A stretch of 64,000 nt of DNA. It comes from Priestia megaterium. Lineage in GTDB: Bacteria; Bacillota; Bacilli; Bacillales; Bacillaceae_H. The DNA lies in contig NZ_CP023317.1 of assembly GCF_009497655.1 (NCBI RefSeq), positions 4,493,501-4,557,500 on the forward strand, read 5' to 3'. How positions within the stretch are numbered: the first letter of the stretch is position 1; each line of letters starts with the position of its first letter. The translations under genes and the position numbers were made by a program. Positions 1 to 64,000 of this stretch are shown piece by piece. The notes below the pieces were generated by a model, which saw nothing but the letters and a program-made list of their open reading frames with translations, was not told where the DNA came from and did not search any database.

Positions 1-217
1 CAAACGATGCGACACTTTGCTGCTGAATATTGTCTGGAAACGGAATCAACAAGCGAAGTCGGCTTGCCAAATCTCCACTAAACATATAAGCGACGATAAA
101 CGAAACCGCAAAACTGACAATATGAATGAGCTGCAAAATAAATCCTCTTTTAAGACCTGTTACAAAGCCTAAAAGAAGCAATATAATTAAAATGATATTA
201 AGCATTGACTCAGTCAT
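1..217 (-). CDS. CvpA-family membrane protein, 5' part only
   Basis: The gene runs off the left edge, so only the first 72 codons are present. The N-terminus [18 protein letters not shown] is a hydrophobic helix, followed by the Gly-Leu-Lys-Arg-Gly turn and a second hydrophobic stretch typical of CvpA/YshB-like proteins. Its ATG (217-215) overlaps the TGA of zapA in an ATGA, so the two are probably translationally coupled. A second in-frame ATG lies at 205. In B. subtilis the yshB gene occupies the same place beside zapA. The family is linked to colicin V production in E. coli; a function in Bacillus is not established. Confidence 0.8.
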
Positions 218-474
218 TCCTCTTTTCCATAAAGTTTTTGTTCAAGTCTCTCATAGTCTTCTTTCAGTTTTATATATTCGTGTACAGCATTCACAGCTGT
301 TAATACTGCTAATTTATTGATATCTAAAGAAGGGTTTTTAGTACTGATTTCACGCATTTTTTCATCCACTATAGAGGCGACAAGTCGAATATGGCTTGTA
401 CTTTCGCTACCGACGATGCTGTACTGCTGACCAAAGATGTCAACTGTCGCACGTGTTTTATCTTGTCTTGACAC
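214..474 (-). CDS. zapA: Cell division protein ZapA
   Basis: Small cytoplasmic protein that binds FtsZ and promotes Z-ring bundling. The 86-residue product has the ZapA pattern: an N-terminal beta region ([16 protein letters not shown]) and a C-terminal coiled coil rich in Glu, Lys and Leu. The reading frame extends upstream to 516, but I chose GTG at 474 because GGAGG stands 8 nt before it and the protein then starts like B. subtilis ZapA. It is divergent from rnhC and overlaps the next gene by 4 nt, the usual Bacillus arrangement. Confidence 0.92.
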
Positions 475-617
475 GAGAAAATCCTCCGTTCCACGAAAAA
501 TCCTAATCCCTATCATACCACGAAGAAGACTTCAATGGAAACATATCTATATTTAAGCTATCATAAGGGATAGTGCTTATAAAGTAAACTAAAATACCCC
601 GAAAGGAGTGAAGCATT

Positions 618-1532
618 ATGTCACATGCTGTTATTAAGGTATCAGCTGATCAGATAGCTAAAATGAAGCTTCATTACACATCCTATTTGCAGCCTAAATT
701 GCCGCAGGGAAGTATTTTTTCGGCTAAAACTCCCGGCTGTTCTATCACTGCATACCGCTCTGGAAAAGTACTTTTTCAAGGAAAAGAAGCTGAAACAGAA
801 GCAGCTAAGTGGGGAGGTCCTTTAGATGCTTCTAAAAAGGCTCCCGTCTCACATCTCCCATCAAACTTCAGTTCACTATCGGTCATTGGTTCTGATGAAG
901 TAGGAACGGGAGATTATTTTGGTCCCATGACCGTAGTTGCTGCCTATGTTCAAAAAGAGCAGCTTCCTTTGTTAAAAGAATTAGGAGTACGAGATTCAAA
1001 AGAGTTAACGGATGCTAAAATCATTGAAATTGCCAAGCAGCTTGTTTCGTTTATTCCTTACAGTTTGCTTGTCTTACATAACGAAAAGTATAATGCATTT
1101 CAAGAAAAAGGCATGTCACAAGGTAAAATGAAAGCTCTGTTGCACAACAAAGCTTTATCCAACGTGTTAAAAAAATTGGATTCTGAAAAACCTGATGCGA
1201 TTTTAATTGACCAGTTTGTTGAAAAAAACACCTATTATAAACACATCGTAAAGGAAAAAGAGATTATCAAAGAAAATGTCTTTTTCAGTACAAAAGGAGA
1301 AAGCGTTCATTTATCTGTAGCCGCTGCTTCCATTATTGCCAGATACGCATTTTTAAAACAAATGGATTTACTAACGGAAAAGACGGGGATGGTCATTCCT
1401 CGCGGAGCTGGAGCACAAGTTGATATCGCCGCTGCTAAAATTATTAAAAAACATGGCGTCAATGCGCTGAACTCTTTAGCTAAAATCCATTTTGCTAATA
1501 CAGAAAAAGCTTTAAAATTAGCTAAAAAATAA
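618..1532 (+). CDS. rnhC: Ribonuclease HIII
   Basis: Endonuclease that cleaves the RNA strand of RNA/DNA hybrids. The 304-residue protein has the N-terminal TBP-like substrate-binding domain of RNase HIII (about residues 1-85) and then the catalytic core starting at GSDEVGTGDYFGP (91-103), with acidic residues Asp93 and Glu94 and a further Asp in LIDQF (Asp198). The ATG at 618 has AAAGGAGTGA upstream. It is divergent from zapA and convergent with pheT, sharing a bidirectional terminator at 1531-1561. Length and context match B. subtilis rnhC. Confidence 0.95.
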   Translation: MSHAVIKVSADQIAKMKLHYTSYLQPKLPQGSIFSAKTPGCSITAYRSGKVLFQGKEAETEAAKWGGPLDASKKAPVSHLPSNFSSLSVIGSDEVGTGDYFGPMTVVAAYVQKEQLPLLKELGVRDSKELTDAKIIEIAKQLVSFIPYSLLVLHNEKYNAFQEKGMSQGKMKALLHNKALSNVLKKLDSEKPDAILIDQFVEKNTYYKHIVKEKEIIKENVFFSTKGESVHLSVAAASIIARYAFLKQMDLLTEKTGMVIPRGAGAQVDIAAAKIIKKHGVNALNSLAKIHFANTEKALKLAKK

Positions 1533-1561
1533 GAGATGTGGAAATCCACATCTCTTTTTTT
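1531..1561. terminator. Bidirectional terminator rnhC/pheT
   Basis: Perfect 11-bp stem AAGAGATGTGG/CCACATCTCTT with a 3-nt loop, followed by a T run on the plus strand and, in the other direction, by ATTTTTTAG. It lies between the two convergent stop codons and can serve both genes. Confidence 0.85.
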
Positions 1562-1565
1562 ATTC

Positions 1566-3980
1566 TTATGAACGAAGCGTTGCACCAAATTCTTTTTCAA
1601 CAGCTTCTAAAACTGCACCATGTGCTTTTGCTACTTCTTCATCTGTTAATGTACGTTCAGGATCTAAGTAACGTAAAGAGAAAGCTACAGATTTCTTGCC
1701 TTCTTCCATACGCTCGCCTTCATATAGATCAAATACTGTCACGTCTTTTAAAAGTTCTCCGCCCGTCGTATAGATGACGCGCTGAACTTCTCCTGCAAGA
1801 ACGTTTTTATCTACAACAAGTGCAATATCACGTGTAATAGATGGGAATCTTGGAATAGCTGAATAACGAACTTCTTCGACATCTGCAGCTAATAGCTCTT
1901 GAAGGTGTAATTCAAACACGTATGTTTCACGAAGGCCATACTGTTTCTGAGCAACAGGATGAACTTGACCCACGTATCCAATTTCTTTTTCATCTAACCA
2001 TACAGCCGCTGTACGTCCAGGGTGCATACCGTCTTTTTTAACGGGAGCATATGAGATTCGTTTCTCTAAACCAAGCTGTGCAAATAACCCTTCTAGTACA
2101 CCTTTAATCACATAGAAATCAACGACTTTCTTTTCACCTTGCCAGCCGTGAGCATGCCATAGACCCGTGATTGCACCAGCTACGCGCTCCTGCTCATCCG
2201 GTAATTCCCCTTCACCTTGAGATAAGAACACTGAGCCTGTTTCGTATAGCGCAATAGAATCCGATTGACGAGCATTATTGTGCTTCACTGCTTCAAGTAA
2301 ATGAGGCACTAAGCTTTGACGAAGGATACTGCGATCTTCACTCATCGGCATTGCTAAACCAATCGTACTTGTTGCATTGAGTGCAAACTGAGTAGCTTTT
2401 TCAGCGCTCGTTAACGAATAGGTTGTTGTTTGCGCTAGCCCTGCTCCCTCTAAGAAACGGCGAACTTTACGGCGTCCAAGCTGATACTCTGTTAATTTTC
2501 CTGGAGTTGCCACTGTTACAGGAAGCGTTGTAGGAAGGTTGTCATAGCCATACATGCGCGCTACTTCCTCCACGATATCTTCTTCAATTGTAATATCGCC
2601 TCGACGAGTCGGTACCGTTACAACGATGGTTTCATCTTCGACTTTGCTTTCAAATTGAAGACGGTTCATAATATCTTGTACTTCTTCCATCGATAGTTCT
2701 GTACCAAGCACATTGTTAATACGTCCAAGTGACACAGCTACAACAGCAGGTTCCACAGTTAGTGTATCTACTTCTACAGTACCGCTTACCACTTCACCTG
2801 AAGCGTATTCAGCCATTAATTCTGCTGCGCGGTCAGCAGCTACACGCGTACGGTTAGGATCAATTCCTTTTTCAAAACGAGCACTTGCCTCACTGCGAAG
2901 ACCGTGGTCTTTGGAAGCTTGACGAACTGTTAAACCTTTGAAGTAAGCTGATTCAATAAGAACATTTACCGTATCGTCTTTTACTTCAGAGTTTGCTCCC
3001 CCCATTACACCTGCAAGAGCTACCGGTTCACTGCCGTTTGTAATAACAAGCTGATTGCCTTTTAATACGCGCTCTTGATCGTCAAGCGTTACAAACTTCT
3101 CGCCTTCTGACGCGTGACGTACAACAATTTCTTTTGAACCAAGACGATCATAGTCAAAAGCATGCAGCGGCTGGCCGTATTCAAGCAAAATATAGTTGGT
3201 AATATCAACAACGTTGTTATGAGGTCGAATACCAGCTGCCATTAAACGCGTTTGCATCCATAATGGTGACGGAGCAATTTTTACGTTTTTCACAACGCGC
3301 GCTACGTAAAGGGGATTGTCTTCTTTTGCCTCTACTTTAACGGAAATATAATCAGCTGCTTGCTCATCAGACGTTTGCACGTTTACTGACGGATACTTCA
3401 CTTCACGACGTAAAATAGCAGCCACCTCATGTGCTACACCTAACATACTTAAGCAGTCTGAACGGTTTGGTGTTAGCCCTAGTTCTAATACTTCATCGTT
3501 TAAGTTTAATGCATCTAGCGCATCCGCTCCTACTTCAGCATCACTTGGGAAGACGAAGATGCCTTCTTGATAATCTTTTGCCACAAGCTTGCTTTCAATG
3601 CCAAGCTCTTGAAGAGAACAAATCATACCGTTCGATTCTTCACCGCGAAGCTTAGCACGCTTGATTTTAAAGTTACCTGGAAGTACAGCTCCCACTTTTG
3701 CAACCGCTACTTTTTGACCTTGTGCCACGTTAGGTGCTCCGCACACGATTTGAACGATTTCTCCTCCGCCAAGATCTACTTGACAGCGGCTTAATTTATC
3801 CGCATTTGGATGCTGTTCACGTTCTACAACGTGACCAATTACCACTCCGCTGATGCCTTTATTTAAGTTTTCTACACCTTCAACTTCAATTCCACTTTTT
3901 GTGATTTTATCAGCTAACTCTTCTGCCGTTACGCCTGATAAGTCAACATACTCTTGTAACCAACGATAAGATACAAACAT
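1566..3980 (-). CDS. pheT: Phenylalanyl-tRNA synthetase beta subunit
   Basis: Large subunit of the alpha2-beta2 enzyme that charges tRNA-Phe. The 804 residues contain, in order, the N-terminal OB-fold tRNA-binding region (about 40-150, [18 protein letters not shown]), the B3/4 editing domain (about 200-390), B5, the catalytic-like core, and the C-terminal ferredoxin-fold anticodon-binding domain (about 705-800, [19 protein letters not shown]). ATG at 3980 follows GGAGG by 7 nt. It starts 13 bp after pheS and is co-transcribed with it under the T-box at 5072-5331. Confidence 0.97.
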
Positions 3981-3993
3981 CGTAGTCCCTCCT

Positions 3994-5028
3994 TTATACT
4001 TGTTTAAATTGATCTAAGAAACGAACATCATTTGTATAGAAATGACGAATATCATCCACGCCGTGTTTTAACATAGCAATACGCTCTACACCGATTCCAA
4101 AAGCAAAACCACGATATTTAGTTGAATCGTATCCAGCCATTTCAAGAACATTTGGATGAACCATACCGGCTCCTAAAATTTCAATCCAGCCTGTTTGTTT
4201 ACATACATTACAGCCTTTACCTCCACATTTTGCACACGATACGTCTACTTCTACAGACGGCTCAGTGAATGGGAAGAAACTTGGACGAAGACGAATTTCA
4301 CGGTCTGCACCGAACATCTTTTTCACAAATACTTCAAGCGTGCCTTTTAAATCGCTCATACGAATGTTTTCGTCTACTACAAGACCTTCAATTTGCATAA
4401 ATTGATGTGAGTGCGTAGCATCATCGTCATCGCGGCGGTACACTTTACCTGGGCAAATAATTTTAACAGGTCCTTTGCCTTCATTCTTGTTCATAACACG
4501 AGCTTGAACAGTTGATGTATGCGTACGAAGAAGCGTTTCTTCCGTAATATAGAACGTATCTTGCATATCACGTGCTGGGTGACCTTTTGGCAAGTTCAGC
4601 GCTTCGAAATTATAGTAGTCCTGCTCTACTTCTGGTCCTTCTGCTACTTCATAGCCCATTCCTAAGAATAAATCTTCTACTTCTTCAACCACGCTTGTGA
4701 GCGGGTGATGCGTACCTGCTTTAACCGGGCGTCCCGGCAGCGTTACGTCAATTGTTTCTGAAGCAAGTTTACGCTCTACCTCGGCTGCTTCTAACGCCGT
4801 TTGTTTTTCTTCAATTTTAGATGCAATCGCTTCACGTACTTCATTTGCAAGTGCTCCCATTACAGGGCGCTCTTCAGCTGAAAGTTTTCCCATACCGCGA
4901 AGTACTTCTGTGATAGGGCCTTTCTTTCCTAAATAAGCTACGCGTACGTCGTTTAATTCTTTTAAAGCACTTGCTGCTTCGACTTTTGCAATTGCTTCTT
5001 GTTGAAGTTCTTGTAAACGTTCTTTCAT
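3994..5028 (-). CDS. pheS: Phenylalanyl-tRNA synthetase alpha subunit
   Basis: Catalytic class II subunit of PheRS. An N-terminal coiled coil (about 1-80) is followed by the aminoacylation core with motif 2 ([16 protein letters not shown]) and motif 3 ([19 protein letters not shown]). A Cys cluster ([12 protein letters not shown]) typical of Bacillus PheS is present. An upstream in-frame GTG at 5031 exists, but ATG at 5028 sits 8 nt after GGAGG and is preferred. It is the first gene of the pheST operon, controlled by a T-box leader. Confidence 0.97.
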
Positions 5029-5071
5029 CACTTATTCCTCCTTTTAACGTAAAAAATGACAAATAAAAAAA

Positions 5072-5331
5072 CCTCCTCCCAAAAAAGGGACGAGGATTAG
5101 TCGCGTTACCACCCTTGTTAACTATATACACAGACGTATACAGTTCACTTCATTCAAGTTAACGGAATCTCCGGAACACCTTTACATCTATGTAAGATGG
5201 TCTAAGTGTCAACTCAAGAGGTGAATTCACTTATTACATTTATAAAAATGCTTTCAGTCATGGCATTTTCTCCCTGCATAAACGGACATAAGCTACTGCT
5301 CTCTTTCATCGTTTTTTACATATGTAACTAT
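5072..5331 (-). promoter_or_regulatory. T-box leader of pheST (Phe-specific)
   Basis: Leader RNA that senses uncharged tRNA-Phe. Visible elements are the AGAGAGCAGTAGC start of stem I, a candidate specifier TTC (complement of 5223-5225) followed by the usual A, the conserved T-box AAGGGTGGTAACGCG (complement of 5102-5116), and an intrinsic terminator CCTCGTCCC...GGGAGGAGG plus T7 (about 5064-5096). The family mechanism is that uncharged tRNA pairs with the T-box and prevents the terminator. Specifier assignment is by position in the motif, not by folding. Confidence 0.93.
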
Positions 5332-5337
5332 TGTATT

Positions 5338-5366
5338 ATTATAGTGAAAACACGTTCTCGATGCAA
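5338..5366 (-). promoter_or_regulatory. Sigma-A promoter of pheST
   Basis: On the minus strand, -35 TTGCAT (5366-5361), a 17-bp spacer and a perfect -10 TATAAT (5343-5338), placing the transcript start just before the T-box stem I. Confidence 0.85.
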
Positions 5367-6125
5367 CTACATTCCGCGTAAATAATAAAGTAAGATTCCA
5401 GAAGCGATGGCAACATTTAACGACTCGCTCTTTCCATAGATGGGAATGTACAGATTTTGATCCGTTTGTTCCAACACTTTCTCGCTTACGCCGTTTCCTT
5501 CATTTCCCACAATCAGCGCAAATTCGTTTGAAGGTTTTACGTGTGTGTAGACCTTTCCATTTTGTAACGACGTGCCGTAAACTGCTATTCCTCTTTCTTT
5601 TAACAGTGAAATTGTTTCGAGCAAATCGCCTTTTACAATTGGAAGGTGAAAAATAGCTCCTTGCGTTGAACGAACGACTTTTGGGTTGTACACATCCACG
5701 CTGCCCTCTCCAATGATAATAGCCCCCACTCCCGCAGCATCAGCGGTTCGGATAATGGTGCCTAGGTTACCTGGATCTTGCACCGCATCTAAAAGCAATA
5801 CTTTCTGTGCTGTATGAATAATTTCCGCATGCTTTGTTTGAAAACACACGGCAATAATTCCTTGAGGTGTTTCTGTGTCAGATAATAACTTACTAATTGC
5901 TTCGTTTACAACGATTATTTCGATACCGTCTATATCCCACTGTGCGGGCACTTCGGTCGATTCGCGTATAATTAGTTCCTTTACGCAATCCTTATTTTTG
6001 ATAGCCTCTTCGACTAAATGAAAGCCTTCTACCATAAAAAGGCCCTGCTTATCACGGTCTTTTTTATTATGCAGTTTTTTCCACGCTTTTACCTGCGGAT
6101 TTTTAACTGAATCAATTTGTTTCAC
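5367..6125 (-). CDS. ysgA: TrmH/SpoU-family RNA 2'-O-methyltransferase (YsgA-like)
   Basis: Predicted rRNA or tRNA ribose methyltransferase using S-adenosylmethionine. The N-terminal substrate-binding part (about 1-95) precedes the SPOUT knot domain with its three motifs: DAVQDPGNLGTIIRTADAAG, FALIVGNEGNGVSE and YGKSESLNVAIASGILLY. A frame start ATG at 6131 is only 2 nt from AAAGGAG. GTG at 6125 is 8 nt away and yields an N-terminus like B. subtilis YsgA, so it is preferred. It ends just beside the pheST promoter. The exact target nucleotide is unknown. Confidence 0.9.
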   Translation of the reverse strand: MKQIDSVKNPQVKAWKKLHNKKDRDKQGLFMVEGFHLVEEAIKNKDCVKELIIRESTEVPAQWDIDGIEIIVVNEAISKLLSDTETPQGIIAVCFQTKHAEIIHTAQKVLLLDAVQDPGNLGTIIRTADAAGVGAIIIGEGSVDVYNPKVVRSTQGAIFHLPIVKGDLLETISLLKERGIAVYGTSLQNGKVYTHVKPSNEFALIVGNEGNGVSEKVLEQTDQNLYIPIYGKSESLNVAIASGILLYYLRGM

Positions 6126-6268
6126 AAACATAACTCCTTTATCTATACAAAAATAAATAGTTCGATTACATTTTGTTCAATAATCATTAGATAAGTTTCA
6201 CTTTATTGTACATAGAAATCGCAAAGAAAACAAAAACTATTGGTAACTTTACGATAGCTGAGGTGAAA

Positions 6269-6478
6269 ATGATGGATCTTAATTTACGAAATGCTGTTAT
6301 TGCAAACGTTTCAGGAAACTCAAAAGAAGAGCTTGAGGCTACAATTTCTGACGCTATTCAAAGCGGTGAAGAAAAAATGCTCCCTGGACTTGGTGTTTTA
6401 TTTGAAGTGCTTTGGGAAAAGTCTCCGGAATCAGAAAAAGAAGAAATTCTGACAACGCTTGAAAACGGTTTAAAATAA
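6269..6478 (+). CDS. sspI: Small acid-soluble spore protein SspI
   Basis: Minor forespore SASP, 69 residues, with the characteristic [16 protein letters not shown] start and the [14 protein letters not shown] stretch. The frame is open from 6206, but GAGGTG stands just before the double ATG at 6269/6272, which gives a length close to B. subtilis SspI (71). Family knowledge says it is made in the forespore under sigma-G; I could not pick out a convincing sigma-G promoter. It is divergent from ysgA and ends at a strong shared terminator. Confidence 0.92.
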
Positions 6479-6500
6479 ATAACCTTTTCCTATGTACAAC

Positions 6501-6536
6501 AAAAAGCTCATTCTCCTAGGAGAATGAGCTTTTTTT
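6501..6536. terminator. Bidirectional terminator sspI / M42 peptidase
   Basis: Perfect inverted repeat AAAAAGCTCATTCTCC/GGAGAATGAGCTTTTT with a 2-bp centre, followed by T7 on the plus strand and flanked by A5 on the other side, so it can work for both convergent genes. Confidence 0.9.
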
Positions 6537-7620
6537 AATTATACGTAATGGCGTTAACCGTATCTCGGTCTAAGCGCTTAATGACTTCCGCAATTAATTT
6601 AACTGCGTTTTCATAATCATCACGATGAAGCATTGCTGCATGAGAATGGATATAACGAGTTGCAATTGTAATCGAAAGTGCTGGCACCCCGTTAGCTGAA
6701 ATATGGATAGAACCCGAGTCCGTACCGCCTCCAGCAATTGCATCAAATTGATACGGAATATTTAATTCATCTGCCACATCTACCACTGTATCTCGAAGTC
6801 CTTTATGAGAGACCATGGAAGCATCATATAAAATGATTTGCGGACCCTGCCCCATTTTAGAAGAGGCTTCTTTATCAGAAACACCAGGTGTATCTCCAGC
6901 GATACCGACATCAACAGCAAATGCAATATCCGGTTCAATAAAGTTAGCAGATGTTTTTGCACCTCGGAGTCCAACTTCTTCTTGCACCGTTCCTACACCA
7001 TACACAACATTTTCATGTTTTTCATTTTTTAAAGCTTTTAATACATCGATAGCGATTGCACAACCAATACGGTTATCCCAGGCTTTCGCTAGCAGCATCT
7101 TTTCATTGTTCATAACCGTAAATTCGAAATAAGGTACAACCTGATCACCAGGTTTTACTCCCCACTCCGCTACTTCTTCTCTGCTAGAAGCACCAATATC
7201 GATGAACATATCTTTAATGTCAACTGGCTTTTTGCGAACTTCTGGAGGCAAGATATGAGGTGGCTTTGAGCCAATAATCCCCGTTACCTCTCCTTTAGAT
7301 GTCACGATGGTTACGCGTTGAGCAAGCATAACTTGAGACCACCATCCGCCTACCGTTTGAAAACGAATAAAGCCGCGTTCATCAATTTGAGTCACCATAA
7401 AACCAACTTCATCCAAGTGACCGGCTACCATAATTTTAGGCCCTTGTTCGTTGCCTACTTTTTTTGCAATCAAACTGCCTAGCCCATCCGTCGTTACTTC
7501 ATCTGCATAAGGTGCAATATATTTCTTCATAACCTCACGCGGTTCACGCTCATTTCCAGGAATTCCTTTTGCATCTGTTAGTGCTTTAAGCATCGTCAAT
7601 GTTTCATCTAACTTTGTCAT
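6535..7620 (-). CDS. ysdC: M42-family glutamyl aminopeptidase (YsdC-like)
   Basis: Cytoplasmic dinuclear-metal aminopeptidase of the tetrahedral M42 group. Metal-ligand motifs are visible: [43 protein letters not shown] and the C-terminal [19 protein letters not shown]. The frame opens at 7638, but AAAGGGG lies 8 nt before ATG 7620, and the resulting 361 residues equal the B. subtilis length. Substrates are not evident; it is also annotated as endo-1,4-beta-glucanase in old records, which the motifs do not support. Confidence 0.93.
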
Positions 7621-7697
7621 ATGGATTACCCCTTTCATATGTATACCTCTATTATAGCTAAAAAGAGGTTGAAGTAAAATTTCCCATCCCTTTATTT

Positions 7698-8186
7698 CTA
7701 GTATCCTTGTTCTTGGCGTTTAAAATTCACTTCATTTTTTGACATGTACGCCTCTTCAATATGTTCAGCAGAAAAACCAAACATATCGCCAAGCTTCATG
7801 TAAGATGCAAACATGTTCACATAGTTTTCTTTTGACAGGTCCTGCTCGAAAGCAGAAACTTGTGCAAATAACTGTAAAAATTGTGTTGTTTTTGAATCAG
7901 CTGCTTTTACTTTTGGCAGCTCAGTTAAATCATCGTATCCTTTTTCAATACCTAAAGAAAGAATGAAATGTACGCCGTCCACAAATTCTTCTAAAATAAC
8001 AGCATCTTCAGCCGGAGGTTTAACGCTCCAAAATTTGAAGCAGCGCGTTTCGTTTGCCAGCTCTCCCATTTCAACAAGCAGAGCTAAAAGTTTTCTTGGA
8101 ACCAAGTCTTCCTTATGAAGCTGATGCTTGTCCTCTATATGCTGATCCAGCTGGCGCTGCATGGTAAATAGCTGTTGTAAATTCAA
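7698..8186 (-). CDS. Dimeric all-alpha dUTPase (dUTPase_2 / MazG-like)
   Basis: Predicted dUTP diphosphatase that keeps uracil out of DNA. The helical protein carries the two acidic motif pairs of the dUTPase_2 family: [13 protein letters not shown] and [11 protein letters not shown]. This fold differs from the trimeric dUTPase. The frame starts with GTG at 8195, which overlaps the ribosome binding site; TTG at 8186 is 8 nt after AGGAG and is my choice (162 residues). It is a single gene between ysdC and the divergent ysdB. Confidence 0.83.
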
Positions 8187-8255
8187 TGTAATCACTCCTG
8201 TAATTATGTATATCTTCTTCTTTTTAAACCAATAAAGAAATTATATCAAAAATCG

Positions 8256-8281
8256 TGAAACTTTTTAGAGACTGAAACGTA
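8256..8281 (+). promoter_or_regulatory. Sigma-W promoter of ysdB
   Basis: TGAAAC (8256-8261), 16 bp, CGTA (8278-8281) is an exact match to the B. subtilis sigma-W consensus, 38 bp before the ysdB start codon. Confidence 0.85.
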
Positions 8282-8318
8282 AAGTAAGAAAACTGTGCCT
8301 TGTAAAGGAGGGAGCGTT

Positions 8319-8696
8319 ATGTTTGTTATTGTTATCGTTCGCGTGTTCATTTTCGCGCTTGTTGCTTACACACTATTAAAGCTGGTTCAGCATTTTCGCA
8401 GTCCAAAGCGGAAGCTTGTAGCAGCTCAGGAACATCAGCAATTTTTTGTCGTTGACGAAAAAACGAATATCCGCAAAAATTTTCTACTAACGTATAAAGG
8501 TATTTTATTTGAAGGAGAAAAATACAGCAATCCCAATGAACCAGAGTCTTTGTCGATTACAATGGTGTTAACAGATCCATCTCGATTGCATGAACTGCAA
8601 AAACAAGATTTCAAGCTGCTGGAAAATCACGTACACAACATGTATCCAAATGCTCCTATTCGCTGGAAAAGCCCCGTTCGAGAATTTTTACACTGA
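8319..8696 (+). CDS. ysdB: Sigma-W pathway membrane protein YsdB
   Basis: 125-residue protein with one N-terminal transmembrane helix (about residues 2-22, FVIVIVRVFIFALVAYTLL) and a cytoplasmic domain containing LLTYKGILFEGEKY. It matches B. subtilis YsdB in length and layout. AAAGGAGGGA precedes ATG 8319; the more upstream in-frame start at 8295 has no ribosome binding site. The sigma-W promoter upstream agrees with known membership of ysdB in the envelope-stress regulon. Molecular function is unknown. Confidence 0.87.
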   Translation: MFVIVIVRVFIFALVAYTLLKLVQHFRSPKRKLVAAQEHQQFFVVDEKTNIRKNFLLTYKGILFEGEKYSNPNEPESLSITMVLTDPSRLHELQKQDFKLLENHVHNMYPNAPIRWKSPVREFLH

Positions 8697-8717
8697 GCAC
8701 AAAATCATTTGTGCTCA
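8694..8717. repeat. Palindrome joining ysdB and ysdA stop codons
   Basis: Perfect 10-bp stem TGAGCACAAA/TTTGTGCTCA around ATCA. Its first three bases are the ysdB TGA and its last three are the ysdA TGA on the other strand. No long T run follows on either side, so it is a poor intrinsic terminator, but it could block 3' exonucleases. Confidence 0.75.
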
Positions 8718-8975
8718 GCTGATAACAAAAAAGAAAAGTAAATCAAGAGCGGCAAGAATAGGAAAACCTACTGTAAACGATGTGTGCTTCGTTTTATGAC
8801 GATAGCAATACATACCAATCAGTCCTCCAATGGCTCCTCCGATAGCAGCTACCGTCCACAGTGTGCTTTCGGCAATTCTCCACTCATGTCTTTTCGCTTT
8901 TTGTTTATCTCTATACATCATTCCTATCCCTATTATATTAATAACAATAAAATAGGTAAGCAGCAGTTCATTCAT
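8715..8975 (-). CDS. ysdA: DUF1294 small membrane protein (YsdA-like)
   Basis: 86 residues with three hydrophobic segments (about 4-22, 38-58, 66-85) and the DUF1294 signature YRDKQKAKRHEWRIAE followed by AAIGGAIGGLIGMYCYRHKT. GGAGG precedes the ATG at 8975. It is convergent with ysdB and lies just downstream of the rplT terminator. The family's role is unknown. Confidence 0.87.
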   Translation of the reverse strand: MNELLLTYFIVINIIGIGMMYRDKQKAKRHEWRIAESTLWTVAAIGGAIGGLIGMYCYRHKTKHTSFTVGFPILAALDLLFFFVIS

Positions 8976-8993
8976 GATATGTCCTCCGATAGC

Positions 8994-9024
8994 AAAAAAG
9001 CCTCATCATCTAAAGATGACGAGA
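8994..9024 (-). terminator. Terminator of infC-rpmI-rplT
   Basis: On the minus strand CTCGTCATC/GATGATGAG (one G-U pair, TTTA loop), then GCTTTTTT, directly after the rplT stop. Confidence 0.82.
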
Positions 9025-9035
9025 CTTTATATTCA

Positions 9036-9395
9036 TTACTTATCTAAGCCTTTTTTAGCAGCAGTTGCTAATTCAGCAAATGCTTTTTCATCAGCTACAG
9101 CTAAGTCAGCAAGCATTTTGCGGTTAACTTCAATACCTGCTAATTTTAAACCGTGCATTAAACGGCTGTAAGAAAGACCGTTCATACGAGCAGCTGCATT
9201 AATACGTGTGATCCATAATTTACGGAAGTCACGTTTTTTCTGACGACGGTCACGATAAGCATACATGTGAGATTTCATAACTTGCTGATTAGCAACTTTA
9301 TATAATCTATGCTTCGAACCGAAGAAACCTTTAGCTAATTTTAAAACTTTTTTACGACGTTTGCGTGTTACTGTACCGCCTTTTACGCGTGGCAT
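9036..9395 (-). CDS. rplT: 50S ribosomal protein L20
   Basis: 119 residues, the full L20 length, starting [19 protein letters not shown] and containing the typical GSKHRLYK and [15 protein letters not shown] segments. It binds 23S rRNA early in 50S assembly and in Bacillus also represses its own operon by binding the infC leader. It is the last gene of infC-rpmI-rplT, 39 bp after rpmI. Confidence 0.98.
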
Positions 9396-9434
9396 AATTG
9401 TTTACCTCCTGTATTGTTTCTATCTCAACCCAAA

Positions 9435-9635
9435 TTACTTAATGTTATCTAATAAGTGACGGATACGTTTGAAGTCACCTTTGCTTACTAAAGAACCTTT
9501 ACGTAATTTACGCTTTTGTTTTGTAGATTTGTTAGCGAATAAATGGCTTGTGTAAGCACGAGCACGTTTTAATTTACCGCTTCCAGTCTTTTTGAAACGC
9601 TTTGCAGCGCCACGATGTGTTTTCATTTTTGGCAT
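9435..9635 (-). CDS. rpmI: 50S ribosomal protein L35
   Basis: 66 residues, basic, starting [20 protein letters not shown], a textbook L35. It sits between infC and rplT, 21 bp after infC, with GGAGG before ATG 9635. L20-mediated control of the leader should set its expression too. Confidence 0.98.
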
Positions 9636-9656
9636 GGGGTGTTCCTCCTCGTTCTA

Positions 9657-10172
9657 TTACTTTTCGTTTTTAGGTGCCAAGACTAAGAACATGCTGCGGC
9701 CTTCCATTTTAGGAGCCGATTCAACTGAACTTACATCTTCGCAAGCTTGTGAAAAACGTTCAAGTACTTTTTGGCCAATCCCTTTATGAGTAATGGCACG
9801 ACCTTTAAAGCGAATAGACGCTTTCACTTTGTCACCTTTTTCAAGGAACTTGCGTGCGTTACGAAGTTTAGTGTTAAAATCATGTTCATCAATTGTTGGA
9901 CTTAAACGAACTTCTTTTAAGTTTACAACTTTTTGGTTTTTACGAGCTTCTCTTTCTTTACGTTGTTGCTCATAGCGGAATTTACCGTAGTCCATAATAC
10001 GACATACCGGCGGTTTCGCATTTGCAGCAACCATTACTAAGTCAAGATTTACTCGTGAAGCAATTTCTAATGCTTCATTTTTTGATTTAATTCCTAATTG
10101 TTCACCATTTTGATCAATTAGACGAACTTCGCGAGCTCGAATGCCCTCGTTTACCATCATGTCCTTGCTAAT
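9657..10172 (-). CDS. infC: Translation initiation factor IF-3, ATT start
   Basis: Binds the 30S subunit and controls start-codon fidelity. The N domain ([20 protein letters not shown]) and C domain ([20 protein letters not shown]) are both present. I placed the start at ATT (10172-10170), 8 nt after GGAGGT, so the product begins (M)SKDMMVN as in Bacillus IF-3. The ATG pair at 10160/10157 is 20 nt or more from that site. A non-ATG start limited by IF-3 itself is known for infC in other bacteria and gives autoregulation. Confidence 0.93.
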
Positions 10173-10371
10173 AAGTAGCCACCTCCAAGGTTTAATGAGC
10201 GAATACGCTTGCTTAGACCGATTATTAACTCACACAAAAAAGTGTGAGTACATACTGCACCCACACTTCTATCGTTTTAATTAAGATACGATGTACCTGC
10301 TAACTGCTTTATGCGTCACTCAGGTGAGAAGCGGGTGCTTCTTCTTCTGTATAAACAAGTATTCAATTACT
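10173..10371 (-). promoter_or_regulatory. L20-type attenuator leader of infC operon
   Basis: A leader of about 200 nt between the promoter and infC. It holds an intrinsic terminator, AGTGTGGGT...ACTCACACT followed by T6 (10236-10267), and the 3' arm of that terminator can instead pair with the next segment (ACTCACAC...GTGTGAGT across the T run). This matches the Bacillus arrangement in which L20 binding favours termination. The L20-binding fold itself was not modelled. Confidence 0.82.
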
Positions 10372-10377
10372 TAAGCT

Positions 10378-10406
10378 ATTATAGTATCAACAAAGACAAA
10401 AGTCAA
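10378..10406 (-). promoter_or_regulatory. Sigma-A promoter of infC operon
   Basis: Minus strand -35 TTGACT (10406-10401), 17-bp spacer, -10 TATAAT (10383-10378). Confidence 0.87.
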
Positions 10407-10487
10407 TGATTTCGTTCTTTTTTCACAACAAAAGTTATTGTATCAAAGGAAAACCATTTATGCAACAGTTTTTTATAAATGTTAGAT

Positions 10488-10521
10488 AAAAAAGCAGAGA
10501 ATTTCAATTCTCTGCTTTTTT
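10488..10521 (-). terminator. Terminator of thrS
   Basis: Perfect 16-bp arms AAAAAAGCAGAGAATT/AATTCTCTGCTTTTTT with a 2-nt centre, 3 nt beyond the thrS stop, with T runs on both strands. Confidence 0.88.
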
Positions 10522-10523
10522 CA

Positions 10524-12461
10524 TTAACGAGATGCTTCTGCTTTTACATTTTGTAAAAAGGCTTGGAAATCCACTGTTTCTGAATTCTGCTCACCATATT
10601 TACGTACGTTTACTGCTTTATCTTCTACTTCTTTATCCCCTACAACAAGCATGTAAGGAATTTTTTGCATTTGAGCCTCACGGATTTTATAGCCAATTTT
10701 CTCATCGCGAGAATCAAGTTCCACACGAATACCCGCAAGCTGAAGCTGTTCTTGCACTTCTTTTGCATACTCAAGGTGAACCGTAGGTGATACCGGAATC
10801 ACTTGAACTTGTACAGGTGCTAACCACGTTGGGAAAGCTCCTTTGTATTCTTCGATTAAGAAAGCTACAAAACGTTCCATTGTTGACACCACGCCGCGGT
10901 GAATAACAACAGGTCGATGCTGTTTTCCGTCTTCCCCTACATACGTTAAATCAAAGCGTTCAGGAAGTAAGAAATCCAATTGAACCGTAGATAGCGTCTC
11001 TTCTTTACCAAGAGCTGTTTTAACTTGAACATCTAGTTTTGGACCGTAGAATGCCGCTTCGCCTTCAGCTTCATAATAATCGAGGTCAAGCTCATCCATT
11101 GCATCTTTTAACATGCTTTGTGCTTTTTCCCACATTGCATCATCATCGAAGTATTTTTCTGTATCTTCAGGATCACGATAAGATAGACGGAATGAATAAT
11201 TTTCAAATCCAAAATCTTTATAAACCGCTTCAACTAAGCGAACCACACGAATAAATTCTTCTTTGATTTGATCCGGACGTACAAAGATATGTGCATCATT
11301 TAACGTCATGCCTCGAACGCGCTGAAGTCCTGATAATGCTCCTGACATTTCGTAGCGGTGCATTGTTCCAAGTTCAGCAATACGGATTGGAAGCTCACGA
11401 TAGCTGTGAATACCTTGTTTGTACACCATCATGTGATGAGGACAGTTCATTGGACGAAGAACCAGGTCTTCGTTATCCATTTCCATTGCAGGGAACATGT
11501 CATCTTGATAGTGCTCCCAGTGACCAGACGTTTTGTAAAGTTCTACACTTCCAAGCACCGGCGTGTAAACGTGCTGATAACCAAGGCTTACTTCTTTATC
11601 TACGATATAACGCTCGATAATACGGCGGATCGTCGCACCTTTTGGAAGCCATAAAGGAAGACCTTGTCCTACTTTTTGAGAATTTGTAAATAAGTTTAAC
11701 TCTTTACCAAGTTTACGGTGGTCACGTTCTTTTGCTTCTTCAAGAAGACGAAGATGCTCGTCTAAATCTGCTTTTGTAAAGAATGCTGTACCGTAAATAC
11801 GCTGCAGCATTTGATTGTCGCTGTCTCCGCGCCAATAAGCACCTGCTACGCTTAATAGTTTAAACTCTTTAATTTTGCCTGTTGACGGCACGTGCACACC
11901 TCGGCAAAGATCAAAGAATTCGCCTTGTTGGTAAATCGTCACCTTTTCACCTGCTGGAATCGCATCAATCAATTCAAGCTTTAGTTCATCGCCAACTTCT
12001 TTAAAAAGTTGAATGGCTTCTTCACGAGAAACTTCTTTTCGTTCAATTTCAATATTTGAATTAACGATTTTTTTCATTTCTTTTTCAATTCTACCTAAAT
12101 CTTCAGGAGTAATTGATTCTTCCATATCGATGTCATAGTAAAACCCATTTTCGATAACCGGGCCTACACCTAGCTGTACTTTTACATCTTTGTATAAACG
12201 TTTGATTGCTTGAGCCATTAAATGCGCTGTACTATGGCGCATAATTTCAAGCGCTTCAGGAGCATCTTGCGTAATGATTTCAAGACTGCCATCTTGTTCG
12301 ATTGGCGTACGTAAATCCAGCAGCTCGCCGTTTACTTTGCCTGCTAATGCTTTTTTCTTTAATCCCGGGCTAATAGAAGCCGCAATATCTTCTGTTGATG
12401 ATCCTTTTGGATACTCTTTAACAGCTCCATCAGGAAATGTCATTTTGATTACTTCTGACAC
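10524..12461 (-). CDS. thrS: Threonyl-tRNA synthetase
   Basis: Class II enzyme charging tRNA-Thr. Domains in order: TGS (about 1-65), editing domain with [12 protein letters not shown] and the [10 protein letters not shown] motif (about 70-240), catalytic core (about 265-530, MNCPHHM and HRYEMSG) and anticodon-binding domain (about 535-640). The frame opens at 12482, but AAAGGAG stands 9 nt before GTG 12461, giving 645 residues. Expression is governed by the T-box at 12511-12796. Confidence 0.97.
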
Positions 12462-12510
12462 AACTTTCCACTCCTTTAACATAACTAATAAACTTTTTGT
12501 AAAAACAAAA

Positions 12511-12796
12511 AACTCGTCCCTTATAAAAAGGGACGAGTTGTGTATACACGCGGTACCACCCTTGTTTCCTCTTCGTATCTTGGATAACCCAAAGAACCCG
12601 AAGCGGCTCGAGGTTTTATAACGGAAATTCCGTCAGTAATTACTAGAGGCTCTGCTCGTTTACTACTGAAGTTTAGAGGTGGTAAGGATATATTCCGTGT
12701 TAGGAGATTTTCAGCCTGGATCTCCCTCTCTACAAACCGTAAATATACACTCATGTCCTCATCATAACTTGTAACATATAGCTGTTTTTCAATATG
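12511..12796 (-). promoter_or_regulatory. T-box leader of thrS (Thr-specific)
   Basis: Contains the T-box AAGGGTGGTACCGCG (complement of 12549-12563), a candidate ACC specifier (complement of 12681-12683) followed by A, and a terminator AACTCGTCCC/GGGACGAGTT with a T run (12511-12539). It should read out uncharged tRNA-Thr. Specifier is assigned by motif position. Confidence 0.93.
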
Positions 12797-12801
12797 CATT
12801 T

Positions 12802-12830
12802 ATTATATTCATTTTCAAAATAGAAATCAA
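12802..12830 (-). promoter_or_regulatory. Sigma-A promoter of thrS
   Basis: Minus strand -35 TTGATT (12830-12825), 17-bp spacer, -10 TATAAT (12807-12802), just ahead of the T-box. Confidence 0.85.
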
Positions 12831-12834
12831 CCTT

Positions 12835-13695
12835 TCACGTTATATTTTGCTTTTGATCAAACGGAAATTCATTTTTTTCGTATAACATCACTTTTTCTTG
12901 AAAGATATTTTGAATGGTGTAAACAAAATCATGGTCATGCTCGTCGCTATACAGATGAATACCAGCTGGAGATAAACTTAGCAAAGGCGCGATAATAGTC
13001 GAGTCTATGTATAATGATTCTTGTTTAGATAAAAAGGCCTCTGCTAGAGCTGCACATTCACGTTCAGGAACATATCTACGGTTGTGGTCGTACAATACAA
13101 ACTTGTTTTTATTCAAGTGCATCACGTACACATCACCGGTAGATGACTGTCTTTCGTTAGCCGCTTGACGCAGCTGATGAATAAGAATTTGATAGTCTTG
13201 TTCAAGCTTATATTCATCAATCGCCAGCTCAGCATAATAGCGCAGCCGATCTTGATATTCTTTTAAACGGAATTGGAGAAAAGACTCAAAGGTGAATGTT
13301 ACATTATGAATGAAGAAGTCTTGAAGCGCCTGGCGGATAAGCAATTCTCTTGGAAGAGAAAATATTTTTTGCGGAATTTCGTCTCTCTCTCCTTCCATAA
13401 TCCCCCCCATAATTTGAAGCAGCAAATCTTGCTCTTCCTCTTCCGAATAAAAAAATTGTTCTTTTAATATGTTTACCATCATCTTTTTTTCTTTCTTTTT
13501 TAAAATCACGTGCGTTAATACAGGTATCACCATGTCTTGTAAAATGGCCTCTCGATTGTATGTCTCATCAATAACTAAAAGCTGATTATTCACCAGCTTC
13601 AAGCACTGTGAACCATATGATAAAGCGCTTTGCTTCGCGCATAAAGACTCATATACAACGACTGCGTCTTCTACATATTTAAAGAATATTTTCAT
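12835..13695 (-). CDS. ytxC: Putative sporulation protein YtxC
   Basis: 286-residue cytoplasmic protein without signal peptide or clear enzymatic motif. Length and the position between dnaI and thrS match B. subtilis ytxC, whose family (YtxC-like) is limited to spore formers. The middle holds a charged helical region (LQFRLKEYQDRLRYYAEL). The ribosome binding site before ATG 13695 is purine-rich (GGGGGG and GAGG) but irregularly spaced. Function unknown. Confidence 0.83.
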   Translation of the reverse strand: MKIFFKYVEDAVVVYESLCAKQSALSYGSQCLKLVNNQLLVIDETYNREAILQDMVIPVLTHVILKKKEKKMMVNILKEQFFYSEEEEQDLLLQIMGGIMEGERDEIPQKIFSLPRELLIRQALQDFFIHNVTFTFESFLQFRLKEYQDRLRYYAELAIDEYKLEQDYQILIHQLRQAANERQSSTGDVYVMHLNKNKFVLYDHNRRYVPERECAALAEAFLSKQESLYIDSTIIAPLLSLSPAGIHLYSDEHDHDFVYTIQNIFQEKVMLYEKNEFPFDQKQNIT

Positions 13696-13748
13696 TCCTC
13701 ATAGCCCCCCTTTGGACACGCTTTATTAATGTATATGGGGCAACATGC

Positions 13749-13795
13749 AAAAAAATGAGCAAGTCGTTACAAGAAATGTAAAACGACCTGCTCAT
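13749..13795 (-). terminator. Terminator of dnaB-dnaI
   Basis: Stem ATGAGCAGGTCGTT/AACGACTTGCTCAT with a 13-nt loop and T7 on the minus strand. It begins within the dnaI stop codon. Confidence 0.85.
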
Positions 13796-14724
13796 CTATT
13801 TCGTTTATTCTCTCCATTCATTTCAACAGGAATGGCTAGAGACTTAATTCGTTCCATGACACGAGCGGCTTTGAGCTCTTCCTGCTCGCCTCTTTGGGTA
13901 TAAGTCAAATGATGTTGAAGCTCTTTAAAATTTAAATTCGAGCTGAAAAATGTCGGCAAATTTTCGAGCATGCGGAATTGTAAAATGGTTCCGAGCACAT
14001 CGTCTCGCATCCAGCTCGTTACGGATTCTGCTCCGAGATCATCAAGCATAAGAACCGGTACTTTTTTGACATACTCTATTTTCTCATTAAAGCTTTGATC
14101 TTGAAACGAACCTTTTAACTCACGCAAAAACTCCGGAACATACAGAATGGTAGATTTCACTTTCTTTTCGGCTAACGCATTGGCAATTGCTCCAAGAAAA
14201 TACGTTTTTCCCACACCAAACGAACCGTGTAAATATAAAGCTTTCATTTTCTTGTTTGGCTCATATTCTCGCACAAAATCTCTTACTAGTTTAATCGCTT
14301 CAAATCTTCCCTGCTCAATTTCAATATCAGACATTGTTGCCTGTAAAATTTCTTTCGGCACGTACATACACTGAATAAAAGATTCTTGTTCTTTTCGCTC
14401 ATCTTCTTGTACTTTTCTAGGACAGCGTTCATATTGCAAATCAATATTACGGCCTTTTACAACCAGCTGAGGGTGGTATCCTTTCACCATGTTGACACAG
14501 CTTTGCAGAGAAGGACACTTGTCACAGCATTTGCTTTGGTCGATAAATTCATGCATCTTCATCAGGCCTCGGTCGACCATTTGCTCATCTAACTCACGGC
14601 GATGCTCTTGCAAAAATGTTTTAACTTCAGGATTAGACAGGATACTGTTTCTTAATGCTTCTAAGCGTGCTTTAAAATCTTTTTTGTTCACTAACTGATT
14701 TAGTGAATCATTGATAGGCTTCAT
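13792..14724 (-). CDS. dnaI: Primosomal protein DnaI, helicase loader
   Basis: AAA+ ATPase that loads the replicative helicase DnaC with DnaB and DnaD. The N-terminal part holds a Cys cluster (Cys66, 67, 70, 76, in KCCDKCPSLQSC) for metal binding. The AAA+ domain has Walker A GSFGVGKT (about 167-174) and Walker B VLMLDDLG. ATG 14724 is 8 nt after GAGG and gives 310 residues; a GTG at 14733 overlaps that site. It follows dnaB by 32 bp, as in B. subtilis. Confidence 0.95.
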   Translation of the reverse strand: MKPINDSLNQLVNKKDFKARLEALRNSILSNPEVKTFLQEHRRELDEQMVDRGLMKMHEFIDQSKCCDKCPSLQSCVNMVKGYHPQLVVKGRNIDLQYERCPRKVQEDERKEQESFIQCMYVPKEILQATMSDIEIEQGRFEAIKLVRDFVREYEPNKKMKALYLHGSFGVGKTYFLGAIANALAEKKVKSTILYVPEFLRELKGSFQDQSFNEKIEYVKKVPVLMLDDLGAESVTSWMRDDVLGTILQFRMLENLPTFFSSNLNFKELQHHLTYTQRGEQEELKAARVMERIKSLAIPVEMNGENKRNR

Positions 14725-14756
14725 CTTTTTCACCTCATCTCTATCATACCTGCTTT

Positions 14757-16184
14757 TTATTCTTTATGCTTTTGTTTTAGCTCTTGATCTAACTGCTTGA
14801 GCTCTTCTTGTAGCTTTCGTTTTTCTTCTTCAAATCCGTCCACTTCTTTTGAAGGCTGCTTTTTCTCTTCTTTTTCTTCATCGCTCAGCCACTCTGGCAC
14901 CATTTCTTTACGCACAATTTTTCGTCCGGTCGTTTTTTTATTTTGCTTTGCTTCGGTCCAGTTTTGATATTCTTTCTGTTCATTTTTAGCTAAATTCATG
15001 GCATCTTGAACAGTTTGTACCTTTTTGCGCGCCCAGTGTCCAGCAATTTTCTCTACATAGCTCTTAGATAATTTCATATCGGATCTTAGCATAACATAGT
15101 AAATTAGAACATTTACTACCCCTGGTGAAAGCTTTTGATTAAACATCACTTCTTCAATCATTTGCAAATCTGCTTTTGAAGGCTCTGCTCCCCCGGAAAA
15201 CTCGATCAAAAGCTGTCGAGGAGAAGTCACTTCAAGCTGTTGAATGAGCTGCTCTTCTTTCGTCTGCGGCTGCTTTTCCTGCATAGTGCGAAGCATAGGC
15301 GGCTGAATTTGTTCGCTTAGATTTGGAAGTGCTTCTCCATTTTCAAATTGGTAAAAGGACTGTGCTGCTTTTCTAAGCAATTCAATATCAACTTGATCGT
15401 TCTCATTTAGCGAATCGAGCACCACATTTTTCATTTGAAGAGGATCGATACCATATAAAAAAGCTAGCTTTTCAATTGCTTGTTTTACTTTAGATGTAAT
15501 GGACCTTTTCGAAATCATTGAATCTGTTAGGCCTGCTAAAAATAAATCAAAATCAAAGGAATCCGGGCTCATCTCAATAGAAGCACGGTTTGAAGAATCC
15601 ATAAAGTCCGTTTGAGCATCAGGAGAAAATACATCCTTGCTTTCAGACTGAAAACTTGGAGCCAGCTCCGTTGCTTTAACTGATTTAAATACATCGTTAA
15701 ATGAATGCGTCACATCTTTGAACGATTGGTCATCCACGAGTGAATCCGAAAAATAATTTTTTACTTTTTGAAAGATGGATTTTCCTAGTCGGTTATATAA
15801 ATATACATTTAACACACCATCGTTAAAGAACTGATGGGGCGTAAGAGGAGGAATGAGCTCATAAATGAACACACGAACATCATCTTCTTCCTTAATATAT
15901 GTTTTTAACAAACCAATGCCTTCTAATTTTAACCGCTCATGGTAAATAGCTTTCAAATTAATTTGCATCATCGACATTAGATGATGATGTGTAGACTCTT
16001 TTCCCCATAAACGATCTTGTTCCAGCTCGCTCCATAGCGTCATATACAAACCAAAACACGTCGTGCCCACCAGCGGCTGATAGAGCATGGTTAAAATCCT
16101 TCGGTCGTATTCCTGCAGTATGCCGTTCGAACGAACAACATAACGATCGACCGGTATCATTTCTTTCCAATGTTGTTCTTTCAT
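14757..16184 (-). CDS. dnaB: Replication initiation/membrane attachment protein DnaB
   Basis: Gram-positive DnaB, a co-loader in initiation and restart, not the E. coli helicase. The 475-residue protein has an N-terminal DDBH1-like winged helix region (about 1-130), a low-complexity linker (about 155-200), and the C-terminal DnaB/DnaD-type domain (about 300-390, VVNVLIYYVMLRSDMKLSKS). The C-tail from about 430 is a highly charged Lys/Glu/Gln coil. It lies in nrdR-dnaB-dnaI order. The ribosome binding site before ATG 16184 is weak. Confidence 0.93.
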   Translation of the reverse strand: MKEQHWKEMIPVDRYVVRSNGILQEYDRRILTMLYQPLVGTTCFGLYMTLWSELEQDRLWGKESTHHHLMSMMQINLKAIYHERLKLEGIGLLKTYIKEEDDVRVFIYELIPPLTPHQFFNDGVLNVYLYNRLGKSIFQKVKNYFSDSLVDDQSFKDVTHSFNDVFKSVKATELAPSFQSESKDVFSPDAQTDFMDSSNRASIEMSPDSFDFDLFLAGLTDSMISKRSITSKVKQAIEKLAFLYGIDPLQMKNVVLDSLNENDQVDIELLRKAAQSFYQFENGEALPNLSEQIQPPMLRTMQEKQPQTKEEQLIQQLEVTSPRQLLIEFSGGAEPSKADLQMIEEVMFNQKLSPGVVNVLIYYVMLRSDMKLSKSYVEKIAGHWARKKVQTVQDAMNLAKNEQKEYQNWTEAKQNKKTTGRKIVRKEMVPEWLSDEEKEEKKQPSKEVDGFEEEKRKLQEELKQLDQELKQKHKE

Positions 16185-16256
16185 GTCGTTCCCTACCTAC
16201 TTTTAAAGTAATAGAAATGACAAAAAAAGAGCCTAAAGAATACTTCAATAGCTCTT

Positions 16257-16718
16257 TTACAGTCGTTCCTTCTTAATTAAATCTTTTAATTCATCAATAA
16301 ATACATTGATGTCTTTAAATTGTCGGTATACAGAAGCAAATCGAACATAAGAGACTTCATCGATAGCAGCTAATCGCTCCATCACCATTTCTCCTACCAC
16401 ATCTGACTGCACCTCTGATGTACCCTGACTGCGCAGCTCTGTTTCAATATCGTGTACGGTATCTTCCAGTTGTTTTAAGCTTACTTGGCGTTTTTCACAC
16501 GCCTTAATTAACCCTCGAAGGATTTTGTCTTTGCTGAACTCTTCTCTCGCTCCATCTTTTTTTACAACAATTAACGGAAGTTCTTCTACTTTCTCAAAAG
16601 TTGTAAAACGATAGTGACACTCTTCGCATTCACGTCTTCTACGAATAGAGCGGCCTTCTTCTACAGGGCGCGAGTCCAGCACTCTCGTTCCATTGTAATG
16701 ACAGGATGGGCACTTCAT
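16257..16718 (-). CDS. nrdR: Transcriptional repressor NrdR
   Basis: 153-residue regulator of ribonucleotide reductase genes. It has the N-terminal zinc ribbon (Cys3, Cys6, Cys31, Cys34) with an Arg-rich stretch ([12 protein letters not shown]) and the ATP-cone domain (about 46-136, [19 protein letters not shown]). A short A/T-flanked hairpin between it and dnaB (about 16217-16259) might attenuate read-through. Position matches B. subtilis ytcG/nrdR. Confidence 0.96.
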
Positions 16719-16961
16719 ATTCTCAGCTCCAATAATAAACCTTGTTTTTCTTTTTATTTTCTCTCATATAAGTTAATTTTCATCTATGTTAGCCGGCTAT
16801 TCGCCATTTATTATGATTGTCATCATCATTTCCTTTATCAAACACGATGCTATATTAAAGGATTTACTTTATTCCATCTTATAGAAAACAAGGCTTGAAT
16901 ACAAGTAAAGGAAAAGGAATTTCCCCATTTTATTTCCTGAAATTCAAAAATGATAAGGAAC

Positions 16962-17348
16962 TTACGAAGAAAGAGGAATAAGTTTTTGATCAAAGCTCTT
17001 ATAAAGCGTACGTACAAGTTCTTTGCTAAAACCAAAATCAACTGGCACCACTTTTGACTCTGTTGTAGCAGAAAAATCGATAGCGGTTTCAAGAGGACGT
17101 ACGCTAATAATGGTAATCACAACAAAAGCTTTTCTTCCTTTTACAACGTTTAAGCTAATTTCTCCTCGCTCTTCATACGCAGCAAGTATCTCTATCCCTT
17201 GCATATGCTTCAACATTTCATGAACTTGCTTAAATGCATTCCCAGCCGTTGTTTTGTAATAATGCGTTTTTAGAGTCGGATCTGAATGACGATCGCTTGT
17301 TTCTACATGATTAGAAAATAAAGATTTAACTACTTGTACTACCCCCAT
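16962..17348 (-). CDS. Conserved hypothetical cytoplasmic protein
   Basis: 128 residues that I do not recognise. It is soluble, with no signal peptide or membrane segment. The region from about 28 to 125 alternates helix and strand (YYKTTAGNAFKQVHEMLKHM, then GEISLNVVKGRKAFVVITII), loosely resembling small DUF1499-like folds, but I would not assign it. ATG 17348 has GGGG upstream. It sits alone between nrdR and speD; the spacer up to nrdR (16719-16961) shows nothing else. Confidence 0.72.
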   Translation of the reverse strand: MGVVQVVKSLFSNHVETSDRHSDPTLKTHYYKTTAGNAFKQVHEMLKHMQGIEILAAYEERGEISLNVVKGRKAFVVITIISVRPLETAIDFSATTESKVVPVDFGFSKELVRTLYKSFDQKLIPLSS

Positions 17349-17391
17349 GTTGTTATCCCCTTTGTTTTTGCATATTAAAAATTTATATACT

Positions 17392-17418
17392 AAAAAGAGG
17401 TGTGTAATACACCTCTTA
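17392..17418 (-). terminator. Terminator of speD
   Basis: Minus strand AAGAGGTGT/ACACCTCTT with a 5-nt loop followed by TTTTTAG. Confidence 0.85.
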
Positions 17419-17441
17419 ACTTACGTAATCAATCGACACTA

Positions 17442-17822
17442 TTAAAGTGCATTCGCTTTAGTTTGTTTTACCTGAACAGGACCCATTCCACGTGGTAATT
17501 CAATTGTTTCACGTGTCTGTGCACTTAGAGCATCTGCAATATAATCTGCTGCGATTGTAGGATCTAAATGACCACAAGTATAAACATCGATACTTGCATA
17601 ACCATGCTCTGGGAAGCTGTGAATCGTTAAATGTGATTCTGAAATAATAACAACGCCACTTACACCTTGAGGTGCAAATTTATGGAACGCTACTTCGCGA
17701 ACTTCCGCACCAGATTTTAAAGCTGCATCAACAAACGTTTTTTCAATATAATCAATATCATTTAACTTATCGAAATCGCATCCCCATAATTCTGAGATGA
17801 CATGACGACCCATTGTTTCCAT
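17442..17822 (-). CDS. speD: S-adenosylmethionine decarboxylase proenzyme
   Basis: Makes decarboxylated SAM, the aminopropyl donor for spermidine. The 126-residue class 1B proenzyme has the self-cleavage site between Glu62 and Ser63 ([19 protein letters not shown]), with Ser63 becoming the pyruvoyl group and His68 and Cys83 the processing and catalytic residues. ATG 17822 follows an unusually strong GGGGG ribosome binding site. The gene has its own promoter and a structured leader (17823-17972). Confidence 0.96.
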
Positions 17823-17972
17823 AATGATATTTCCCCCTTTAACAATTTTTAATCGTTAAACATGAAGTTCTTTCGCCATATAGCATGTTAACTACCACGG
17901 GGGAAAGTTAGTCCAAAGAGGTCCTAACCCTTTAAGTAGCCACATCACCGAAAGGTACACAAGAAGTTCACG
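17823..17972 (-). promoter_or_regulatory. Structured speD leader with anti-Shine-Dalgarno segment
   Basis: About 150 nt between the predicted transcript start and speD. The segment TTTCCCCC (complement of 17899-17906) is perfectly complementary to GGGGGAAA of the ribosome binding site (17837-17830). Its first three bases also belong to a competing hairpin, AGGGTTAG/CTAACTTT (complements of 17924-17931 and 17904-17911). The two pairings exclude each other, the usual layout of a translational switch. No known riboswitch class is recognised; ligand and function are inference. Confidence 0.5.
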
Positions 17973-17978
17973 AAACAT

Positions 17979-18007
17979 AGTATACTTTGTTTACATTTAT
18001 TTTGCAA
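17979..18007 (-). promoter_or_regulatory. Sigma-A promoter of speD
   Basis: Minus strand -35 TTGCAA (18007-18002), 17-bp spacer, -10 TATACT (17984-17979). Upstream, 18008-18191 up to the gapB terminator, I see no gene. Confidence 0.8.
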
Positions 18008-18191
18008 TACGTGTTTTGATTTTATTAAAGATTGTTCCGGCAGATAGACCTATACAAATTACCACTGTGTTCTCGTGAGACAGTGTGTAAAAGCTGCTAA
18101 ACGACTATTCATTTTTTTAATAAAATTGAGGAAAAGAAACACTCCTTTGCATGATTATCTTATTGCTTTTCCCTATTCTTCTGAATAAAAA

Positions 18192-18226
18192 CAAAAAAAA
18201 CAGGGCGATAGCTCCCTGTTTTTTTA
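18192..18226 (-). terminator. Terminator of gapB
   Basis: Perfect arms AAAAAAACAGGG/CCCTGTTTTTTT with a 9-nt loop, just after the gapB stop. Confidence 0.87.
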
Positions 18227-18246
18227 AAAAGCAATCTATAGCTTTC

Positions 18247-19278
18247 TTAGCTTACTCTTATCTTTGATCCATTACGCATTTCTGCAGCAATATATCTTAC
18301 CAAATCGACTACGCGCTGAGAGTAGCCCCACTCGTTATCGTACCAAGCTAACACTTTAATTTTATGATCTTCCATTACGATAGTCGATAGTCCATCTACA
18401 ATCGCTGAATGAGGATTTGTATTAAAGTCAATTGATACGAGTGGTTCCATTGTTAAATTTAAAATATTCTTTAATGGTCCTTCAGCAGCTTTAATGAACG
18501 CTAGATTAACATCTTCCATCGTCACAGGTTTCCTTACATCCACAACTAAATCGACAAGCGATACGTTCGGCGTAGGAACGCGCAGCGCCATTCCATGAAG
18601 CTTTCCTTTTAAATGAGGAAGAACTAATGAAAGCGCCTTGGCTGCCCCAGTTGTTGTAGGAATAATTGATTGAGCACACGCACGGGCTCTTCGCAAGTCT
18701 TTATGCGGGTTATCAATATTCTTTTGATCATTTGTATATGCGTGAACGGTCGTCATTAAACCGTTTTCAATTGTGAACGCTTCGTCTAACACCTTGACAA
18801 CTGGAGCTAGACAATTTGTCGTACAAGAGGCATTAGAGATAATGTTATGCTGATTCACATCAAACTCTCGTTCGTTTACGCCCATCACAATAGTAATATC
18901 TTCTTGTTTACCCGGTGCCGTTAAGACAACTTTTTTCGCACCTGCTTCAATATGTAACTGCGCTTTTTCTCTTGAATTAAATTTCCCTGTTGCTTCAACG
19001 ACTAAATCAATCCCAAGCTCTTTCCAAGGCAAATTCAGCGGATCGCGTGAATTTAATAGCTGGATTCTTTTACCGTTAACAATTAGCGCATCATCATCAC
19101 ATTTAACATCTCCATTAAATGGTCCGTGTATAGAGTCATATTTGATTAAATGTGCTAATGTTTCTGCTGGATAAGATGCATTTATGGCAATAATATCTAA
19201 ATTCTCCTCTATAATCGCTGTGCGAAAAACCATTCTTCCTATTCTCCCAAAACCATTAATGGCAATACGTGCTTTCAT
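18247..19278 (-). CDS. gapB: Gluconeogenic glyceraldehyde-3-phosphate dehydrogenase GapB
   Basis: NAD(P)-binding GAPDH with the GFGRIGR nucleotide motif at residues 9-15 and the catalytic Cys152 in NASCTTNCLAPV. It resembles B. subtilis GapB rather than GapA: it has INASYPAETLAHLIKYDS at about 32-49, and GapB is the NADP-preferring gluconeogenic form. Two CcpN-type operators in the promoter (19298-19308, 19330-19340) support repression on glycolytic carbon. It lies upstream of speD as in B. subtilis, but a terminator and separate promoter lie between. Confidence 0.95.
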   Translation of the reverse strand: MKARIAINGFGRIGRMVFRTAIIEENLDIIAINASYPAETLAHLIKYDSIHGPFNGDVKCDDDALIVNGKRIQLLNSRDPLNLPWKELGIDLVVEATGKFNSREKAQLHIEAGAKKVVLTAPGKQEDITIVMGVNEREFDVNQHNIISNASCTTNCLAPVVKVLDEAFTIENGLMTTVHAYTNDQKNIDNPHKDLRRARACAQSIIPTTTGAAKALSLVLPHLKGKLHGMALRVPTPNVSLVDLVVDVRKPVTMEDVNLAFIKAAEGPLKNILNLTMEPLVSIDFNTNPHSAIVDGLSTIVMEDHKIKVLAWYDNEWGYSQRVVDLVRYIAAEMRNGSKIRVS

Positions 19279-19297
19279 GGCTATACCCCTCTCTATA

Positions 19298-19308
19298 TGT
19301 GTTATACT
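19298..19308 (+). promoter_or_regulatory. CcpN operator, downstream site
   Basis: TGTGTTATACT matches the CcpN consensus TRTGHYATAYW at every position. It lies about 25 bp downstream of the gapB -10 and is inverted relative to the second site. Confidence 0.72.
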
Positions 19309-19329
19309 ATTTAACTTTTTATATTGAAT

Positions 19330-19340
19330 AGTATAACATA
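19330..19340 (-). promoter_or_regulatory. CcpN operator overlapping gapB -10
   Basis: Minus strand TATGTTATACT fits TRTGHYATAYW completely and contains the -10 hexamer TATACT. Confidence 0.75.
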
Positions 19341-19357
19341 AATATTTAAAAAGTGAA
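19330..19357 (-). promoter_or_regulatory. Probable gapB promoter
   Basis: Minus strand TTCACT (19357-19352), 16-bp spacer, TATACT (19335-19330), about 50 bp before the start codon, covered by a CcpN-type site. Confidence 0.7.
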
Positions 19358-19464
19358 TAATATTAATTTTTTTTAATAAATTATTTTAATTGAGTTTTAC
19401 TATATGTATATAGCGAGAACAGATATTTAACACATTCTTTTTTAGAAGCTCGTAAATATTCTCA

Positions 19465-19553
19465 ATAAAAAAATCCGAACGAGCTTGATTCTACCTCAAG
19501 AATCAAGCTCGTTCGGATTTCCCTTCAGCTAACATACGTTTATCCAAGCCTCT
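19465..19553. repeat. Stop-adjacent element, copy 1 (after coaE)
   Basis: Starting at the coaE stop on the minus strand are AGAGGCTTGGATAAACG and a spacer, then perfect 21-bp arms (19471-19491/19500-19520, core AAATCCGAACGAGCTTG) and T7. The AGAGGCTTGG start is the end shared by the other copies at 33444, 46311, 48284 and 59612. The opposite end is not recognisable. It doubles as the coaE terminator. Confidence 0.75.
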
Positions 19554-20150
19554 TTAATCTAGCCATAGGGCTAATATACTTAAAAGCTGTTGTTTTGTTT
19601 CCTCTACAGGTCCGTTGTTATTGATCACCGCATCGGCTAAGGCTACTTTCTGAATCAAAGGCAGCTGTGCGTGGATACGTGCATAGGCATCTTTCGTCGA
19701 GAGATCATTACGAGATTTTAACCTTTCTAGCTGCACAGGCTCATCGACATATACAACCACTACTTTGTCGACTAAATGCGTCAAATCACTTTCAAACAGC
19801 AGCGGAATATCTAATACCACAGCATCGTATCCTTCCTCGATATACCTTTCCTTTTGAGAAAGCATTTCTTTTCTTACCGCAGGGTGTACAATTGCATTCA
19901 ACTTTTTACGTTCTTCCTCTTGAGAAAACACAATTTCCCCTAAAGCCGCTCGATTGATCTCCGCATTTTCGTGAAGAATGGCACGGCCGAACGTCTCTAC
20001 AATTTGGTTATATGCTTCTTTTCCTGGTTCGACGACTTCTTTTGCAATGTGGTCAGCATCGATTACTGGAATATTAATATCTCTCAGCATTCCGGTTACC
20101 GTACTTTTTCCACTAGCAATTCCGCCCGTTAATCCAATTACAATTGACAT
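19554..20150 (-). CDS. coaE: Dephospho-CoA kinase
   Basis: Last step of coenzyme A synthesis, phosphorylating dephospho-CoA. The 198-residue P-loop kinase starts with GLTGGIASGKSTV (Walker A, about 6-18), followed by the DADHIAKEVV motif and a lid region. GGAGAGG lies before ATG 20150. It follows ytaF by 23 bp, in the run polA-mutM-ytaF-coaE, the same order as in B. subtilis. Its stop codon abuts a dispersed repeat that provides the terminator. Confidence 0.95.
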   Translation of the reverse strand: MSIVIGLTGGIASGKSTVTGMLRDINIPVIDADHIAKEVVEPGKEAYNQIVETFGRAILHENAEINRAALGEIVFSQEEERKKLNAIVHPAVRKEMLSQKERYIEEGYDAVVLDIPLLFESDLTHLVDKVVVVYVDEPVQLERLKSRNDLSTKDAYARIHAQLPLIQKVALADAVINNNGPVEETKQQLLSILALWLD

Positions 20151-20173
20151 TGGCCTCTCCTTTATCGCTTTAT

Positions 20174-20803
20174 TTAAAATCTAAAAATACCTAAAATAAT
20201 AAGCAGAACTCCCGGTAAAAAGGAAAACATTTTCATCCATGATAAACGTGAAAAAACTTTGCCAAACTGTATGCCAGCACTTAAAAAAAGTGAACTCATA
20301 AGAGCTACAGCAATTGCTAAAGCATACGGCGAATAACCTAATAAAGCTGCTCCAAACCCTGCTCCAAATGCATCAAGAGATAATGCAATTCCAAGTATAA
20401 ATGCTTCAATCCCAGTGATGGAACCTGAATTATCTAAATCTGCTGCCGTTGGTTTTTTCAATACGTTAATGACTAAGCCAATTGACTTAATTTCAATTTT
20501 CACTAATGTTTTTTCTTCTTTCACTCGAGATGAATCTGCCGGACAAAAAAACTGGTATAAAATCCACATTCCAAGTAGAACAAGAATACCTCCGCCTACT
20601 TTATTTAGTACATCCACTGAAAATAGATGCGTAAGTACCTTTCCTAAAAACATAGAAAACATTAAAGAAAATGCTGAGCAACATGAAATAATAAAAATGG
20701 ATTTCAGCGGGATTTTCACCTTTCGAAGTCCGTATGTCAGGCCAACGCTAAAGCTGTCAAGACTTACGGCAAAAGCAAGAATAAGTAAAGAAAATGTTAT
20801 CAT
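20174..20803 (-). CDS. ytaF: Sporulation membrane protein YtaF (MntP-like)
   Basis: Six hydrophobic helices with paired MntP-type motifs, LAFAVSLDSFSVGLTYG near the N-terminus and GIALSLDAFGAGFGAAL in the second half, separated by a hydrophilic loop (about 95-125). The internal repeat is typical of this ion-transporter-like family. ATG 20803 has AGGAG 10 nt upstream and gives 209 residues like B. subtilis YtaF; upstream frame extension to 20857 is not needed. Known in B. subtilis as sporulation-associated; transported ion unknown. Confidence 0.87.
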   Translation of the reverse strand: MITFSLLILAFAVSLDSFSVGLTYGLRKVKIPLKSIFIISCCSAFSLMFSMFLGKVLTHLFSVDVLNKVGGGILVLLGMWILYQFFCPADSSRVKEEKTLVKIEIKSIGLVINVLKKPTAADLDNSGSITGIEAFILGIALSLDAFGAGFGAALLGYSPYALAIAVALMSSLFLSAGIQFGKVFSRLSWMKMFSFLPGVLLIILGIFRF

Positions 20804-20863
20804 GATGAGAGGACTCCTTTCCTTTCTGTCTATACGTAGTATATGAAAGGAGCCCATCCATTG

Positions 20864-21697
20864 TTATTTTTTAGCCGGCTGACAATTTGGGCAGATATGT
20901 GTTCCTCTACCGCCTACAACAAATTTTTCAATTGGGGTACCGCAAATTTTACAGGATTCGCCTTTTCTTCCGTACACGTAAAGCTGCTGCTGAAACATGC
21001 CTATTTGCCCCTGTGTGTTTACATACGTACGAATTGTGCTGCCCCCTTGTTTCACCGCTTCTTGAAGGGTCGCTACAATTTCTTCGTACAATTTTTCATA
21101 CTCTTCGTCTGTTAATTGGCTGGCCACTCGTTCAGGGTGAATCCCTGCGCGAAATAGTGCTTCATCTACATAAATATTCCCTAGCCCAACCACGACATTT
21201 TGATCGAGTAAAACCGGCTTGATTTTTCGAGAGGTTTTGCCGATTCGCATTTTTAACTGACTTGGATTAAATGTTTCGTCAAACGGTTCAGGTCCAAGGC
21301 CAATAAGAGGAGGAAACAGATCTTCCTCTCCCTTTTTAAATAAGTGCATGGTACCAAATTTCCTTACATCCCGGTATCGTAATTCTGTTCCGTCGGTGAA
21401 GTGAAAAAAGACGTGTACATGCTTATCTGGTTCGTCTGCATTTTCATGGAGAGCATATTTTCCTTCCATACGCAGATGAGAAACCATCGTATAATCATCG
21501 AGTACAATTTTCAAAAACTTACCTCTGCGTTCAACATCTCGAATGGTTTGTCCAACAAGCGCGTCACAAAACTGCTCAACTTGCTCAGGACGTTTGATAA
21601 TATTAGGCCATTTAACGGTTACACGCTCAATGGTCTTACCACTGGCTAATTCAATCAACGTACGTCTGACGGTCTCAACTTCTGGTAATTCTGGCAC
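20864..21697 (-). CDS. mutM: Formamidopyrimidine-DNA glycosylase (MutM/Fpg)
   Basis: Removes 8-oxoguanine and cleaves AP sites. The catalytic nucleophile of this family is the proline after the start Met, so the start must be the GTG at 21697, which directly precedes PELPEVE; the ribosome binding site AAAGGA is 10 nt away. The GTG at 21706 would bury the proline. A helix-two-turn-helix region and a C-terminal zinc finger (CKICGT...CPNC) are present. It lies 21 bp after polA, giving a repair cluster. Confidence 0.96.
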   Translation of the reverse strand: MPELPEVETVRRTLIELASGKTIERVTVKWPNIIKRPEQVEQFCDALVGQTIRDVERRGKFLKIVLDDYTMVSHLRMEGKYALHENADEPDKHVHVFFHFTDGTELRYRDVRKFGTMHLFKKGEEDLFPPLIGLGPEPFDETFNPSQLKMRIGKTSRKIKPVLLDQNVVVGLGNIYVDEALFRAGIHPERVASQLTDEEYEKLYEEIVATLQEAVKQGGSTIRTYVNTQGQIGMFQQQLYVYGRKGESCKICGTPIEKFVVGGRGTHICPNCQPAKK

Positions 21698-21718
21698 GTT
21701 TGTCACATCCTTTTTCCA

Positions 21719-24346
21719 CTACTTTGCTTCGTACCAAGTCTTTCCGTAAGAATAATCTACTTTCAACGGAACTTCTAGCTCTAAAGCATGCTCCATTACT
21801 TCTGGTACGATTTTCTCTAAAATTTTAATTTCTTCTTCTGGGGCTTCAAAAATCAGCTCATCGTGTACTTGAAGCAGCAGCTTAGCCTGAAGATTTTCAT
21901 CTTTTAAGCGCTTATCCATTTCAATCATTGCTTTTTTAATAATATCAGCTGCTGTCCCTTGAATAGGCGTATTCATAGCTGTACGCTCAGCGAAGCTGCG
22001 GAGGTTAAAGTTTCGGCTCGTGATTTCAGGCAAGTAACGGCGGCGGTGCAAGAGCGTTGTTACGTATCCCTTTTCTTTTGCATCGCGCACAATCGTATCC
22101 ATATACTCCTGTACACCCGGGAAGCTTTTTAAATAGCGTTCAATAAAAGTAGCCGCTGCTTTTCTTGTAATTCCTAAACTTTGCGATAAACCGTAATCAC
22201 TGATGCCATAGACGATTCCAAAATTAACTGCTTTAGCCTGACGGCGCATATTCGACGTTACTTCTTCTCTTTCGACGTGGAACACATCCATCGCTGTTTT
22301 CGTATGAATATCTAAGTCATGCTTAAACGCATCAATTAGCTTTTCATCATTTGCAATATGAGCCAGTACGCGCAGCTCAATTTGTGAATAATCCGCCGCA
22401 AATATTAACCAATCAGGCTGTGAAGGCACGAACGCACCTCTTATTTTTTTACCTTCTTCAAGACGAATCGGGATGTTTTGCAAGTTAGGATCTACTGAGC
22501 TTAACCTTCCCGTTTGAGTTAACGTTTGATTAAAGCGGGTATGAACTTTTCCATCGCTTTCATGAATAACCTTTTTTAACCCTTCGATATACGTAGACTG
22601 TAATTTTCCTAGCTGACGGTATTGTAAAATCTCTGGGATAATATCATGGGCGCTAGCTAATTGCTCTAATACATCAGCTGATGTGGAATAGCCTGTTTTT
22701 GTTTTCTTTATGACTGGAAGCTGCATTTTTTCAAAAAGAACAACTCCTAGCTGCTTTGGTGAATTAATATTGAATTCTTGTCCAGCGTATTCGTAGATTT
22801 TCGCTTCAATTTTTTCAAGCTGTTCTCGAAGATCTTCGCCCATTTCATCCAAACGCGCCCGATCAATTTTCACCCCTTGATATTCCATATCGGCAAGGAC
22901 AATGGCAAGAGGCATTTCAAGCTTTTCAAACAGCTCAAACTGTTCATTTTCAACCAATTCTTTTTCCAACACTTCTTTTAAATAAGCTACGGCGGCTGCT
23001 TTTCTTATAACATGCTCAGCTAGCTGAGCAGCTTCCGCAATGCTTCGCTTAGCTCCTTTTCCATACACCGCTTCATCTGATTGCACTTGATGATATCCTT
23101 TTAATTTTGCAATTGTCGCTAGGTCATCATTTGCTTCAGCGGGATTTAAGATGTAAGAAGCAATCATTACATCATGTTCAATTCCTTTAATTTCATGCCC
23201 CGCCCATTTTAACGATACAATCGTACGTTTTCCATTAAATACCGTCTTTTTTACATCTTCATCTTCTAGCCATGCTGTAAACTTGGAAGATGAAAGAGCT
23301 GTGTCTTTATCAATAAAATAGTGGCCGTTTTTGTTGCTGATTCCAAAACCGAGCAGCTGATTGTGATGATAGTTTTCTTCATAACCTTCTACGATCAGAG
23401 CTGCTTCGCTTGTTAACATATCATCGTGAACTTCCTGCACTATTTCAAACGTCAGTTCTTCAAAATCTGCTTCCTCTTCTGCTGATTCACCAAATTTAGC
23501 AAGCAGAGAATTAAACCCAAGCTCTTTAAATAAAGAGATGACCTTTGAAGATTCAAACCCGTCATATTTCGCATCTTCTACAGATACTTCAAGAGGCGCT
23601 TCGCAATAAATAGTTGCAAGCTTTTTACTCATGATGGCTGATTCACGATTATCTTCTAGCTTTTCTTTTAATTTTTTACCGCTGACTTGATCGATAGATT
23701 GCAATACATTTTCAACGGTTTCAAACTCTTTTAATAACTTTAAGGCTGTTTTTTCTCCAACTCCGGGCACGCCTGGAATATTATCTGAGCTGTCTCCCAT
23801 AAGACCCTTCATATCAATGATTTGCGCAGCCGTGATTCCATATTTTTCATCAATGGCTGCAGGCGTATAGGAATCCACATCCGTAATTCCTTTTCTCGTA
23901 ATATCTACGGTTACATGCTCTGACACAAGCTGAAGTAAATCTTTATCACCGGAAATGACTTTCACGGCCATTCCTTTTTGTTCTGCTTGTTTTGAAAGTG
24001 TACCGATAATATCATCTGCTTCGTACTCAGGCAGTTCATAGCGCTTAATTCCATATGCATCTAATAACTCACGAATAAAGGGAAACTGCTCTGAAAGTTC
24101 AGGAGGCGTCTTTTGTCTGCCTCCTTTATATTCTGTAAATGTTTTGTGACGAAACGTTGTTTTCCCTGCATCAAAAGCCACCAGTAAATGCGTTGGCTTC
24201 TCTTCCTCTAAAATACGTGTCAGCATTGTAGTAAAGCCGTATATGGCATTTGTATGTATTCCTTTATCATTGTTTAAAAGCGGCAAAGCAAAAAATGCAC
24301 GGTAGGCAATACTATTCCCGTCAATTAATACTAGTTTTTGTGTCAT
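21719..24346 (-). CDS. polA: DNA polymerase I
   Basis: Gap-filling and Okazaki-fragment polymerase of 875 residues. The 5'-3' exonuclease domain (about 1-290) has SGDKDLLQLV and GDSSDNIPGVPGVGEKTA. The middle domain (about 300-465) keeps the 3'-5' exonuclease fold but lacks the expected acidic catalytic residues (VEGYEEN in place of the DxE pair), as in other Bacillus Pol I. The polymerase domain has motif A DYSQIELRVLAHIA, motif B RRQAKAVNFGIVYG and motif C VHDELIFE. Confidence 0.98.
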   Translation of the reverse strand: MTQKLVLIDGNSIAYRAFFALPLLNNDKGIHTNAIYGFTTMLTRILEEEKPTHLLVAFDAGKTTFRHKTFTEYKGGRQKTPPELSEQFPFIRELLDAYGIKRYELPEYEADDIIGTLSKQAEQKGMAVKVISGDKDLLQLVSEHVTVDITRKGITDVDSYTPAAIDEKYGITAAQIIDMKGLMGDSSDNIPGVPGVGEKTALKLLKEFETVENVLQSIDQVSGKKLKEKLEDNRESAIMSKKLATIYCEAPLEVSVEDAKYDGFESSKVISLFKELGFNSLLAKFGESAEEEADFEELTFEIVQEVHDDMLTSEAALIVEGYEENYHHNQLLGFGISNKNGHYFIDKDTALSSSKFTAWLEDEDVKKTVFNGKRTIVSLKWAGHEIKGIEHDVMIASYILNPAEANDDLATIAKLKGYHQVQSDEAVYGKGAKRSIAEAAQLAEHVIRKAAAVAYLKEVLEKELVENEQFELFEKLEMPLAIVLADMEYQGVKIDRARLDEMGEDLREQLEKIEAKIYEYAGQEFNINSPKQLGVVLFEKMQLPVIKKTKTGYSTSADVLEQLASAHDIIPEILQYRQLGKLQSTYIEGLKKVIHESDGKVHTRFNQTLTQTGRLSSVDPNLQNIPIRLEEGKKIRGAFVPSQPDWLIFAADYSQIELRVLAHIANDEKLIDAFKHDLDIHTKTAMDVFHVEREEVTSNMRRQAKAVNFGIVYGISDYGLSQSLGITRKAAATFIERYLKSFPGVQEYMDTIVRDAKEKGYVTTLLHRRRYLPEITSRNFNLRSFAERTAMNTPIQGTAADIIKKAMIEMDKRLKDENLQAKLLLQVHDELIFEAPEEEIKILEKIVPEVMEHALELEVPLKVDYSYGKTWYEAK

Positions 24347-24482
24347 TCATGTTCCTCCATTTCGCTCTCTTCTTATCTTACCTTTATTTTAGCAAACAAT
24401 AAGCTTTAAGGACAAAAAGTACTCTTGAATTCAACGTTTTATTTTCATATGGTGATAAGATCTATACATCATAAAATAAAAA

Positions 24483-24509
24483 ACACCACCTAGTTATTTT
24501 AGGCGGTGT
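24483..24509 (-). terminator. Terminator of phoPR
   Basis: Minus strand ACACCGCCTA/TAGGTGGTGT with one G-U pair and a T-rich tail (TTTTTTATTTTA), about 165 bp after phoR. Confidence 0.78.
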
Positions 24510-24544
24510 AGCATGTGAATGGATAGAAATTGTCAAAAAGAATC

Positions 24545-24577
24545 GGCGAAAATAGCACGGTTAAAGCTATTTTCGCC
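24545..24577. repeat. Unexplained perfect 12-bp hairpin
   Basis: GGCGAAAATAGC/GCTATTTTCGCC with a 9-nt loop lies in the 330-bp gap between phoR and polA. Neither side has a proper T run, so it is not an obvious terminator. The rest of 24347-24675 holds the phoPR terminator, with no gene and no convincing promoter. Confidence 0.6.
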
Positions 24578-24675
24578 TTACATATTGGCTCCTTGGATGA
24601 AGGGGTTTCCATGAAAAATTGTATCAATTAATTATTAAGCTACATTAAATAAATTGTAAAAGGAACGTAAACATT

Positions 24676-26448
24676 TTACATCTGCGGCAAATACTTGTGC
24701 AGCTTCACCGAAAAAGTTGTCCCTTTATTGACTTCACTTTTCACTTCAATTTCCCCTTTATGAGCTTCAACAAGATGTTTAACAATTGCTAATCCAAGAC
24801 CTGTTCCTCCGGAATTGCGGCTTCTTGCTTTATCTACTCTGTAAAAACGCTCAAAAATACGTGAAATTTCATCAGAATCAATACCGATACCTGTATCTTG
24901 AACATGAACCGTAATCGTTTCTTCTTCCTCTTCAAGCGAAACGTGAACGGTTCCTCCAGGCATTGTATACATGAGCGCATTGCCAATTAAGTTAACGAAC
25001 ACTTGCATAAGGCGCTGACTGTCACCATCAATCCACGCTTCTTCAGGAAGCGTATCTAACGTTAGAGTAATTTCTTTTTCATTCGCTCGGTTCGATAGCA
25101 CTGTTATGACCTCATAGAGAAGGGTATTCAAATCTACTGAATGAATGCTTAGTTTAAAACCTTGCTGTTCAACTTTAGATAAATCCAAAAGATCTTGAAT
25201 CAGGCTCTCCATGCGCTGGCTTTCCGTTAGAATAATAGATAGAAACTGCTCTCGCAGCTTTGGATCTTCCATGGCACCGTCTAACAATGTCTCACTAAAC
25301 CCTTTAATGGACGTAATAGGCGTTTTTAGTTCATGAGACACATTCGCTACAAAGTCACGGCGCACTTGTTCTAGTTTTTTCAGCTCGGTAATATCATGGA
25401 AAACAAGCACAATGCCTTTCCATTCATCGTTTAAGCCAATAATCGGCGCTCCGTAAACATCAAAATATCTTCGTTCAATATTTAAAGGCAAAACGACTTG
25501 TTTTCGAACCTTTACTTCGGTCATAAATATTTTTTCCACAAGTTTAATGATTTCTTTGTGCTCAAATACCTCATAATACAAGTGATAAAGGAAATCGTCC
25601 GGATGTATATGAAACTGCTCTTTATAAGCTCGATTCACTAAGTTTATATAGCCTCGACTATCGATAAGAAGCATACCGCTTCCCATATTTTCAATTAGGG
25701 TGCGCAGCCTGTCCTGCTGCATTTCTTGATTAGTGATAGACTCTTGCAGATTACGAGCAAGTGCGTTAATAGACTGACTCAGCATCCCTGTTTCATCTAC
25801 ATAATCTTCATATGTACGAGCTTTATAATTCCCTTTTGCAAGTTCCATAGCCACCTTGGTTGCCGATTCAATAGGACGGGTATAGCGCCCCATAATCTTT
25901 ACACCTAAGAGTAAAATCACAATCAAAGCTAGACCTAAGCTTCCAATAAGAAGCCCCCAGATTTGCTGATTTACTTGTTTTAATGAATCAAACGATGTAC
26001 TCAAAACAACAAATCCCTCTTGCTTACCTTCTATAATAAGCGGGATACCATAGTAATATAAGTCGTAATCTTCTTTAATTTGATCAAAGCTTTTTTTGCT
26101 GTTTAACTGCTTTTTTAATACTTGTTGGATTACAATACTTTTTTCGATTCTTTGCTGCTTGCTACCTGGATTTGAGTCAACTAATATTTTTCCATCTTTT
26201 TGAACGACAGTCGTTCGTACACTTAGCGAATGACTGATTTGATCAACTTTAGATTTTAAAGCAGGACTTGTGATGCCTTCTTCACTAATGTACATTTCCA
26301 CAAGCTTTGCTTCTTTTTCCATTCGCTCTTGAAACGTTTGAAAATAAAAGTTTTTAAACAACTGCCCCAGCAGCAGGCCAAGACCTACTAATACAATAAT
26401 AATAAGTACTAATAGAGCCAAAAGTAGCCTTGAACGAAATTTATTCAT
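24676..26448 (-). CDS. phoR: Phosphate-response sensor histidine kinase PhoR
   Basis: Membrane kinase partner of PhoP. Domains: TM1 (about 8-30), extracytoplasmic sensor with PhoR-type fold (about 31-160), TM2 (about 164-186), HAMP (about 187-240), PAS (about 247-355), HisKA with phospho-accepting His372 in NVSHELKTPITS, and HATPase_c with DTGIGID and GGTGLGLAIV. It overlaps phoP by 8 bp. Signals sensed in B. subtilis are wall teichoic acid intermediates during phosphate limitation. Confidence 0.95.
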   Translation of the reverse strand: MNKFRSRLLLALLVLIIIVLVGLGLLLGQLFKNFYFQTFQERMEKEAKLVEMYISEEGITSPALKSKVDQISHSLSVRTTVVQKDGKILVDSNPGSKQQRIEKSIVIQQVLKKQLNSKKSFDQIKEDYDLYYYGIPLIIEGKQEGFVVLSTSFDSLKQVNQQIWGLLIGSLGLALIVILLLGVKIMGRYTRPIESATKVAMELAKGNYKARTYEDYVDETGMLSQSINALARNLQESITNQEMQQDRLRTLIENMGSGMLLIDSRGYINLVNRAYKEQFHIHPDDFLYHLYYEVFEHKEIIKLVEKIFMTEVKVRKQVVLPLNIERRYFDVYGAPIIGLNDEWKGIVLVFHDITELKKLEQVRRDFVANVSHELKTPITSIKGFSETLLDGAMEDPKLREQFLSIILTESQRMESLIQDLLDLSKVEQQGFKLSIHSVDLNTLLYEVITVLSNRANEKEITLTLDTLPEEAWIDGDSQRLMQVFVNLIGNALMYTMPGGTVHVSLEEEEETITVHVQDTGIGIDSDEISRIFERFYRVDKARSRNSGGTGLGLAIVKHLVEAHKGEIEVKSEVNKGTTFSVKLHKYLPQM

Positions 26449-27157
26449 CTACCTTTGGTTCCTCCAGCTTATATCCTAATCCTCTAATCGTTTTTATATA
26501 AACCGGTTTTCGCGTATTATGTTCAATTTTCTCACGCAGATGGCTGATGTGCACATCTACAATTCGCGTATCTCCGGCAAAATCATAATTCCACACTGCA
26601 CTCAGCAGCTGATCACGAGTTAATACCCGTCCTTTGTATTTTGCCAAATATAATAATAACTCGAATTCTTTCGGAGTAAGCTCAAGCTGCTCTTGATTAA
26701 AGTAGGCCTCATAATGATCTGGAAGAATTTTTAAATCACCAATCATGATGCGTTCGCCATCTTCCTCCTGTTCATTTTCCTGAGCAATAATTTGTGTTCT
26801 GCGTAAAATGGCTTTTACACGGGCTACTACTTCTCGAGGACTAAATGGTTTCGTCATGTAGTCATCTGCGCCAAGTTCTAGCCCTAATACCTTGTCAAAC
26901 TCATCGTCTTTTGCAGTTAACATTAAAATAGGCGTCATCACTTTTTGCTGACGAAGCTTTTTACAAACTTCAATTCCATCCATTTTAGGAAGCATCAAGT
27001 CTAACACAATTAAATCAGGTTTTCCTTCTAATGCCTTGTTGTATCCTTCTTCCCCATCTTCAGCTGTTTCTACTGTAAAGCCAGCTTGTTGTAAATTATA
27101 TTGTAATAATGTTGAAATTGATTGTTCATCATCTACGACTAATAATTTCTTACTCAT
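26441..27157 (-). CDS. phoP: Phosphate regulon response regulator PhoP
   Basis: OmpR-type activator and repressor of the phosphate regulon. Receiver domain with phospho-accepting Asp53 (LIVLDLMLPKMD), conserved TKPFSPRE, and winged-helix DNA-binding domain ending TRIVDVHISHLREKIE and IKTIRGLGYKLE. Starting at ATG 27157 gives a protein aligned with B. subtilis PhoP; GGAGG is 14 nt upstream, a long gap. An ATG at 27178 precedes that GGAGG and would add seven residues, so the start is uncertain by 21 bp. Confidence 0.94.
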   Translation of the reverse strand: MSKKLLVVDDEQSISTLLQYNLQQAGFTVETAEDGEEGYNKALEGKPDLIVLDLMLPKMDGIEVCKKLRQQKVMTPILMLTAKDDEFDKVLGLELGADDYMTKPFSPREVVARVKAILRRTQIIAQENEQEEDGERIMIGDLKILPDHYEAYFNQEQLELTPKEFELLLYLAKYKGRVLTRDQLLSAVWNYDFAGDTRIVDVHISHLREKIEHNTRKPVYIKTIRGLGYKLEEPKVDE

Positions 27158-27335
27158 ATTAACGATATAAGCCTCCATCTAGTTAAATTAAACCGCAGCT
27201 TCACCCAAATGATATTATTTTCTATTTATCTTCTCTTATCATACAATGTTTTAGCCTCGTTCTCCAATACATTTCAACATTTTCAGAAAATATGGCTAAA
27301 GAGCTTCTTCTATATTTATCAATATTTAGGGCGTT

Positions 27336-27812
27336 TTAAAAATTTTCAAAGTCATGTGTCTCTACTGATGGAAGTCTAAGCGGCGGATACACAAGAAACC
27401 GAGCCGTTACTACTTTCTCTTTTTGTTCATTGACCGCTTCTACTTCAATCGTAACAGTTTTAGAAGAAACATCTACCTCTGTGACTTCAAATAAAAATTC
27501 AATCGTACTATAATGATGAATTTTTTTGGGAAAGGCAACCGTATGTTCTGCAACATGGCTTCCAGGTCCGGGCAAGTACTTTGAAATGGCTGCTGTCATA
27601 ATACCGGTAATCATAATGCTTGGCACAATAGGTTTCTTAAAAGGTGTCTGAGATGCATAATCATGCTGAATGTATAAAGGGTTAGAATCATTTGTCAGCC
27701 CTAAGTACAATAAGATATCTTTATCTTCAATTCGTTCAGTTAGCGTTAATTTTTCTCCAACTTTTATATCTTCAATACTTCGACCTATTTTTTGTTTTTT
27801 ACCTAATACCAT
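27336..27812 (-). CDS. MaoC-like hot-dog protein
   Basis: 158-residue protein with the MaoC dehydratase / hot-dog pattern: an N-terminal helix-strand region (IEDIKVGEKLTLTERIEDKD) and the hydratase-like segment GLTNDSNPLYIQHDYASQTP, where the Asp is the position used by (R)-specific enoyl-CoA hydratases, though the His expected a few residues later is followed by Asp-Tyr. It may act on acyl-CoA. Three ATGs in a row precede it; the third (27812) is 7 nt after GGTGG. It lies between mdh and phoP, as a single gene. Confidence 0.75.
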   Translation of the reverse strand: MVLGKKQKIGRSIEDIKVGEKLTLTERIEDKDILLYLGLTNDSNPLYIQHDYASQTPFKKPIVPSIMITGIMTAAISKYLPGPGSHVAEHTVAFPKKIHHYSTIEFLFEVTEVDVSSKTVTIEVEAVNEQKEKVVTARFLVYPPLRLPSVETHDFENF

Positions 27813-27857
27813 CATCATTCCACCTTTTGTATAAAGTAATAGTTTTTCTTTATATAC

Positions 27858-27888
27858 AAGAAAAATTCGAGGTTTCCCTCGAATTTTC
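27858..27888 (-). terminator. Terminator of citZ-icd-mdh
   Basis: Minus strand AAAATTCGAGG/CCTCGAATTTT with a GAAA tetraloop and a T-rich tail, about 60 bp after mdh. Confidence 0.83.
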
Positions 27889-27945
27889 CTTGTGACTATT
27901 GTTTGAATATCTATAAAAACCTATACTCAAACCTACTTTATTGTA

Positions 27946-28884
27946 TTAAGCTAATACACCCATGACAGTTTTGACTGATTTTGCTGATTGATCTAACGCA
28001 GCTTTTTCAGAATCAGTAAGTTCTAATTCAATTACTTGCTCAATTCCTGCAGCTCCTAATACGGTCGGAACACCTAAGTAGATGCCGTTATAACCATATT
28101 CACCCTCTAGGTAAGCAATCGCTGGTAAAATACGACGCTGATCTTTTAAGATCGCTTCTGTCATTTCCACTAAAGAAGCAGCAGGAGCGTAGTACGCACT
28201 TCCGTTGCCTAATAAGTTAACGATCTCGCCGCCGCCTTTGCGTGTTCTTTCAACAATTGCTTCAAGACGCGCTTTTGGAATAAGCGTTTCAAGAGGAATA
28301 CCGCCAGCATATGAGTAGCGTACAAGAGGTACCATATCGTCGCCATGTCCACCAAGTACAAAACCTGTGATATCTTTCACTGAAATGTTTAACTCCTGCG
28401 CTACGAACGTACGGAAACGTGCAGAATCTAATACGCCTGATTGACCGATTACGCGGTTTTTAGGAAAACCAGATTCTTTAAATACTGTGTACGTCATAGC
28501 ATCTACCGGGTTTGTTAACACGATAATGTGACAGTTTGGCGAGTATTTAACAACTTCTTGAGTAACAGACTTCATAATTTTTTGGTTCGTTGTGACTAAA
28601 TCATCGCGACTCATACCTGGCTTACGCGCGATACCAGCTGTAATAATGACAATGTCAGAATCAGCTGTGTCTTCGTAGTTGGCTGTTCCTGTAATGTTAG
28701 CGTCAAAGCCTTGTACAGGACTTGCTTCTAACATATCCAGCGCTTTACCTTTAGCTGGATTTTCTAATTGCGGAATATCAACTAATACAACATCAGCTAA
28801 TTCTTTTTGACCAATTAAAAAAGCAGTTGTAGCTCCCGTAAAGCCCGCTCCGATAACAGATACTTTTTTACGCATATTTGCCAT
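27946..28884 (-). CDS. mdh: Malate dehydrogenase
   Basis: Oxidises malate to oxaloacetate with NAD. The 312-residue LDH-like MDH has the Rossmann motif GAGFTG (about 11-16), [17 protein letters not shown] and the catalytic His in [10 protein letters not shown], with substrate Arg residues in [18 protein letters not shown] precedes ATG 28884. It is the third gene of citZ-icd-mdh, 28 bp after icd. Confidence 0.97.
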
Positions 28885-28912
28885 TATAATTCCTCCCCTA
28901 AATGAATAGCTA

Positions 28913-30199
28913 TTAAACTGTTACTTGTTTTCCTAGATTGCTAATTAATTCATCAGCAAACTCTGAACACTTCACTTCTGTTGCGCCGTCCATTAAACGT
29001 GCGAAATCATATGTTACTACTTTTGAAGCAATTGTTTTTTCCATTGATTTCATGATTAAATCCGCTGCTTCATTCCAGCCAAGGTGTTCAAGCATTAACA
29101 CACCTGATAATAATACAGAAGATGGGTTTACTTTATCTAAACCAGCATATTTAGGTGCTGTACCGTGAGTTGCTTCAAAGATAGCATGTCCAGTTTCATA
29201 GTTGATGTTTGCTCCTGGAGCAATTCCGATACCGCCAACTTGTGCTGCTAATGCATCTGAAATGTAATCTCCATTTAAGTTCATTGTTGCTACTACATCA
29301 AATTCACGTGGACGAGTTAAAATTTGTTGTAAGAAGATATCTGCAATAGAATCTTTTACAATAATTTTTCCTGCTGCTTCCGCTTCTGCTTGAGCTTTGT
29401 TTGCAGCTTGTGCACCTTCTTTTTCAACGATGCGGTCATATTGAGCCCAAGTAAATACTTTATCGCCGAATTCTTTTTCAGCTAGCTCATAGCCCCAATT
29501 TTTAAATGCGCCTTCTGTATATTTCATAATGTTACCTTTGTGTACAAGCGTAACAGACTTGCGGCCCTGTTCAATCGCATAGTTGATTGCTGCACGCACA
29601 AGACGCTCCGTTCCTTCAGAAGAAATAGGCTTAATACCTAATCCAGAAGTTTCAGGGAAACGGATTTTATTTACGCCTAATTCCGTTTGTAGGAATGAAA
29701 CAAGTTTTTGTACTTCTTCAGAACCCTTCGCATATTCAATACCAGCATAAATATCTTCAGTATTTTCACGGAAGATAACCATATCTGTATCTTCTGGGCG
29801 CTTAATTGGAGAAGGTACGCCGTCAAAGTAGCGAACAGGACGTAAGCATGTGAATAAGTCTAATTCTTGACGCAATGCCACGTTTAGAGAACGAATTCCA
29901 CCGCCTACTGGTGTCGTTAATGGTCCTTTGATTGCAATTATGTATTCGCGAATTGCATCTAACGTTTCTTCCGGTAACCATTCGCCAGTTTGATTAAATG
30001 CTTTTTCACCTGCTAATACTTCTTTCCAAACGATTTCTTTTTCACCATTGTATGCTTTTGCAACTGCTGCTTCTAATACGCGGGAAGCTGCTGCCCAGAT
30101 ATCCGGACCAATTCCGTCACCTTCGATAAATGGAATAATTGGGTTATTTGGTACGTTTAAAACGCCGTTTGCTACAGAAATTTGTTCACCTTTTGTCAT
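28913..30199 (-). CDS. icd: NADP-dependent isocitrate dehydrogenase
   Basis: TCA-cycle enzyme making 2-oxoglutarate. The 428 residues carry the substrate motif [12 protein letters not shown] with the Ser that is phosphorylated in E. coli, and the [20 protein letters not shown] and HGTAPKYAG motifs. The frame extends upstream to 30274, but AAGGAGG stands before ATG 30199 and the protein then begins MTKGEQISV, as in Bacillus Icd. Middle gene of the citZ operon. Confidence 0.97.
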
Positions 30200-30279
30200 G
30201 AGAATGACCTCCTTAAAAAATTGTCTACTTTCACTTATGGAAAAGTGCTCAACGAACGTGAGCACCTTCGTCACATTGT

Positions 30280-31398
30280 TTAGCTGCGCTCTTCAAGCGG
30301 AATGTACGTTTGTTTTCCAGGACCGATATAATCAGCTCTTGGACGAATCAAACGATTGTTTGAATACTGCTCTAAAATGTGAGCAATCCATCCTGATACG
30401 CGGCTTACGGCAAAAATCGGAGTAAATAAATCGTGATCAATACCTAAGCTGTGGTATACAGAAGCTGAATAGAAATCAACGTTTGGCGGAAGCTTTTTCT
30501 CGCCTGTTACGATTTTCTCAATTTTCACTGACATATCGTATAGCGTTGTATCTCCTGCTTGTTTTGTAAGTTTTTCAGACATTTCTTTCAAGTGCTTGGC
30601 ACGAGGATCACCCTGCTGATACACACGATGTCCAAATCCCATAATCTTTTCTTTCTTCGCGAGCTTTTCGCGAATGTAAGGTTCTGCGTTTTCAACTGTT
30701 TGAATGTCAGACAACATTTTCATAACAGCTTCATTCGCTCCCCCGTGAAGAGGACCCTTTAACGCTCCAATAGCGGCTGTAATTCCTGAATAAATATCAG
30801 ATAATGTTGCCACACAGACACGAGCTGTAAAAGTTGAAGCATTTAGCTCATGGTCAGCGTGTAAGACAAGTGCCTTATCAAATGCCTCTACTTGGATATC
30901 AGTTGGCTCTTCGCCGGTTAACATATATAAAAAGTTAGCGGCAATGCTATAGTTTTCGTTTGGTTCAATTGGCTCTAATCCGTTACGGACTCTTGAAAAA
31001 GCCGTTACCACCGTTGGTAATTGTGCTTGCAAACGAACAGCTTTGCGATAATTTGCTTCTTCATCCATTAAATCAGCTTCAGGATCGTACAACCCCAATA
31101 GTGATACGACTGTTCTTAAAGCTGCCATTGGATGAACATCTTGAATTGGATAAGTTTTGAAATGATCTAAGACTTCTTGGGGTAATTTAGCGTTTTCTGC
31201 TAGTAATCTAGAAAACACAGATAATTCTTCTTTGTTAGGTAATTTTCCGTGCCATAGTAAATACACCACTTCTTCAAATGTTGCATAATTCGCTAAATCA
31301 TCAATATTGTAGCCTTGATATGTTAAAGTGTCATCAATAATTGAACTTACTGCTGACGTTGTAGCGACTACCCCTTCTAGACCTCGAGTTGCTGTCAT
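30280..31398 (-). CDS. citZ: Citrate synthase II
   Basis: Condenses acetyl-CoA and oxaloacetate. The 372-residue protein matches the length of B. subtilis CitZ and contains the citrate-synthase signature region with [15 protein letters not shown] and the catalytic His in [10 protein letters not shown], plus [15 protein letters not shown] precedes ATG 31398. First gene of citZ-icd-mdh, with a promoter at 31682-31710 and a 277-nt leader that may hold control sites. Confidence 0.97.
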
Positions 31399-31675
31399 AA
31401 ATCTCCACTCCTTTACAGAAAAAATTCCCCATACCTTTCTGTGTAAAACGTGAAAAACAAAATTGAGCCTCTGCTCAACTAGACATTAAATGATATACGA
31501 AGCGCCTCTTTTGAATATATATCTTGGAAGAACATTCCTTCACCCCACGTAAAGAAAATGCTTACATTTCCATTTGTTTCAATAACACACAAAATCAAAA
31601 CATCTGCATGTGTCATTGCTTTGTTACAGCCCTATAGGTAAAACATACAATTGTATGTAAAAAGATGCGGCCTCA
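31399..31675 (-). promoter_or_regulatory. Long citZ leader with candidate control sites
   Basis: The transcript predicted from the promoter at 31682-31710 has about 277 untranslated nt. Minus strand TGTAAGCATTTTCT (31566-31553) is a near match to a catabolite-responsive element (12 of 14). B. subtilis citZ is repressed by CcpC and CcpA; the CcpC boxes were not identified with certainty. No open frame with a ribosome binding site is visible in this stretch. Confidence 0.5.
31643..31658. repeat. Perfect palindrome near citZ transcript start
   Basis: ACATACAATTGTATGT is a perfect 16-bp palindrome about 17-32 nt downstream of the predicted citZ transcript start. Size, symmetry and position fit a repressor operator that blocks elongation; the regulator is not identified. 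Confidence 0.6.
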
Positions 31676-31681
31676 AAATAT

Positions 31682-31710
31682 ATTATAAACAATTATCTGA
31701 CTTTTGTGAA
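31682..31710 (-). promoter_or_regulatory. Probable sigma-A promoter of citZ
   Basis: Minus strand TTCACA (31710-31705), 17-bp spacer, TATAAT (31687-31682). Confidence 0.75.
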
Positions 31711-31758
31711 TCAAAAGAGAGAAGAAATTTTAAAAAAATTATTATTATACAAAAATTT

Positions 31759-32220
31759 CTACGAAAAAAGTTCAGTTAATTTCATAAATAAATAAGCGAT
31801 TCCAGCACCGATTAACGGACCTACTGCTACCCCTTGAAACAGCGCCACAGCAAGAATTGTGCCAAAAACTAAAGCGGTCGTAATATGCGGATCATCTTCC
31901 AAGAGTGTAAGTCCATATTTGGCAATAATTGCTACAGCAATTCCGGCTCCTAGAGCAATCCAAGCATAAGAAGATTTCACAGCTTCTCCTAATTGTTTGA
32001 ACCCTATGTCTCCTGTTGCAATTGGCACAAGAACGGCAATTGTAATAACCGTTACTCCAATATTAATTCCTTTTGATTGTAGAAACGGAAAAACCTTACC
32101 GTCTAACCCGATTAATTTTAAAATAAGTAAAAATGCAACTGCAATGATTAATGATTGATTTTTAGCCACTAATCCAATTACGAGTAAAACAGCTAAAAAA
32201 AGCATGGGTTGTGAGAACAT
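31759..32220 (-). CDS. ytwI: DUF441/UPF0756 membrane protein (YtwI-like)
   Basis: 153 residues, same length as B. subtilis YtwI, with about four hydrophobic segments and the family stretches KGINIGVTVITIAVLVPIA, SYAWIALGAGIAVA and VAVGPLIGAGIAYLFM. An ATG at 32229 overlaps the AAAGGA site; ATG 32220 is 8 nt from it and chosen. Divergent from ytvI. Function unknown. Confidence 0.87.
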   Translation of the reverse strand: MFSQPMLFLAVLLVIGLVAKNQSLIIAVAFLLILKLIGLDGKVFPFLQSKGINIGVTVITIAVLVPIATGDIGFKQLGEAVKSSYAWIALGAGIAVAIIAKYGLTLLEDDPHITTALVFGTILAVALFQGVAVGPLIGAGIAYLFMKLTELFS

Positions 32221-32333
32221 TTTACTCATCCTTTCTTTTTTTATTGTGATAAATCTAAAGCGTATTACGTAAATATTTTATGAGTAGCTTTTTCTTTTGT
32301 TGACTATCGTTTACAAGGAGGCCTCTATTTATT

Positions 32334-33443
32334 GTGTACAAGCTTCATTTACATCGACTATTTCGCTTAGCTTGTGTGTTGGTAATTATTGCAGCATCTA
32401 TATTTCTTAGTTATTATGTCTCTTCTCTCATATATCCATTTATTATCGCCTGCTGCATCGCTTTTTTCATAAATCCTATGGTTAATCTATTTGAATTGAA
32501 GCTGCGTTTACCACGCTACTTAGCTGTTTTACTATCAATGGTTCTTATCTTCTCTCTTTTGGCCGGACTTATTACGTTACTTATCACAGAAATCATTGCA
32601 GGAAGTACGTATTTAGCGAAAGTTGTTCCCACAAATTTCAAAGAAGTGGTCATATTTATTGAAAATATTGCTACAGAACAAATACTTCCGTTTTATGAAC
32701 GCATTACTTCTATGTTTAATAACTTAAATACCGGTCAGCAAGCAACTATTTTATCGAACATTAAAGGCGTAGGCAACCATATCGCTCAAACGGTGGGTGA
32801 TTTTTTGCAAAATGTATTGCAAAGCATCCCAGTACTTTTATCCGTATTGCCTAATGCAGCTACTGTGATTATTTTTTCATTACTGGCTACTTTTTTTATT
32901 AGTAAAGATTGGTACAAGCTGATGACTAAAAGCAGCGTGTTTATTCCTAAAAAAGTAAGGGAAAATGGACAGACAGTTGTTGTGGAGCTTAAAAATGCAC
33001 TGTTTGGTTTTATTAAAGCTCAGCTTACGCTTATTTCGATTACCACAATCATCGTTCTTTTTGGTTTACTTGTTCTTAAGGTTGATTATGCTATTACAGT
33101 CGCTTTATTAATCGGCTTAGTAGATATTCTTCCTTACCTCGGAACAGGACTGGTTTTTGTTCCTTGGATGATTTATGCGTTTGCAACAGATAATGTGTCA
33201 TTTGCTGTAGGACTTTCGGTACTATATGCTGTAGTACTTGTGCAGCGACAAATTATGGAGCCCAAGATTCTGTCATCGAGCATTGGTCTTGACCCTCTTG
33301 CTACATTAATTGCTTTATTTGTAGGATATCAATTGATTGGATTTTTTGGATTAATAGTTGGCCCTGTTATTCTTGTTATTCTAAAAACACTTCATACAAC
33401 GGGAGTTTTTAAAGAAACGTGGCAGTTTATTATAGGAAAATGA
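32334..33443 (+). CDS. ytvI: AI-2E-family integral membrane protein YtvI
   Basis: 369-residue protein of the AI-2E/PerM family, about eight membrane helices: two near the N-terminus, a soluble middle (about 85-150) and a C-terminal bundle with the signature LGTGLVFVPWMIY and PKILSSSIGLDPLATLIALF. In B. subtilis YtvI is a sporulation membrane protein. The start is GTG 32334 with GGAGG 12 nt upstream, a rather long spacing. Substrate unknown. Confidence 0.88.
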   Translation: MYKLHLHRLFRLACVLVIIAASIFLSYYVSSLIYPFIIACCIAFFINPMVNLFELKLRLPRYLAVLLSMVLIFSLLAGLITLLITEIIAGSTYLAKVVPTNFKEVVIFIENIATEQILPFYERITSMFNNLNTGQQATILSNIKGVGNHIAQTVGDFLQNVLQSIPVLLSVLPNAATVIIFSLLATFFISKDWYKLMTKSSVFIPKKVRENGQTVVVELKNALFGFIKAQLTLISITTIIVLFGLLVLKVDYAITVALLIGLVDILPYLGTGLVFVPWMIYAFATDNVSFAVGLSVLYAVVLVQRQIMEPKILSSSIGLDPLATLIALFVGYQLIGFFGLIVGPVILVILKTLHTTGVFKETWQFIIGK

Positions 33444-33534
33444 AGAAAGAGAGTCAGACACAATAAAAAAATCCGAACGGTTTATCGTTCGGATTTTCCT
33501 TGCACTAAAGTACTTTTGTTCCAGCCTCTTTCTA
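33444..33534. repeat. Stop-adjacent element, copy 2 (between ytvI and fxsA)
   Basis: Short copy with both ends: AGAAAGAGAGTCAGACA on the left (right after the ytvI stop) and TTTTGTTCCAGCCTCTTT on the right (just before the fxsA stop). Between them is only the hairpin AAATCCGAACG/CGTTCGGATTT (33469-33479/33486-33496) with T7 on the minus strand. The hairpin core matches copy 1. It serves as terminator for both convergent genes. Confidence 0.75.
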
Positions 33535-33535
33535 G

Positions 33536-33931
33536 TTAACGAATAATCGTCATTCGATTACGTCCTTGAAAAAATCTTCTTAGCCACGTTAAAAGGAAAG
33601 GCTTAACGATTTTGCGTGTAAACGGCAGTAAAAAGATAAAGCCTACAACATCTGTCAAGAAGCCTGGAAACAGTAGAAACAAACCGCCAAATAGTACACA
33701 CATACCATCAAGGATTTCACCGCTTGGAACATGTCCTTGGCTCATCTGACGCTGTGCTTTTTGAAAAAGAGATGTTCCTTGTTTTTTCGCTAGAAACGCA
33801 CCAATAAAACTGGTAGCAATAATCAGTAAAAATGTTGACATTACACCAATGAGATGACTTGAATAAATCAAAATCATTACCTCAACAGCAGGTACAATAA
33901 GAAGGAGCGGAAGAAGCTTCCTCACCATCAT
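33536..33931 (-). CDS. FxsA-family membrane protein
   Basis: About 131 residues, three to four membrane helices, with the FxsA pattern: an N-terminal helix, SFIGAFLAKKQGTSLFQKAQ and the Gly/Phe-rich CVLFGGLFLLFPGFLTDVVGF. Starts GTG 33934, ATG 33931, ATG 33928 and GTG 33925 follow one another in frame around GAGG, so the start is uncertain by 9 bp; the last ones have the best spacing. It follows pyk's neighbour region as ytzA/fxsA does in Bacillus. Molecular role unknown. Confidence 0.87.
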   Translation of the reverse strand: MMVRKLLPLLLIVPAVEVMILIYSSHLIGVMSTFLLIIATSFIGAFLAKKQGTSLFQKAQRQMSQGHVPSGEILDGMCVLFGGLFLLFPGFLTDVVGFIFLLPFTRKIVKPFLLTWLRRFFQGRNRMTIIR

Positions 33932-33960
33932 CACCTCTTCGCTTATTGAATTGCCTAAAC

Positions 33961-33992
33961 AAAAAGAGAAGGATTTCCCCTTCTCTTTTTTT
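33961..33992. terminator. Terminator of pyk
   Basis: Arms AAAAAGAGAAGG/CCTTCTCTTTTT with a 6-8 nt loop and T runs on both strands, between pyk and fxsA. Confidence 0.87.
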
Positions 33993-34010
33993 CAATCATC
34001 TACGTGTTTC

Positions 34011-35771
34011 TTACAGTACGCTTGCGTGTCCGTTGTATACAACACCACGTGAAGCATCAACTGTAATATCTTGATCTTCTGAGAATACGCTTGTTGCGTT
34101 TTCTACACCTACAATGACAGGAATGCTTAAGTTTAATCCTACTACAGCTGCATGGCTTGTTAGACCGCCTTCTTCCGTAATAAGAGCCCCTGCTTTTTCG
34201 ATTGCACTGATCATATCGCGATCTGTGCTGTTTGTAACAAGGATAGCACCTTCAGTCATTTTTGCATTTGCTTCTTCAGCAGTTTTAGCAATAACTACTT
34301 TACCAACTGCTGCTTTACGACCAATTCCTTGTCCTTTAGCCAGAACGTCACCTACAACTTGAACTTTCATTAAGTTCGTTGCACCTGATTCTCCAACTGG
34401 AACACCAGCAGTAATAACAACTAAATCACCGTGTGCTACAACGCCTGTTTTTACTGCGTCATTTACAGCGTGATCTAACATATCGTCAATTGTACTTACG
34501 CGCTCACCAACAACTGGTGTAACACCCCATACTAGAGAAAGACGACGTGCAACAGAATCGTTTGCTGCAACAGCTACGATTGGAGATTGCGGACGATATT
34601 TAGAAACGATTTTCGCTGTATAACCACTTTCTGTTGGCGCTACGATTGCACTAGCGTTTAAGTTAAGCGCTGTGTGTACAACAGATTGTCCGATTGCATC
34701 TGTAATAGATGGGCCAACTTGCTTGCTGCGCTGTTGTAAAATCTCAGAGTAGTTTAGAGCTTGCTCAGCACGAGAAGCGATTGAATGCATTGTTTGTACA
34801 GCTTCAACTGGGTAAGAACCCGCAGCTGTTTCACCAGATAACATAATTGCATCTGTACCATCAAAAATAGCATTGGCAACGTCACTTGCTTCCGCACGAG
34901 TCGGGCGCGGGTTGCGTTGCATTGAATCAAGCATTTGTGTAGCTGTAATAACTGGTTTGCCAAGTGCATTACATTGTTTGATTAGATCTTTTTGTACTAA
35001 TGGTACTTCTTCAGCAGGAATTTCTACTCCTAAGTCACCACGAGCAACCATTAAGCCGTCTGAAACTTCAAGGATTTCTTTGATGTTATCTACGCCTTCT
35101 TGGTTTTCGATTTTTGAGATGATTTGAATGTGAGCTGCATTGTGTTTTTCTAGTAGTTCACGAATTTCTAATACATCAGATGCACGACGCACAAAAGAAG
35201 CAGCGATAAAATCAATGCCTTGTTCGATACCAAATACAATATCGTTTGCATCTTTTTCAGTGATACCAGGAAGGTTTACACTTACGTTTGGCACGTTTAC
35301 ACCTTTTTTATTTTTTAATGTACCAGGGTTAAGTACTTTCGTTTTGATTTCACCATCAGTTTTATTGACATCTAGTACTTCAAGACCGATTAAACCGTCA
35401 TCTAAAAGGATTTTTGATCCTACGTGTACGTCATCAATTAGACCTGGATATGTAATTGAGAATTTTTCAGTTGTTCCCACTACTTCTGTCATAGAAACAA
35501 TGATTTCAGCGCCTTCTTCTAACTCAATTGCACCATTTTCCATTGTGTTTGTACGAATTTCAGGTCCTTTTGTATCAAGTAAGATACCTACTGTTTTACC
35601 TGTTTGTTTCGCAGCTTCACGAATGTTAACGATACGTGCACCATGCTCTTCAAAGTCACCGTGAGAGAAGTTTAGGCGACAAACGTTTAAGCCTGAGTTA
35701 ATTAGTTCAACTAATTTTTCTACACTTTCACTCGCTGGTCCAATAGTACATACAATTTTAGTTTTACGCAT
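34011..35771 (-). CDS. pyk: Pyruvate kinase with extra C-terminal domain
   Basis: Last step of glycolysis. The 586 residues comprise the TIM barrel with inserted beta domain ([13 protein letters not shown] start; [31 protein letters not shown]), the C domain, and the additional PEP-utilising-type domain of Bacillus enzymes (about 500-586, [19 protein letters not shown]). ATG 35771 follows GGAGG. In B. subtilis it is co-transcribed with pfkA; here no pfkA lies upstream and pyk seems to have its own transcription start. Confidence 0.97.
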
Positions 35772-36211
35772 TCAAATTTCCTCCTATATATTTACTATTT
35801 ACTCTTTAGGTAGAGCAAACAGCTATTTCCTTTACTAACCTTTTACAAGCAGGCTGTGAACAAATATTTTGTTGCCTTAACCTGTTCACCTTGCTTTACG
35901 TGTAACTTATGAAATACCTACATAGCGCTGAATCAAATAGCAAACAAATACACAGCACTTTAACGATGAATTTCTTCATCGTTTGCTTCTTGTTTTACTA
36001 TTCCCTGCAATTCATACAGCAATACTTGCTGCCTGATTTGTCTTATATATCTCACGTTTTAGAGAAAAGACAAACGCTCGCACAGCTGCTAATAACCATA
36101 GGAATTTTTTTAAAAACACTCTTTTTCTACTTTTACTTAAAGGTTTTTGCTGTCTATAAAATACCACGAAGAACTTGTAAACACAATAGAGAAGGGCTAT
36201 ACAAACCGCAC
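35772..36211. other. Gene-free region where pfkA would be expected
   Basis: No credible coding frame on either strand: the longest frames lack ribosome binding sites, run through the accA terminator and have no family resemblance. It holds a possible pyk promoter (36153-36181) and a perfect 9-bp hairpin AACGATGAA/TTCATCGTT (35962-35983) within the putative pyk leader. No PfkA remnant was recognised. Confidence 0.65.
36153..36181 (-). promoter_or_regulatory. Possible pyk promoter
   Basis: Minus strand TTTACA (36181-36176), 17-bp spacer, TATAGA (36158-36153). It would give a leader of about 375 nt for pyk. Weak evidence, but the accA terminator upstream implies that some promoter is here. Confidence 0.5.
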
Positions 36212-36247
36212 AAAAACGCGCACCCTTATTTTTCAAGAGTGCACGTT
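36212..36247 (-). terminator. Terminator of accDA
   Basis: Minus strand AACGTGCACTCTT/AAGGGTGCGCGTT with G-U pairs, followed by T5, 4 bp after the accA stop. Confidence 0.82.
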
Positions 36248-36250
36248 TCT

Positions 36251-37228
36251 TTATTTTATAGTAATGGCATCGTTTTCAGCTGCAAATTGTCCGATTTTTT
36301 TGTATTTTAAATAACGCTCCTCCACTAGCTCTTCTTTTGATAAATTCATCAGTTCTTTTAATGACTTCTTAATAATGCTTTCCATGTATCCAGCTTGTGC
36401 ATCGATATCTCGATGAGCTCCGCCTTTTACCTCTGAAACCATTTCATCTACAATACCCAGTTCTTTCAAATCCGGTGCTGTAATCTTCATCGTTTCAGCA
36501 GCTTTTTTAGCAAGAGAAGAATCTTTCCAAAGAATGGCAGCCGCTCCTTCTGGAGAAATAACTGAATACGTCGAGTTCTCAAGCATATGAAGGTGATTTC
36601 CTAAACCTAATGCCAAGGCTCCTCCGCTTCCTCCTTCTCCAATGACAATACAAATAACAGGTACAGTTAAGCCAGCCATTTCGAAAAGATTTTTCGCAAT
36701 AGCTTCGCTTTGTCCGCGTTCTTCTGCCGCTTTTCCTGGATAAGCTCCTTTTGTATCAATAAAGCAAATAATTGGGCGGTTAAATTTCTCCGCTTGCTTC
36801 ATTAGACGCAGTGCTTTACGGTAGCCTTCAGGATGAGGCATACCAAAATTACGACGAATATTTTCTTTCGTATCTTTACCTCTTTGATGTCCAATCACGG
36901 TAACAGGCACGCCATTAAACTTGGCAATTCCTCCTACGATTGCTTCATCATCTCCATAAAAGCGATCGCCATGACACTCTAAAAAGTTTGTAAACAAGCG
37001 AGTAATATAATCGAGTGTTGTAGGACGCTCAGGATGACGAGCAATTTGAACACGGTTCCACGGGCTTAGATGATTGTAAATATCGTTTTCTACTTTTTCT
37101 AAGCGCTTTTCCAACTTATCAATTTCGCTAGATAAATCCACTTCTGTATTTTTAGCAAACTCTTTCAGTTCTGCAATCTTGTCGCGTAACTCAACAATTG
37201 GACGTTCAAACTCTAATTCACTTACCAC
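36251..37228 (-). CDS. accA: Acetyl-CoA carboxylase carboxyltransferase alpha subunit
   Basis: Part of the carboxyltransferase that makes malonyl-CoA. The 325-residue crotonase-fold protein has an N-terminal helical region (about 1-60) and the oxyanion-hole stretch [15 protein letters not shown]. Start is GTG 37228, 9 nt after GGAGG, and overlaps the end of accD by 7 bp, so the pair is translationally coupled, as expected for subunits of one complex. Confidence 0.97.
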
Positions 37229-38103
37229 TCGATGTCACCTCCTGCTACGTGTATATCTAAAATAGTTGTTAACGTGTCTTTTAAATCGTGACGGTCAATA
37301 ACTCCATCTAATTGACCATGCTTCAACAGAAATTCAGACGTCTGAAAATCTTCTGGAAGCTCTTCTCTAATTGTTTGTTCAATAATACGTCTTCCAGCAA
37401 AGCCAATTAACGCGCCCGGCTCGGCTAAATTATAATCGCCTAGCGAAGCAAAGCTTGCTGACACTCCTCCCGTAGTAGGATGTGTCATGATCGAAATGAT
37501 TAAGCCGCCTTCGTCACTGAACATTTTAAGGGCTGCGCTAGTTTTAGCCATTTGCATCAAGCTCAGAACACCTTCTTGCATACGTGCACCGCCTGAAGCT
37601 GTAAAAATAAGGAATGGGACATGCATTTCCTTTGCTTTTTCAATGGCGCGAGTAATTTTCTCACCTACTACAGAACCCATGCTTCCCATACGGAAATGTG
37701 AATCCATAACAGCAACCACTACTTTAATTCCTTCAATATCTCCTTCACCCGTAACAATCGCTTCACTTAAATTAGTTTTCTCACGATCTTTTTCGAGCTT
37801 TTCAAGATAATCCGGGAATCCAAGAGGATTTTCTGACGTCATATCTTTGTCGTATTCAACAAACGTACCGCTGTCAATCAAGCTTTCAATACGCTCTGGT
37901 GCTGTCATTTGATGATGGTATCCACAGTTTAAGCATACTTTTAAGTTTTTATTTAACTCTTTTGTATACATGATTTTCTTACACTTTTTACACTTGGTCA
38001 TAATCCCTTCAGGTACATCTTGTCTCATATGCTCAGAAGGAATCGTAGCATATTTTCGTTTTTTTGGAGTTTTTGTGTTTTTTGTAAATAAATCTCGTAA
38101 CAA
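37222..38103 (-). CDS. accD: Acetyl-CoA carboxylase carboxyltransferase beta subunit
   Basis: Partner of AccA. The N-terminal zinc ribbon has Cys38, Cys41, Cys57 and Cys60, followed by the crotonase fold with [12 protein letters not shown] and [12 protein letters not shown]. Start is TTG 38103, 7 nt after GGAGG. It precedes accA with overlap. A plausible promoter (TTGAGA, 17 bp, TAAAGT) lies about 80 bp upstream on the minus strand. Confidence 0.97.
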
Positions 38104-38329
38104 GGTGTAACCTCCTTTTGGTTCTTTTCTTTAACATAAGAACCTTTCTTCTTCCTCTTCTTCTACTTTACACGTTATGAAAGCCCGTCTCAAACGCAAA
38201 AACAAGCGACATATAAGAAAAAATTGGATGAATTATTCGCTTCACTTTATTAGTTGCTATTTACTTTACTAGATGACGGTTTGATTTTGTGTAGAAAGAT
38301 GGCATGTCTCTTTCGACAAATTCCTTCTT

Positions 38330-38944
38330 TCACACTTGTTTGTAGCACTGATGGTGAAGATTTAATACAGCTGCTTCATCTTTTTTAACTAGCGCCTCTA
38401 CTAATTCATTTATAAGAGTGTCGCTTGGCGCTGAGTTTTGTTGAAAGGTTTGAGAAAAACGGCAAATAATCAGCCAAATTCGGTGCAATAGCCGATTAGG
38501 CTGCAAAGAAAACAAATAGTCAAACAAGTTCTTTAAGCGATCGTCATTCTGCTTTTGAATTACTTTTGAAACATTGATTTTGTTCTGTTCCGCTAAAACA
38601 GAAAACAAACAGCTTTTTTCCAGAATATATCTCGTCTGAATTAAGTCTGACTTTGTTTTGCCGTCTTGTATTAAAAAAGTAGCTAATAAATCAATAAATT
38701 GATGATCTCCCACTTCTTTAATAAACGTACCTTCACCTCTTCTAGTTTCAATCAATCCAATTAGCTCTAACGCTCTGAGCGCTTCTCGAACGGAAGAACG
38801 TCCTGCGCCTAACCGTTCAGAAAGCTCTCGTTCTGACGGGATTTTATCACCCGTAGTTAAACGATCATCTTCCATTAGCTGGCGAATTTGTTTTAGAATT
38901 TCTACATATACTTTTGAACGTTCATTCTTCAAGTTTATTACCAC
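38330..38944 (-). CDS. GntR/FadR-family transcriptional regulator
   Basis: 204 residues: an N-terminal winged helix-turn-helix of the GntR type (KIPSERELSERLGAGRSSVR, then LELIGLIETRRGEGTFI) and a C-terminal all-helical FCD-like ligand domain (about 85-204) that is shorter than usual. It lies between malic enzyme and accDA, a place that suggests control of malonyl-CoA supply or of pyruvate/malate metabolism, but this is inference. GTG 38944 has a weak ribosome binding site, so the exact start is uncertain. Confidence 0.87.
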   Translation of the reverse strand: MVINLKNERSKVYVEILKQIRQLMEDDRLTTGDKIPSERELSERLGAGRSSVREALRALELIGLIETRRGEGTFIKEVGDHQFIDLLATFLIQDGKTKSDLIQTRYILEKSCLFSVLAEQNKINVSKVIQKQNDDRLKNLFDYLFSLQPNRLLHRIWLIICRFSQTFQQNSAPSDTLINELVEALVKKDEAAVLNLHHQCYKQV

Positions 38945-39011
38945 TCACTTTACATTACTTTAACAGGCATGCTTGAAGCATCATGCCTGTCAAAGAACAG
39001 TTGATGTAACC

Positions 39012-40241
39012 TTATTCAATAATCGCTAAACGGCGTGTATTTTCAGCTACGGCTTCTGGCTTTACTTTTATTCGGGCAACGCCTGTTTCCATAGCTGCTT
39101 TTGCAACAGCTGCGGCTACTGCCGGAGCCACTCGTGCATCAAATGGCCCTGGAATCACATAGTCTGTATTCAAGTCCTCTTCCGTAATTAAATTAGCAAT
39201 GGCCTCAACTGCAGCCATTTTCATTTTTTCATTAATATGAGTAGCACGCACATCAAGTGCACCTCGGAATATCCCCGGAAACGCTAAGACATTGTTCACT
39301 TGATTAGGAAAATCTGAACGTCCGGTGCCGATTACTTTCGCGCCAGCTTTTTTAGCTTCTTCTGGCATAATTTCAGGCACTGGATTTGCCATTGCAAAAA
39401 TGATTGGGTCTGGATTCATCTTTCCAATCATTTCCGATGTGAGTGCTCCTTCAACCGAAACTCCAATAAATACATCAGCTTCTTCTAACGCATCGGCTAA
39501 CGTACCTTCTACTTTGCTTCGATTTGTATAGGCTGCAACTTCATCTTTTATACGGTTCATGCCGTGAGGACGCTTGTCATAAATCGTTCCTTTGGAATCA
39601 CACATAATAATATCGCGCACTCCATAGCTGTATAATAATTTAATAATAGCAATGCCAGCAGCTCCTGCTCCATTCGCTACTACTTTGATTTGTGACATTT
39701 TTCTTCCTGTCAGCTTCAGGGCATTAAGAAGACCCGCTACCGTAACAATAGCCGTCCCATGCTGATCATCATGAAAAACCGGGATATTTGTTTCCTTTTT
39801 CAACCGCTCTTCAATTTCAAAACAGTTAGGAGCCGCAATATCTTCTAAATTAACGCCTCCAAAAGTTGGTTCTAGCAATTTAACAGTTTCTATAATTTTG
39901 TCCACATCTGTCGTGTTTAAACAAATTGGGAATGCATCTACGCCGGCAAAACTTTTAAAAAGGACAGCTTTCCCTTCCATTACTGGCAGAGCAGCTTCAG
40001 GGCCTATATTGCCCAAGCCCAATACGGCAGTGCCATCAGATACAACAGCTACCATATTTCCTTTCATCGTATATTCATATACATTGTTTACATCATCATA
40101 TATTTCTTTGCAAGGTTCTGCTACACCAGGGGAATAAGCAAGGCTTAAATCCTCTGCGTTTCGAACAGGAATTTTGGACTTTGATTCTAGTTTACCTTTG
40201 TTAATGCGGTGCATATGCAATGCTTCTTCACGTAAAGACAA
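39012..40241 (-). CDS. ytsJ: NADP-dependent malic enzyme (YtsJ-like)
   Basis: Decarboxylates malate to pyruvate, giving NADPH. The 409-residue short-type malic enzyme has LAYSPGVAEPCKEI, TDGTAVLGLGNIGPEAALPV, FGGVNLEDIAAPNCFEIE and the nucleotide site NGAGAAGIA. Start is TTG 40241, 9 nt after GGGAG. It is almost identical in plan to B. subtilis YtsJ, the main malic enzyme there, and sits downstream of dnaE in the same order. Confidence 0.94.
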   Translation of the reverse strand: MSLREEALHMHRINKGKLESKSKIPVRNAEDLSLAYSPGVAEPCKEIYDDVNNVYEYTMKGNMVAVVSDGTAVLGLGNIGPEAALPVMEGKAVLFKSFAGVDAFPICLNTTDVDKIIETVKLLEPTFGGVNLEDIAAPNCFEIEERLKKETNIPVFHDDQHGTAIVTVAGLLNALKLTGRKMSQIKVVANGAGAAGIAIIKLLYSYGVRDIIMCDSKGTIYDKRPHGMNRIKDEVAAYTNRSKVEGTLADALEEADVFIGVSVEGALTSEMIGKMNPDPIIFAMANPVPEIMPEEAKKAGAKVIGTGRSDFPNQVNNVLAFPGIFRGALDVRATHINEKMKMAAVEAIANLITEEDLNTDYVIPGPFDARVAPAVAAAVAKAAMETGVARIKVKPEAVAENTRRLAIIE

Positions 40242-40374
40242 TGAATTTCACTCCCAATAAACAAAATGATAACAAATACTGCGCCTGAACCATGTTCTTT
40301 CCCACACTCATATGATGTTATAAATCCAATTGCATTTCATTTCAAGAAAAACGCATCTAATTCGTATATTTTAT

Positions 40375-40402
40375 AAAAAAACGGTGGTCAGACCACTTTT
40401 TT
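40375..40402 (-). terminator. Terminator of dnaE
   Basis: Short GC stem GTGGT/ACCAC with flanking A and T runs about 40 bp after dnaE. Confidence 0.68.
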
Positions 40403-40442
40403 AACTATTTTACCATATAACATCACATGAAATCTGTAAAGA

Positions 40443-43400
40443 CTATATCTTCTTGAACACAACGTGCTTCTCTCCAAGCATTGCTTTTAACGTTTTGATC
40501 AACTCATCGCTTCGTTCAACAGAATAGTGAACAGGAAGCTTGACCAATTGACGTTCTGCCTCATAATAAATTTTCACGGGGATTTTCCCTCTATGAGACT
40601 GAAAATGCTGATAAATAGTATGAAGCAGCTTTTCCGTACCTTGCTTTGTTTCTATACGTAAGTACAATTCTTCTGACGGTAATTTTTGAACCGCTTCGCT
40701 AGCAGCTTCAGCACGTTGACAAACAATTTGCTGCTGCCCATTTCTTTCATCTATCTTTCCATGTATCAGTAAAACCTTACCTTGTTCAAACAGCAGACGA
40801 TTCTGCTCAAATACGCGGGGAAACGCAACAACTTCTCCTTCTCCACTTTCATCCGTAATGCGCAAAAAGGCCATTTGCTCTCCTTTTTTCGTGCGAATGA
40901 CGCGAATTTCCAACACAAATACTAAAAGAGAGACCGCTTTTCCTGAAGCGTGTTCTTTCATATCGTGAAGAGAAACAACAGAATAAAAGGAATTCAGTGC
41001 TTCATACTGAGAAGCAGGGTGGCTTGATAAATAAAAACCTAGCATATCTTTTTCATACTGAAGCCGATCTTCTATTTTCAGTTCCTCTTTTTCCATATAT
41101 TTAGGCTTTAACGAAAATTCAGCTCCAAATCCAAAGTCATCATCAGGGAGCACCAAGCTTGCATGTTCAAATGCTACATCAATGGTTGCTAATAAAGTTG
41201 CTCGATTTTCTCCAAATTCATCAAAGCCTCCGGACAAAATCAAAGCTTCAAGCGCTTTTTTATTCACGGCTTTTGGTGAAACACGTGCACAAAAATCAAA
41301 TAAGTCTTCAAATCTTTTTTTCTTTCTCTCTTCTGTTATTTCCTGCATAGCTGCCGCACCAATATGTTTAATCGCTGCAAGGCTATATCTTATTCTTTCA
41401 CCTTCTACATTAAACGAATACATGCTCTTGTTAATAGAAGGTGGGAGAACTTGTATTTTTTTTCTTTTGAGTTCATTAATATATTGAGCAATTTTCCCTT
41501 CGTTTCCAATAACGCTCGTTAACAACGCTGAAAAGAACTGTAGCGGATAATGTGTTTTTAAATAAGCTAACTGATAGGCCACCATACTGTAAGCAACGGC
41601 ATGGCTCCGGTTGAAGCCATAATCAGCAAAGCGCACAATAAGGTCATAGACCCGATTAGCAACGGATAGGTCATATCCTTTCTTCTCGCTTCCTTGAACA
41701 AAATGTGCTCGTTCACGATCAAGCACGGATCGTTCTTTTTTACTAACTGCTCTTCTCAATAAATCTGCTTCTCCAAGAGAAAAACCGGCCATCTTTGAAG
41801 CAATCTGCATAATTTGCTCCTGATACACGATAACGCCATGGGTGGATTGTAAAATGCCTTGAAGCGTGGGATGGTCATATATGACGCTCTCCACTCCGTG
41901 CTTGCGCTTAATATAAGTTGGAATATTTTCCATCGGACCGGGTCTATACAGCGCGTTAACTGCTACAATATCTTCTAGCTCTGTAGGTTTTAATTGCTGA
42001 AGAACCCTTCTCATTCCATCTGACTCTAGCTGAAAAATCCCTGTCGTATCTCCTTTGCTCAGCAGTTCAAAAGTTTTCTGATCGTTAAATGGAATACGAG
42101 ACAGTGACAGCTTTTGGTTCATGTCCCGCTCAATTTTCTTTAAAATGTGATCTAAAATGGTTAAGTTACGCAAACCTAAAAAGTCCATTTTCAAAAGCCC
42201 AACGTCTTGCAGAGCTTCCATTGGATATTGAGTCAGATATACATCATCATGTCCTTCTTGTACAGCTATAGATTGCGTCAGCGGCTTCTCACTGATCACA
42301 ACGCCTGCTGCGTGTGTGGAAGTATGCCTTGGCAGTCCTTCTATCTTCATGGCAATGTTATACCATTGCTTTCTGGCTTCATTTTCTGCTAAATAAGTTT
42401 GAAGAACTCTTGAATCACGAAGAGCGCTTTTTAACGTTGTACCTGGTTTAGTTGGAATCGCTTTAGACATTTTATTTAACGCCTCTTGATCAAATCCCAT
42501 CACTCTTCCTACATCACGTACGGCTGCTTTAGCCGCTAATGTTCCAAATGTAATAATTTGAGCTACATGCAGCGCTCCATATTTTTGAGCCACATACTGA
42601 ATGACTTGATCCCGTTTATTATCAGGAAAATCGATATCAATATCAGGCATCGAAATACGTTCAGGATTTAAAAAGCGCTCAAAGAGAAGCTGATGCTGAA
42701 TTGGATCAACATTTGTAATTCGTAAGGCGTATGAAACTAGTGAGCCCGCCGCTGAGCCACGACCTGGACCTGTTAAAATACCATGTTCATGAGCATAATT
42801 CATAAAATCCCACACGATAAGGAAGTAATCGCTAAAGCGCATACTTTCAATAATGTTCAGCTCATAATCTAAGCGTTTCTGGTATTGTTCCGTGATCACT
42901 TGAACTCTTTCTTGCAGTCCTTTCTCGCAAAGAGTGCGTAAGTAGGTTGATGATGTAACGGACGGAGGAACAGGGTATTTTGGAATAGACATGACGCCTA
43001 GAGAAATTTTAAGCTCGCATCGTCTTGCGATTTTTATACTTTCTTCTATTAAAAAATGCTGATCATGAAAGAGAACTTCCATTTCATGAGGTGATTTGAA
43101 ATAGTACTCGCTGCTTTCTTCTTGCACCTGTTCACCGCTATGTAATTTCTCTCCGTCTCGAATAGCCGCTAAGCAATCATATGCGTCCCGATCTTCTTTT
43201 TTTAAATATTTCACTTGATTCGTTGCTACGAGCGGGACATTTTCTTCAGCAGCAAGCTCCGTTAACTGCTGATTTATCAAAGCTTCATCCTGTCCGTGGC
43301 GCTGTATAGATATATACAAAGACTGAGAATATACTTTTTTAAAGAATTGAAGCACTCGCTTTGCATCTTGAAGCTTGTTTTCTGCTAGCAGAGTTTCTAC

Positions 43401-43793
43401 TTCTCCCCTTACGCCAGGTGTAATAGCAATCAGCCCGCTGCTATAATGCTGGAGCCATTTTTTCTTTACACCGTGTTTTTCCTTTGTTTGAACTAAACTG
43501 CTTAGTTTTAATAGATTTTCATAGCCTTTATCATTTTCTGCTAGCAAAACTAAAGGATACGCTTGCTCGCTTTCTTCATGTTCCAAAATTGATAGTGTAA
43601 GCCCAATAATCGGCTTAATCCCCGCTTTCACGCAGGCTTTATAAAAAGGAATGACTCCGTACATTACATTTTCATCGGTCAAAGCAATCGCTTCATAGTT
43701 CATTTTTTTAGCTGTTTCTACAAGTTCATGAATACGAACGGAACTGCTTAGTAAGCTATAAGAACTTTGAAGCTGTAAGTGAACAAAAGGCAC
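40443..43793 (-). CDS. dnaE: DNA polymerase III alpha subunit DnaE
   Basis: Second replicative polymerase of Gram-positive bacteria, extending primers before PolC takes over. The 1116 residues contain the PHP domain (about 1-210), the palm with GPGRGSAAGSLVSY and PDIDIDFPD, thumb and fingers, helix-hairpin-helix, and the C-terminal OB fold (about 955-1045). No proofreading domain is present, in contrast to PolC. The frame opens at 43805, but AAAGGTGG is 8 nt before GTG 43793, and the protein then starts MPFVHLQL, like B. subtilis DnaE. Confidence 0.96.
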   Translation of the reverse strand: MPFVHLQLQSSYSLLSSSVRIHELVETAKKMNYEAIALTDENVMYGVIPFYKACVKAGIKPIIGLTLSILEHEESEQAYPLVLLAENDKGYENLLKLSSLVQTKEKHGVKKKWLQHYSSGLIAITPGVRGEVETLLAENKLQDAKRVLQFFKKVYSQSLYISIQRHGQDEALINQQLTELAAEENVPLVATNQVKYLKKEDRDAYDCLAAIRDGEKLHSGEQVQEESSEYYFKSPHEMEVLFHDQHFLIEESIKIARRCELKISLGVMSIPKYPVPPSVTSSTYLRTLCEKGLQERVQVITEQYQKRLDYELNIIESMRFSDYFLIVWDFMNYAHEHGILTGPGRGSAAGSLVSYALRITNVDPIQHQLLFERFLNPERISMPDIDIDFPDNKRDQVIQYVAQKYGALHVAQIITFGTLAAKAAVRDVGRVMGFDQEALNKMSKAIPTKPGTTLKSALRDSRVLQTYLAENEARKQWYNIAMKIEGLPRHTSTHAAGVVISEKPLTQSIAVQEGHDDVYLTQYPMEALQDVGLLKMDFLGLRNLTILDHILKKIERDMNQKLSLSRIPFNDQKTFELLSKGDTTGIFQLESDGMRRVLQQLKPTELEDIVAVNALYRPGPMENIPTYIKRKHGVESVIYDHPTLQGILQSTHGVIVYQEQIMQIASKMAGFSLGEADLLRRAVSKKERSVLDRERAHFVQGSEKKGYDLSVANRVYDLIVRFADYGFNRSHAVAYSMVAYQLAYLKTHYPLQFFSALLTSVIGNEGKIAQYINELKRKKIQVLPPSINKSMYSFNVEGERIRYSLAAIKHIGAAAMQEITEERKKKRFEDLFDFCARVSPKAVNKKALEALILSGGFDEFGENRATLLATIDVAFEHASLVLPDDDFGFGAEFSLKPKYMEKEELKIEDRLQYEKDMLGFYLSSHPASQYEALNSFYSVVSLHDMKEHASGKAVSLLVFVLEIRVIRTKKGEQMAFLRITDESGEGEVVAFPRVFEQNRLLFEQGKVLLIHGKIDERNGQQQIVCQRAEAASEAVQKLPSEELYLRIETKQGTEKLLHTIYQHFQSHRGKIPVKIYYEAERQLVKLPVHYSVERSDELIKTLKAMLGEKHVVFKKI

Positions 43794-43934
43794 AGGACTT
43801 CCCACCTTTCTTTAATTCTTTATTCTCATTATAAATTTTGTTGCGGGCGTAGACAAATTACATAACTCTGAACGTTTGTCCATATATATGTAGGAAGCAT
43901 GAGTTATCAATAAAATAGTAAAGGAGGACGCGTC

Positions 43935-44270
43935 ATGACAAAAGAGCCTTTTATGTCTCTTTTCATTTGGAGTTACTTTACTTCATTAGGTATTATTTTA
44001 GGCGGTTCATTAATCGGAGCATTTGCGGGGTTTTTAATTGGAAAATCTCCCCTGTACGTTATGCATACCCTCAGCAATAGCTTAAAAATCTGGGCAATTG
44101 TCGGAGCCATCGGAGGAACATTTGATACGTTTTACAGCTTTGAGCGAGGACTCTTTGAAGGAGCGACAAAAGATGTATTCAAACAAATTCTTTTAATTCT
44201 ATCCGCTATGGGAGGAGCTCAGACCGGAGCTCTGATCATCAAGTGGTTAACGCAGGAGCACTTTGTATGA
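43935..44270 (+). CDS. ytrH: Sporulation membrane protein YtrH
   Basis: 111 residues with three hydrophobic stretches (about 8-32, 52-62, 83-103) and Gly-rich helices (LGGSLIGAFAGFLIG). It matches B. subtilis YtrH, made in the mother cell under sigma-E. GGAGG lies 7 nt before ATG 43935. It overlaps ytrI by 4 bp. A sigma-E promoter is expected in 43806-43934, but I could not identify one firmly. Confidence 0.88.
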   Translation: MTKEPFMSLFIWSYFTSLGIILGGSLIGAFAGFLIGKSPLYVMHTLSNSLKIWAIVGAIGGTFDTFYSFERGLFEGATKDVFKQILLILSAMGGAQTGALIIKWLTQEHFV

Positions 44271-44785
44271 GAGTACCCAGCGAGCGAATGTTCAAGCGCT
44301 CCGACTGGCAGCGTTTTTTTGCCGGTATTGTCATTGGAGCAATTGTCAGCTGGGGAGTGTTTTTAACAATTTACGGCGTTTCAAGAGATAGAGAGCTAGA
44401 GGAGATTCGAATTGCTAATGATAAGCTAAAAAAAGCAAATTTGCAAATTAGCGCATGGCAAGAAGATGTAAAAGCATTAAACAAGGAAATGAAGCAGCAT
44501 TTGATTATTCAAAATGTGAAAGTAAAATTAGTGAACGGCCATCGTTATAAAGTAAACTCTGTGGTGGAATACAATATTCAAAAAAGCGTCGACGAAGAAG
44601 CGCAGCACTTAATTGCCCAAGATATTGAAAGTGCGTATCGAAGCAGGGATATCTTAAAAAAAGCAATTGAAAACAAAAAATACGAATTCGATAAAACGAT
44701 TTATGAAGTTGAAGTTCATCAAATTTATTTTTATACAACGCTTTCGATTGAAGTTCGAATTAAAAAGATGGAAAAAGTACTATAA
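44267..44785 (+). CDS. ytrI: Sporulation protein YtrI
   Basis: 172 residues with an N-terminal membrane anchor (FFAGIVIGAIVSWGVFLTIY, about 14-33), a coiled coil (about 40-75) and a C-terminal soluble domain. Resembles B. subtilis YtrI, needed for spore heat resistance. ATG 44267 forms an ATGA overlap with the ytrH stop and is 8 nt after GGAG, which decides against the earlier in-frame start at 44243. Confidence 0.87.
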   Translation: MRVPSERMFKRSDWQRFFAGIVIGAIVSWGVFLTIYGVSRDRELEEIRIANDKLKKANLQISAWQEDVKALNKEMKQHLIIQNVKVKLVNGHRYKVNSVVEYNIQKSVDEEAQHLIAQDIESAYRSRDILKKAIENKKYEFDKTIYEVEVHQIYFYTTLSIEVRIKKMEKVL

Positions 44786-44786
44786 A

Positions 44787-44816
44787 AAGCCGCTGATTTA
44801 AAATCAACGGCTTATT
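44787..44816. terminator. Terminator between ytrI and nrnA
   Basis: AAGCCGCTGATTT/AAATCAACGGCTT with one mismatch (G-U on the minus strand), ATTTT on the plus side and A/T-rich tail on the other. Confidence 0.78.
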
Positions 44817-44823
44817 TTACAGA

Positions 44824-45762
44824 TTACTTCTGACTGCAGAGCTCTTCTAAATCAAGTAGTAAAGGCTCTACTTCTTCCCATGAGTCAATGGAAGCGCCGG
44901 ACGCAAGAGGATGGCCTCCTCCGTTGTATTTTCTAGCAATTGTATTAATCACAAGCTCTTTTGAACGCAGGCGGACCCGAATCTGATTTTCTTCTTCTAC
45001 AAAAAATACCCACGTTTTCACTCCATCAATGTGTCCTAACGAGCCGACTAGCTGAGAGGCATCAGCAGGTGTCACATCATATTTGCGAAGAATTTCATTC
45101 GGAATTTTCATGTGAGCAACTCCCGCTGGAGACATTGTGAAGTTTTGCAGCACATATCCATGTAAGTGAGCGACGTTTTCTTTTGTTTTGTATAGCTGAT
45201 CATATACATCCTTAAAATTGAAGCCATATTGAATCAATTCACTTGCATAGCAAAACGTTTTCGGCTTTGTATTTGGAAATAAAAATCGGCCCGTATCACC
45301 GACAATACCAGTGAAAATTAACTTTGCCCCTTCATCATTAAGAGCTAACCCCTTTTCTTTTCCTTCCAAGTAAAATTCATAAATCATTTCACTTGTTGAA
45401 GAAGCAGACGTCTCAACCCAAAGTAAATCACCGTAAGGAGTTTGATTCGGATGGTGATCGATTTTAATGATCATTTTTCCACTTGCGTAGCGCTGATCTG
45501 ATACACGCGCTTCATTCGCCGTATCACAAACGATGACAAGCGCATCTTCATAGGTGTCATCGGCGATATCATCCATACGGTATAAAAATTTTAACGACTC
45601 CGCTTCTTCTCCCGTTACGTATACCTTCTTCTCCGGAAAAGATGTTTTTAACAATTCCGCTAATCCGCACTGAGATCCGTATGCATCTGGATCTGGACGA
45701 ATGTGCCTGTGAATAATGATGGTGTCAAACTGCTTAATAGCTTCTAATATTTGTGCTTTCAT
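44824..45762 (-). CDS. nrnA: Bifunctional oligoribonuclease / pAp phosphatase NrnA
   Basis: Degrades nano-RNA and dephosphorylates 3'-phosphoadenosine 5'-phosphate. The 312-residue DHH/DHHA1 protein has RPDPDAYGSQ (metal Asp24 and Asp26), Asp80, the IDHHPNQ motif (Asp102-His103-His104) and the C-terminal KYNGGGHPLASGAS substrate loop. Convergent with ytrI. The 250 bp upstream up to ytpI hold no gene I can support. Confidence 0.94.
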   Translation of the reverse strand: MKAQILEAIKQFDTIIIHRHIRPDPDAYGSQCGLAELLKTSFPEKKVYVTGEEAESLKFLYRMDDIADDTYEDALVIVCDTANEARVSDQRYASGKMIIKIDHHPNQTPYGDLLWVETSASSTSEMIYEFYLEGKEKGLALNDEGAKLIFTGIVGDTGRFLFPNTKPKTFCYASELIQYGFNFKDVYDQLYKTKENVAHLHGYVLQNFTMSPAGVAHMKIPNEILRKYDVTPADASQLVGSLGHIDGVKTWVFFVEEENQIRVRLRSKELVINTIARKYNGGGHPLASGASIDSWEEVEPLLLDLEELCSQK

Positions 45763-46013
45763 TTTCTCTCTCCTGTCAATACTGTTCTTGTTTTATGTAC
45801 GTACCACATGCACTTATATTTCCACAGCGCTGTATCCATAATCTTTATTAAATCATATCTCTTCTCCTTTTTAAAAGAAGAATCAATCAATAGTAGAATT
45901 TTCTGTTATTGACCTGTAAAATAATAGATACTACTGTAAACACTTTCAACACTACGCATTACTAGCATCTAGAAACATTACGGATAGAAATACACCGGAC
46001 TGGAGGGGCGTCT

Positions 46014-46310
46014 GTGCCATTTTTTATGATTTTAATCGTTGTGTCCTTTGTTTTCTACATGTATTTAAAAGTAAAATACGTACGTTCAAAACGCCCAATG
46101 GAACGAAAGTGGATTTCCGCTAAGTCGAGTATTTGTCTTGGCTCTTTTGTATTATTTTTTGGGATTAATCAATGGTTTATTTACGAAACAAACCTTTCGC
46201 TTATCATCGGCATATTATTTGTATTATTCGGTTCAGGTAGCATAATAGCAGGTGTCAAAGCTTATAAGTACTATCAGCCTTATGCAATAAAAGAAGCAGA
46301 TCAAATGTAA
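46014..46310 (+). CDS. ytpI: YtpI-like membrane protein
   Basis: 98 residues with three hydrophobic helices (about 2-18, 37-54, 60-82) and a conserved basic loop [21 protein letters not shown] trimmed here to [13 protein letters not shown]. Start is GTG 46014, 7 nt after GGAGG. It lies between nrnA and ytoI as in B. subtilis. Function unknown. Its stop abuts repeat copy 3. Confidence 0.85.
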
Positions 46311-46581
46311 AAAAGGCTGAGGCATAACGAGAGGAATCCAATCTAAAGACGAACAAATGGGAGACATGAGCTGAACCGCTTGAGACACCGCCGTTGATTT
46401 CCGTGCAAGACTTCGCTTTCCGCTGGAGTCTTCGTCTTGCCCTCCAATCAACGGCTAGAAGAATCTAAACAGGTGAAACCTACGTTTACCCTAACAAAAA
46501 AAAACGAACCACTCATCAACATGGTTGATAAATGGTTCGTTTTTCACTTCGTCTAACATACTTTTGTCCCAGCTTCTTTTT
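46311..46581. repeat. Stop-adjacent element, copy 3 (between ytpI and ytoI), long form
   Basis: Full copy of about 270 bp. The left end AAAAGGCTGAGGCATAACGA is followed by ATCCAATCTAAAGACGAACA, then an internal cruciform GCCGTTGATT/AATCAACGGC (46390-46399/46446-46455) with inner arms GCAAGAC/GTCTTGC. Next come GAAACCTACGTTTACC, a 21-bp terminator-like hairpin (46500-46520/46524-46544, core AAAAACGAACCA) and the right end TTTTGTCCCAGCTTCTTTTT at the ytoI stop. No coding capacity. Confidence 0.85.
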
Positions 46582-47898
46582 TTATACTCTGTCCAATAAC
46601 TGAGCCATCATCATCGCTTTTCCTACTACAACTCCGGCGTTGTAGACTTCTACATCTAATTTAGCAAACTTCCGACCCAGTTCTAATAGCTTAGGGCGAA
46701 TTTCAATTACACTTTCAATTTGAACCGGTTTAATAAAATAAACGGTAATGTTTTCAATAACCAAATCACCTTTTTTATATAAGCGCAGAACACGATTAGC
46801 AGCTTCCGTCACAATAGTAGTAAAAACTCCGTATGAAATAGTTCCCATATAATTTGTCATTTGTGGCGTTACTTCACAGCGATAGACAGGTGCTTCCTTT
46901 GTCTCTTGTACGTCCATAAATTGATTCGTTACAATGTCATCAATGGTTTCTCCTACCTGTGGTTGACGCTGAATCATTTGCAGCGCTTTTAAGACATCTT
47001 GACGGCTGATAATGCCTTCTAGTCGGTGGTAATCGTCCACTACAGGCAGCACTTCAATCCCTTCCCATACCATCATATGAGCGGAAGAAGCGACCGATGT
47101 TTTCCCGTGAACGGTCATCGGATTTTTCGTCATCACTTTTTCAATCGAAGTGGAAAGATCATATCCAATAACATCTTTTGAGGTAACCATTCCATGAACT
47201 TTCATATGCTGATCTACTACAGGAAAACGACTGTGGTGCGTTTGATCGTTACATTCGTGCCATTTTTCAATCGTATCGGTTAACTGCAAGCTAACCGCTT
47301 CAGAGACGGGTGTTAAAATATCCTCTACAAGCACAATTTCTTTTTTTATCAACTGATCATAGATAGCCCGATTAATCATCGTTGCAACTGTAAATGTATC
47401 ATAGCTCGTTGAAATAATAGGAAGCTTAAGATCATCCGCAAGCTTCTTAACCCATTCTTCCGTATCAAAGCCGCCCGTAATTAAAACGGCTGCGCCTGCT
47501 TCAAGGGCTAATTCATGAGCGTTTACTCGATTCCCTACGATAAGAAGGTTTCCGGCCTCGGTATACCTCATCATAGCATCAAGCTTCATCGCTCCAATAA
47601 CAAACTTATTTAACGTTTTATGCAAACCTTCACGTCCGCCCAGCACTTGTCCATCTACAATGTTTACTACTTCGGCAAACGTGAGCTTTTCAATGTTTTC
47701 TTTCTTCTTTCGTTCAATTCGAATAGTCCCTACTCGTTCAATCGTTGAAACATATCCTTTATTTTCCGCATCTTTTATTGCTCGGTACGCCGTGCCTTCA
47801 CTGACAGTCAGTTCTTTGGCAATTTGGCGCACTGAAATTTTTTCACCAATTGGAAGCGAATCGATATACTGTAAAATTTGCTCATGTTTTGTCGCCAC
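46582..47898 (-). CDS. ytoI: HTH-DRTGG-CBS-hotdog regulator YtoI
   Basis: 438-residue protein built of four modules: an N-terminal winged helix (about 1-65, ISVRQIAKELTVSEGTAYRA), a DRTGG domain (about 70-185), two CBS motifs (about 195-310, MTKNPMTVHGKTSVASSAHM) and a C-terminal hot-dog thioesterase-like domain (about 325-438). The order suggests a DNA-binding regulator sensing an adenine nucleotide and an acyl-CoA, but no ligand is known. Same layout as B. subtilis YtoI. Confidence 0.9.
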   Translation of the reverse strand: MATKHEQILQYIDSLPIGEKISVRQIAKELTVSEGTAYRAIKDAENKGYVSTIERVGTIRIERKKKENIEKLTFAEVVNIVDGQVLGGREGLHKTLNKFVIGAMKLDAMMRYTEAGNLLIVGNRVNAHELALEAGAAVLITGGFDTEEWVKKLADDLKLPIISTSYDTFTVATMINRAIYDQLIKKEIVLVEDILTPVSEAVSLQLTDTIEKWHECNDQTHHSRFPVVDQHMKVHGMVTSKDVIGYDLSTSIEKVMTKNPMTVHGKTSVASSAHMMVWEGIEVLPVVDDYHRLEGIISRQDVLKALQMIQRQPQVGETIDDIVTNQFMDVQETKEAPVYRCEVTPQMTNYMGTISYGVFTTIVTEAANRVLRLYKKGDLVIENITVYFIKPVQIESVIEIRPKLLELGRKFAKLDVEVYNAGVVVGKAMMMAQLLDRV

Positions 47899-47979
47899 GT
47901 GTACTTCACCCTTCTAAAACGTTTTTACGTTTCATATGTCTTTTCTTTTATTATACGGGGGAAGTGAAATGGATTCAAT

Positions 47980-48216
47980 CTAACCTCTTTGACGCAAAGG
48001 CTTTCTCGCACTATTTTTTTGAATACCTGTCTTTTTACGGCGCGGTGCATAAAGTAGTGATGACAAATTGCCTCCGGCTACAAAAAGAGCAAAGGTAAGC
48101 CAGCTTATACTAAAAATCCCTTGCAAATTCGAAGTTGTTAACACTAAGTGCGGCATTGCATAGTAAAGCATCACTCCGCATAGTAAAAGCGATAAAATAA
48201 CTCGATTTTTTTCCAT
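47980..48216 (-). CDS. Small membrane protein of unknown function
   Basis: 78 residues with two hydrophobic segments (about 5-27 and 33-55) and a strongly basic, likely cytoplasmic tail (YAPRRKKTGIQKNSARKPL). A good ribosome binding site (AAGGAGGGAG) precedes ATG 48216. I do not recognise the family. It stands alone between ytoI and repeat copy 4. Confidence 0.72.
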   Translation of the reverse strand: MEKNRVILSLLLCGVMLYYAMPHLVLTTSNLQGIFSISWLTFALFVAGGNLSSLLYAPRRKKTGIQKNSARKPLRQRG

Positions 48217-48283
48217 AACTCTCCCTCCTTATTATTACTATCGTATGCGGGAAAGTAAAAAAAGCAGAACGTTTCTTTGCAAA

Positions 48284-48441
48284 TAAAAAGAGATTAAGAC
48301 ATAACTGCATCGATTCAATCTAAAGATGAACAAATGTGAAACCTACGTTCACCTTAACAATAAAAAAAGAACGAGTGATCGATATTATCGATTACTCGTT
48401 CTTTTTTAACTTTAACTGAAATCGTTTTGTCCCATCCTCTA
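48284..48441. repeat. Stop-adjacent element, copy 4 (after ytkL), medium form
   Basis: Left end AAAAAGAGATTAAGACATAAC, then GATTCAATCTAAAGATGAAC, GAAACCTACGTTCACC, a 21-bp hairpin (48363-48383/48387-48407, core AAAAGAACGAGT) with T6, and the right end TTTTGTCCCATCCTCT 7 bp from the ytkL stop. The internal cruciform of copies 3 and 5 is missing. Hairpin core differs from the other copies. Confidence 0.85.
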
Positions 48442-48448
48442 TTTATGA

Positions 48449-49129
48449 TTAAAGTTCCAATCCTTCTCCGACTTTTAATACTTTTCCTTCAATACCGGAT
48501 AAAGACTCAACAAATTGATGAGGATCTTGCTTAATTACAGGAAATGTATTGTAGTGAATTGGCACAACAAGCTTTGCCTGCACCCATTCCGCTGCGATAG
48601 CCGCATCTTCAGGTCCCATTGTAAAGTTATCTCCAATTGGAAGAAATGCTACGTCAGGCTCATGGCGACCAATTAACTTTAAATCAGAAAATAAAGCCGT
48701 ATCTCCAGCATGATAAATTGTCTTTCCTTCAATCGTTAAAAGCAAGCCAGCTGGCATTCCTGTATAAATAATTTTCTCATTATTTTCTGTATAACTTGAA
48801 CCGTGGAAAGCTTGGGTCAATTTCACCGTACCAAAATCAAATGTATAGGCTCCACCTATGCTCATTGGATGTACGTTTAAGCCTTGCCAGCTAAGATATG
48901 TAGCTAATTCTGCTACTGCCACAACAAGTGCACCGCTGCGCTTAGCAATTTCCACCGTGTCGCCTACATGATCATTATGGCCATGAGTCAGTAAAATCAC
49001 ATCTGCTTTTACATCTTCAGCATTTAAATCTGTTAATTCATTTCCAGTGATAAACGGGTCAATTAAAATTGTTTTTCCTTTTGTTTCAATTTTAACAACA
49101 GAATGTCCATGATAAGAAACGTGCATCAT
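48449..49129 (-). CDS. ytkL: Metal-dependent hydrolase, UPF0173 (YtkL-like)
   Basis: 226-residue metallo-beta-lactamase-fold protein with [10 protein letters not shown] (His49, His51, Asp53, His54) and later metal ligands in [10 protein letters not shown] and [14 protein letters not shown] stands 7 nt before ATG 49129. Members of this family are described as RNase Z-like or L-ascorbate lactone-type hydrolases; the substrate here is unknown. Confidence 0.9.
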
Positions 49130-49239
49130 ATATTCTCTCCTTTTACACTAACCTTTTCTATATTCTACCCGTCTGTTTTGGTTACAAAACAAGTGAATAC
49201 GCGGCTATCATATCACAAACTGCGCAAAAACATGCCTTA

Positions 49240-50361
49240 TTATGCTTGCTCTAATAAAGTTGTTGCATCAGCGTAAGTTAGACCGTGTGCATCTGCCACA
49301 GCCGCGTAAGTGACAAACCCATTTAGGGTGTTGATGCCTTGAAGAAGAGAAGGGTTTTTTAAGCACGCTTTTTTATACCCCTGATTTGCTATTTGCAAAG
49401 CATAAGGCACCGTTACGTTGGTCAGCGCTAAGGTCGACGTGCGGGGAACAGCTCCTGGCATATTAGCAACAGCATAATGCAAGACTTCATGCTTCGAATA
49501 AGTCGGGTTATCGTGAGTGGTAATGCGATCAGTTGTTTCAAAAATTCCCCCTTGATCAATAGCAATATCAACTACAACGGACCCTTTTGACATTGTTTGA
49601 ACCATTTCCTCGGTGACAAGCTTTGGCGCTTTAGCTCCGGGTATGAGAACCGCGCCTATCACTAAATCTGACTCTTTTACAGATTGTGCGATATTGTAGT
49701 GATTTGACATTAATGTCGTCACTTCTTTACCAAATAAATCATCAAGCTGGCGAAGGCGATCAGCGTTTAAATCAATTATTGTAACATCAGCCCCTAATCC
49801 GACCGCGATTTTAGCAGCATTGGTTCCTGCTACTCCTCCTCCAATAATCGTTACTTTTCCTCTTTGCACGCCTGGAACTCCACTTAATAAAATCCCTTTG
49901 CCACCTTTGGTTTTCTCCAAAAATTGAGCTCCAATCTGAGAAGACATTCTTCCTGCAACTTCGCTCATCGGAGTTAACAGAGGCAAGCTTTTGTTTGGAA
50001 GCTGTACAGTTTCATAAGCGATGCCTACCACCTTTTTATCAATCAATGCTTTCGTTAACGCTTCTTCAGCTGCCAAATGTAAATACGTAAACAAAATAAG
50101 TCCTTCGCGAAAATATCCGTATTCTTCTGAAATCGGTTCTTTTACTTTCATAACCATTTCAGCATCCCATGCTTCTTTTGCAGTATTTACAATAGAAGCT
50201 CCTGCATTTGTGTAATCTTCATCATGGAATCCAGAGCCTTCTCCTGCCTGTGTTTCAATATATACATCATGCCCACCGTTAACTAAAGCTGTAACACCAG
50301 CTGGAGTAATAGCCACGCGATTTTCATTGTTTTTTACTTCTTTCGGCACTCCAATTTTCAC
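49240..50361 (-). CDS. ald: Alanine dehydrogenase
   Basis: NAD-dependent reversible deamination of L-alanine to pyruvate. The 373 residues begin [20 protein letters not shown], the AlaDH/PNT N-domain signature, and carry the Rossmann motif [13 protein letters not shown] with substrate His in FTYLHLA. In B. subtilis Ald is needed for growth on alanine and for sporulation. The 150 bp upstream (50362-50511) contain its likely promoter region but no clear hexamers. Confidence 0.96.
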
Positions 50362-50511
50362 CTTTATCCCTCTTTTCTTATATCAGTGATTAACTGAAAA
50401 AAGAACGCCACACCAAATCCTTTAGAAAACCGGATTTACTATGACGTTACCTTTCGATAGAGCTCAGCATAATCCTGCTTTTCTTAGTTTATATACAGTA
50501 TATGCATGTAG

Positions 50512-50679
50512 TTATTCATATAGTTCGTTATCGCTCTTTGCTTCTGGATTTTCAACTACAGAAGCCATAGCATCGCCAATAACGCCGCTTGAATAAGAAT
50601 CCATTAGCTGTCTTGATGTCTCTTTTTCTCCTTCAAAATCATATTCATATACATGCTGCGGATGTTTTTTGTCTTTCAT
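50512..50679 (-). CDS. Small acidic protein, 55 residues, unknown
   Basis: Short frame starting at ATG 50679 with GGAG 9 nt upstream and ending TAA 50512. The product begins MKDKKHPQHVYEYDFEGEKE and ends ENPEAKSDNELYE; it is hydrophilic, acidic and has no Cys. The middle SYSSGVIGDAMASVVE resembles an amphipathic helix. Codon use looks coding. No family recognised; it may be a small sporulation or stress protein, which is a guess. Confidence 0.68.
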   Translation of the reverse strand: MKDKKHPQHVYEYDFEGEKETSRQLMDSYSSGVIGDAMASVVENPEAKSDNELYE

Positions 50680-50801
50680 ATGTCACTTCTCCTTTTTCAC
50701 TCTATTTTCTTTACGAATGTGAACTTTATTTCATAATCCCTTACATGATCTTTTCTATTTTCTTCTTAATTGCTCTAGTTATACCATTTATCTCACATCA
50801 A

Positions 50802-50833
50802 AAAACGCCCGCAGAATTTTCTGCGGACGTTTT
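50802..50833 (-). terminator. Terminator of argGH
   Basis: Arms AAAACGTCCGCAGAA/TTCTGCGGGCGTTTT on the minus strand (one G-U pair), then T2, just after argH. Confidence 0.85.
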
Positions 50834-50843
50834 GAGAACTGTT

Positions 50844-52232
50844 TTATATTGAAGCTTTTTCATGCAATTCATCTTTAGCTAGCTGAATTGCTTTTTTCAC
50901 TTGTTCAAACCCTGTTCCTCCCGCGCTGTTGCGACGATTAACAGCTGTTTTTGGACTTAATACATGGTAGATGTCTTCCTCGAATAAATCTGACGCTTCT
51001 TTATATTGCTCGAGCGGCAAATCCATTAGGTAGATATTTTTCTGAATACAAACGAGAACCAGTTTCCCAACCACTTCATGTGCTTCACGAAACGGCATAC
51101 CTTTTGCAGCAAGATAGTCAGCTAACTCCGTTGCATTTGAAAAATCTTGTTTCGTAGCTTTTTCCATAACATTTGTTTTTACTGTCATTGTTTCAATCAT
51201 GCCAGCAAAGATCGTTAAGCAGCCTTCAATCGTTGTAACCGTATCGAACATGCCTTCTTTATCTTCTTGTAAGTCTTTGTTGTATGTTAAAGGCGTGCCT
51301 TTTAACACAGTCAATAAGCTAAATAAGTGACCATATACTCGTCCTGTTTTACCACGAATTAACTCCGCCATATCAGGATTTTTCTTTTGAGGCATAATAC
51401 TGCTGCCCGTTGCGTACGTATCGTCCATTTCAATAAATTGAAACTCTTGACTAGACCATAAAATTAACTCTTCACAAAAACGAGATAAATGCATCATTAA
51501 AATAGAACTGTTGCTTAAAAACTCTAAAATAAAGTCACGGTCGCTGACAGCATCCATACTGTTTTGATAAATTCCATTAAAGCCTAGAAGCTCCGCGCTG
51601 TAATGACGATCAATTGGAAATGTCGTACCAGCTAAAGCTCCTGCTCCTAAAGGAGATAAATCAATACGCTTTAGTGATTCCGCATAACGCTCAGCATCAC
51701 GCTTAAACATTGAAACATAAGCCATTAGATGATGAGCAAAAGAAACCGGCTGCGCGCGCTGTAAATGTGTGTAGCCTGGAAAAATAGTTTCGACATGTTG
51801 ATCTGCTTTTGTAAGCAGCACATCTTCTAGATTTTCGATCAGTCCTACAATTTGTTGAACATGCTTTTTTAAATATAAGTGCATATCTGTAGCAACTTGA
51901 TCATTACGGCTTCGACCCGTATGAAGCTTACCTCCAACCGGACCAATTTCATCAATTAATAGCTTTTCTAAATTCAAATGAATATCTTCATATTGAGCAG
52001 AAAATGTTAGTTCTTTCTTCTTAGCTTTTTCAAGCAGTGTTTGAAGGCCTTTTTTAATTTGTGACGCTTCATCTCCAGAAAGAATGCTGCATTTCTCAAG
52101 CATTGTTACATGTGCTAAACTGCCTTCAATATCTTCTTCTACAAGATGCTGATCAAATGAAATGGACGCACCGAACTCGTCAATCCATTGTTCAGGGCGT
52201 TTCGTAAAACGCCCTCCCCAAAGTTTGGTCAT
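50844..52232 (-). CDS. argH: Argininosuccinate lyase
   Basis: Splits argininosuccinate to arginine and fumarate. The fumarase/aspartase-superfamily signature [15 protein letters not shown] is present, along with [16 protein letters not shown]. The frame is open to 52289, but ATG 52232 overlaps the argG stop in an ATGA and gives MTKLWGGRF, the standard ArgH N-terminus (462 residues). AGAAGGTGA lies upstream. Second gene of argGH. Confidence 0.97.
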
Positions 52233-53437
52233 ACCGTTGTCACCTTCTTTTGATTTACCATGCTGCTCACTTGTGTTGGAAGACCCCATAATGAGATAAA
52301 ACCAACTGCTGCATTGTGATCAAATTCATCTTCTTTTGTATATGTTGCAAGTTTTTCATTGTATAAAGAATTAGGAGATTTACGTCCCTCTACGATAGCA
52401 TGCCCTTTAAATAGTTTTACTCTCACTGTTCCGTTCACATATTGCTGCGTATCCTTTAAGAATGCAAGCAGTGAATTTGTTAATGGAGAGAACCATAAAC
52501 CTTCATAGATAACTTCTGTTAATTTTTTCTCAATCACTGGTTTGAAGTGCGCTACTTCTTTCACTAATGTTAAATCTTCCAGCTCTTTGTGTGCTTTAAT
52601 TAATGTCATAGCAGCTGGACACTCATATACTTCACGTGATTTAATTCCCACAAGACGGTTTTCTACATGATCAATACGTCCAACTCCATGCTTACCTGCA
52701 ATTTCATTCAATTCTAGAATTAACTGAGCTAGCGTGTAAGATTGACCGTTTAATGATACTGGAACACCTTCAACGAATTCAATTTCTACTACATCCGCTG
52801 TGTTCGGAGTGTTTTCAAGAGAAGCCGTTAGGTCATATGCTTCTTCAGGCGGAGCTGCCCAAGGATCTTCAAGAACGCCGCACTCGTTACTTCTTCCCCA
52901 TAAGTTTTGGTCAATTGAAAACGGGCTGTCTAAATTAATTGGAATTGGAATATTCTTTTCTTTTGCATACTCGATTTCTTCTTCACGAGACCATTTCCAG
53001 TCACGAACAGGAGCTAAAACTTCTAAGTGTGGATTTAATGCTTTAATTGATACTTCGAAACGCACTTGGTCATTTCCTTTTCCCGTACATCCATGTGCGA
53101 CAGCTACTGCATTTTCTTGTTCTGCTACTTCTACAAGCTTTTTAGCGATTAGCGGTCTAGATAGTGCAGATACCAATGGATATTTTCCTTCATATAATGT
53201 GTGTGCTTGAAGTGCTGCTAACGCAAATGTATTGGCATATTCTTCTTTTGCATCAATCACATATGATGATACCGCTCCAACTGTTAAGGCTTTTTCTTTA
53301 ACGAACTTTAAATCTTTTCCTTCGCCTACATCTAAACAGCAAGCTACCACATCGTACCCTTTTTCCTGTAACCATTTAATTGCAACTGATGTATCTAAAC
53401 CTCCAGAATATGCTAAAACAACTTTTGGATTACTCAT
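52229..53437 (-). CDS. argG: Argininosuccinate synthase
   Basis: ATP-dependent condensation of citrulline and aspartate. The N-terminal PP-loop [17 protein letters not shown] (about 7-23) is present with [15 protein letters not shown] and [18 protein letters not shown]. 402 residues. GGAGG precedes ATG 53437. Promoter and two ARG-box-like sites upstream indicate control by the arginine regulator AhrC/ArgR. Confidence 0.97.
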
Positions 53438-53479
53438 TATCTATTCCTCCTACAAATTATATATATATTAATACAACCG

Positions 53480-53497
53480 TTTTAATTTTTATTCATT
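53480..53497 (-). promoter_or_regulatory. ARG box downstream of argG promoter
   Basis: Minus strand AATGAATAAAAATTAAAA agrees with the Bacillus ARG box CATGAATAAAAATTCAAG at 15 of 18 positions and lies just past the predicted transcript start. Confidence 0.65.
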
Positions 53498-53509
53498 TAA
53501 TCTACTATT

Positions 53510-53538
53510 ACTTTAACAACTTTTTAATCTATTTTCAA
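53510..53538 (-). promoter_or_regulatory. Probable argGH promoter
   Basis: Minus strand TTGAAA (53538-53533), 17-bp spacer, TAAAGT (53515-53510). Confidence 0.65.
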
Positions 53539-53620
53539 TAGTTATTCAAAAAAAAGTATATAAATTCACGTTTTTTTTAATTTAATAGGATAAAAGCTTT
53601 TAAAATACTGTAAAAATAGA

Positions 53621-53638
53621 CGTGAATGAATATTCCTG
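53621..53638 (+). promoter_or_regulatory. Candidate distal ARG box
   Basis: CGTGAATGAATATTCCTG matches the ARG box consensus at 13 of 18 positions, about 110 bp upstream of the argG -10. A pair of boxes is common in arginine promoters. Confidence 0.45.
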
Positions 53639-53751
53639 CCTTAAATGCATTGTATATTTATATGCATAAATCAAGTATAAATGATTTATTTTTCACTTAA
53701 AGTAGCTCTGGCTTTTGTCATTGTATAAAATGGAAGGGAAGAGGTGAAAAA

Positions 53752-54066
53752 ATGGAGCGCTTTTTTACTTATGACAACAGACTCGGTATAAAAATTCCTG
53801 CTCTTGAAAGAGAATGGACATTCTATTCTGAAAAAGTTCAGCAGGATATCCTCCTAACATGGGAATCCATTCGAGGGCAAATTCCAGACAAAATTCAATC
53901 TGTAGAAAAGAGGATTAATCAAAAACAAGCGGCGTTAGAAGATGAGACTAATTTTATCCGCTCCTGTGAATTAAATAGCGAGATAGGAGAACTTGCTTCT
54001 ATTATTAATGATTTGTGGATTTGGTATCGAACAAATGAGGAAATATCAAAAAAAGTTCACGGATAG
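53752..54066 (+). CDS. Conserved hypothetical protein, 104 residues
   Basis: Soluble, largely helical protein beginning MERFFTYDNRLGIKIPALER and containing SVEKRINQKQAALEDETN, a likely coiled coil (about 45-80), then LASIINDLWIWYR. GAGGTG is 6 nt before ATG 53752. I do not recognise a named family. It is convergent with the EcsC-family gene and occupies part of the place where B. subtilis has moaB. Confidence 0.72.
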   Translation: MERFFTYDNRLGIKIPALEREWTFYSEKVQQDILLTWESIRGQIPDKIQSVEKRINQKQAALEDETNFIRSCELNSEIGELASIINDLWIWYRTNEEISKKVHG

Positions 54067-54068
54067 AC

Positions 54069-54109
54069 AAAAAAACGAGTCTCATGAAAAATTAATGAGA
54101 CTCGTTTTT
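54069..54109. terminator. Bidirectional terminator at 54.1 kb
   Basis: Perfect 15-bp arms AAAAACGAGTCTCAT/ATGAGACTCGTTTTT with a 9-nt loop between the convergent 104-residue gene and the EcsC-family gene. Confidence 0.88.
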
Positions 54110-54937
54110 CTTATCCAGCAAATAGCGGTATTGGTAAAAGCGCTTCGCATAATCTGTCACTTGTTTGGCCATTCGATAATTCATCCCTCCGCCAACCATC
54201 ATACTCACAATTGGCAAACGATTATAAACTTTTCGCTTCGCAGCAAATATAGCTAGCGTTTTTCCAATTTGCACAACGATTTTTTGCAGCCACGTCTTAT
54301 CTACAATTTGATCAACACCTTCATAAAAATACGGGTCAAATTCTTGGCTTAGCTCACTCTTTAATTGATGCCATCCCTCAGCCTGAAGGTGTCTAGGTAA
54401 CGTTGCTGCATGGAAAACTTTTAGCGTTAGCATAAGCTCTGAAGGAGTCTGGATATGATAGCCGTAGCTCATTGCTGCCTGTTGCACCGCTTGAATATTC
54501 ATGCATAAAACAGCGGGTATATCAATACCGACTAGCAGCGATTGGCCGGTTCCTGAAAGTGCTCCTTGACTCAGCGCATACAACCGCAGCTTGGCCATTT
54601 GCTGTTCGCATATATAAGAAAGCTGATCTACTTGAAGGGAATTCATTTCTGACAGATCTGTGATATCTTCTTTGAATACACGGGCGGTTTCAATAATTCG
54701 TTTTGTCGCTTGAGTTTGCATTTCCGTACCTTGAATTAATGCAGTTAACTGAAAGAGTCCCTCATCAATTTTATGTAAATAGGTCTCACGAACAGAAGCA
54801 GGAATTAAGTTAAGCCCTTTTTCTAACCATTCTTCGTACAATAACTCCATCTCAGTTGCTTCTACGCTCTGTAAGCTCTCTTCCCATTTATAGATTTCTT
54901 CTAAAAGCTGTTCTTCGCGATTCGTTAATATCATCAT
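54092..54937 (-). CDS. EcsC-family protein
   Basis: 281-residue protein with the EcsC family layout: an N-terminal helical segment (about 1-95), amphipathic helices, and the C-terminal Gly-rich stretch LPIVSMMVGGGMNYRMAKQV. In B. subtilis the family's founding member is encoded beside the EcsAB ABC exporter, but no exporter is near here. AAAGGG precedes ATG 54937; a second ATG follows directly. Function unknown. Confidence 0.82.
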   Translation of the reverse strand: MMILTNREEQLLEEIYKWEESLQSVEATEMELLYEEWLEKGLNLIPASVRETYLHKIDEGLFQLTALIQGTEMQTQATKRIIETARVFKEDITDLSEMNSLQVDQLSYICEQQMAKLRLYALSQGALSGTGQSLLVGIDIPAVLCMNIQAVQQAAMSYGYHIQTPSELMLTLKVFHAATLPRHLQAEGWHQLKSELSQEFDPYFYEGVDQIVDKTWLQKIVVQIGKTLAIFAAKRKVYNRLPIVSMMVGGGMNYRMAKQVTDYAKRFYQYRYLLDKKNESH

Positions 54938-55072
54938 GTCACCCTTTCAAGAAATAAGTAGTTTTATTTTTATTATAACAAATAATGCATCCGTTACATT
55001 TTGCTTCCTATATTATTTCTTTCTTCTATACGTTGTAAACCTTCTTTCAACCGTCAGCTCCTTACGCTATAT

Positions 55073-55108
55073 AAAAAAGCTGATTTCCTAACAAGGAAAT
55101 CAGCTTTT
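55073..55108 (-). terminator. Terminator of ackA
   Basis: AAAAGCTGATTTCCT/AGGAAATCAGCTTTT with a short loop and T6 on the minus strand, about 60 bp beyond ackA. Confidence 0.85.
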
Positions 55109-55165
55109 CGTTAGTTTGCCTGACAATTTATGAGAATTCATGCATTGAAGAGGCACTTTATGAAC

Positions 55166-56356
55166 TTAAATATTCGCTAAACGAGTAACGTCACGTGCAA
55201 TCATAACTTCTTCGTCTGTAGGAATAACCATAACTTTAACTGGAGAATGAGGGTAGCTAATAAATGCTTCTTCTCCTTGTACACTATTTAAAGCTGGATC
55301 CCAATAAACGCCCATGAACTCTAAACCACGAAGAACGCGAGCACGTACAACATCACTGTTTTCTCCAATACCTGCTGTGAAGATGATTGCATCTACACCA
55401 GACATACGAGCAGCATAAGAACCGATATATTTATGAATGCGGCTAGCAAATACTTCAAGTGCTGTTTCAGCACGTTCATTGCCTTCAGCGCTTGCTTTGA
55501 TTAGATCGCGTAGGTCACTAGAAATACCAGATACACCTAAAAGACCACTTTCTTTATTTAATACATTTAATACTTCGTCAGCAGTTTTTCCTGTTTTCTC
55601 CATAATAAATGGAATTAATGCAGGGTCAATGTTACCTGAACGAGTTCCCATTGCTACACCAGCTAATGGTGTGAAGCCCATTGATGTATCAATTGACTTG
55701 CCGCCTTCAATTGCAGCGATACTTGCACCGTTACCTAAGTGACAAGAAATTAAGCGCAATTGTTCGATTGGACGGCCAAGAAGCTCAGCTGCACGCTCAG
55801 AAACATATTTATGAGATGTGCCGTGGAAACCGTATTTACGAACGCCATACTTTTCATAGTACTCGTACGGTAAGCTGTACAAGAATGATTTTTCTGGCAT
55901 TGTTTGATGGAATGCTGTATCGAAGACTGCTACAGCTGGAACATTTGGAAGAATATCTTGGAACGCTTTAATTCCCACAATGTTTGCTGGGTTGTGAAGC
56001 GGTGCTAAATCAGATAAAGCTTCAATTTCCGCTAATGTTTCATCTGTGATTAAAACAGAATCAGCAAATTTCTCTCCGCCGTGTACTACACGGTGACCTA
56101 CACCAGTGATTTCATCGTATGATTGAATGATGTTTTGAGAAAGTAACTTTTCAACTAAAATTTTAACTGCAACAGCATGGTCAGGGATTTCTGTAATATC
56201 CGTTTGTTTTTCACCATTTACCGAGATCGTGAAAACAGCGTTATCTAAACCAATTCGTTCTACTAAACCTTTTGTTAATACCGTCTCACTTGGCATTTCA
56301 AATAATTGAAACTTAAGTGAAGAACTGCCGGCGTTGATTGCCATGATTTTTGACAT
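55166..56356 (-). CDS. ackA: Acetate kinase
   Basis: Converts acetyl phosphate and ADP to acetate and ATP in overflow metabolism. The 396-residue ASKHA-fold enzyme starts with [17 protein letters not shown] and has [11 protein letters not shown], the catalytic region GYRVVHGG-like [11 protein letters not shown], and [17 protein letters not shown] precedes ATG 56356. A near-perfect cre about 56 bp upstream of a predicted start site suggests activation by CcpA as in B. subtilis. Confidence 0.97.
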
Positions 56357-56468
56357 AAAAAAACAGCTCCTTCTTTATTATACGTGCATCATAAACATAA
56401 CGAACAGAACATAAAAGTGTAATCTCTACAATATTCTATGCATTTCGACACGATTTCTATCCTTATTC

Positions 56469-56497
56469 ATTTAATCATTCACGACAATAGATTTCAA
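56469..56497 (-). promoter_or_regulatory. Possible ackA promoter
   Basis: Minus strand TTGAAA (56497-56492), 17-bp spacer, TTAAAT (56474-56469). A second -10-like TATAAT lies closer to the gene. Confidence 0.55.
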
Positions 56498-56510
56498 GAG
56501 CTATACATCA

Positions 56511-56524
56511 TGAAAACGCTACCG
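56511..56524 (+). promoter_or_regulatory. Catabolite-responsive element upstream of ackA
   Basis: TGAAAACGCTACCG matches TGNAANCGNWWNCA at all but the last base. Its centre lies about 56 bp before the start predicted from the promoter at 56469-56497, the position from which CcpA activates B. subtilis ackA. Confidence 0.65.
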
Positions 56525-56552
56525 GTAAAAATTCATTATTTTCGAAAAAGAC

Positions 56553-57545
56553 TTACTTTTTATTAACGCTGAACCATTGGTCCATTTGAGCCATAATATC
56601 ACTCATTGCTTCTCGATTACTGAACTTCGGCAAATTCACAAGCAGCGCTTGATCAGGCGCTGTTACCCCTTCTCCCTGCTTTTGAAGAATGATAATACTC
56701 TTAGCAGCCTGCTCTTGTTTGAACATTGAAAGCGGCAGCTGAACGATTCCTTGAACGATTGCTTCCTCTTTTAGCAGCGGCTGTAATAAATGAGACTGTT
56801 CAGACTCGAACAAGTTATTTGGAATAAGGGCCACTACGTATCCTCCGTCTTTTACATGGCGCAAGCTTTGTTCAATGAATAAGTGATGAGCATAGGTATG
56901 ACCTTCTTCAGCTCTTACTTTATACTCTTTTGCCCCTTCATCGTTTGGATAATAACCAACCGGCAGGTCACAGACAACTAAATCAACAGGATCAATAAAA
57001 AGCGGCTGTAAGCTGTCTTGATTAAATAATTGAACGCCGTGCTTCTGTAAGTTTGCATTTACATATGTCAATTGAAGTAATAAATCATCCACATCTACAC
57101 CGTATACATGTTCAATTGACGCAGCGTGTGTATTTAAAATGGTTGTTAATAAGTTTCCAGCTCCTACTGCTGGATCTAAAAGCGTATACTTATCTTTTCC
57201 TGCCATGAATTTTCCAACTAAGTAGCTGACAAATAGTCCTACAGCATCAGGGGTCATTTGGTGGTTAGGCTGAACTGCTTCTTTCATCCCCTTTAAAATA
57301 GCTAGCTGATATGCTTTTCGAATCGTTTCTTTTTCAAAATGATCAAGCGTGATTGAATCGTATTCTTTTTTTAAACGTTTTTTGGTTACCTCATCTAGCT
57401 CTTCTTGCAAAATAGTTCCTTGAAACAAGTTTTCTCCCGTTTCAGCTACTGCTTCTAAATATACGCAGTTTAGTTCTTTTCTTAAAATAATAGCTGTTTG
57501 ATCAATTACACCAAATAGCTTTTCCATACTAGCTAATTGACTCAT
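56553..57545 (-). CDS. ytxK: Class I SAM-dependent N6-type methyltransferase (YtxK-like)
   Basis: 330 residues. A helical N-terminal region (about 1-95) precedes a methyltransferase Rossmann fold with LLDPAVGAGNLLTTIL (SAM site) and the catalytic-type motif VVCDLPVGYYP, in which DLPVGY replaces the NPPY of adenine methylases, so it may be an adenine methyltransferase relative without restriction partner. GGAGG is 6 nt before ATG 57545, giving the B. subtilis length; the frame extends to 57611. Confidence 0.85.
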   Translation of the reverse strand: MSQLASMEKLFGVIDQTAIILRKELNCVYLEAVAETGENLFQGTILQEELDEVTKKRLKKEYDSITLDHFEKETIRKAYQLAILKGMKEAVQPNHQMTPDAVGLFVSYLVGKFMAGKDKYTLLDPAVGAGNLLTTILNTHAASIEHVYGVDVDDLLLQLTYVNANLQKHGVQLFNQDSLQPLFIDPVDLVVCDLPVGYYPNDEGAKEYKVRAEEGHTYAHHLFIEQSLRHVKDGGYVVALIPNNLFESEQSHLLQPLLKEEAIVQGIVQLPLSMFKQEQAAKSIIILQKQGEGVTAPDQALLVNLPKFSNREAMSDIMAQMDQWFSVNKK

Positions 57546-57641
57546 ATTCTGCCTCCTGTGTAATGAAATGATATCTATATAAATGAGTAAACGTCCTATT
57601 TGGAACATCATATTTTATCATAAAAGCTTCTTAAAACACAA

Positions 57642-57672
57642 AGAAGGCGAAAAACATTGTTTTCCGCCTTCT
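57642..57672 (-). terminator. Terminator of tpx
   Basis: AGAAGGCGGAAAAC/GTTTTTCGCCTTCT (one G-U pair) on the minus strand, followed by a T-rich stretch. Confidence 0.78.
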
Positions 57673-57692
57673 GCCGAACGCCATCGACAATC

Positions 57693-58187
57693 TTACTTAG
57701 CTGCTTTAGCTGCTTCGATTGCTGCTTCGTAGTTCGGATGCTCAGTTACTTCTGGTAAGTACTCAACATACGTTACGTTGTCATTTGAGTCTACTACAAA
57801 GATTGAACGAGCCAATAAGCGTAATTCTTGAATAGCTACACCATATGCTTCGCCGAAAGATAAGTCGCGGTGGTCAGATAATGTTTGAACATTATCAATG
57901 CCGTTAGCACCACACCAGCGCTTTTGAGCAAACGGTAAATCTACGCTCACTGTTAATACTTTTACGTTATCTAATTTAGCTGCTTCTTCGTTGAAGCGGC
58001 GAGTTTGCGCATCACAAACTCCAGTATCAATAGAAGGAACTACACTGATTAGGCGAACAGAACCCTTTGTACTGTCAAGCGTTACTTCTGATAAATCATT
58101 TGCTAAAACGGTAAAGTTTGGCGCCTTGTCTCCAACCTTTACTTGATTTCCTAATAATGTTACATCGTTACCTTTAAATTTAGTCAC
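57693..58187 (-). CDS. tpx: Thiol peroxidase Tpx
   Basis: Atypical two-Cys peroxiredoxin reducing peroxides with thioredoxin. Peroxidatic Cys58 lies in [14 protein letters not shown] and resolving Cys92 in KRWCGANG. The frame opens at 58253, but GGAGG is 8 nt before GTG 58187; the 164-residue product then begins [10 protein letters not shown] and matches Tpx length. Single gene with its own terminator. Confidence 0.95.
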
Positions 58188-58301
58188 GAATAATTCCTCC
58201 TTTAAATAAGTATGTACACTGTTCATATTAGCTTGTCTGTCTCTATATTGCAATTAAATGACATACATACTATAACGCTATATGCTAGAAAACATGCCCA
58301 A

Positions 58302-58352
58302 TAAAAAAAGGCTTTGCTTGCTTCTTTTATCGTTCAAAGAAGCAAGCAAAGC
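58302..58352 (-). terminator. Terminator of ytfIJ
   Basis: Perfect 17-bp arms GCTTTGCTTGCTTCTTT/AAAGAAGCAAGCAAAGC with an 8-nt loop and T7 on the minus strand. Confidence 0.88.
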
Positions 58353-58364
58353 TTTATTTTATCC

Positions 58365-58832
58365 CTACAAATTAAAATCATTTGCACCGTCATGATGCTG
58401 ATTTTGTTGATTATGATGATCCTGCTGATGGTTATTTCGCTTGAACATTTGCTGCACGCGTTCAATGGCTTGAGGTGCTGTATCTAAAATCTTTTCATAT
58501 AAATGTGTACTTTCATTAAGGTGAAGCATTTTAATTCCGCTTCCACTCACAATTAAAAAGGCAATTGGCGTAATTGATACACCGCCACCGCTACCTCCGC
58601 CAAATGGATGACCTGATTCTTGCTGATGCTGCCCTGGAGAAGATGGCGCATGCCCTTCTACTCCAAACTCGCTTCCACCCGCTGCAAAGCCAAAACCTAC
58701 TTTTGAGACAGTTAAAATAACGCTGCCATCAGGTGTTTCTACGGGATCACCAATGATTGTATTAACATCAATCATTTCCTTTAAATTTTCCATAGCTGTC
58801 GACATTAAACTTTTAATTGGATGTTCTGCCAT
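58365..58832 (-). CDS. ytfJ: Sporulation protein YtfJ (GerW family)
   Basis: 155-residue protein with the GerW/YtfJ core (MSTAMENLKEMIDVNTIIGD; ILTVSKVGFGFAAGGSEF) and a C-terminal tail unusually rich in Asn, Gln and His (about 135-152). B. subtilis YtfJ is made in the forespore and helps L-alanine germination. AGGAGG precedes ATG 58832. It is 13 bp after ytfI and forms a two-gene unit with it. Confidence 0.92.
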   Translation of the reverse strand: MAEHPIKSLMSTAMENLKEMIDVNTIIGDPVETPDGSVILTVSKVGFGFAAGGSEFGVEGHAPSSPGQHQQESGHPFGGGSGGGVSITPIAFLIVSGSGIKMLHLNESTHLYEKILDTAPQAIERVQQMFKRNNHQQDHHNQQNQHHDGANDFNL

Positions 58833-58845
58833 TAAGATAACCTCC

Positions 58846-59544
58846 TTATGTTTTCACAGAGTGTGTCTTGTTCTTATTTGACGACTTCCATCTTTTGCGA
58901 CGCTTTTTGGACGTATGCCGCCAGTATCTCAAGGTCCGTAAACCTACTAGAATAGCTTGACCAACTCGAAAAGAAATTATGCACTCAAATACCGTTTCTG
59001 ACCAAAGATGTTGAAATACAGGAGTAACGCTCATTACAGGCATATCTTTTAGTTTCATATAACGGCTGATTATACCAACTATGCCCCCCTTTGCAGACCA
59101 TACCGCCCCGGTAAGTACGCCTGTTAACGCAGCATCACCTAAGCCGAAACGGCTGTGCCATTTAATATCCCTTACCGTCACTTTCTGTAAGAAACGACGA
59201 AAAATTTTATGAAAACCGACTACCTGTTCAAGGAATTGCTTCGCATTTTCTAACATGCTTAACCCGTCTTCTACAGAATAATCACTCCATGAATTCTCGT
59301 CTTCTTTTCCTTGATCACCCATTCCTTTCTTCTTTTCAACAAGCAAACGAGGAGAATCTTTTTTTACTTTCACTACCGGAATTTCATATGTATAGCGAAT
59401 AAGACCAAACCAAGCCCTGAGTCTCACTCTGTAATAATCGTTATCTCGGACATGATGAAGCTCTACAAATAGCGTGATTTTTGTCCATACAATAAGTACA
59501 ATAACAATTAAAAGTGCTAGCAATATCCATAAAAGCCATAGCAC
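58846..59544 (-). CDS. ytfI: DUF2953 membrane-anchored protein (YtfI-like)
   Basis: About 232 residues with an N-terminal transmembrane helix (LLWILLALLIVIVLIVW) and a soluble DUF2953 domain ending in a membrane-proximal amphipathic region and a basic tail (KKRRKRWKSSNKNK). GTG 59544 is 8 nt after AAGGAG; another GTG at 59553 overlaps that site. It precedes ytfJ, suggesting a joint role in spores, unproven. Confidence 0.85.
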   Translation of the reverse strand: MLWLLWILLALLIVIVLIVWTKITLFVELHHVRDNDYYRVRLRAWFGLIRYTYEIPVVKVKKDSPRLLVEKKKGMGDQGKEDENSWSDYSVEDGLSMLENAKQFLEQVVGFHKIFRRFLQKVTVRDIKWHSRFGLGDAALTGVLTGAVWSAKGGIVGIISRYMKLKDMPVMSVTPVFQHLWSETVFECIISFRVGQAILVGLRTLRYWRHTSKKRRKRWKSSNKNKTHSVKT

Positions 59545-59611
59545 ATCCTTCACTCCTTCTTAGCTTCACATTATCTCCAAAACACAGAATATTAAACCTT
59601 ATGAAAACAAT

Positions 59612-59863
59612 AAAAAGAGGTTGAGACATAACGAAATGAATCCAATTTAAAGACGAACAAATATATACATGAGCTTAACCGCTTGCGACACCGCAGTTGA
59701 TTTCCGTGCAAGGCTTCGCTTTCCCTCCAATCAACTGCTAGAAAGACCTACACACATGAAACCTACGTTTACCATAACCCAAAAAAACGAACCACTAATC
59801 AAACACCTTGATCAATGGTTCGTTTTTCAATTCGTCTAAATATTTTTGCCCCAGCCTCTTTTT
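59612..59863. repeat. Stop-adjacent element, copy 5 (after yteJ), long form
   Basis: Left end AAAAAGAGGTTGAGACATAAC, then ATCCAATTTAAAGACGAACA, an internal inverted repeat GCAGTTGATT/AATCAACTGC (59693-59702/59729-59738), GAAACCTACGTTTACC, a 20-bp hairpin (59783-59802/59808-59827, core AAAAACGAACCA) and the right end TTTTGCCCCAGCCTCTTTTT at the yteJ stop. It fills nearly all of the 59554-59864 gap and has no coding frame. Confidence 0.85.
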
Positions 59864-59864
59864 A

Positions 59865-60368
59865 TTATCTGCTTATTGTACCTTCATGTATAACGGTTGT
59901 ATCTGCGTAGTAATCATGCGCTCCTTGCTTTTTAGGTAAAAAAGCAACTAACAAATAGCCAAGTAAAAAAACTGTTTTAGAAATATAACGTCCAATTCCT
60001 TCACGAAACAGCACAACAGGCCAAGTTAAAGTGGAGTCTTTCAGTGATACTACTTTAAGCCCAAACACCATCTTTCCAAGCGTTTGTCCAAAATACTTGG
60101 TCATTAAAACAAAATAACCATAAAAGATAATTACCGTCACAATCGTATAGGGAGAAAAAAATCCATCCCCTTGAGGAATATCTGCTAAATGGAAAATGGG
60201 TTTGATCAGCAGGGAGTTCAAGCTAGCTACTACAGCTAGATCCAAAAGATATGCCCAAAAGCGCATCCAAAAGCCTGCATAATGGAATTCACTACCTATT
60301 GGAGCACTTACCGCTGGCTCATGTTTTATAGTGTCGTTTGATTCGGTTGAATGAGATTGATTTTCCAT
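59865..60368 (-). CDS. yteJ: RDD-family membrane protein (YteJ-like)
   Basis: 167 residues with an acidic N-terminal tail, then the RDD pattern YAGFWMRFWAYLLDLAVVAS and three to four helices, including GQTLGKMVFGLKVVSLKD. ATG 60368 is preceded by GAGGTGG; the frame extends to 60389. It starts 10 bp after the sppA stop. In B. subtilis YteJ and SppA act together in lantibiotic resistance, which the coupling here supports. Confidence 0.88.
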   Translation of the reverse strand: MENQSHSTESNDTIKHEPAVSAPIGSEFHYAGFWMRFWAYLLDLAVVASLNSLLIKPIFHLADIPQGDGFFSPYTIVTVIIFYGYFVLMTKYFGQTLGKMVFGLKVVSLKDSTLTWPVVLFREGIGRYISKTVFLLGYLLVAFLPKKQGAHDYYADTTVIHEGTISR

Positions 60369-60378
60369 GTTCCCACCT

Positions 60379-61389
60379 CTATTCTGCATATAAATACATC
60401 AAGCGCGGAGAGCTTGGCTGCGCAAATGTTTTTAACATTGCGGTAACTTGTTCATCTCCACCAATTACTTTTTGCATGCTCATTGAAAGCCAAGAAGGCA
60501 GTCCGAATCCTTGATTGTATTGAATTACTTGTGCACCTTTTAACTTGTAATCTTTCTCCATTCCTTTTACCGTATCTTCAAAATAGCCTAGTTGATCGAC
60601 CAGCTTCAGCTCTTTAGCCTGACGTCCATCGTACACTCGTCCATCTGCAATAGAACGCACTTTTTCTTTAGAAAGGTGACGTCCTTCAGAGATAACATTG
60701 ACGAAACCATCATACGAGTTGTCTACAAGTGTTTGCATAATTTCTTTTTCTTCTCCGGTCATTTCTCTTGTTGGAGACATAATATCTTTATGAGCCCCGC
60801 TTTTAATAACAACAGATTCTACTCCTAGTTTATCTGCCAGCTTGCCATAGTTAACGCTTTGCATAATTACACCTAGTGAACCTGTTAAAGTGTCAGGGAT
60901 TGCATAGATTTTAGTAGCAGCTGTTGAAATGTAATAGCCTCCTGAAGCAGCCATTGATCCCATTGAAATATAAACTGGCTTTTTCGTGTCTTTCTTCAGC
61001 TCTTCAATTTTTTTATGTATTTCAGCACTTTCAACGACGCCCCCGCCCGGTGAATTCACCTTAATAATGACTCCTTTAACTGCCTTATCATTTTTTGCAG
61101 CCTCTAGCTGCTTTAAAAATGCTTGGTGGTTATAACCATTTTGAGACATAAGCGGAGAGGAACCGCTTCCTGTATCTTGAATCGTTCCATTGACCTCTAG
61201 TACTGCAATTTTCTTAGCTGCATTCCCTTTTTCGATAACTGTTTCTGATAGTTCACTGTCGTCTCCTCCAAATATGCCTGCCAGACCGTCATCTTTTTCT
61301 TCTTTGACTGAAAAACCAACATTAACAATCGCAGAAAAAATGAATAAGCAGGCCGCAATTAAAAGAGCAATCCACCTTTTTTTGTTCAT
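60379..61389 (-). CDS. sppA: Signal peptide peptidase SppA
   Basis: Membrane-anchored Ser/Lys protease that degrades leftover signal peptides. The 336 residues have an N-terminal anchor (about 5-24), a linker, then the S49 peptidase core with nucleophile Ser149 in [11 protein letters not shown] and general base Lys201 in [10 protein letters not shown], two residues offset from the B. subtilis pair. GGAGG precedes ATG 61389. Confidence 0.95.
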
Positions 61390-61538
61390 GAAAATCCTCC
61401 TTTTTAGGTGTCAGAATTAAAAGATTATTCTTTTAATTCTTAAAGCAATAATGCTATAATTATTGTAACAAACTTTTTTTAAAAAGTTTACTTTATCGCT
61501 AATATTTTACATATCAGACAAACAAGGGGGAACTATCT

Positions 61539-62339
61539 ATGCCAAATCGTCGCAACGTTTATTTCTTTCATCCAAAAAACCAGGAATCAAAGGCGCTCGT
61601 AAGTCCACTTATTGAACTTGCAAAACAATATGACTTTCAAGTAGTAGACCATTTCGACAGCGCTAACATCATTGTAAGTATTGGCGGTGACGGAGCTTTC
61701 TTGCAGGCTGTCCGTCAATCTGGCTTTCGAGATGACTGCTTATATGCTGGTGTCACAACTTCAGATCAACTAAGCTTTTACTGCGATTTTCATATCGATG
61801 AAACGGATAAAATGATTGAAGCTATTACGACAGAAAATATAGAAGTACGTCGATTTCCCGTTTTACAAACTCAAATTGATCAAGGAACTTCTTTTTATTG
61901 CTTAAATGAATGTTCTATTCGATCAGGTGTTATAAAAACACTCAGTCTAGATGTTTTTATTAATGAAAATCACTTTGAAACATTCCGCGGGGATGGGATG
62001 ATTATTTCAACACCAACAGGCAGTACGGCTTATAATAAATCGGTAAGTGGAGCCGTAGTTGATCCGTTAATTCCTTGTATGCAAGTCAGCGAATTGGCAT
62101 CGTTAAACAATAATAATTATCGTACATTAGGATCTTCATTCATCCTAAGCGCTGAGCATACGCTCACTTTAAAACTATCCAATGACAACAACCACAGTCC
62201 AATTATTGGAATAGATAACGAAGCATTAAATGCACGTCAAGTTGATCAAGTTCAAATACGTTTAAGCGACCGTCAAATTAAAACGGTTAAGCTAAAAGAT
62301 AACTCTTTCTGGCAACGAGTTAAGCGTACATTTCTATAA
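61539..62339 (+). CDS. ppnKB: NAD kinase (second Bacillus type, YtdI/PpnKB-like)
   Basis: Phosphorylates NAD to NADP. The 266-residue protein has the GGDG motif (49-52, SIGGDGAFLQAV), the conserved NE in CLNECSIRS, and the Gly/Thr-rich DGMIISTPTGSTAYNKSV. GGGGG is 10 nt before ATG 61539. Divergent from sppA. Bacillus carries two NAD kinases; location here corresponds to the second one. Confidence 0.92.
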   Translation: MPNRRNVYFFHPKNQESKALVSPLIELAKQYDFQVVDHFDSANIIVSIGGDGAFLQAVRQSGFRDDCLYAGVTTSDQLSFYCDFHIDETDKMIEAITTENIEVRRFPVLQTQIDQGTSFYCLNECSIRSGVIKTLSLDVFINENHFETFRGDGMIISTPTGSTAYNKSVSGAVVDPLIPCMQVSELASLNNNNYRTLGSSFILSAEHTLTLKLSNDNNHSPIIGIDNEALNARQVDQVQIRLSDRQIKTVKLKDNSFWQRVKRTFL

Positions 62340-62340
62340 C

Positions 62341-62364
62341 AAAAAGCGCCCAAGGGCGCTTTTT
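62341..62364. terminator. Bidirectional terminator NAD kinase / amidohydrolase
   Basis: Perfect AAAAAGCGCCC/GGGCGCTTTTT around AA, 1 bp after the NAD kinase stop and overlapping the amidohydrolase stop. Confidence 0.88.
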
Positions 62365-63955
62365 ATTTTTGATATACAATTTTTCCATTAATAGCAGTCA
62401 TCTGCACCCGTACCCCTGGAATATCATCTGCAGGTATCTCAAACAGATCTCTTTCTAATACGGTAAAATCAGCTACATAACCCTTTTGAACGTATCCTTT
62501 TTTATGCTCTTGATGAATGGCCTGCGCGCTTCCTAACGTAAACAGCTGAACAGCTTCAAATACTGTGAGTCGCTCAGAAGGTATGTAAACGACCGAGCTA
62601 TTTGGAGAAGTTTTTCTAGAAACCGCTGCATGGATCGTTAACATGGGATTGATAGGTTCAATAGGTGCATCCGATCCGCCTGCACACATAACCCCTTCGT
62701 CCAATAACGTTTTCCAAGCATAGCAATAATCCAAATGCTCTTCTCCGATTTTTTCAATGACCCATGGAAAATCACTGGCTAAAAACCGAGGCTGAATATC
62801 TAGCACAACCGGGAGCTTTTTTACACGATCAACTAAATCTTTTCGTAGAATTTGCGCATGGATGATACGATCTCTTTGCCCTGTTTGAGGAGGATATTGT
62901 TCGATGCTTTCCACTACGTATTGAAACGCTAAATCCCCAATCGCATGAATTGCAACGGTCATGCCCAATTCTCTCGCTTTCCTCACTAGCTGCTTTAATT
63001 CATCTAGTGATTGAATAGCTACACCTCTTGTAGAAGGGTCGCTTTTGTAGGGAAAGCTTAAAAGCGCAGATTGACTGCCGAGCGAACCATCAGCAAAAAT
63101 CTTCATTGGCCCTATTTCAATAAAATCGGATGTGTCTTTCTTTTCTTCACAGTATGTATACATATCATCTACAGCTTCATGATGAACAAGTAAATGAGCA
63201 CGAAACAGCTGCTTTTCTTTATGAATAACGTCTTGGAATGCTTGATATGTACGCAAAAAGCCTCCATAATAATTTAAATCTTCCGTATGTCCACCCGTTA
63301 ATCCGTGATGAACACAATCTTTAATGGCTACTGAAAGCGCTTGTCGAATGTATGCTTCTGATACTTTAGGAATATGAGCCGTTACTAATTCTTGCGCTTG
63401 ATCAGCAAAAAAACCGGTAGGATTTCCAGCTTCATCCCTCTGGATAATACCTCCTTCCGGGTCACGTGTTTCAGCTGTAATCCCGGCTATTTTAAGAGCA
63501 GTCCCGTTTACTACTAATCCGTGACGACAGACTCGCTTCAACATAATAGGATGTTCAGTTGACAGCTGATCAAGATCTTGATACTGAATCAAAGAGGAAT
63601 CTTCCCACTGATTTTCATCCCACCCTTCTCCAATTACCCATTCTCCTTTTGGCGTACTCTCTACTTTTTTCCGAACGAGCCTTAACACCTCTTCCCGAGA
63701 AGTAGCTTGAGACAAATCAAGCCGAAGAAGCTTTTCACCGTGACCAATTAAGTGAAGGTGGCTATCGACAAAGCCCGGATACATTGGGTGTCCTTTGAGG
63801 TGTACTTCTTTGTCAATCTCAGCACCCCATTTGATTCTTAGATCTTCTTCTGCGCCTATATCTTCAATGAATCCTTTTTCAACATATACGCTTTCTACAT
63901 GCTCACCTTCTTTTAGCATCGTATATATTTTGCCGCCGTAAAATAAAGTCCCCAT
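62363..63955 (-). CDS. ytcJ: Metal-dependent amidohydrolase (YtcJ-like)
   Basis: 530-residue member of the amidohydrolase superfamily, YtcJ/AepA branch. It shows the metal-binding YPGFVDSHLHL near residue 65, GGHTEDL, HAIGD, and AGGSDAPIEPINPMLTIHAA near 460, with the composite beta-sandwich at both ends (GKIYTML and VQMTAINGKIVY). ATG 63955 is 9 nt after AAAGGAG; an upstream ATG at 63964 abuts it. Substrate unknown. Confidence 0.88.
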   Translation of the reverse strand: MGTLFYGGKIYTMLKEGEHVESVYVEKGFIEDIGAEEDLRIKWGAEIDKEVHLKGHPMYPGFVDSHLHLIGHGEKLLRLDLSQATSREEVLRLVRKKVESTPKGEWVIGEGWDENQWEDSSLIQYQDLDQLSTEHPIMLKRVCRHGLVVNGTALKIAGITAETRDPEGGIIQRDEAGNPTGFFADQAQELVTAHIPKVSEAYIRQALSVAIKDCVHHGLTGGHTEDLNYYGGFLRTYQAFQDVIHKEKQLFRAHLLVHHEAVDDMYTYCEEKKDTSDFIEIGPMKIFADGSLGSQSALLSFPYKSDPSTRGVAIQSLDELKQLVRKARELGMTVAIHAIGDLAFQYVVESIEQYPPQTGQRDRIIHAQILRKDLVDRVKKLPVVLDIQPRFLASDFPWVIEKIGEEHLDYCYAWKTLLDEGVMCAGGSDAPIEPINPMLTIHAAVSRKTSPNSSVVYIPSERLTVFEAVQLFTLGSAQAIHQEHKKGYVQKGYVADFTVLERDLFEIPADDIPGVRVQMTAINGKIVYQK

Positions 63956-64000
63956 CGCCAACATCTCCTTTACTTTATAAAGCTTGATCTTGTCTCTATT

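Follow-up and report, generated by a model that had tools for sequence, protein, structure and literature searches.

The closest described relatives of the repeat reported here are IS1272 and TnSha1, members of the IS1182 family in staphylococci. According to excerpts of the two papers on these elements, they insert into stem-loops—several of them RNA-seq-confirmed terminators—and the insertion deletes all or part of the stem-loop without creating a target duplication; a single terminator can be entered in both orientations (Furi et al. 2016, PMC4923244; Wan et al. 2017, PMC5678879). IS1272 itself measures 1,934 bp, bears a transposase and 16-bp inverted repeats, and, for the strains studied by Wan et al. 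(PMC5678879, excerpt), is listed with 13 common copies. The element of Priestia megaterium described below, on the contrary, spans only ~105–350 bp, bears no transposase gene but an internal predicted terminator, and is present in at least 147 copies.

Short derivatives of IS1182-family elements are known from the archaeon Methanosarcina acetivorans, whose MITEs have been assigned to the partner ISMac2 (160 bp in 14 copies and 169 bp in seven; the two rows show 4 and 0 in the apparent direct-repeat column). Their shortness and their assignment to an IS1182-family insertion sequence (IS) resemble the situation in Priestia, whereas their archaeal host and far lower copy numbers do not, and the excerpted text makes no mention of terminators (PMC3852290). 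Among small dispersed repeats of Firmicutes, SPRITE, BOX, and RUP of Streptococcus pneumoniae can be compared with the element by description only: the name SPRITE refers to a resemblance to rho-independent terminators, and replacement of host terminators goes unmentioned in the excerpted source (PMC10969869). The SLS families (e.g., Bcr1 and Efa-1; Cozzuto 2008, PMC2267715) are likewise dispersed conserved stem-loops, many intergenic and some from Firmicutes; they, too, are compared with the element by description, and Table 3 in the excerpt of that study lists no family from Bacillus megaterium/Priestia.

At gathering score, Rfam recognizes only two T-boxes and an L20 leader in the window—the whole stretch of 64,000 nucleotides analyzed here—and the element matches none of its families. 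Among the titles and abstract openings listed, with most subscription journals outside the scope, we found no published description of the family under repeats or MITEs of Bacillus/Priestia megaterium, under IS1182 combined with MITE, palindrome, or terminator topics, or under terminator-targeting transposition. The end sequence yielded nothing bacterial (one virus paper) and the core sequence no papers; the GGGACA intergenic repeats that an earlier, sequence-only reading of the window had mentioned were not found in the literature searched.

A repeat family with an internal hairpin

A covariance model of the left module (R1), built from 29 sequences including all five copies in the window, identifies at least 147 non-overlapping family members in the 5.24-Mb P. 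megaterium genome. This number is a lower bound, as 150 of 3785 first-look candidates were scored—all of which matched, with three overlaps dropped—and at least eight more places in this genome lie outside the 150 (e.g., 3498587, 2573518, and 3686832). Each element starts with the end GAGGCTGGGACAAAAG, followed by a linker of ~20 nt, a covarying hairpin with a T-run, a variable middle, and the inverted end GAGG(T/C)TGAGACATAAC. This right end is recognized within 420 nt in 101 of the 147 copies, for which the length ranges from 105 to 350 nt with a peak near 328. Genome-wide, GAGGCTGGGACA with at most one mismatch is matched 90 times and its reversed pattern not once, although at least one match (L026) has no adjoining element and looks like a chance occurrence. 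Like MITEs, the family is short, bears terminal inverted repeats and no transposase gene, occurs in many copies, and varies in presence between related strains, as expected for a mobile repeat.

The hairpin with its T-run, ~35 nt from the left end, has the make-up of an intrinsic terminator: a conserved stem-loop and then a T-run. Across the 29 copies, eight of the 12 stem pairs covary, and the observed values were reached by no shuffle. In 48 orthologous copy pairs, 26 stem pairs differ in both partner bases, compared with 5.3 expected, and 21 of these 26 are still paired. A pattern scan of positions 46000–60200 picked up the hairpins of copies 3 and 5 and not that of copy 4. Judged from these sequence features, the hairpin is predicted to end the transcript of the upstream gene.

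For the window itself (coordinates are positions on contig C1 of this genome, G000, minus 4,493,500), AAAGAGGCTGGGACAAAA with at most three mismatches gives six matches, where shuffles lead to 0.05 expected: five left ends and one right end. The R1 matches inside the window are exactly the same five copies. Hence, the five copies with a common end noted in the sequence-only reading stand, and so do the features it had ascribed to them: a long hairpin with T run in the body, an inverted far end in four copies (present in copies 2–5, missing in copy 1), and a first end adjoining the stop of a minus-strand gene, with GAGG found 1, 7, 5, 9, and 6 nt after the stop for copies 1–5.

Terminator stem-loops at the orthologous sites

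The five window copies all lie on the minus strand and can be compared with the corresponding sites of four sister genomes (G001, G003, G007, and G008). Copy 1 (19466–19552; left end 19541–19552, predicted terminator hairpin and T-run ~19467–19520) follows coaE (19554–20150, minus strand) and is truncated on the right. Its site bears the native hairpin TAAAGAGTGAATGATTGCATTCACTCTTTTTTT in G001 and G008, an intact longer element in G003, and a copy truncated like copy 1 in G007; since the G003 ortholog still has the inverted end, the right end of copy 1 was apparently deleted. Copy 2 (33449–33528; left end 33517–33528, hairpin ~33465–33498, right end 33449–33464) separates a minus-strand gene of the FxsA family (33536–33934) from the plus-strand gene of an AI-2E transporter (32334–33443). 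All four sister genomes show a native palindrome, AAAGTGTGTGAAAGAAGCTTCTTTCACACACTTT, at this site, with one base differing in G003.

Copy 3 (46313–46576; left end 46565–46576, hairpin ~46496–46546, GC-rich core ~46372–46454, right end 46313–46328) is located between the minus-strand gene of a DRTGG-CBS-4HBT protein (46582–47898), whose best NCBIfam model is SpxR at a score under that model's cut-off, and a plus-strand YtpI-like gene (46014–46310). Its site is filled in G008 and empty in G001, G003, and G007, which bear the native hairpin AAAAGAAGCTGCAAAGCAGCTTCTTTT. Copies 2 and 3 adjoin a second stop with their far end, namely that of the convergent plus-strand gene. Copy 4 (48290–48439; left end 48428–48439, hairpin ~48362–48407, right end 48290–48305) follows the gene of a metal-dependent hydrolase (48449–49129, minus strand); G003 has the native hairpin AACACGATGCAGCTGCACCGTGTT (plus strand) here, G001 and G007 have longer copies, and G008 has a copy without the right end. 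Copy 5 (59617–59858; left end 59847–59858, hairpin ~59781–59827, GC-rich core ~59675–59740, right end 59617–59632) follows an RDD gene (59865–60389, minus strand), with the native hairpin AAAAAGAGCTGTTCTCTAAGAGAATAGCTCTTTTT in G003 and filled sites in G001, G007, and G008. The names ytoI, ytkL, and yteJ, which the sequence-only reading gave to the genes at copies 3–5, are those used for B. subtilis. A terminator swap is, hence, visible for all five copies in at least one sister genome, and the leading A's and trailing T's are part of the target terminator and not of the element.

For 24 randomly drawn loci, the comparison with the four sister genomes comprises 94 orthologous sites: 34 were classed as empty, 53 as filled in forward and seven as filled in reversed orientation. 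The classing is based on R1, for which 64 of 90 rows were entered; the other 26 are weak matches, or antisense or second matches at loci that have a stronger one; a fuzzy-pattern classing was dropped after several native hairpins had been misfiled as elements. On inspection, 33 sites are empty, since locus 9 in G007 (L366) holds a left-truncated copy (R1 39 bits) that had escaped the classing on account of a short flank match. One weak match left out, at L345 (24.8 bits), coincides with a native hairpin.

At 32 of the 34 sites classed as empty, there is a native terminator hairpin that beats all 50 letter shuffles, and its outer base is found −14 to 0 nt from the junction in 28 of the 34. Locus 9 in G003 (L365) is the single empty site without a short hairpin. 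The replaced stretch amounts to 19–30 nt; for 19 of the 27 cases mapped, from 11 of 15 loci, its centre and that of the hairpin are no more than 0.5 nt apart, and ambiguous alignment, decayed ends, or misfiling account in part for the eight cases in disagreement. At filled sites, the A-tract and T-tract of the host persist on either side, and the element, with no target duplication, occupies the position of the lost stem-loop. In 101 copies, the outer flanks pair with each other more than with shuffled partners (3.29 compared with 2.51; the highest of 200 shuffles reached 2.84). The TA-rich flanks had raised the question of an IS630-type origin with TA as target; since their A's and T's form the base of the stem in the target itself, this origin was rejected.

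That the native stem-loop was exchanged for the element—and that the element was not inserted beside a terminator—is well supported by these comparisons of sequence. By analogy, the insertion is of the "inverted-repeat-replacing" type described for IS1272: it shares the stem-loop as a target, at nearly all empty sites and all five window copies, and the removal of this stem-loop without target duplication, but not the lack of an orientation preference. We estimate a probability of roughly 0.8 that the family is a high-copy, non-autonomous, MITE-like element that inserts by recognizing a terminator stem-loop and exchanging it for its own sequence, with an IS1182-family transposase acting in trans.

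Position and orientation relative to genes

In tallies that are approximate—gene calls stem from a simple codon-usage caller, which was trained on 26 long window ORFs and misses small genes—139 of the 147 copies have a stop codon on the same strand as their nearest gene boundary upstream, at a median of 8 nt before the left end, and 121 of 147 have such a stop at most 30 nt away. Copy 3, for example, was counted as tandem because the YtpI-like gene was missed by the caller. Hence, the genome-wide profile scan that the sequence-only reading had proposed speaks against a random placement relative to stop codons. Of 30 convergent pairs with both ends recognized, 25 have neither end more than 30 nt away from its stop. 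Copies between a stop and a start have the stop at their left end in 94 cases and the reverse orientation in six; the orientation that was claimed to be constant is thus a strong preference and not an absolute one, as 7 of 60 filled sister sites are reversed. These reversed copies also speak for targets having been used more than once.

Window gene ends without an element bear a strong native hairpin in 20 of 52 cases, 13 of which start within 10 nt of the stop. The stop adjacency of the element is thus inherited from the terminator that it replaces. The earlier view, in which predicted terminators are provided by a mobile or duplicated 3′ module, agrees with the presence/absence in sister genomes, the genome-wide placement at stops, and the covarying hairpin with T-run. 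Its location beside stops holds as well, with the refinement that the module replaces a native terminator instead of landing next to one.

On a mechanistic level, the element would recognize the stem-loop of an intrinsic terminator and swap itself in. This reaction is probably performed in trans by an IS1182-family DDE transposase, following the structure-dependent stem-loop replacement proposed for IS1272. As the element hairpin would then take over the termination of the upstream transcript, the exchange would cost the host little or nothing, and the high copy number could be explained in this way; a wide spread is probably possible without leaving any gene devoid of a terminator. The orientation bias at tandem genes might reflect selection for a new terminator ~45 nt behind the stop, where the other orientation would put it at a distance of as much as a few hundred nt. 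Selection has to be invoked here because IS1272-type insertion is reported, in the excerpted account, without any indication that one orientation is preferred (Furi et al. 2016, PMC4923244).

Proposed relation to the IS1182 family and possible consequences for the host

Transposase-bearing IS1182-family elements and remnants of relatives (Priestia abyssalis, Bacillus sp. CGMCC 1.16541, Mesobacillus, Thermolongibacillus, and Peribacillus) mostly have ends close to GAGG(G/C)TGNNNCAAAAG. The left end of our element fits this rule and the right end, GAGGTTGAGACATAAC, in part only. At six of the IS loci, an end is found 2–13 nt from a called stop codon; four others are farther from a called gene end (~25, 37, 42, and 167 nt for L311, L260, L259, and L309). 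The GC-rich core of the element also occurs in three IS loci, between left end and transposase. In contrast to these relatives, which carry a transposase or its remnant and whose ends are themselves hairpins, the element has its hairpin behind a linker and a different right end; an autonomous element with exactly this end pair was not found, the similar ends being those of the IS1182-family elements of relatives. With 105–350 nt, it is too short for the encoded transposase that marks a family member, and the genome shows no NF033551 or PF13751 match, so that the element is at most an IS1182 derivative. Our reading is that of a non-autonomous, MITE-like derivative of an IS1182-type element.

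The same replacement could instead be carried out by a hairpin-recognizing transposase from outside the IS1182 family (e.g., a single-strand HUH/Y1 enzyme), with the likeness of the ends being a convergence on terminator-like sequence. We regard this as unlikely, even though it would accommodate a right end outside the IS end rule as well as the distribution across the genus: the P. megaterium genome, G001, G003, and G007 are element-rich and show no PF13751 or NF033551 match at E 0.001, and G004 shows several IS1182 matches and no R1 match, so that transposase and element do not go together. To our knowledge, no Y1 mechanism removes a target stem-loop symmetrically. Similar ends and a common GC-rich core also tie the element to the IS1182 elements of relatives, and the inverted-repeat-replacing outcome is in print for IS1272 (PMC4923244, PMC5678879; excerpts).

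It seems very improbable that the repeats are immobile, i.e., old terminators that gene conversion, or recombination of terminators resembling each other, has spread from locus to locus. The A- and T-tracts common to terminator hairpins could prime recombination, and copy 1 lost one end by an apparent T-run deletion; however, the empty-site hairpins differ from the element and between loci, the breakpoints are symmetric in the stem, the 100–330 nt exchanged have sharp ends, and both orientations are present at one site. Presence/absence alone gives no polarity, which leaves room for an ancestral element that later disappeared and either left a short hairpin behind or was succeeded by one that evolved there. 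This is hardly credible, since all four sister genomes have one and the same native hairpin at copy 2, and likewise at locus 4, and only the P. megaterium genome bears the element; moreover, a precise loss would need to make a different perfect palindrome at each locus.

With terminator replacement by an IS1182-related element as the preferred reading, we lean toward the view that a selfish element swaps host terminators one-for-one and that terminators in this genus are a mobile, turning-over part of the gene. Well over 100 unrelated mRNAs of one genome would then share a 3′ UTR tag (AAAGAGGCTGGGACAAAAGTATTTTAGTTGAAG plus hairpin), which could be a common handle for an RNA-binding protein, a nuclease, or a small RNA. 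Stem-loop replacement has been published for one insertion sequence of staphylococci, along with its composite transposons; in the present case, an element lacking a transposase has apparently multiplied by this route, to at least 147 copies in a single genome. As this element brings its own predicted terminator, the upstream gene is not obviously left without one—a testable answer to how a compact genome tolerates a high-copy element. Caution is advised with conserved 3′ ends in these species, since they may derive from mobile elements. Also, sister species with native or swapped terminators behind the same gene represent natural experiments on the effect of terminator identity.

One sister genome bears, at three loci, an IS or IS remnant inside an element copy at the expected position of the hairpin. 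One locus (L239) was considered as a single long transposase-carrying element with GGGACA ends, which was rejected: the ends with GGGACA are those of an element copy, and the IS that entered this copy is bounded by ends of its own.

Structure and placement of the element

The five copies picked out by the sequence-only reading (copies 1–5 at 19466..19552, 33449..33528, 46313..46576, 48290..48439, and 59617..59858, all on the minus strand) are real and belong to one family. In the reading direction of the upstream gene, every copy carries a form of GAGGCTGGGACAAAAGTA as left end, followed by a conserved linker of ~20 nt (TTTTAGTTGAAG), a hairpin whose stem opens with an A run and closes in a T run, and a middle part of variable length; the far end of copies 2–5 is an inverted GAGG(T/C)TGAGACATAACGAAAT. 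This hairpin is a real structure: across 29 copies, 97% of its cells are paired and 8 of 12 pairs bear changes on both sides—values reached by none of 500 shuffles. In full-length copies, the middle is occupied by a GC-rich core, a repeat of up to ~125 nt (GTTGATTTCCGTGCAAG...CTTTCCGCGGG...), which is present in copies 3 and 5 (46372–46454 and 59675–59740). The right half of copy 1 is gone, apparently by deletion between two TTTTTTTATTG stretches (window 19465–19475; compared stretch L435), one belonging to the copy's terminator and the other to the target; its ortholog in sister genome G003 has both ends. Of the matches listed, 46 have no recognised right end, in some cases perhaps owing to similar deletions.

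A covariance model of the left module (left end and hairpin; R1), built from 29 copies, matches the 5.24-Mb genome, in which the window spans positions 4,493,501–4,557,500, at least 150 times, or at least 147 times once three overlapping antisense matches are removed. Genes were called in the surroundings of all 147 listed copies. Among these listed matches, the first gene boundary upstream is a same-strand stop codon for 139 and a gene start for 8, and the distance from the upstream stop to the element has a median of 8 nt (≤30 nt in 121 of 147). For convergent pairs with both ends recognised, neither end is more than 30 nt from its stop in 25 of 30 listed cases. A stop at the left end with a start beyond is found for 94 listed copies and the opposite arrangement for 6, four of which have their recognised right end 5–37 nt from a stop; for the 65 forward stop–start copies listed with both ends, the next start is a median of 197 nt away. 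The element strand corresponds to the presumed replication direction in 124 of the 147 matches listed, assuming a split at 2.45 Mb. Near full-length matches also occur on three Priestia megaterium plasmid records.

Exchange of native terminators

At the site of copy 3, three of four sister genomes have nothing but a perfect native terminator hairpin between the corresponding pair of stop codons, and at the sites of copies 1, 2, 4, and 5 a native hairpin of different sequence is found in at least one sister each. For an unbiased sample, 24 loci were sampled at random (seed 7) among the copies, leaving aside the window segment that contains copies 2–4, and the upstream flank of each was located in G001, G003, G007, and G008, yielding 94 of 96 sites. 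Classification of these orthologous sites with R1 gave 53 with the element in the same orientation, 7 with it reversed, and 34 classed as empty—19 of them from G003—with at least one empty sister site at 20 of the 24 loci. At 32 of the 34 sites classed as empty, a hairpin is present that outscores each of 50 letter-shuffled versions of the stretch, and at 28 a hairpin starts −14 to 0 nt relative to the junction. Deviating cases come from three loci: at locus 9, one site (L366) is on inspection a left-truncated copy and the other (L365, G003) is without a short hairpin, and at loci 22 and 23 the hairpin lies 21–31 nt further on; the own-genome copy of locus 23 has a degenerate left end. By eye, L365 displays an apparent long-range stem, GGGCACTTCTA ... 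TAGAGGTGCCC, followed by a T-run, which is invisible to a short-loop search.

The element replaces the native hairpin rather than inserting beside it. Both junctions were mapped at 27 sites classed as empty whose own-genome counterpart has both ends: a stretch of 19–30 nt is missing, and its centre coincides with that of the native hairpin within half a base at 19 of them (11 of 15 loci). Locus 20 is typical, where GAAAAT[ACCGTTCATATAGCTGACTATATGAACGGT]ATTTTTT becomes GAAAAT[GAGGCTGGGACA...TGTCTCACCCTC]ATTTTTT. The eight off-centre sites (loci 7, 8, 9 twice, 14 in G003, and 23 three times) involve T-tract repeats, extra deletions, decayed ends, or the truncated copy L366 classed as empty. Since the missing stretch is centred on the native hairpin, the leading A's and trailing T's that had been counted to the shared end of the element are remnants of the target stem instead. 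In agreement with this, the outer flanks of the 101 copies with both ends among the matches listed pair mutually better than with shuffled partners. Within the window, a native hairpin is found at 20 of 52 gene ends and starts ≤10 nt from the stop in 13 of these 20; as native hairpins thus also start close behind stops, the stop adjacency of the element needs no further cause.

At loci 2, 6, 11, 12, 19, and 22, the element at one native terminator site points one way in some sister genomes and the opposite way in others, suggesting that a single terminator has been hit independently more than once.

What is brought in carries its own hairpin and T-run. In 48 pairs of orthologous filled copies (five others were skipped for poor alignment), 26 stem pairs are changed on both sides and 21 of these are still paired, against 5.3 expected with independent changes, whereby the 26 are not independent events, as some of the loci may be separate insertions and a change common to several sisters is counted repeatedly. 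A control with the partner slid by two columns gave 9 and 3. On a simple reading, the hairpin would be kept as a working, predicted terminator of the upstream gene.

Candidate mover and distribution

The stem-loop replacement reaction is already known. IS1272 and the IS1272-driven TnSha1 are reported to replace a stem-loop without target duplication (PMC4923244, PMC5678879). Furi et al. 2016 describe insertion into hairpins, several of them RNA-seq-confirmed terminators, with blunt deletion and with both orientations at one terminator (PMC4923244); Wan et al. 2017 use the term inverted-repeat-replacing and propose an attack of the ends on the feet of an extruded stem-loop (PMC5678879). IS1182-family transposases were therefore searched for (PF13751 and NF033551, E 0.001). 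They are found in G002, G004, and G006; G008 gave a single marginal match, and the own genome (G000), G001, G003, G005, G007, and G009 gave none. An argument against this family as the mover is that the search for a partner transposase found nothing in the four element-rich genomes (G000, G001, G003, and G007), and that G004, where IS1182 matches are present, has no R1 match. The partner may have been lost while the element persisted, or a different enzyme may fill this role.

The nearest transposase relatives occur in Priestia and related Bacillaceae. Related IS1182-family elements of named genomes end mostly near GAGG(G/C)TGNNNCAAAAG, a rule that the left end of our element fits and its right end only partly. 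At 6 of 19 IS loci inspected, an end lies 2–13 nt from a called stop (L255, L256, L258, L264, L297, and L310) and at four others ~25–167 nt away; the remainder either show no distinct end next to a called gene or are located within a copy of our element. Terminator-like hairpins are seen at the IS elements' own ends in five Bacillaceae loci (L255, L256, L258, L264, and L310), so that the full IS also supplies a terminator-like structure. At three loci of one sister genome (L239/L254, L268, and L294), an IS copy or remnant sits inside the element at the place of the hairpin, as expected if such transposases accept any terminator as target. Three IS1182-family loci (L254, L260, and L310) bear the GC-rich core between left end and transposase. 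However, the core occurs without element ends on plasmids of Peribacillus, Bacillus badius, Paenibacillus, and others, and hence its sharing proves no descent.

A second point against such a mover is orientation: for IS1272, Furi et al. 2016 report no preference (PMC4923244), whereas the element stands at 94 to 6 among the matches listed; we infer that this bias arises from selection after insertion.

Our literature searches found no description of this element family and none of a high-copy, transposase-less, terminator-exchanging element; IS1182-derived MITEs are reported from Methanosarcina (PMC3852290). With stricter filters, R1 matches 29 of 61 genomes: 8 of 10 from the genus (own included; no match in G004 and G005), none of six from the family but outside the genus (G010–G015), and 21 of 45 from the order but outside the family. 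This patchy distribution fits a mobile element, and divergence could hide matches in some genomes.

Further RNA features of the window are two T-box leaders (5083–5318 and 12526–12774) and a ribosomal protein L20 leader (10230–10352), all on the minus strand.
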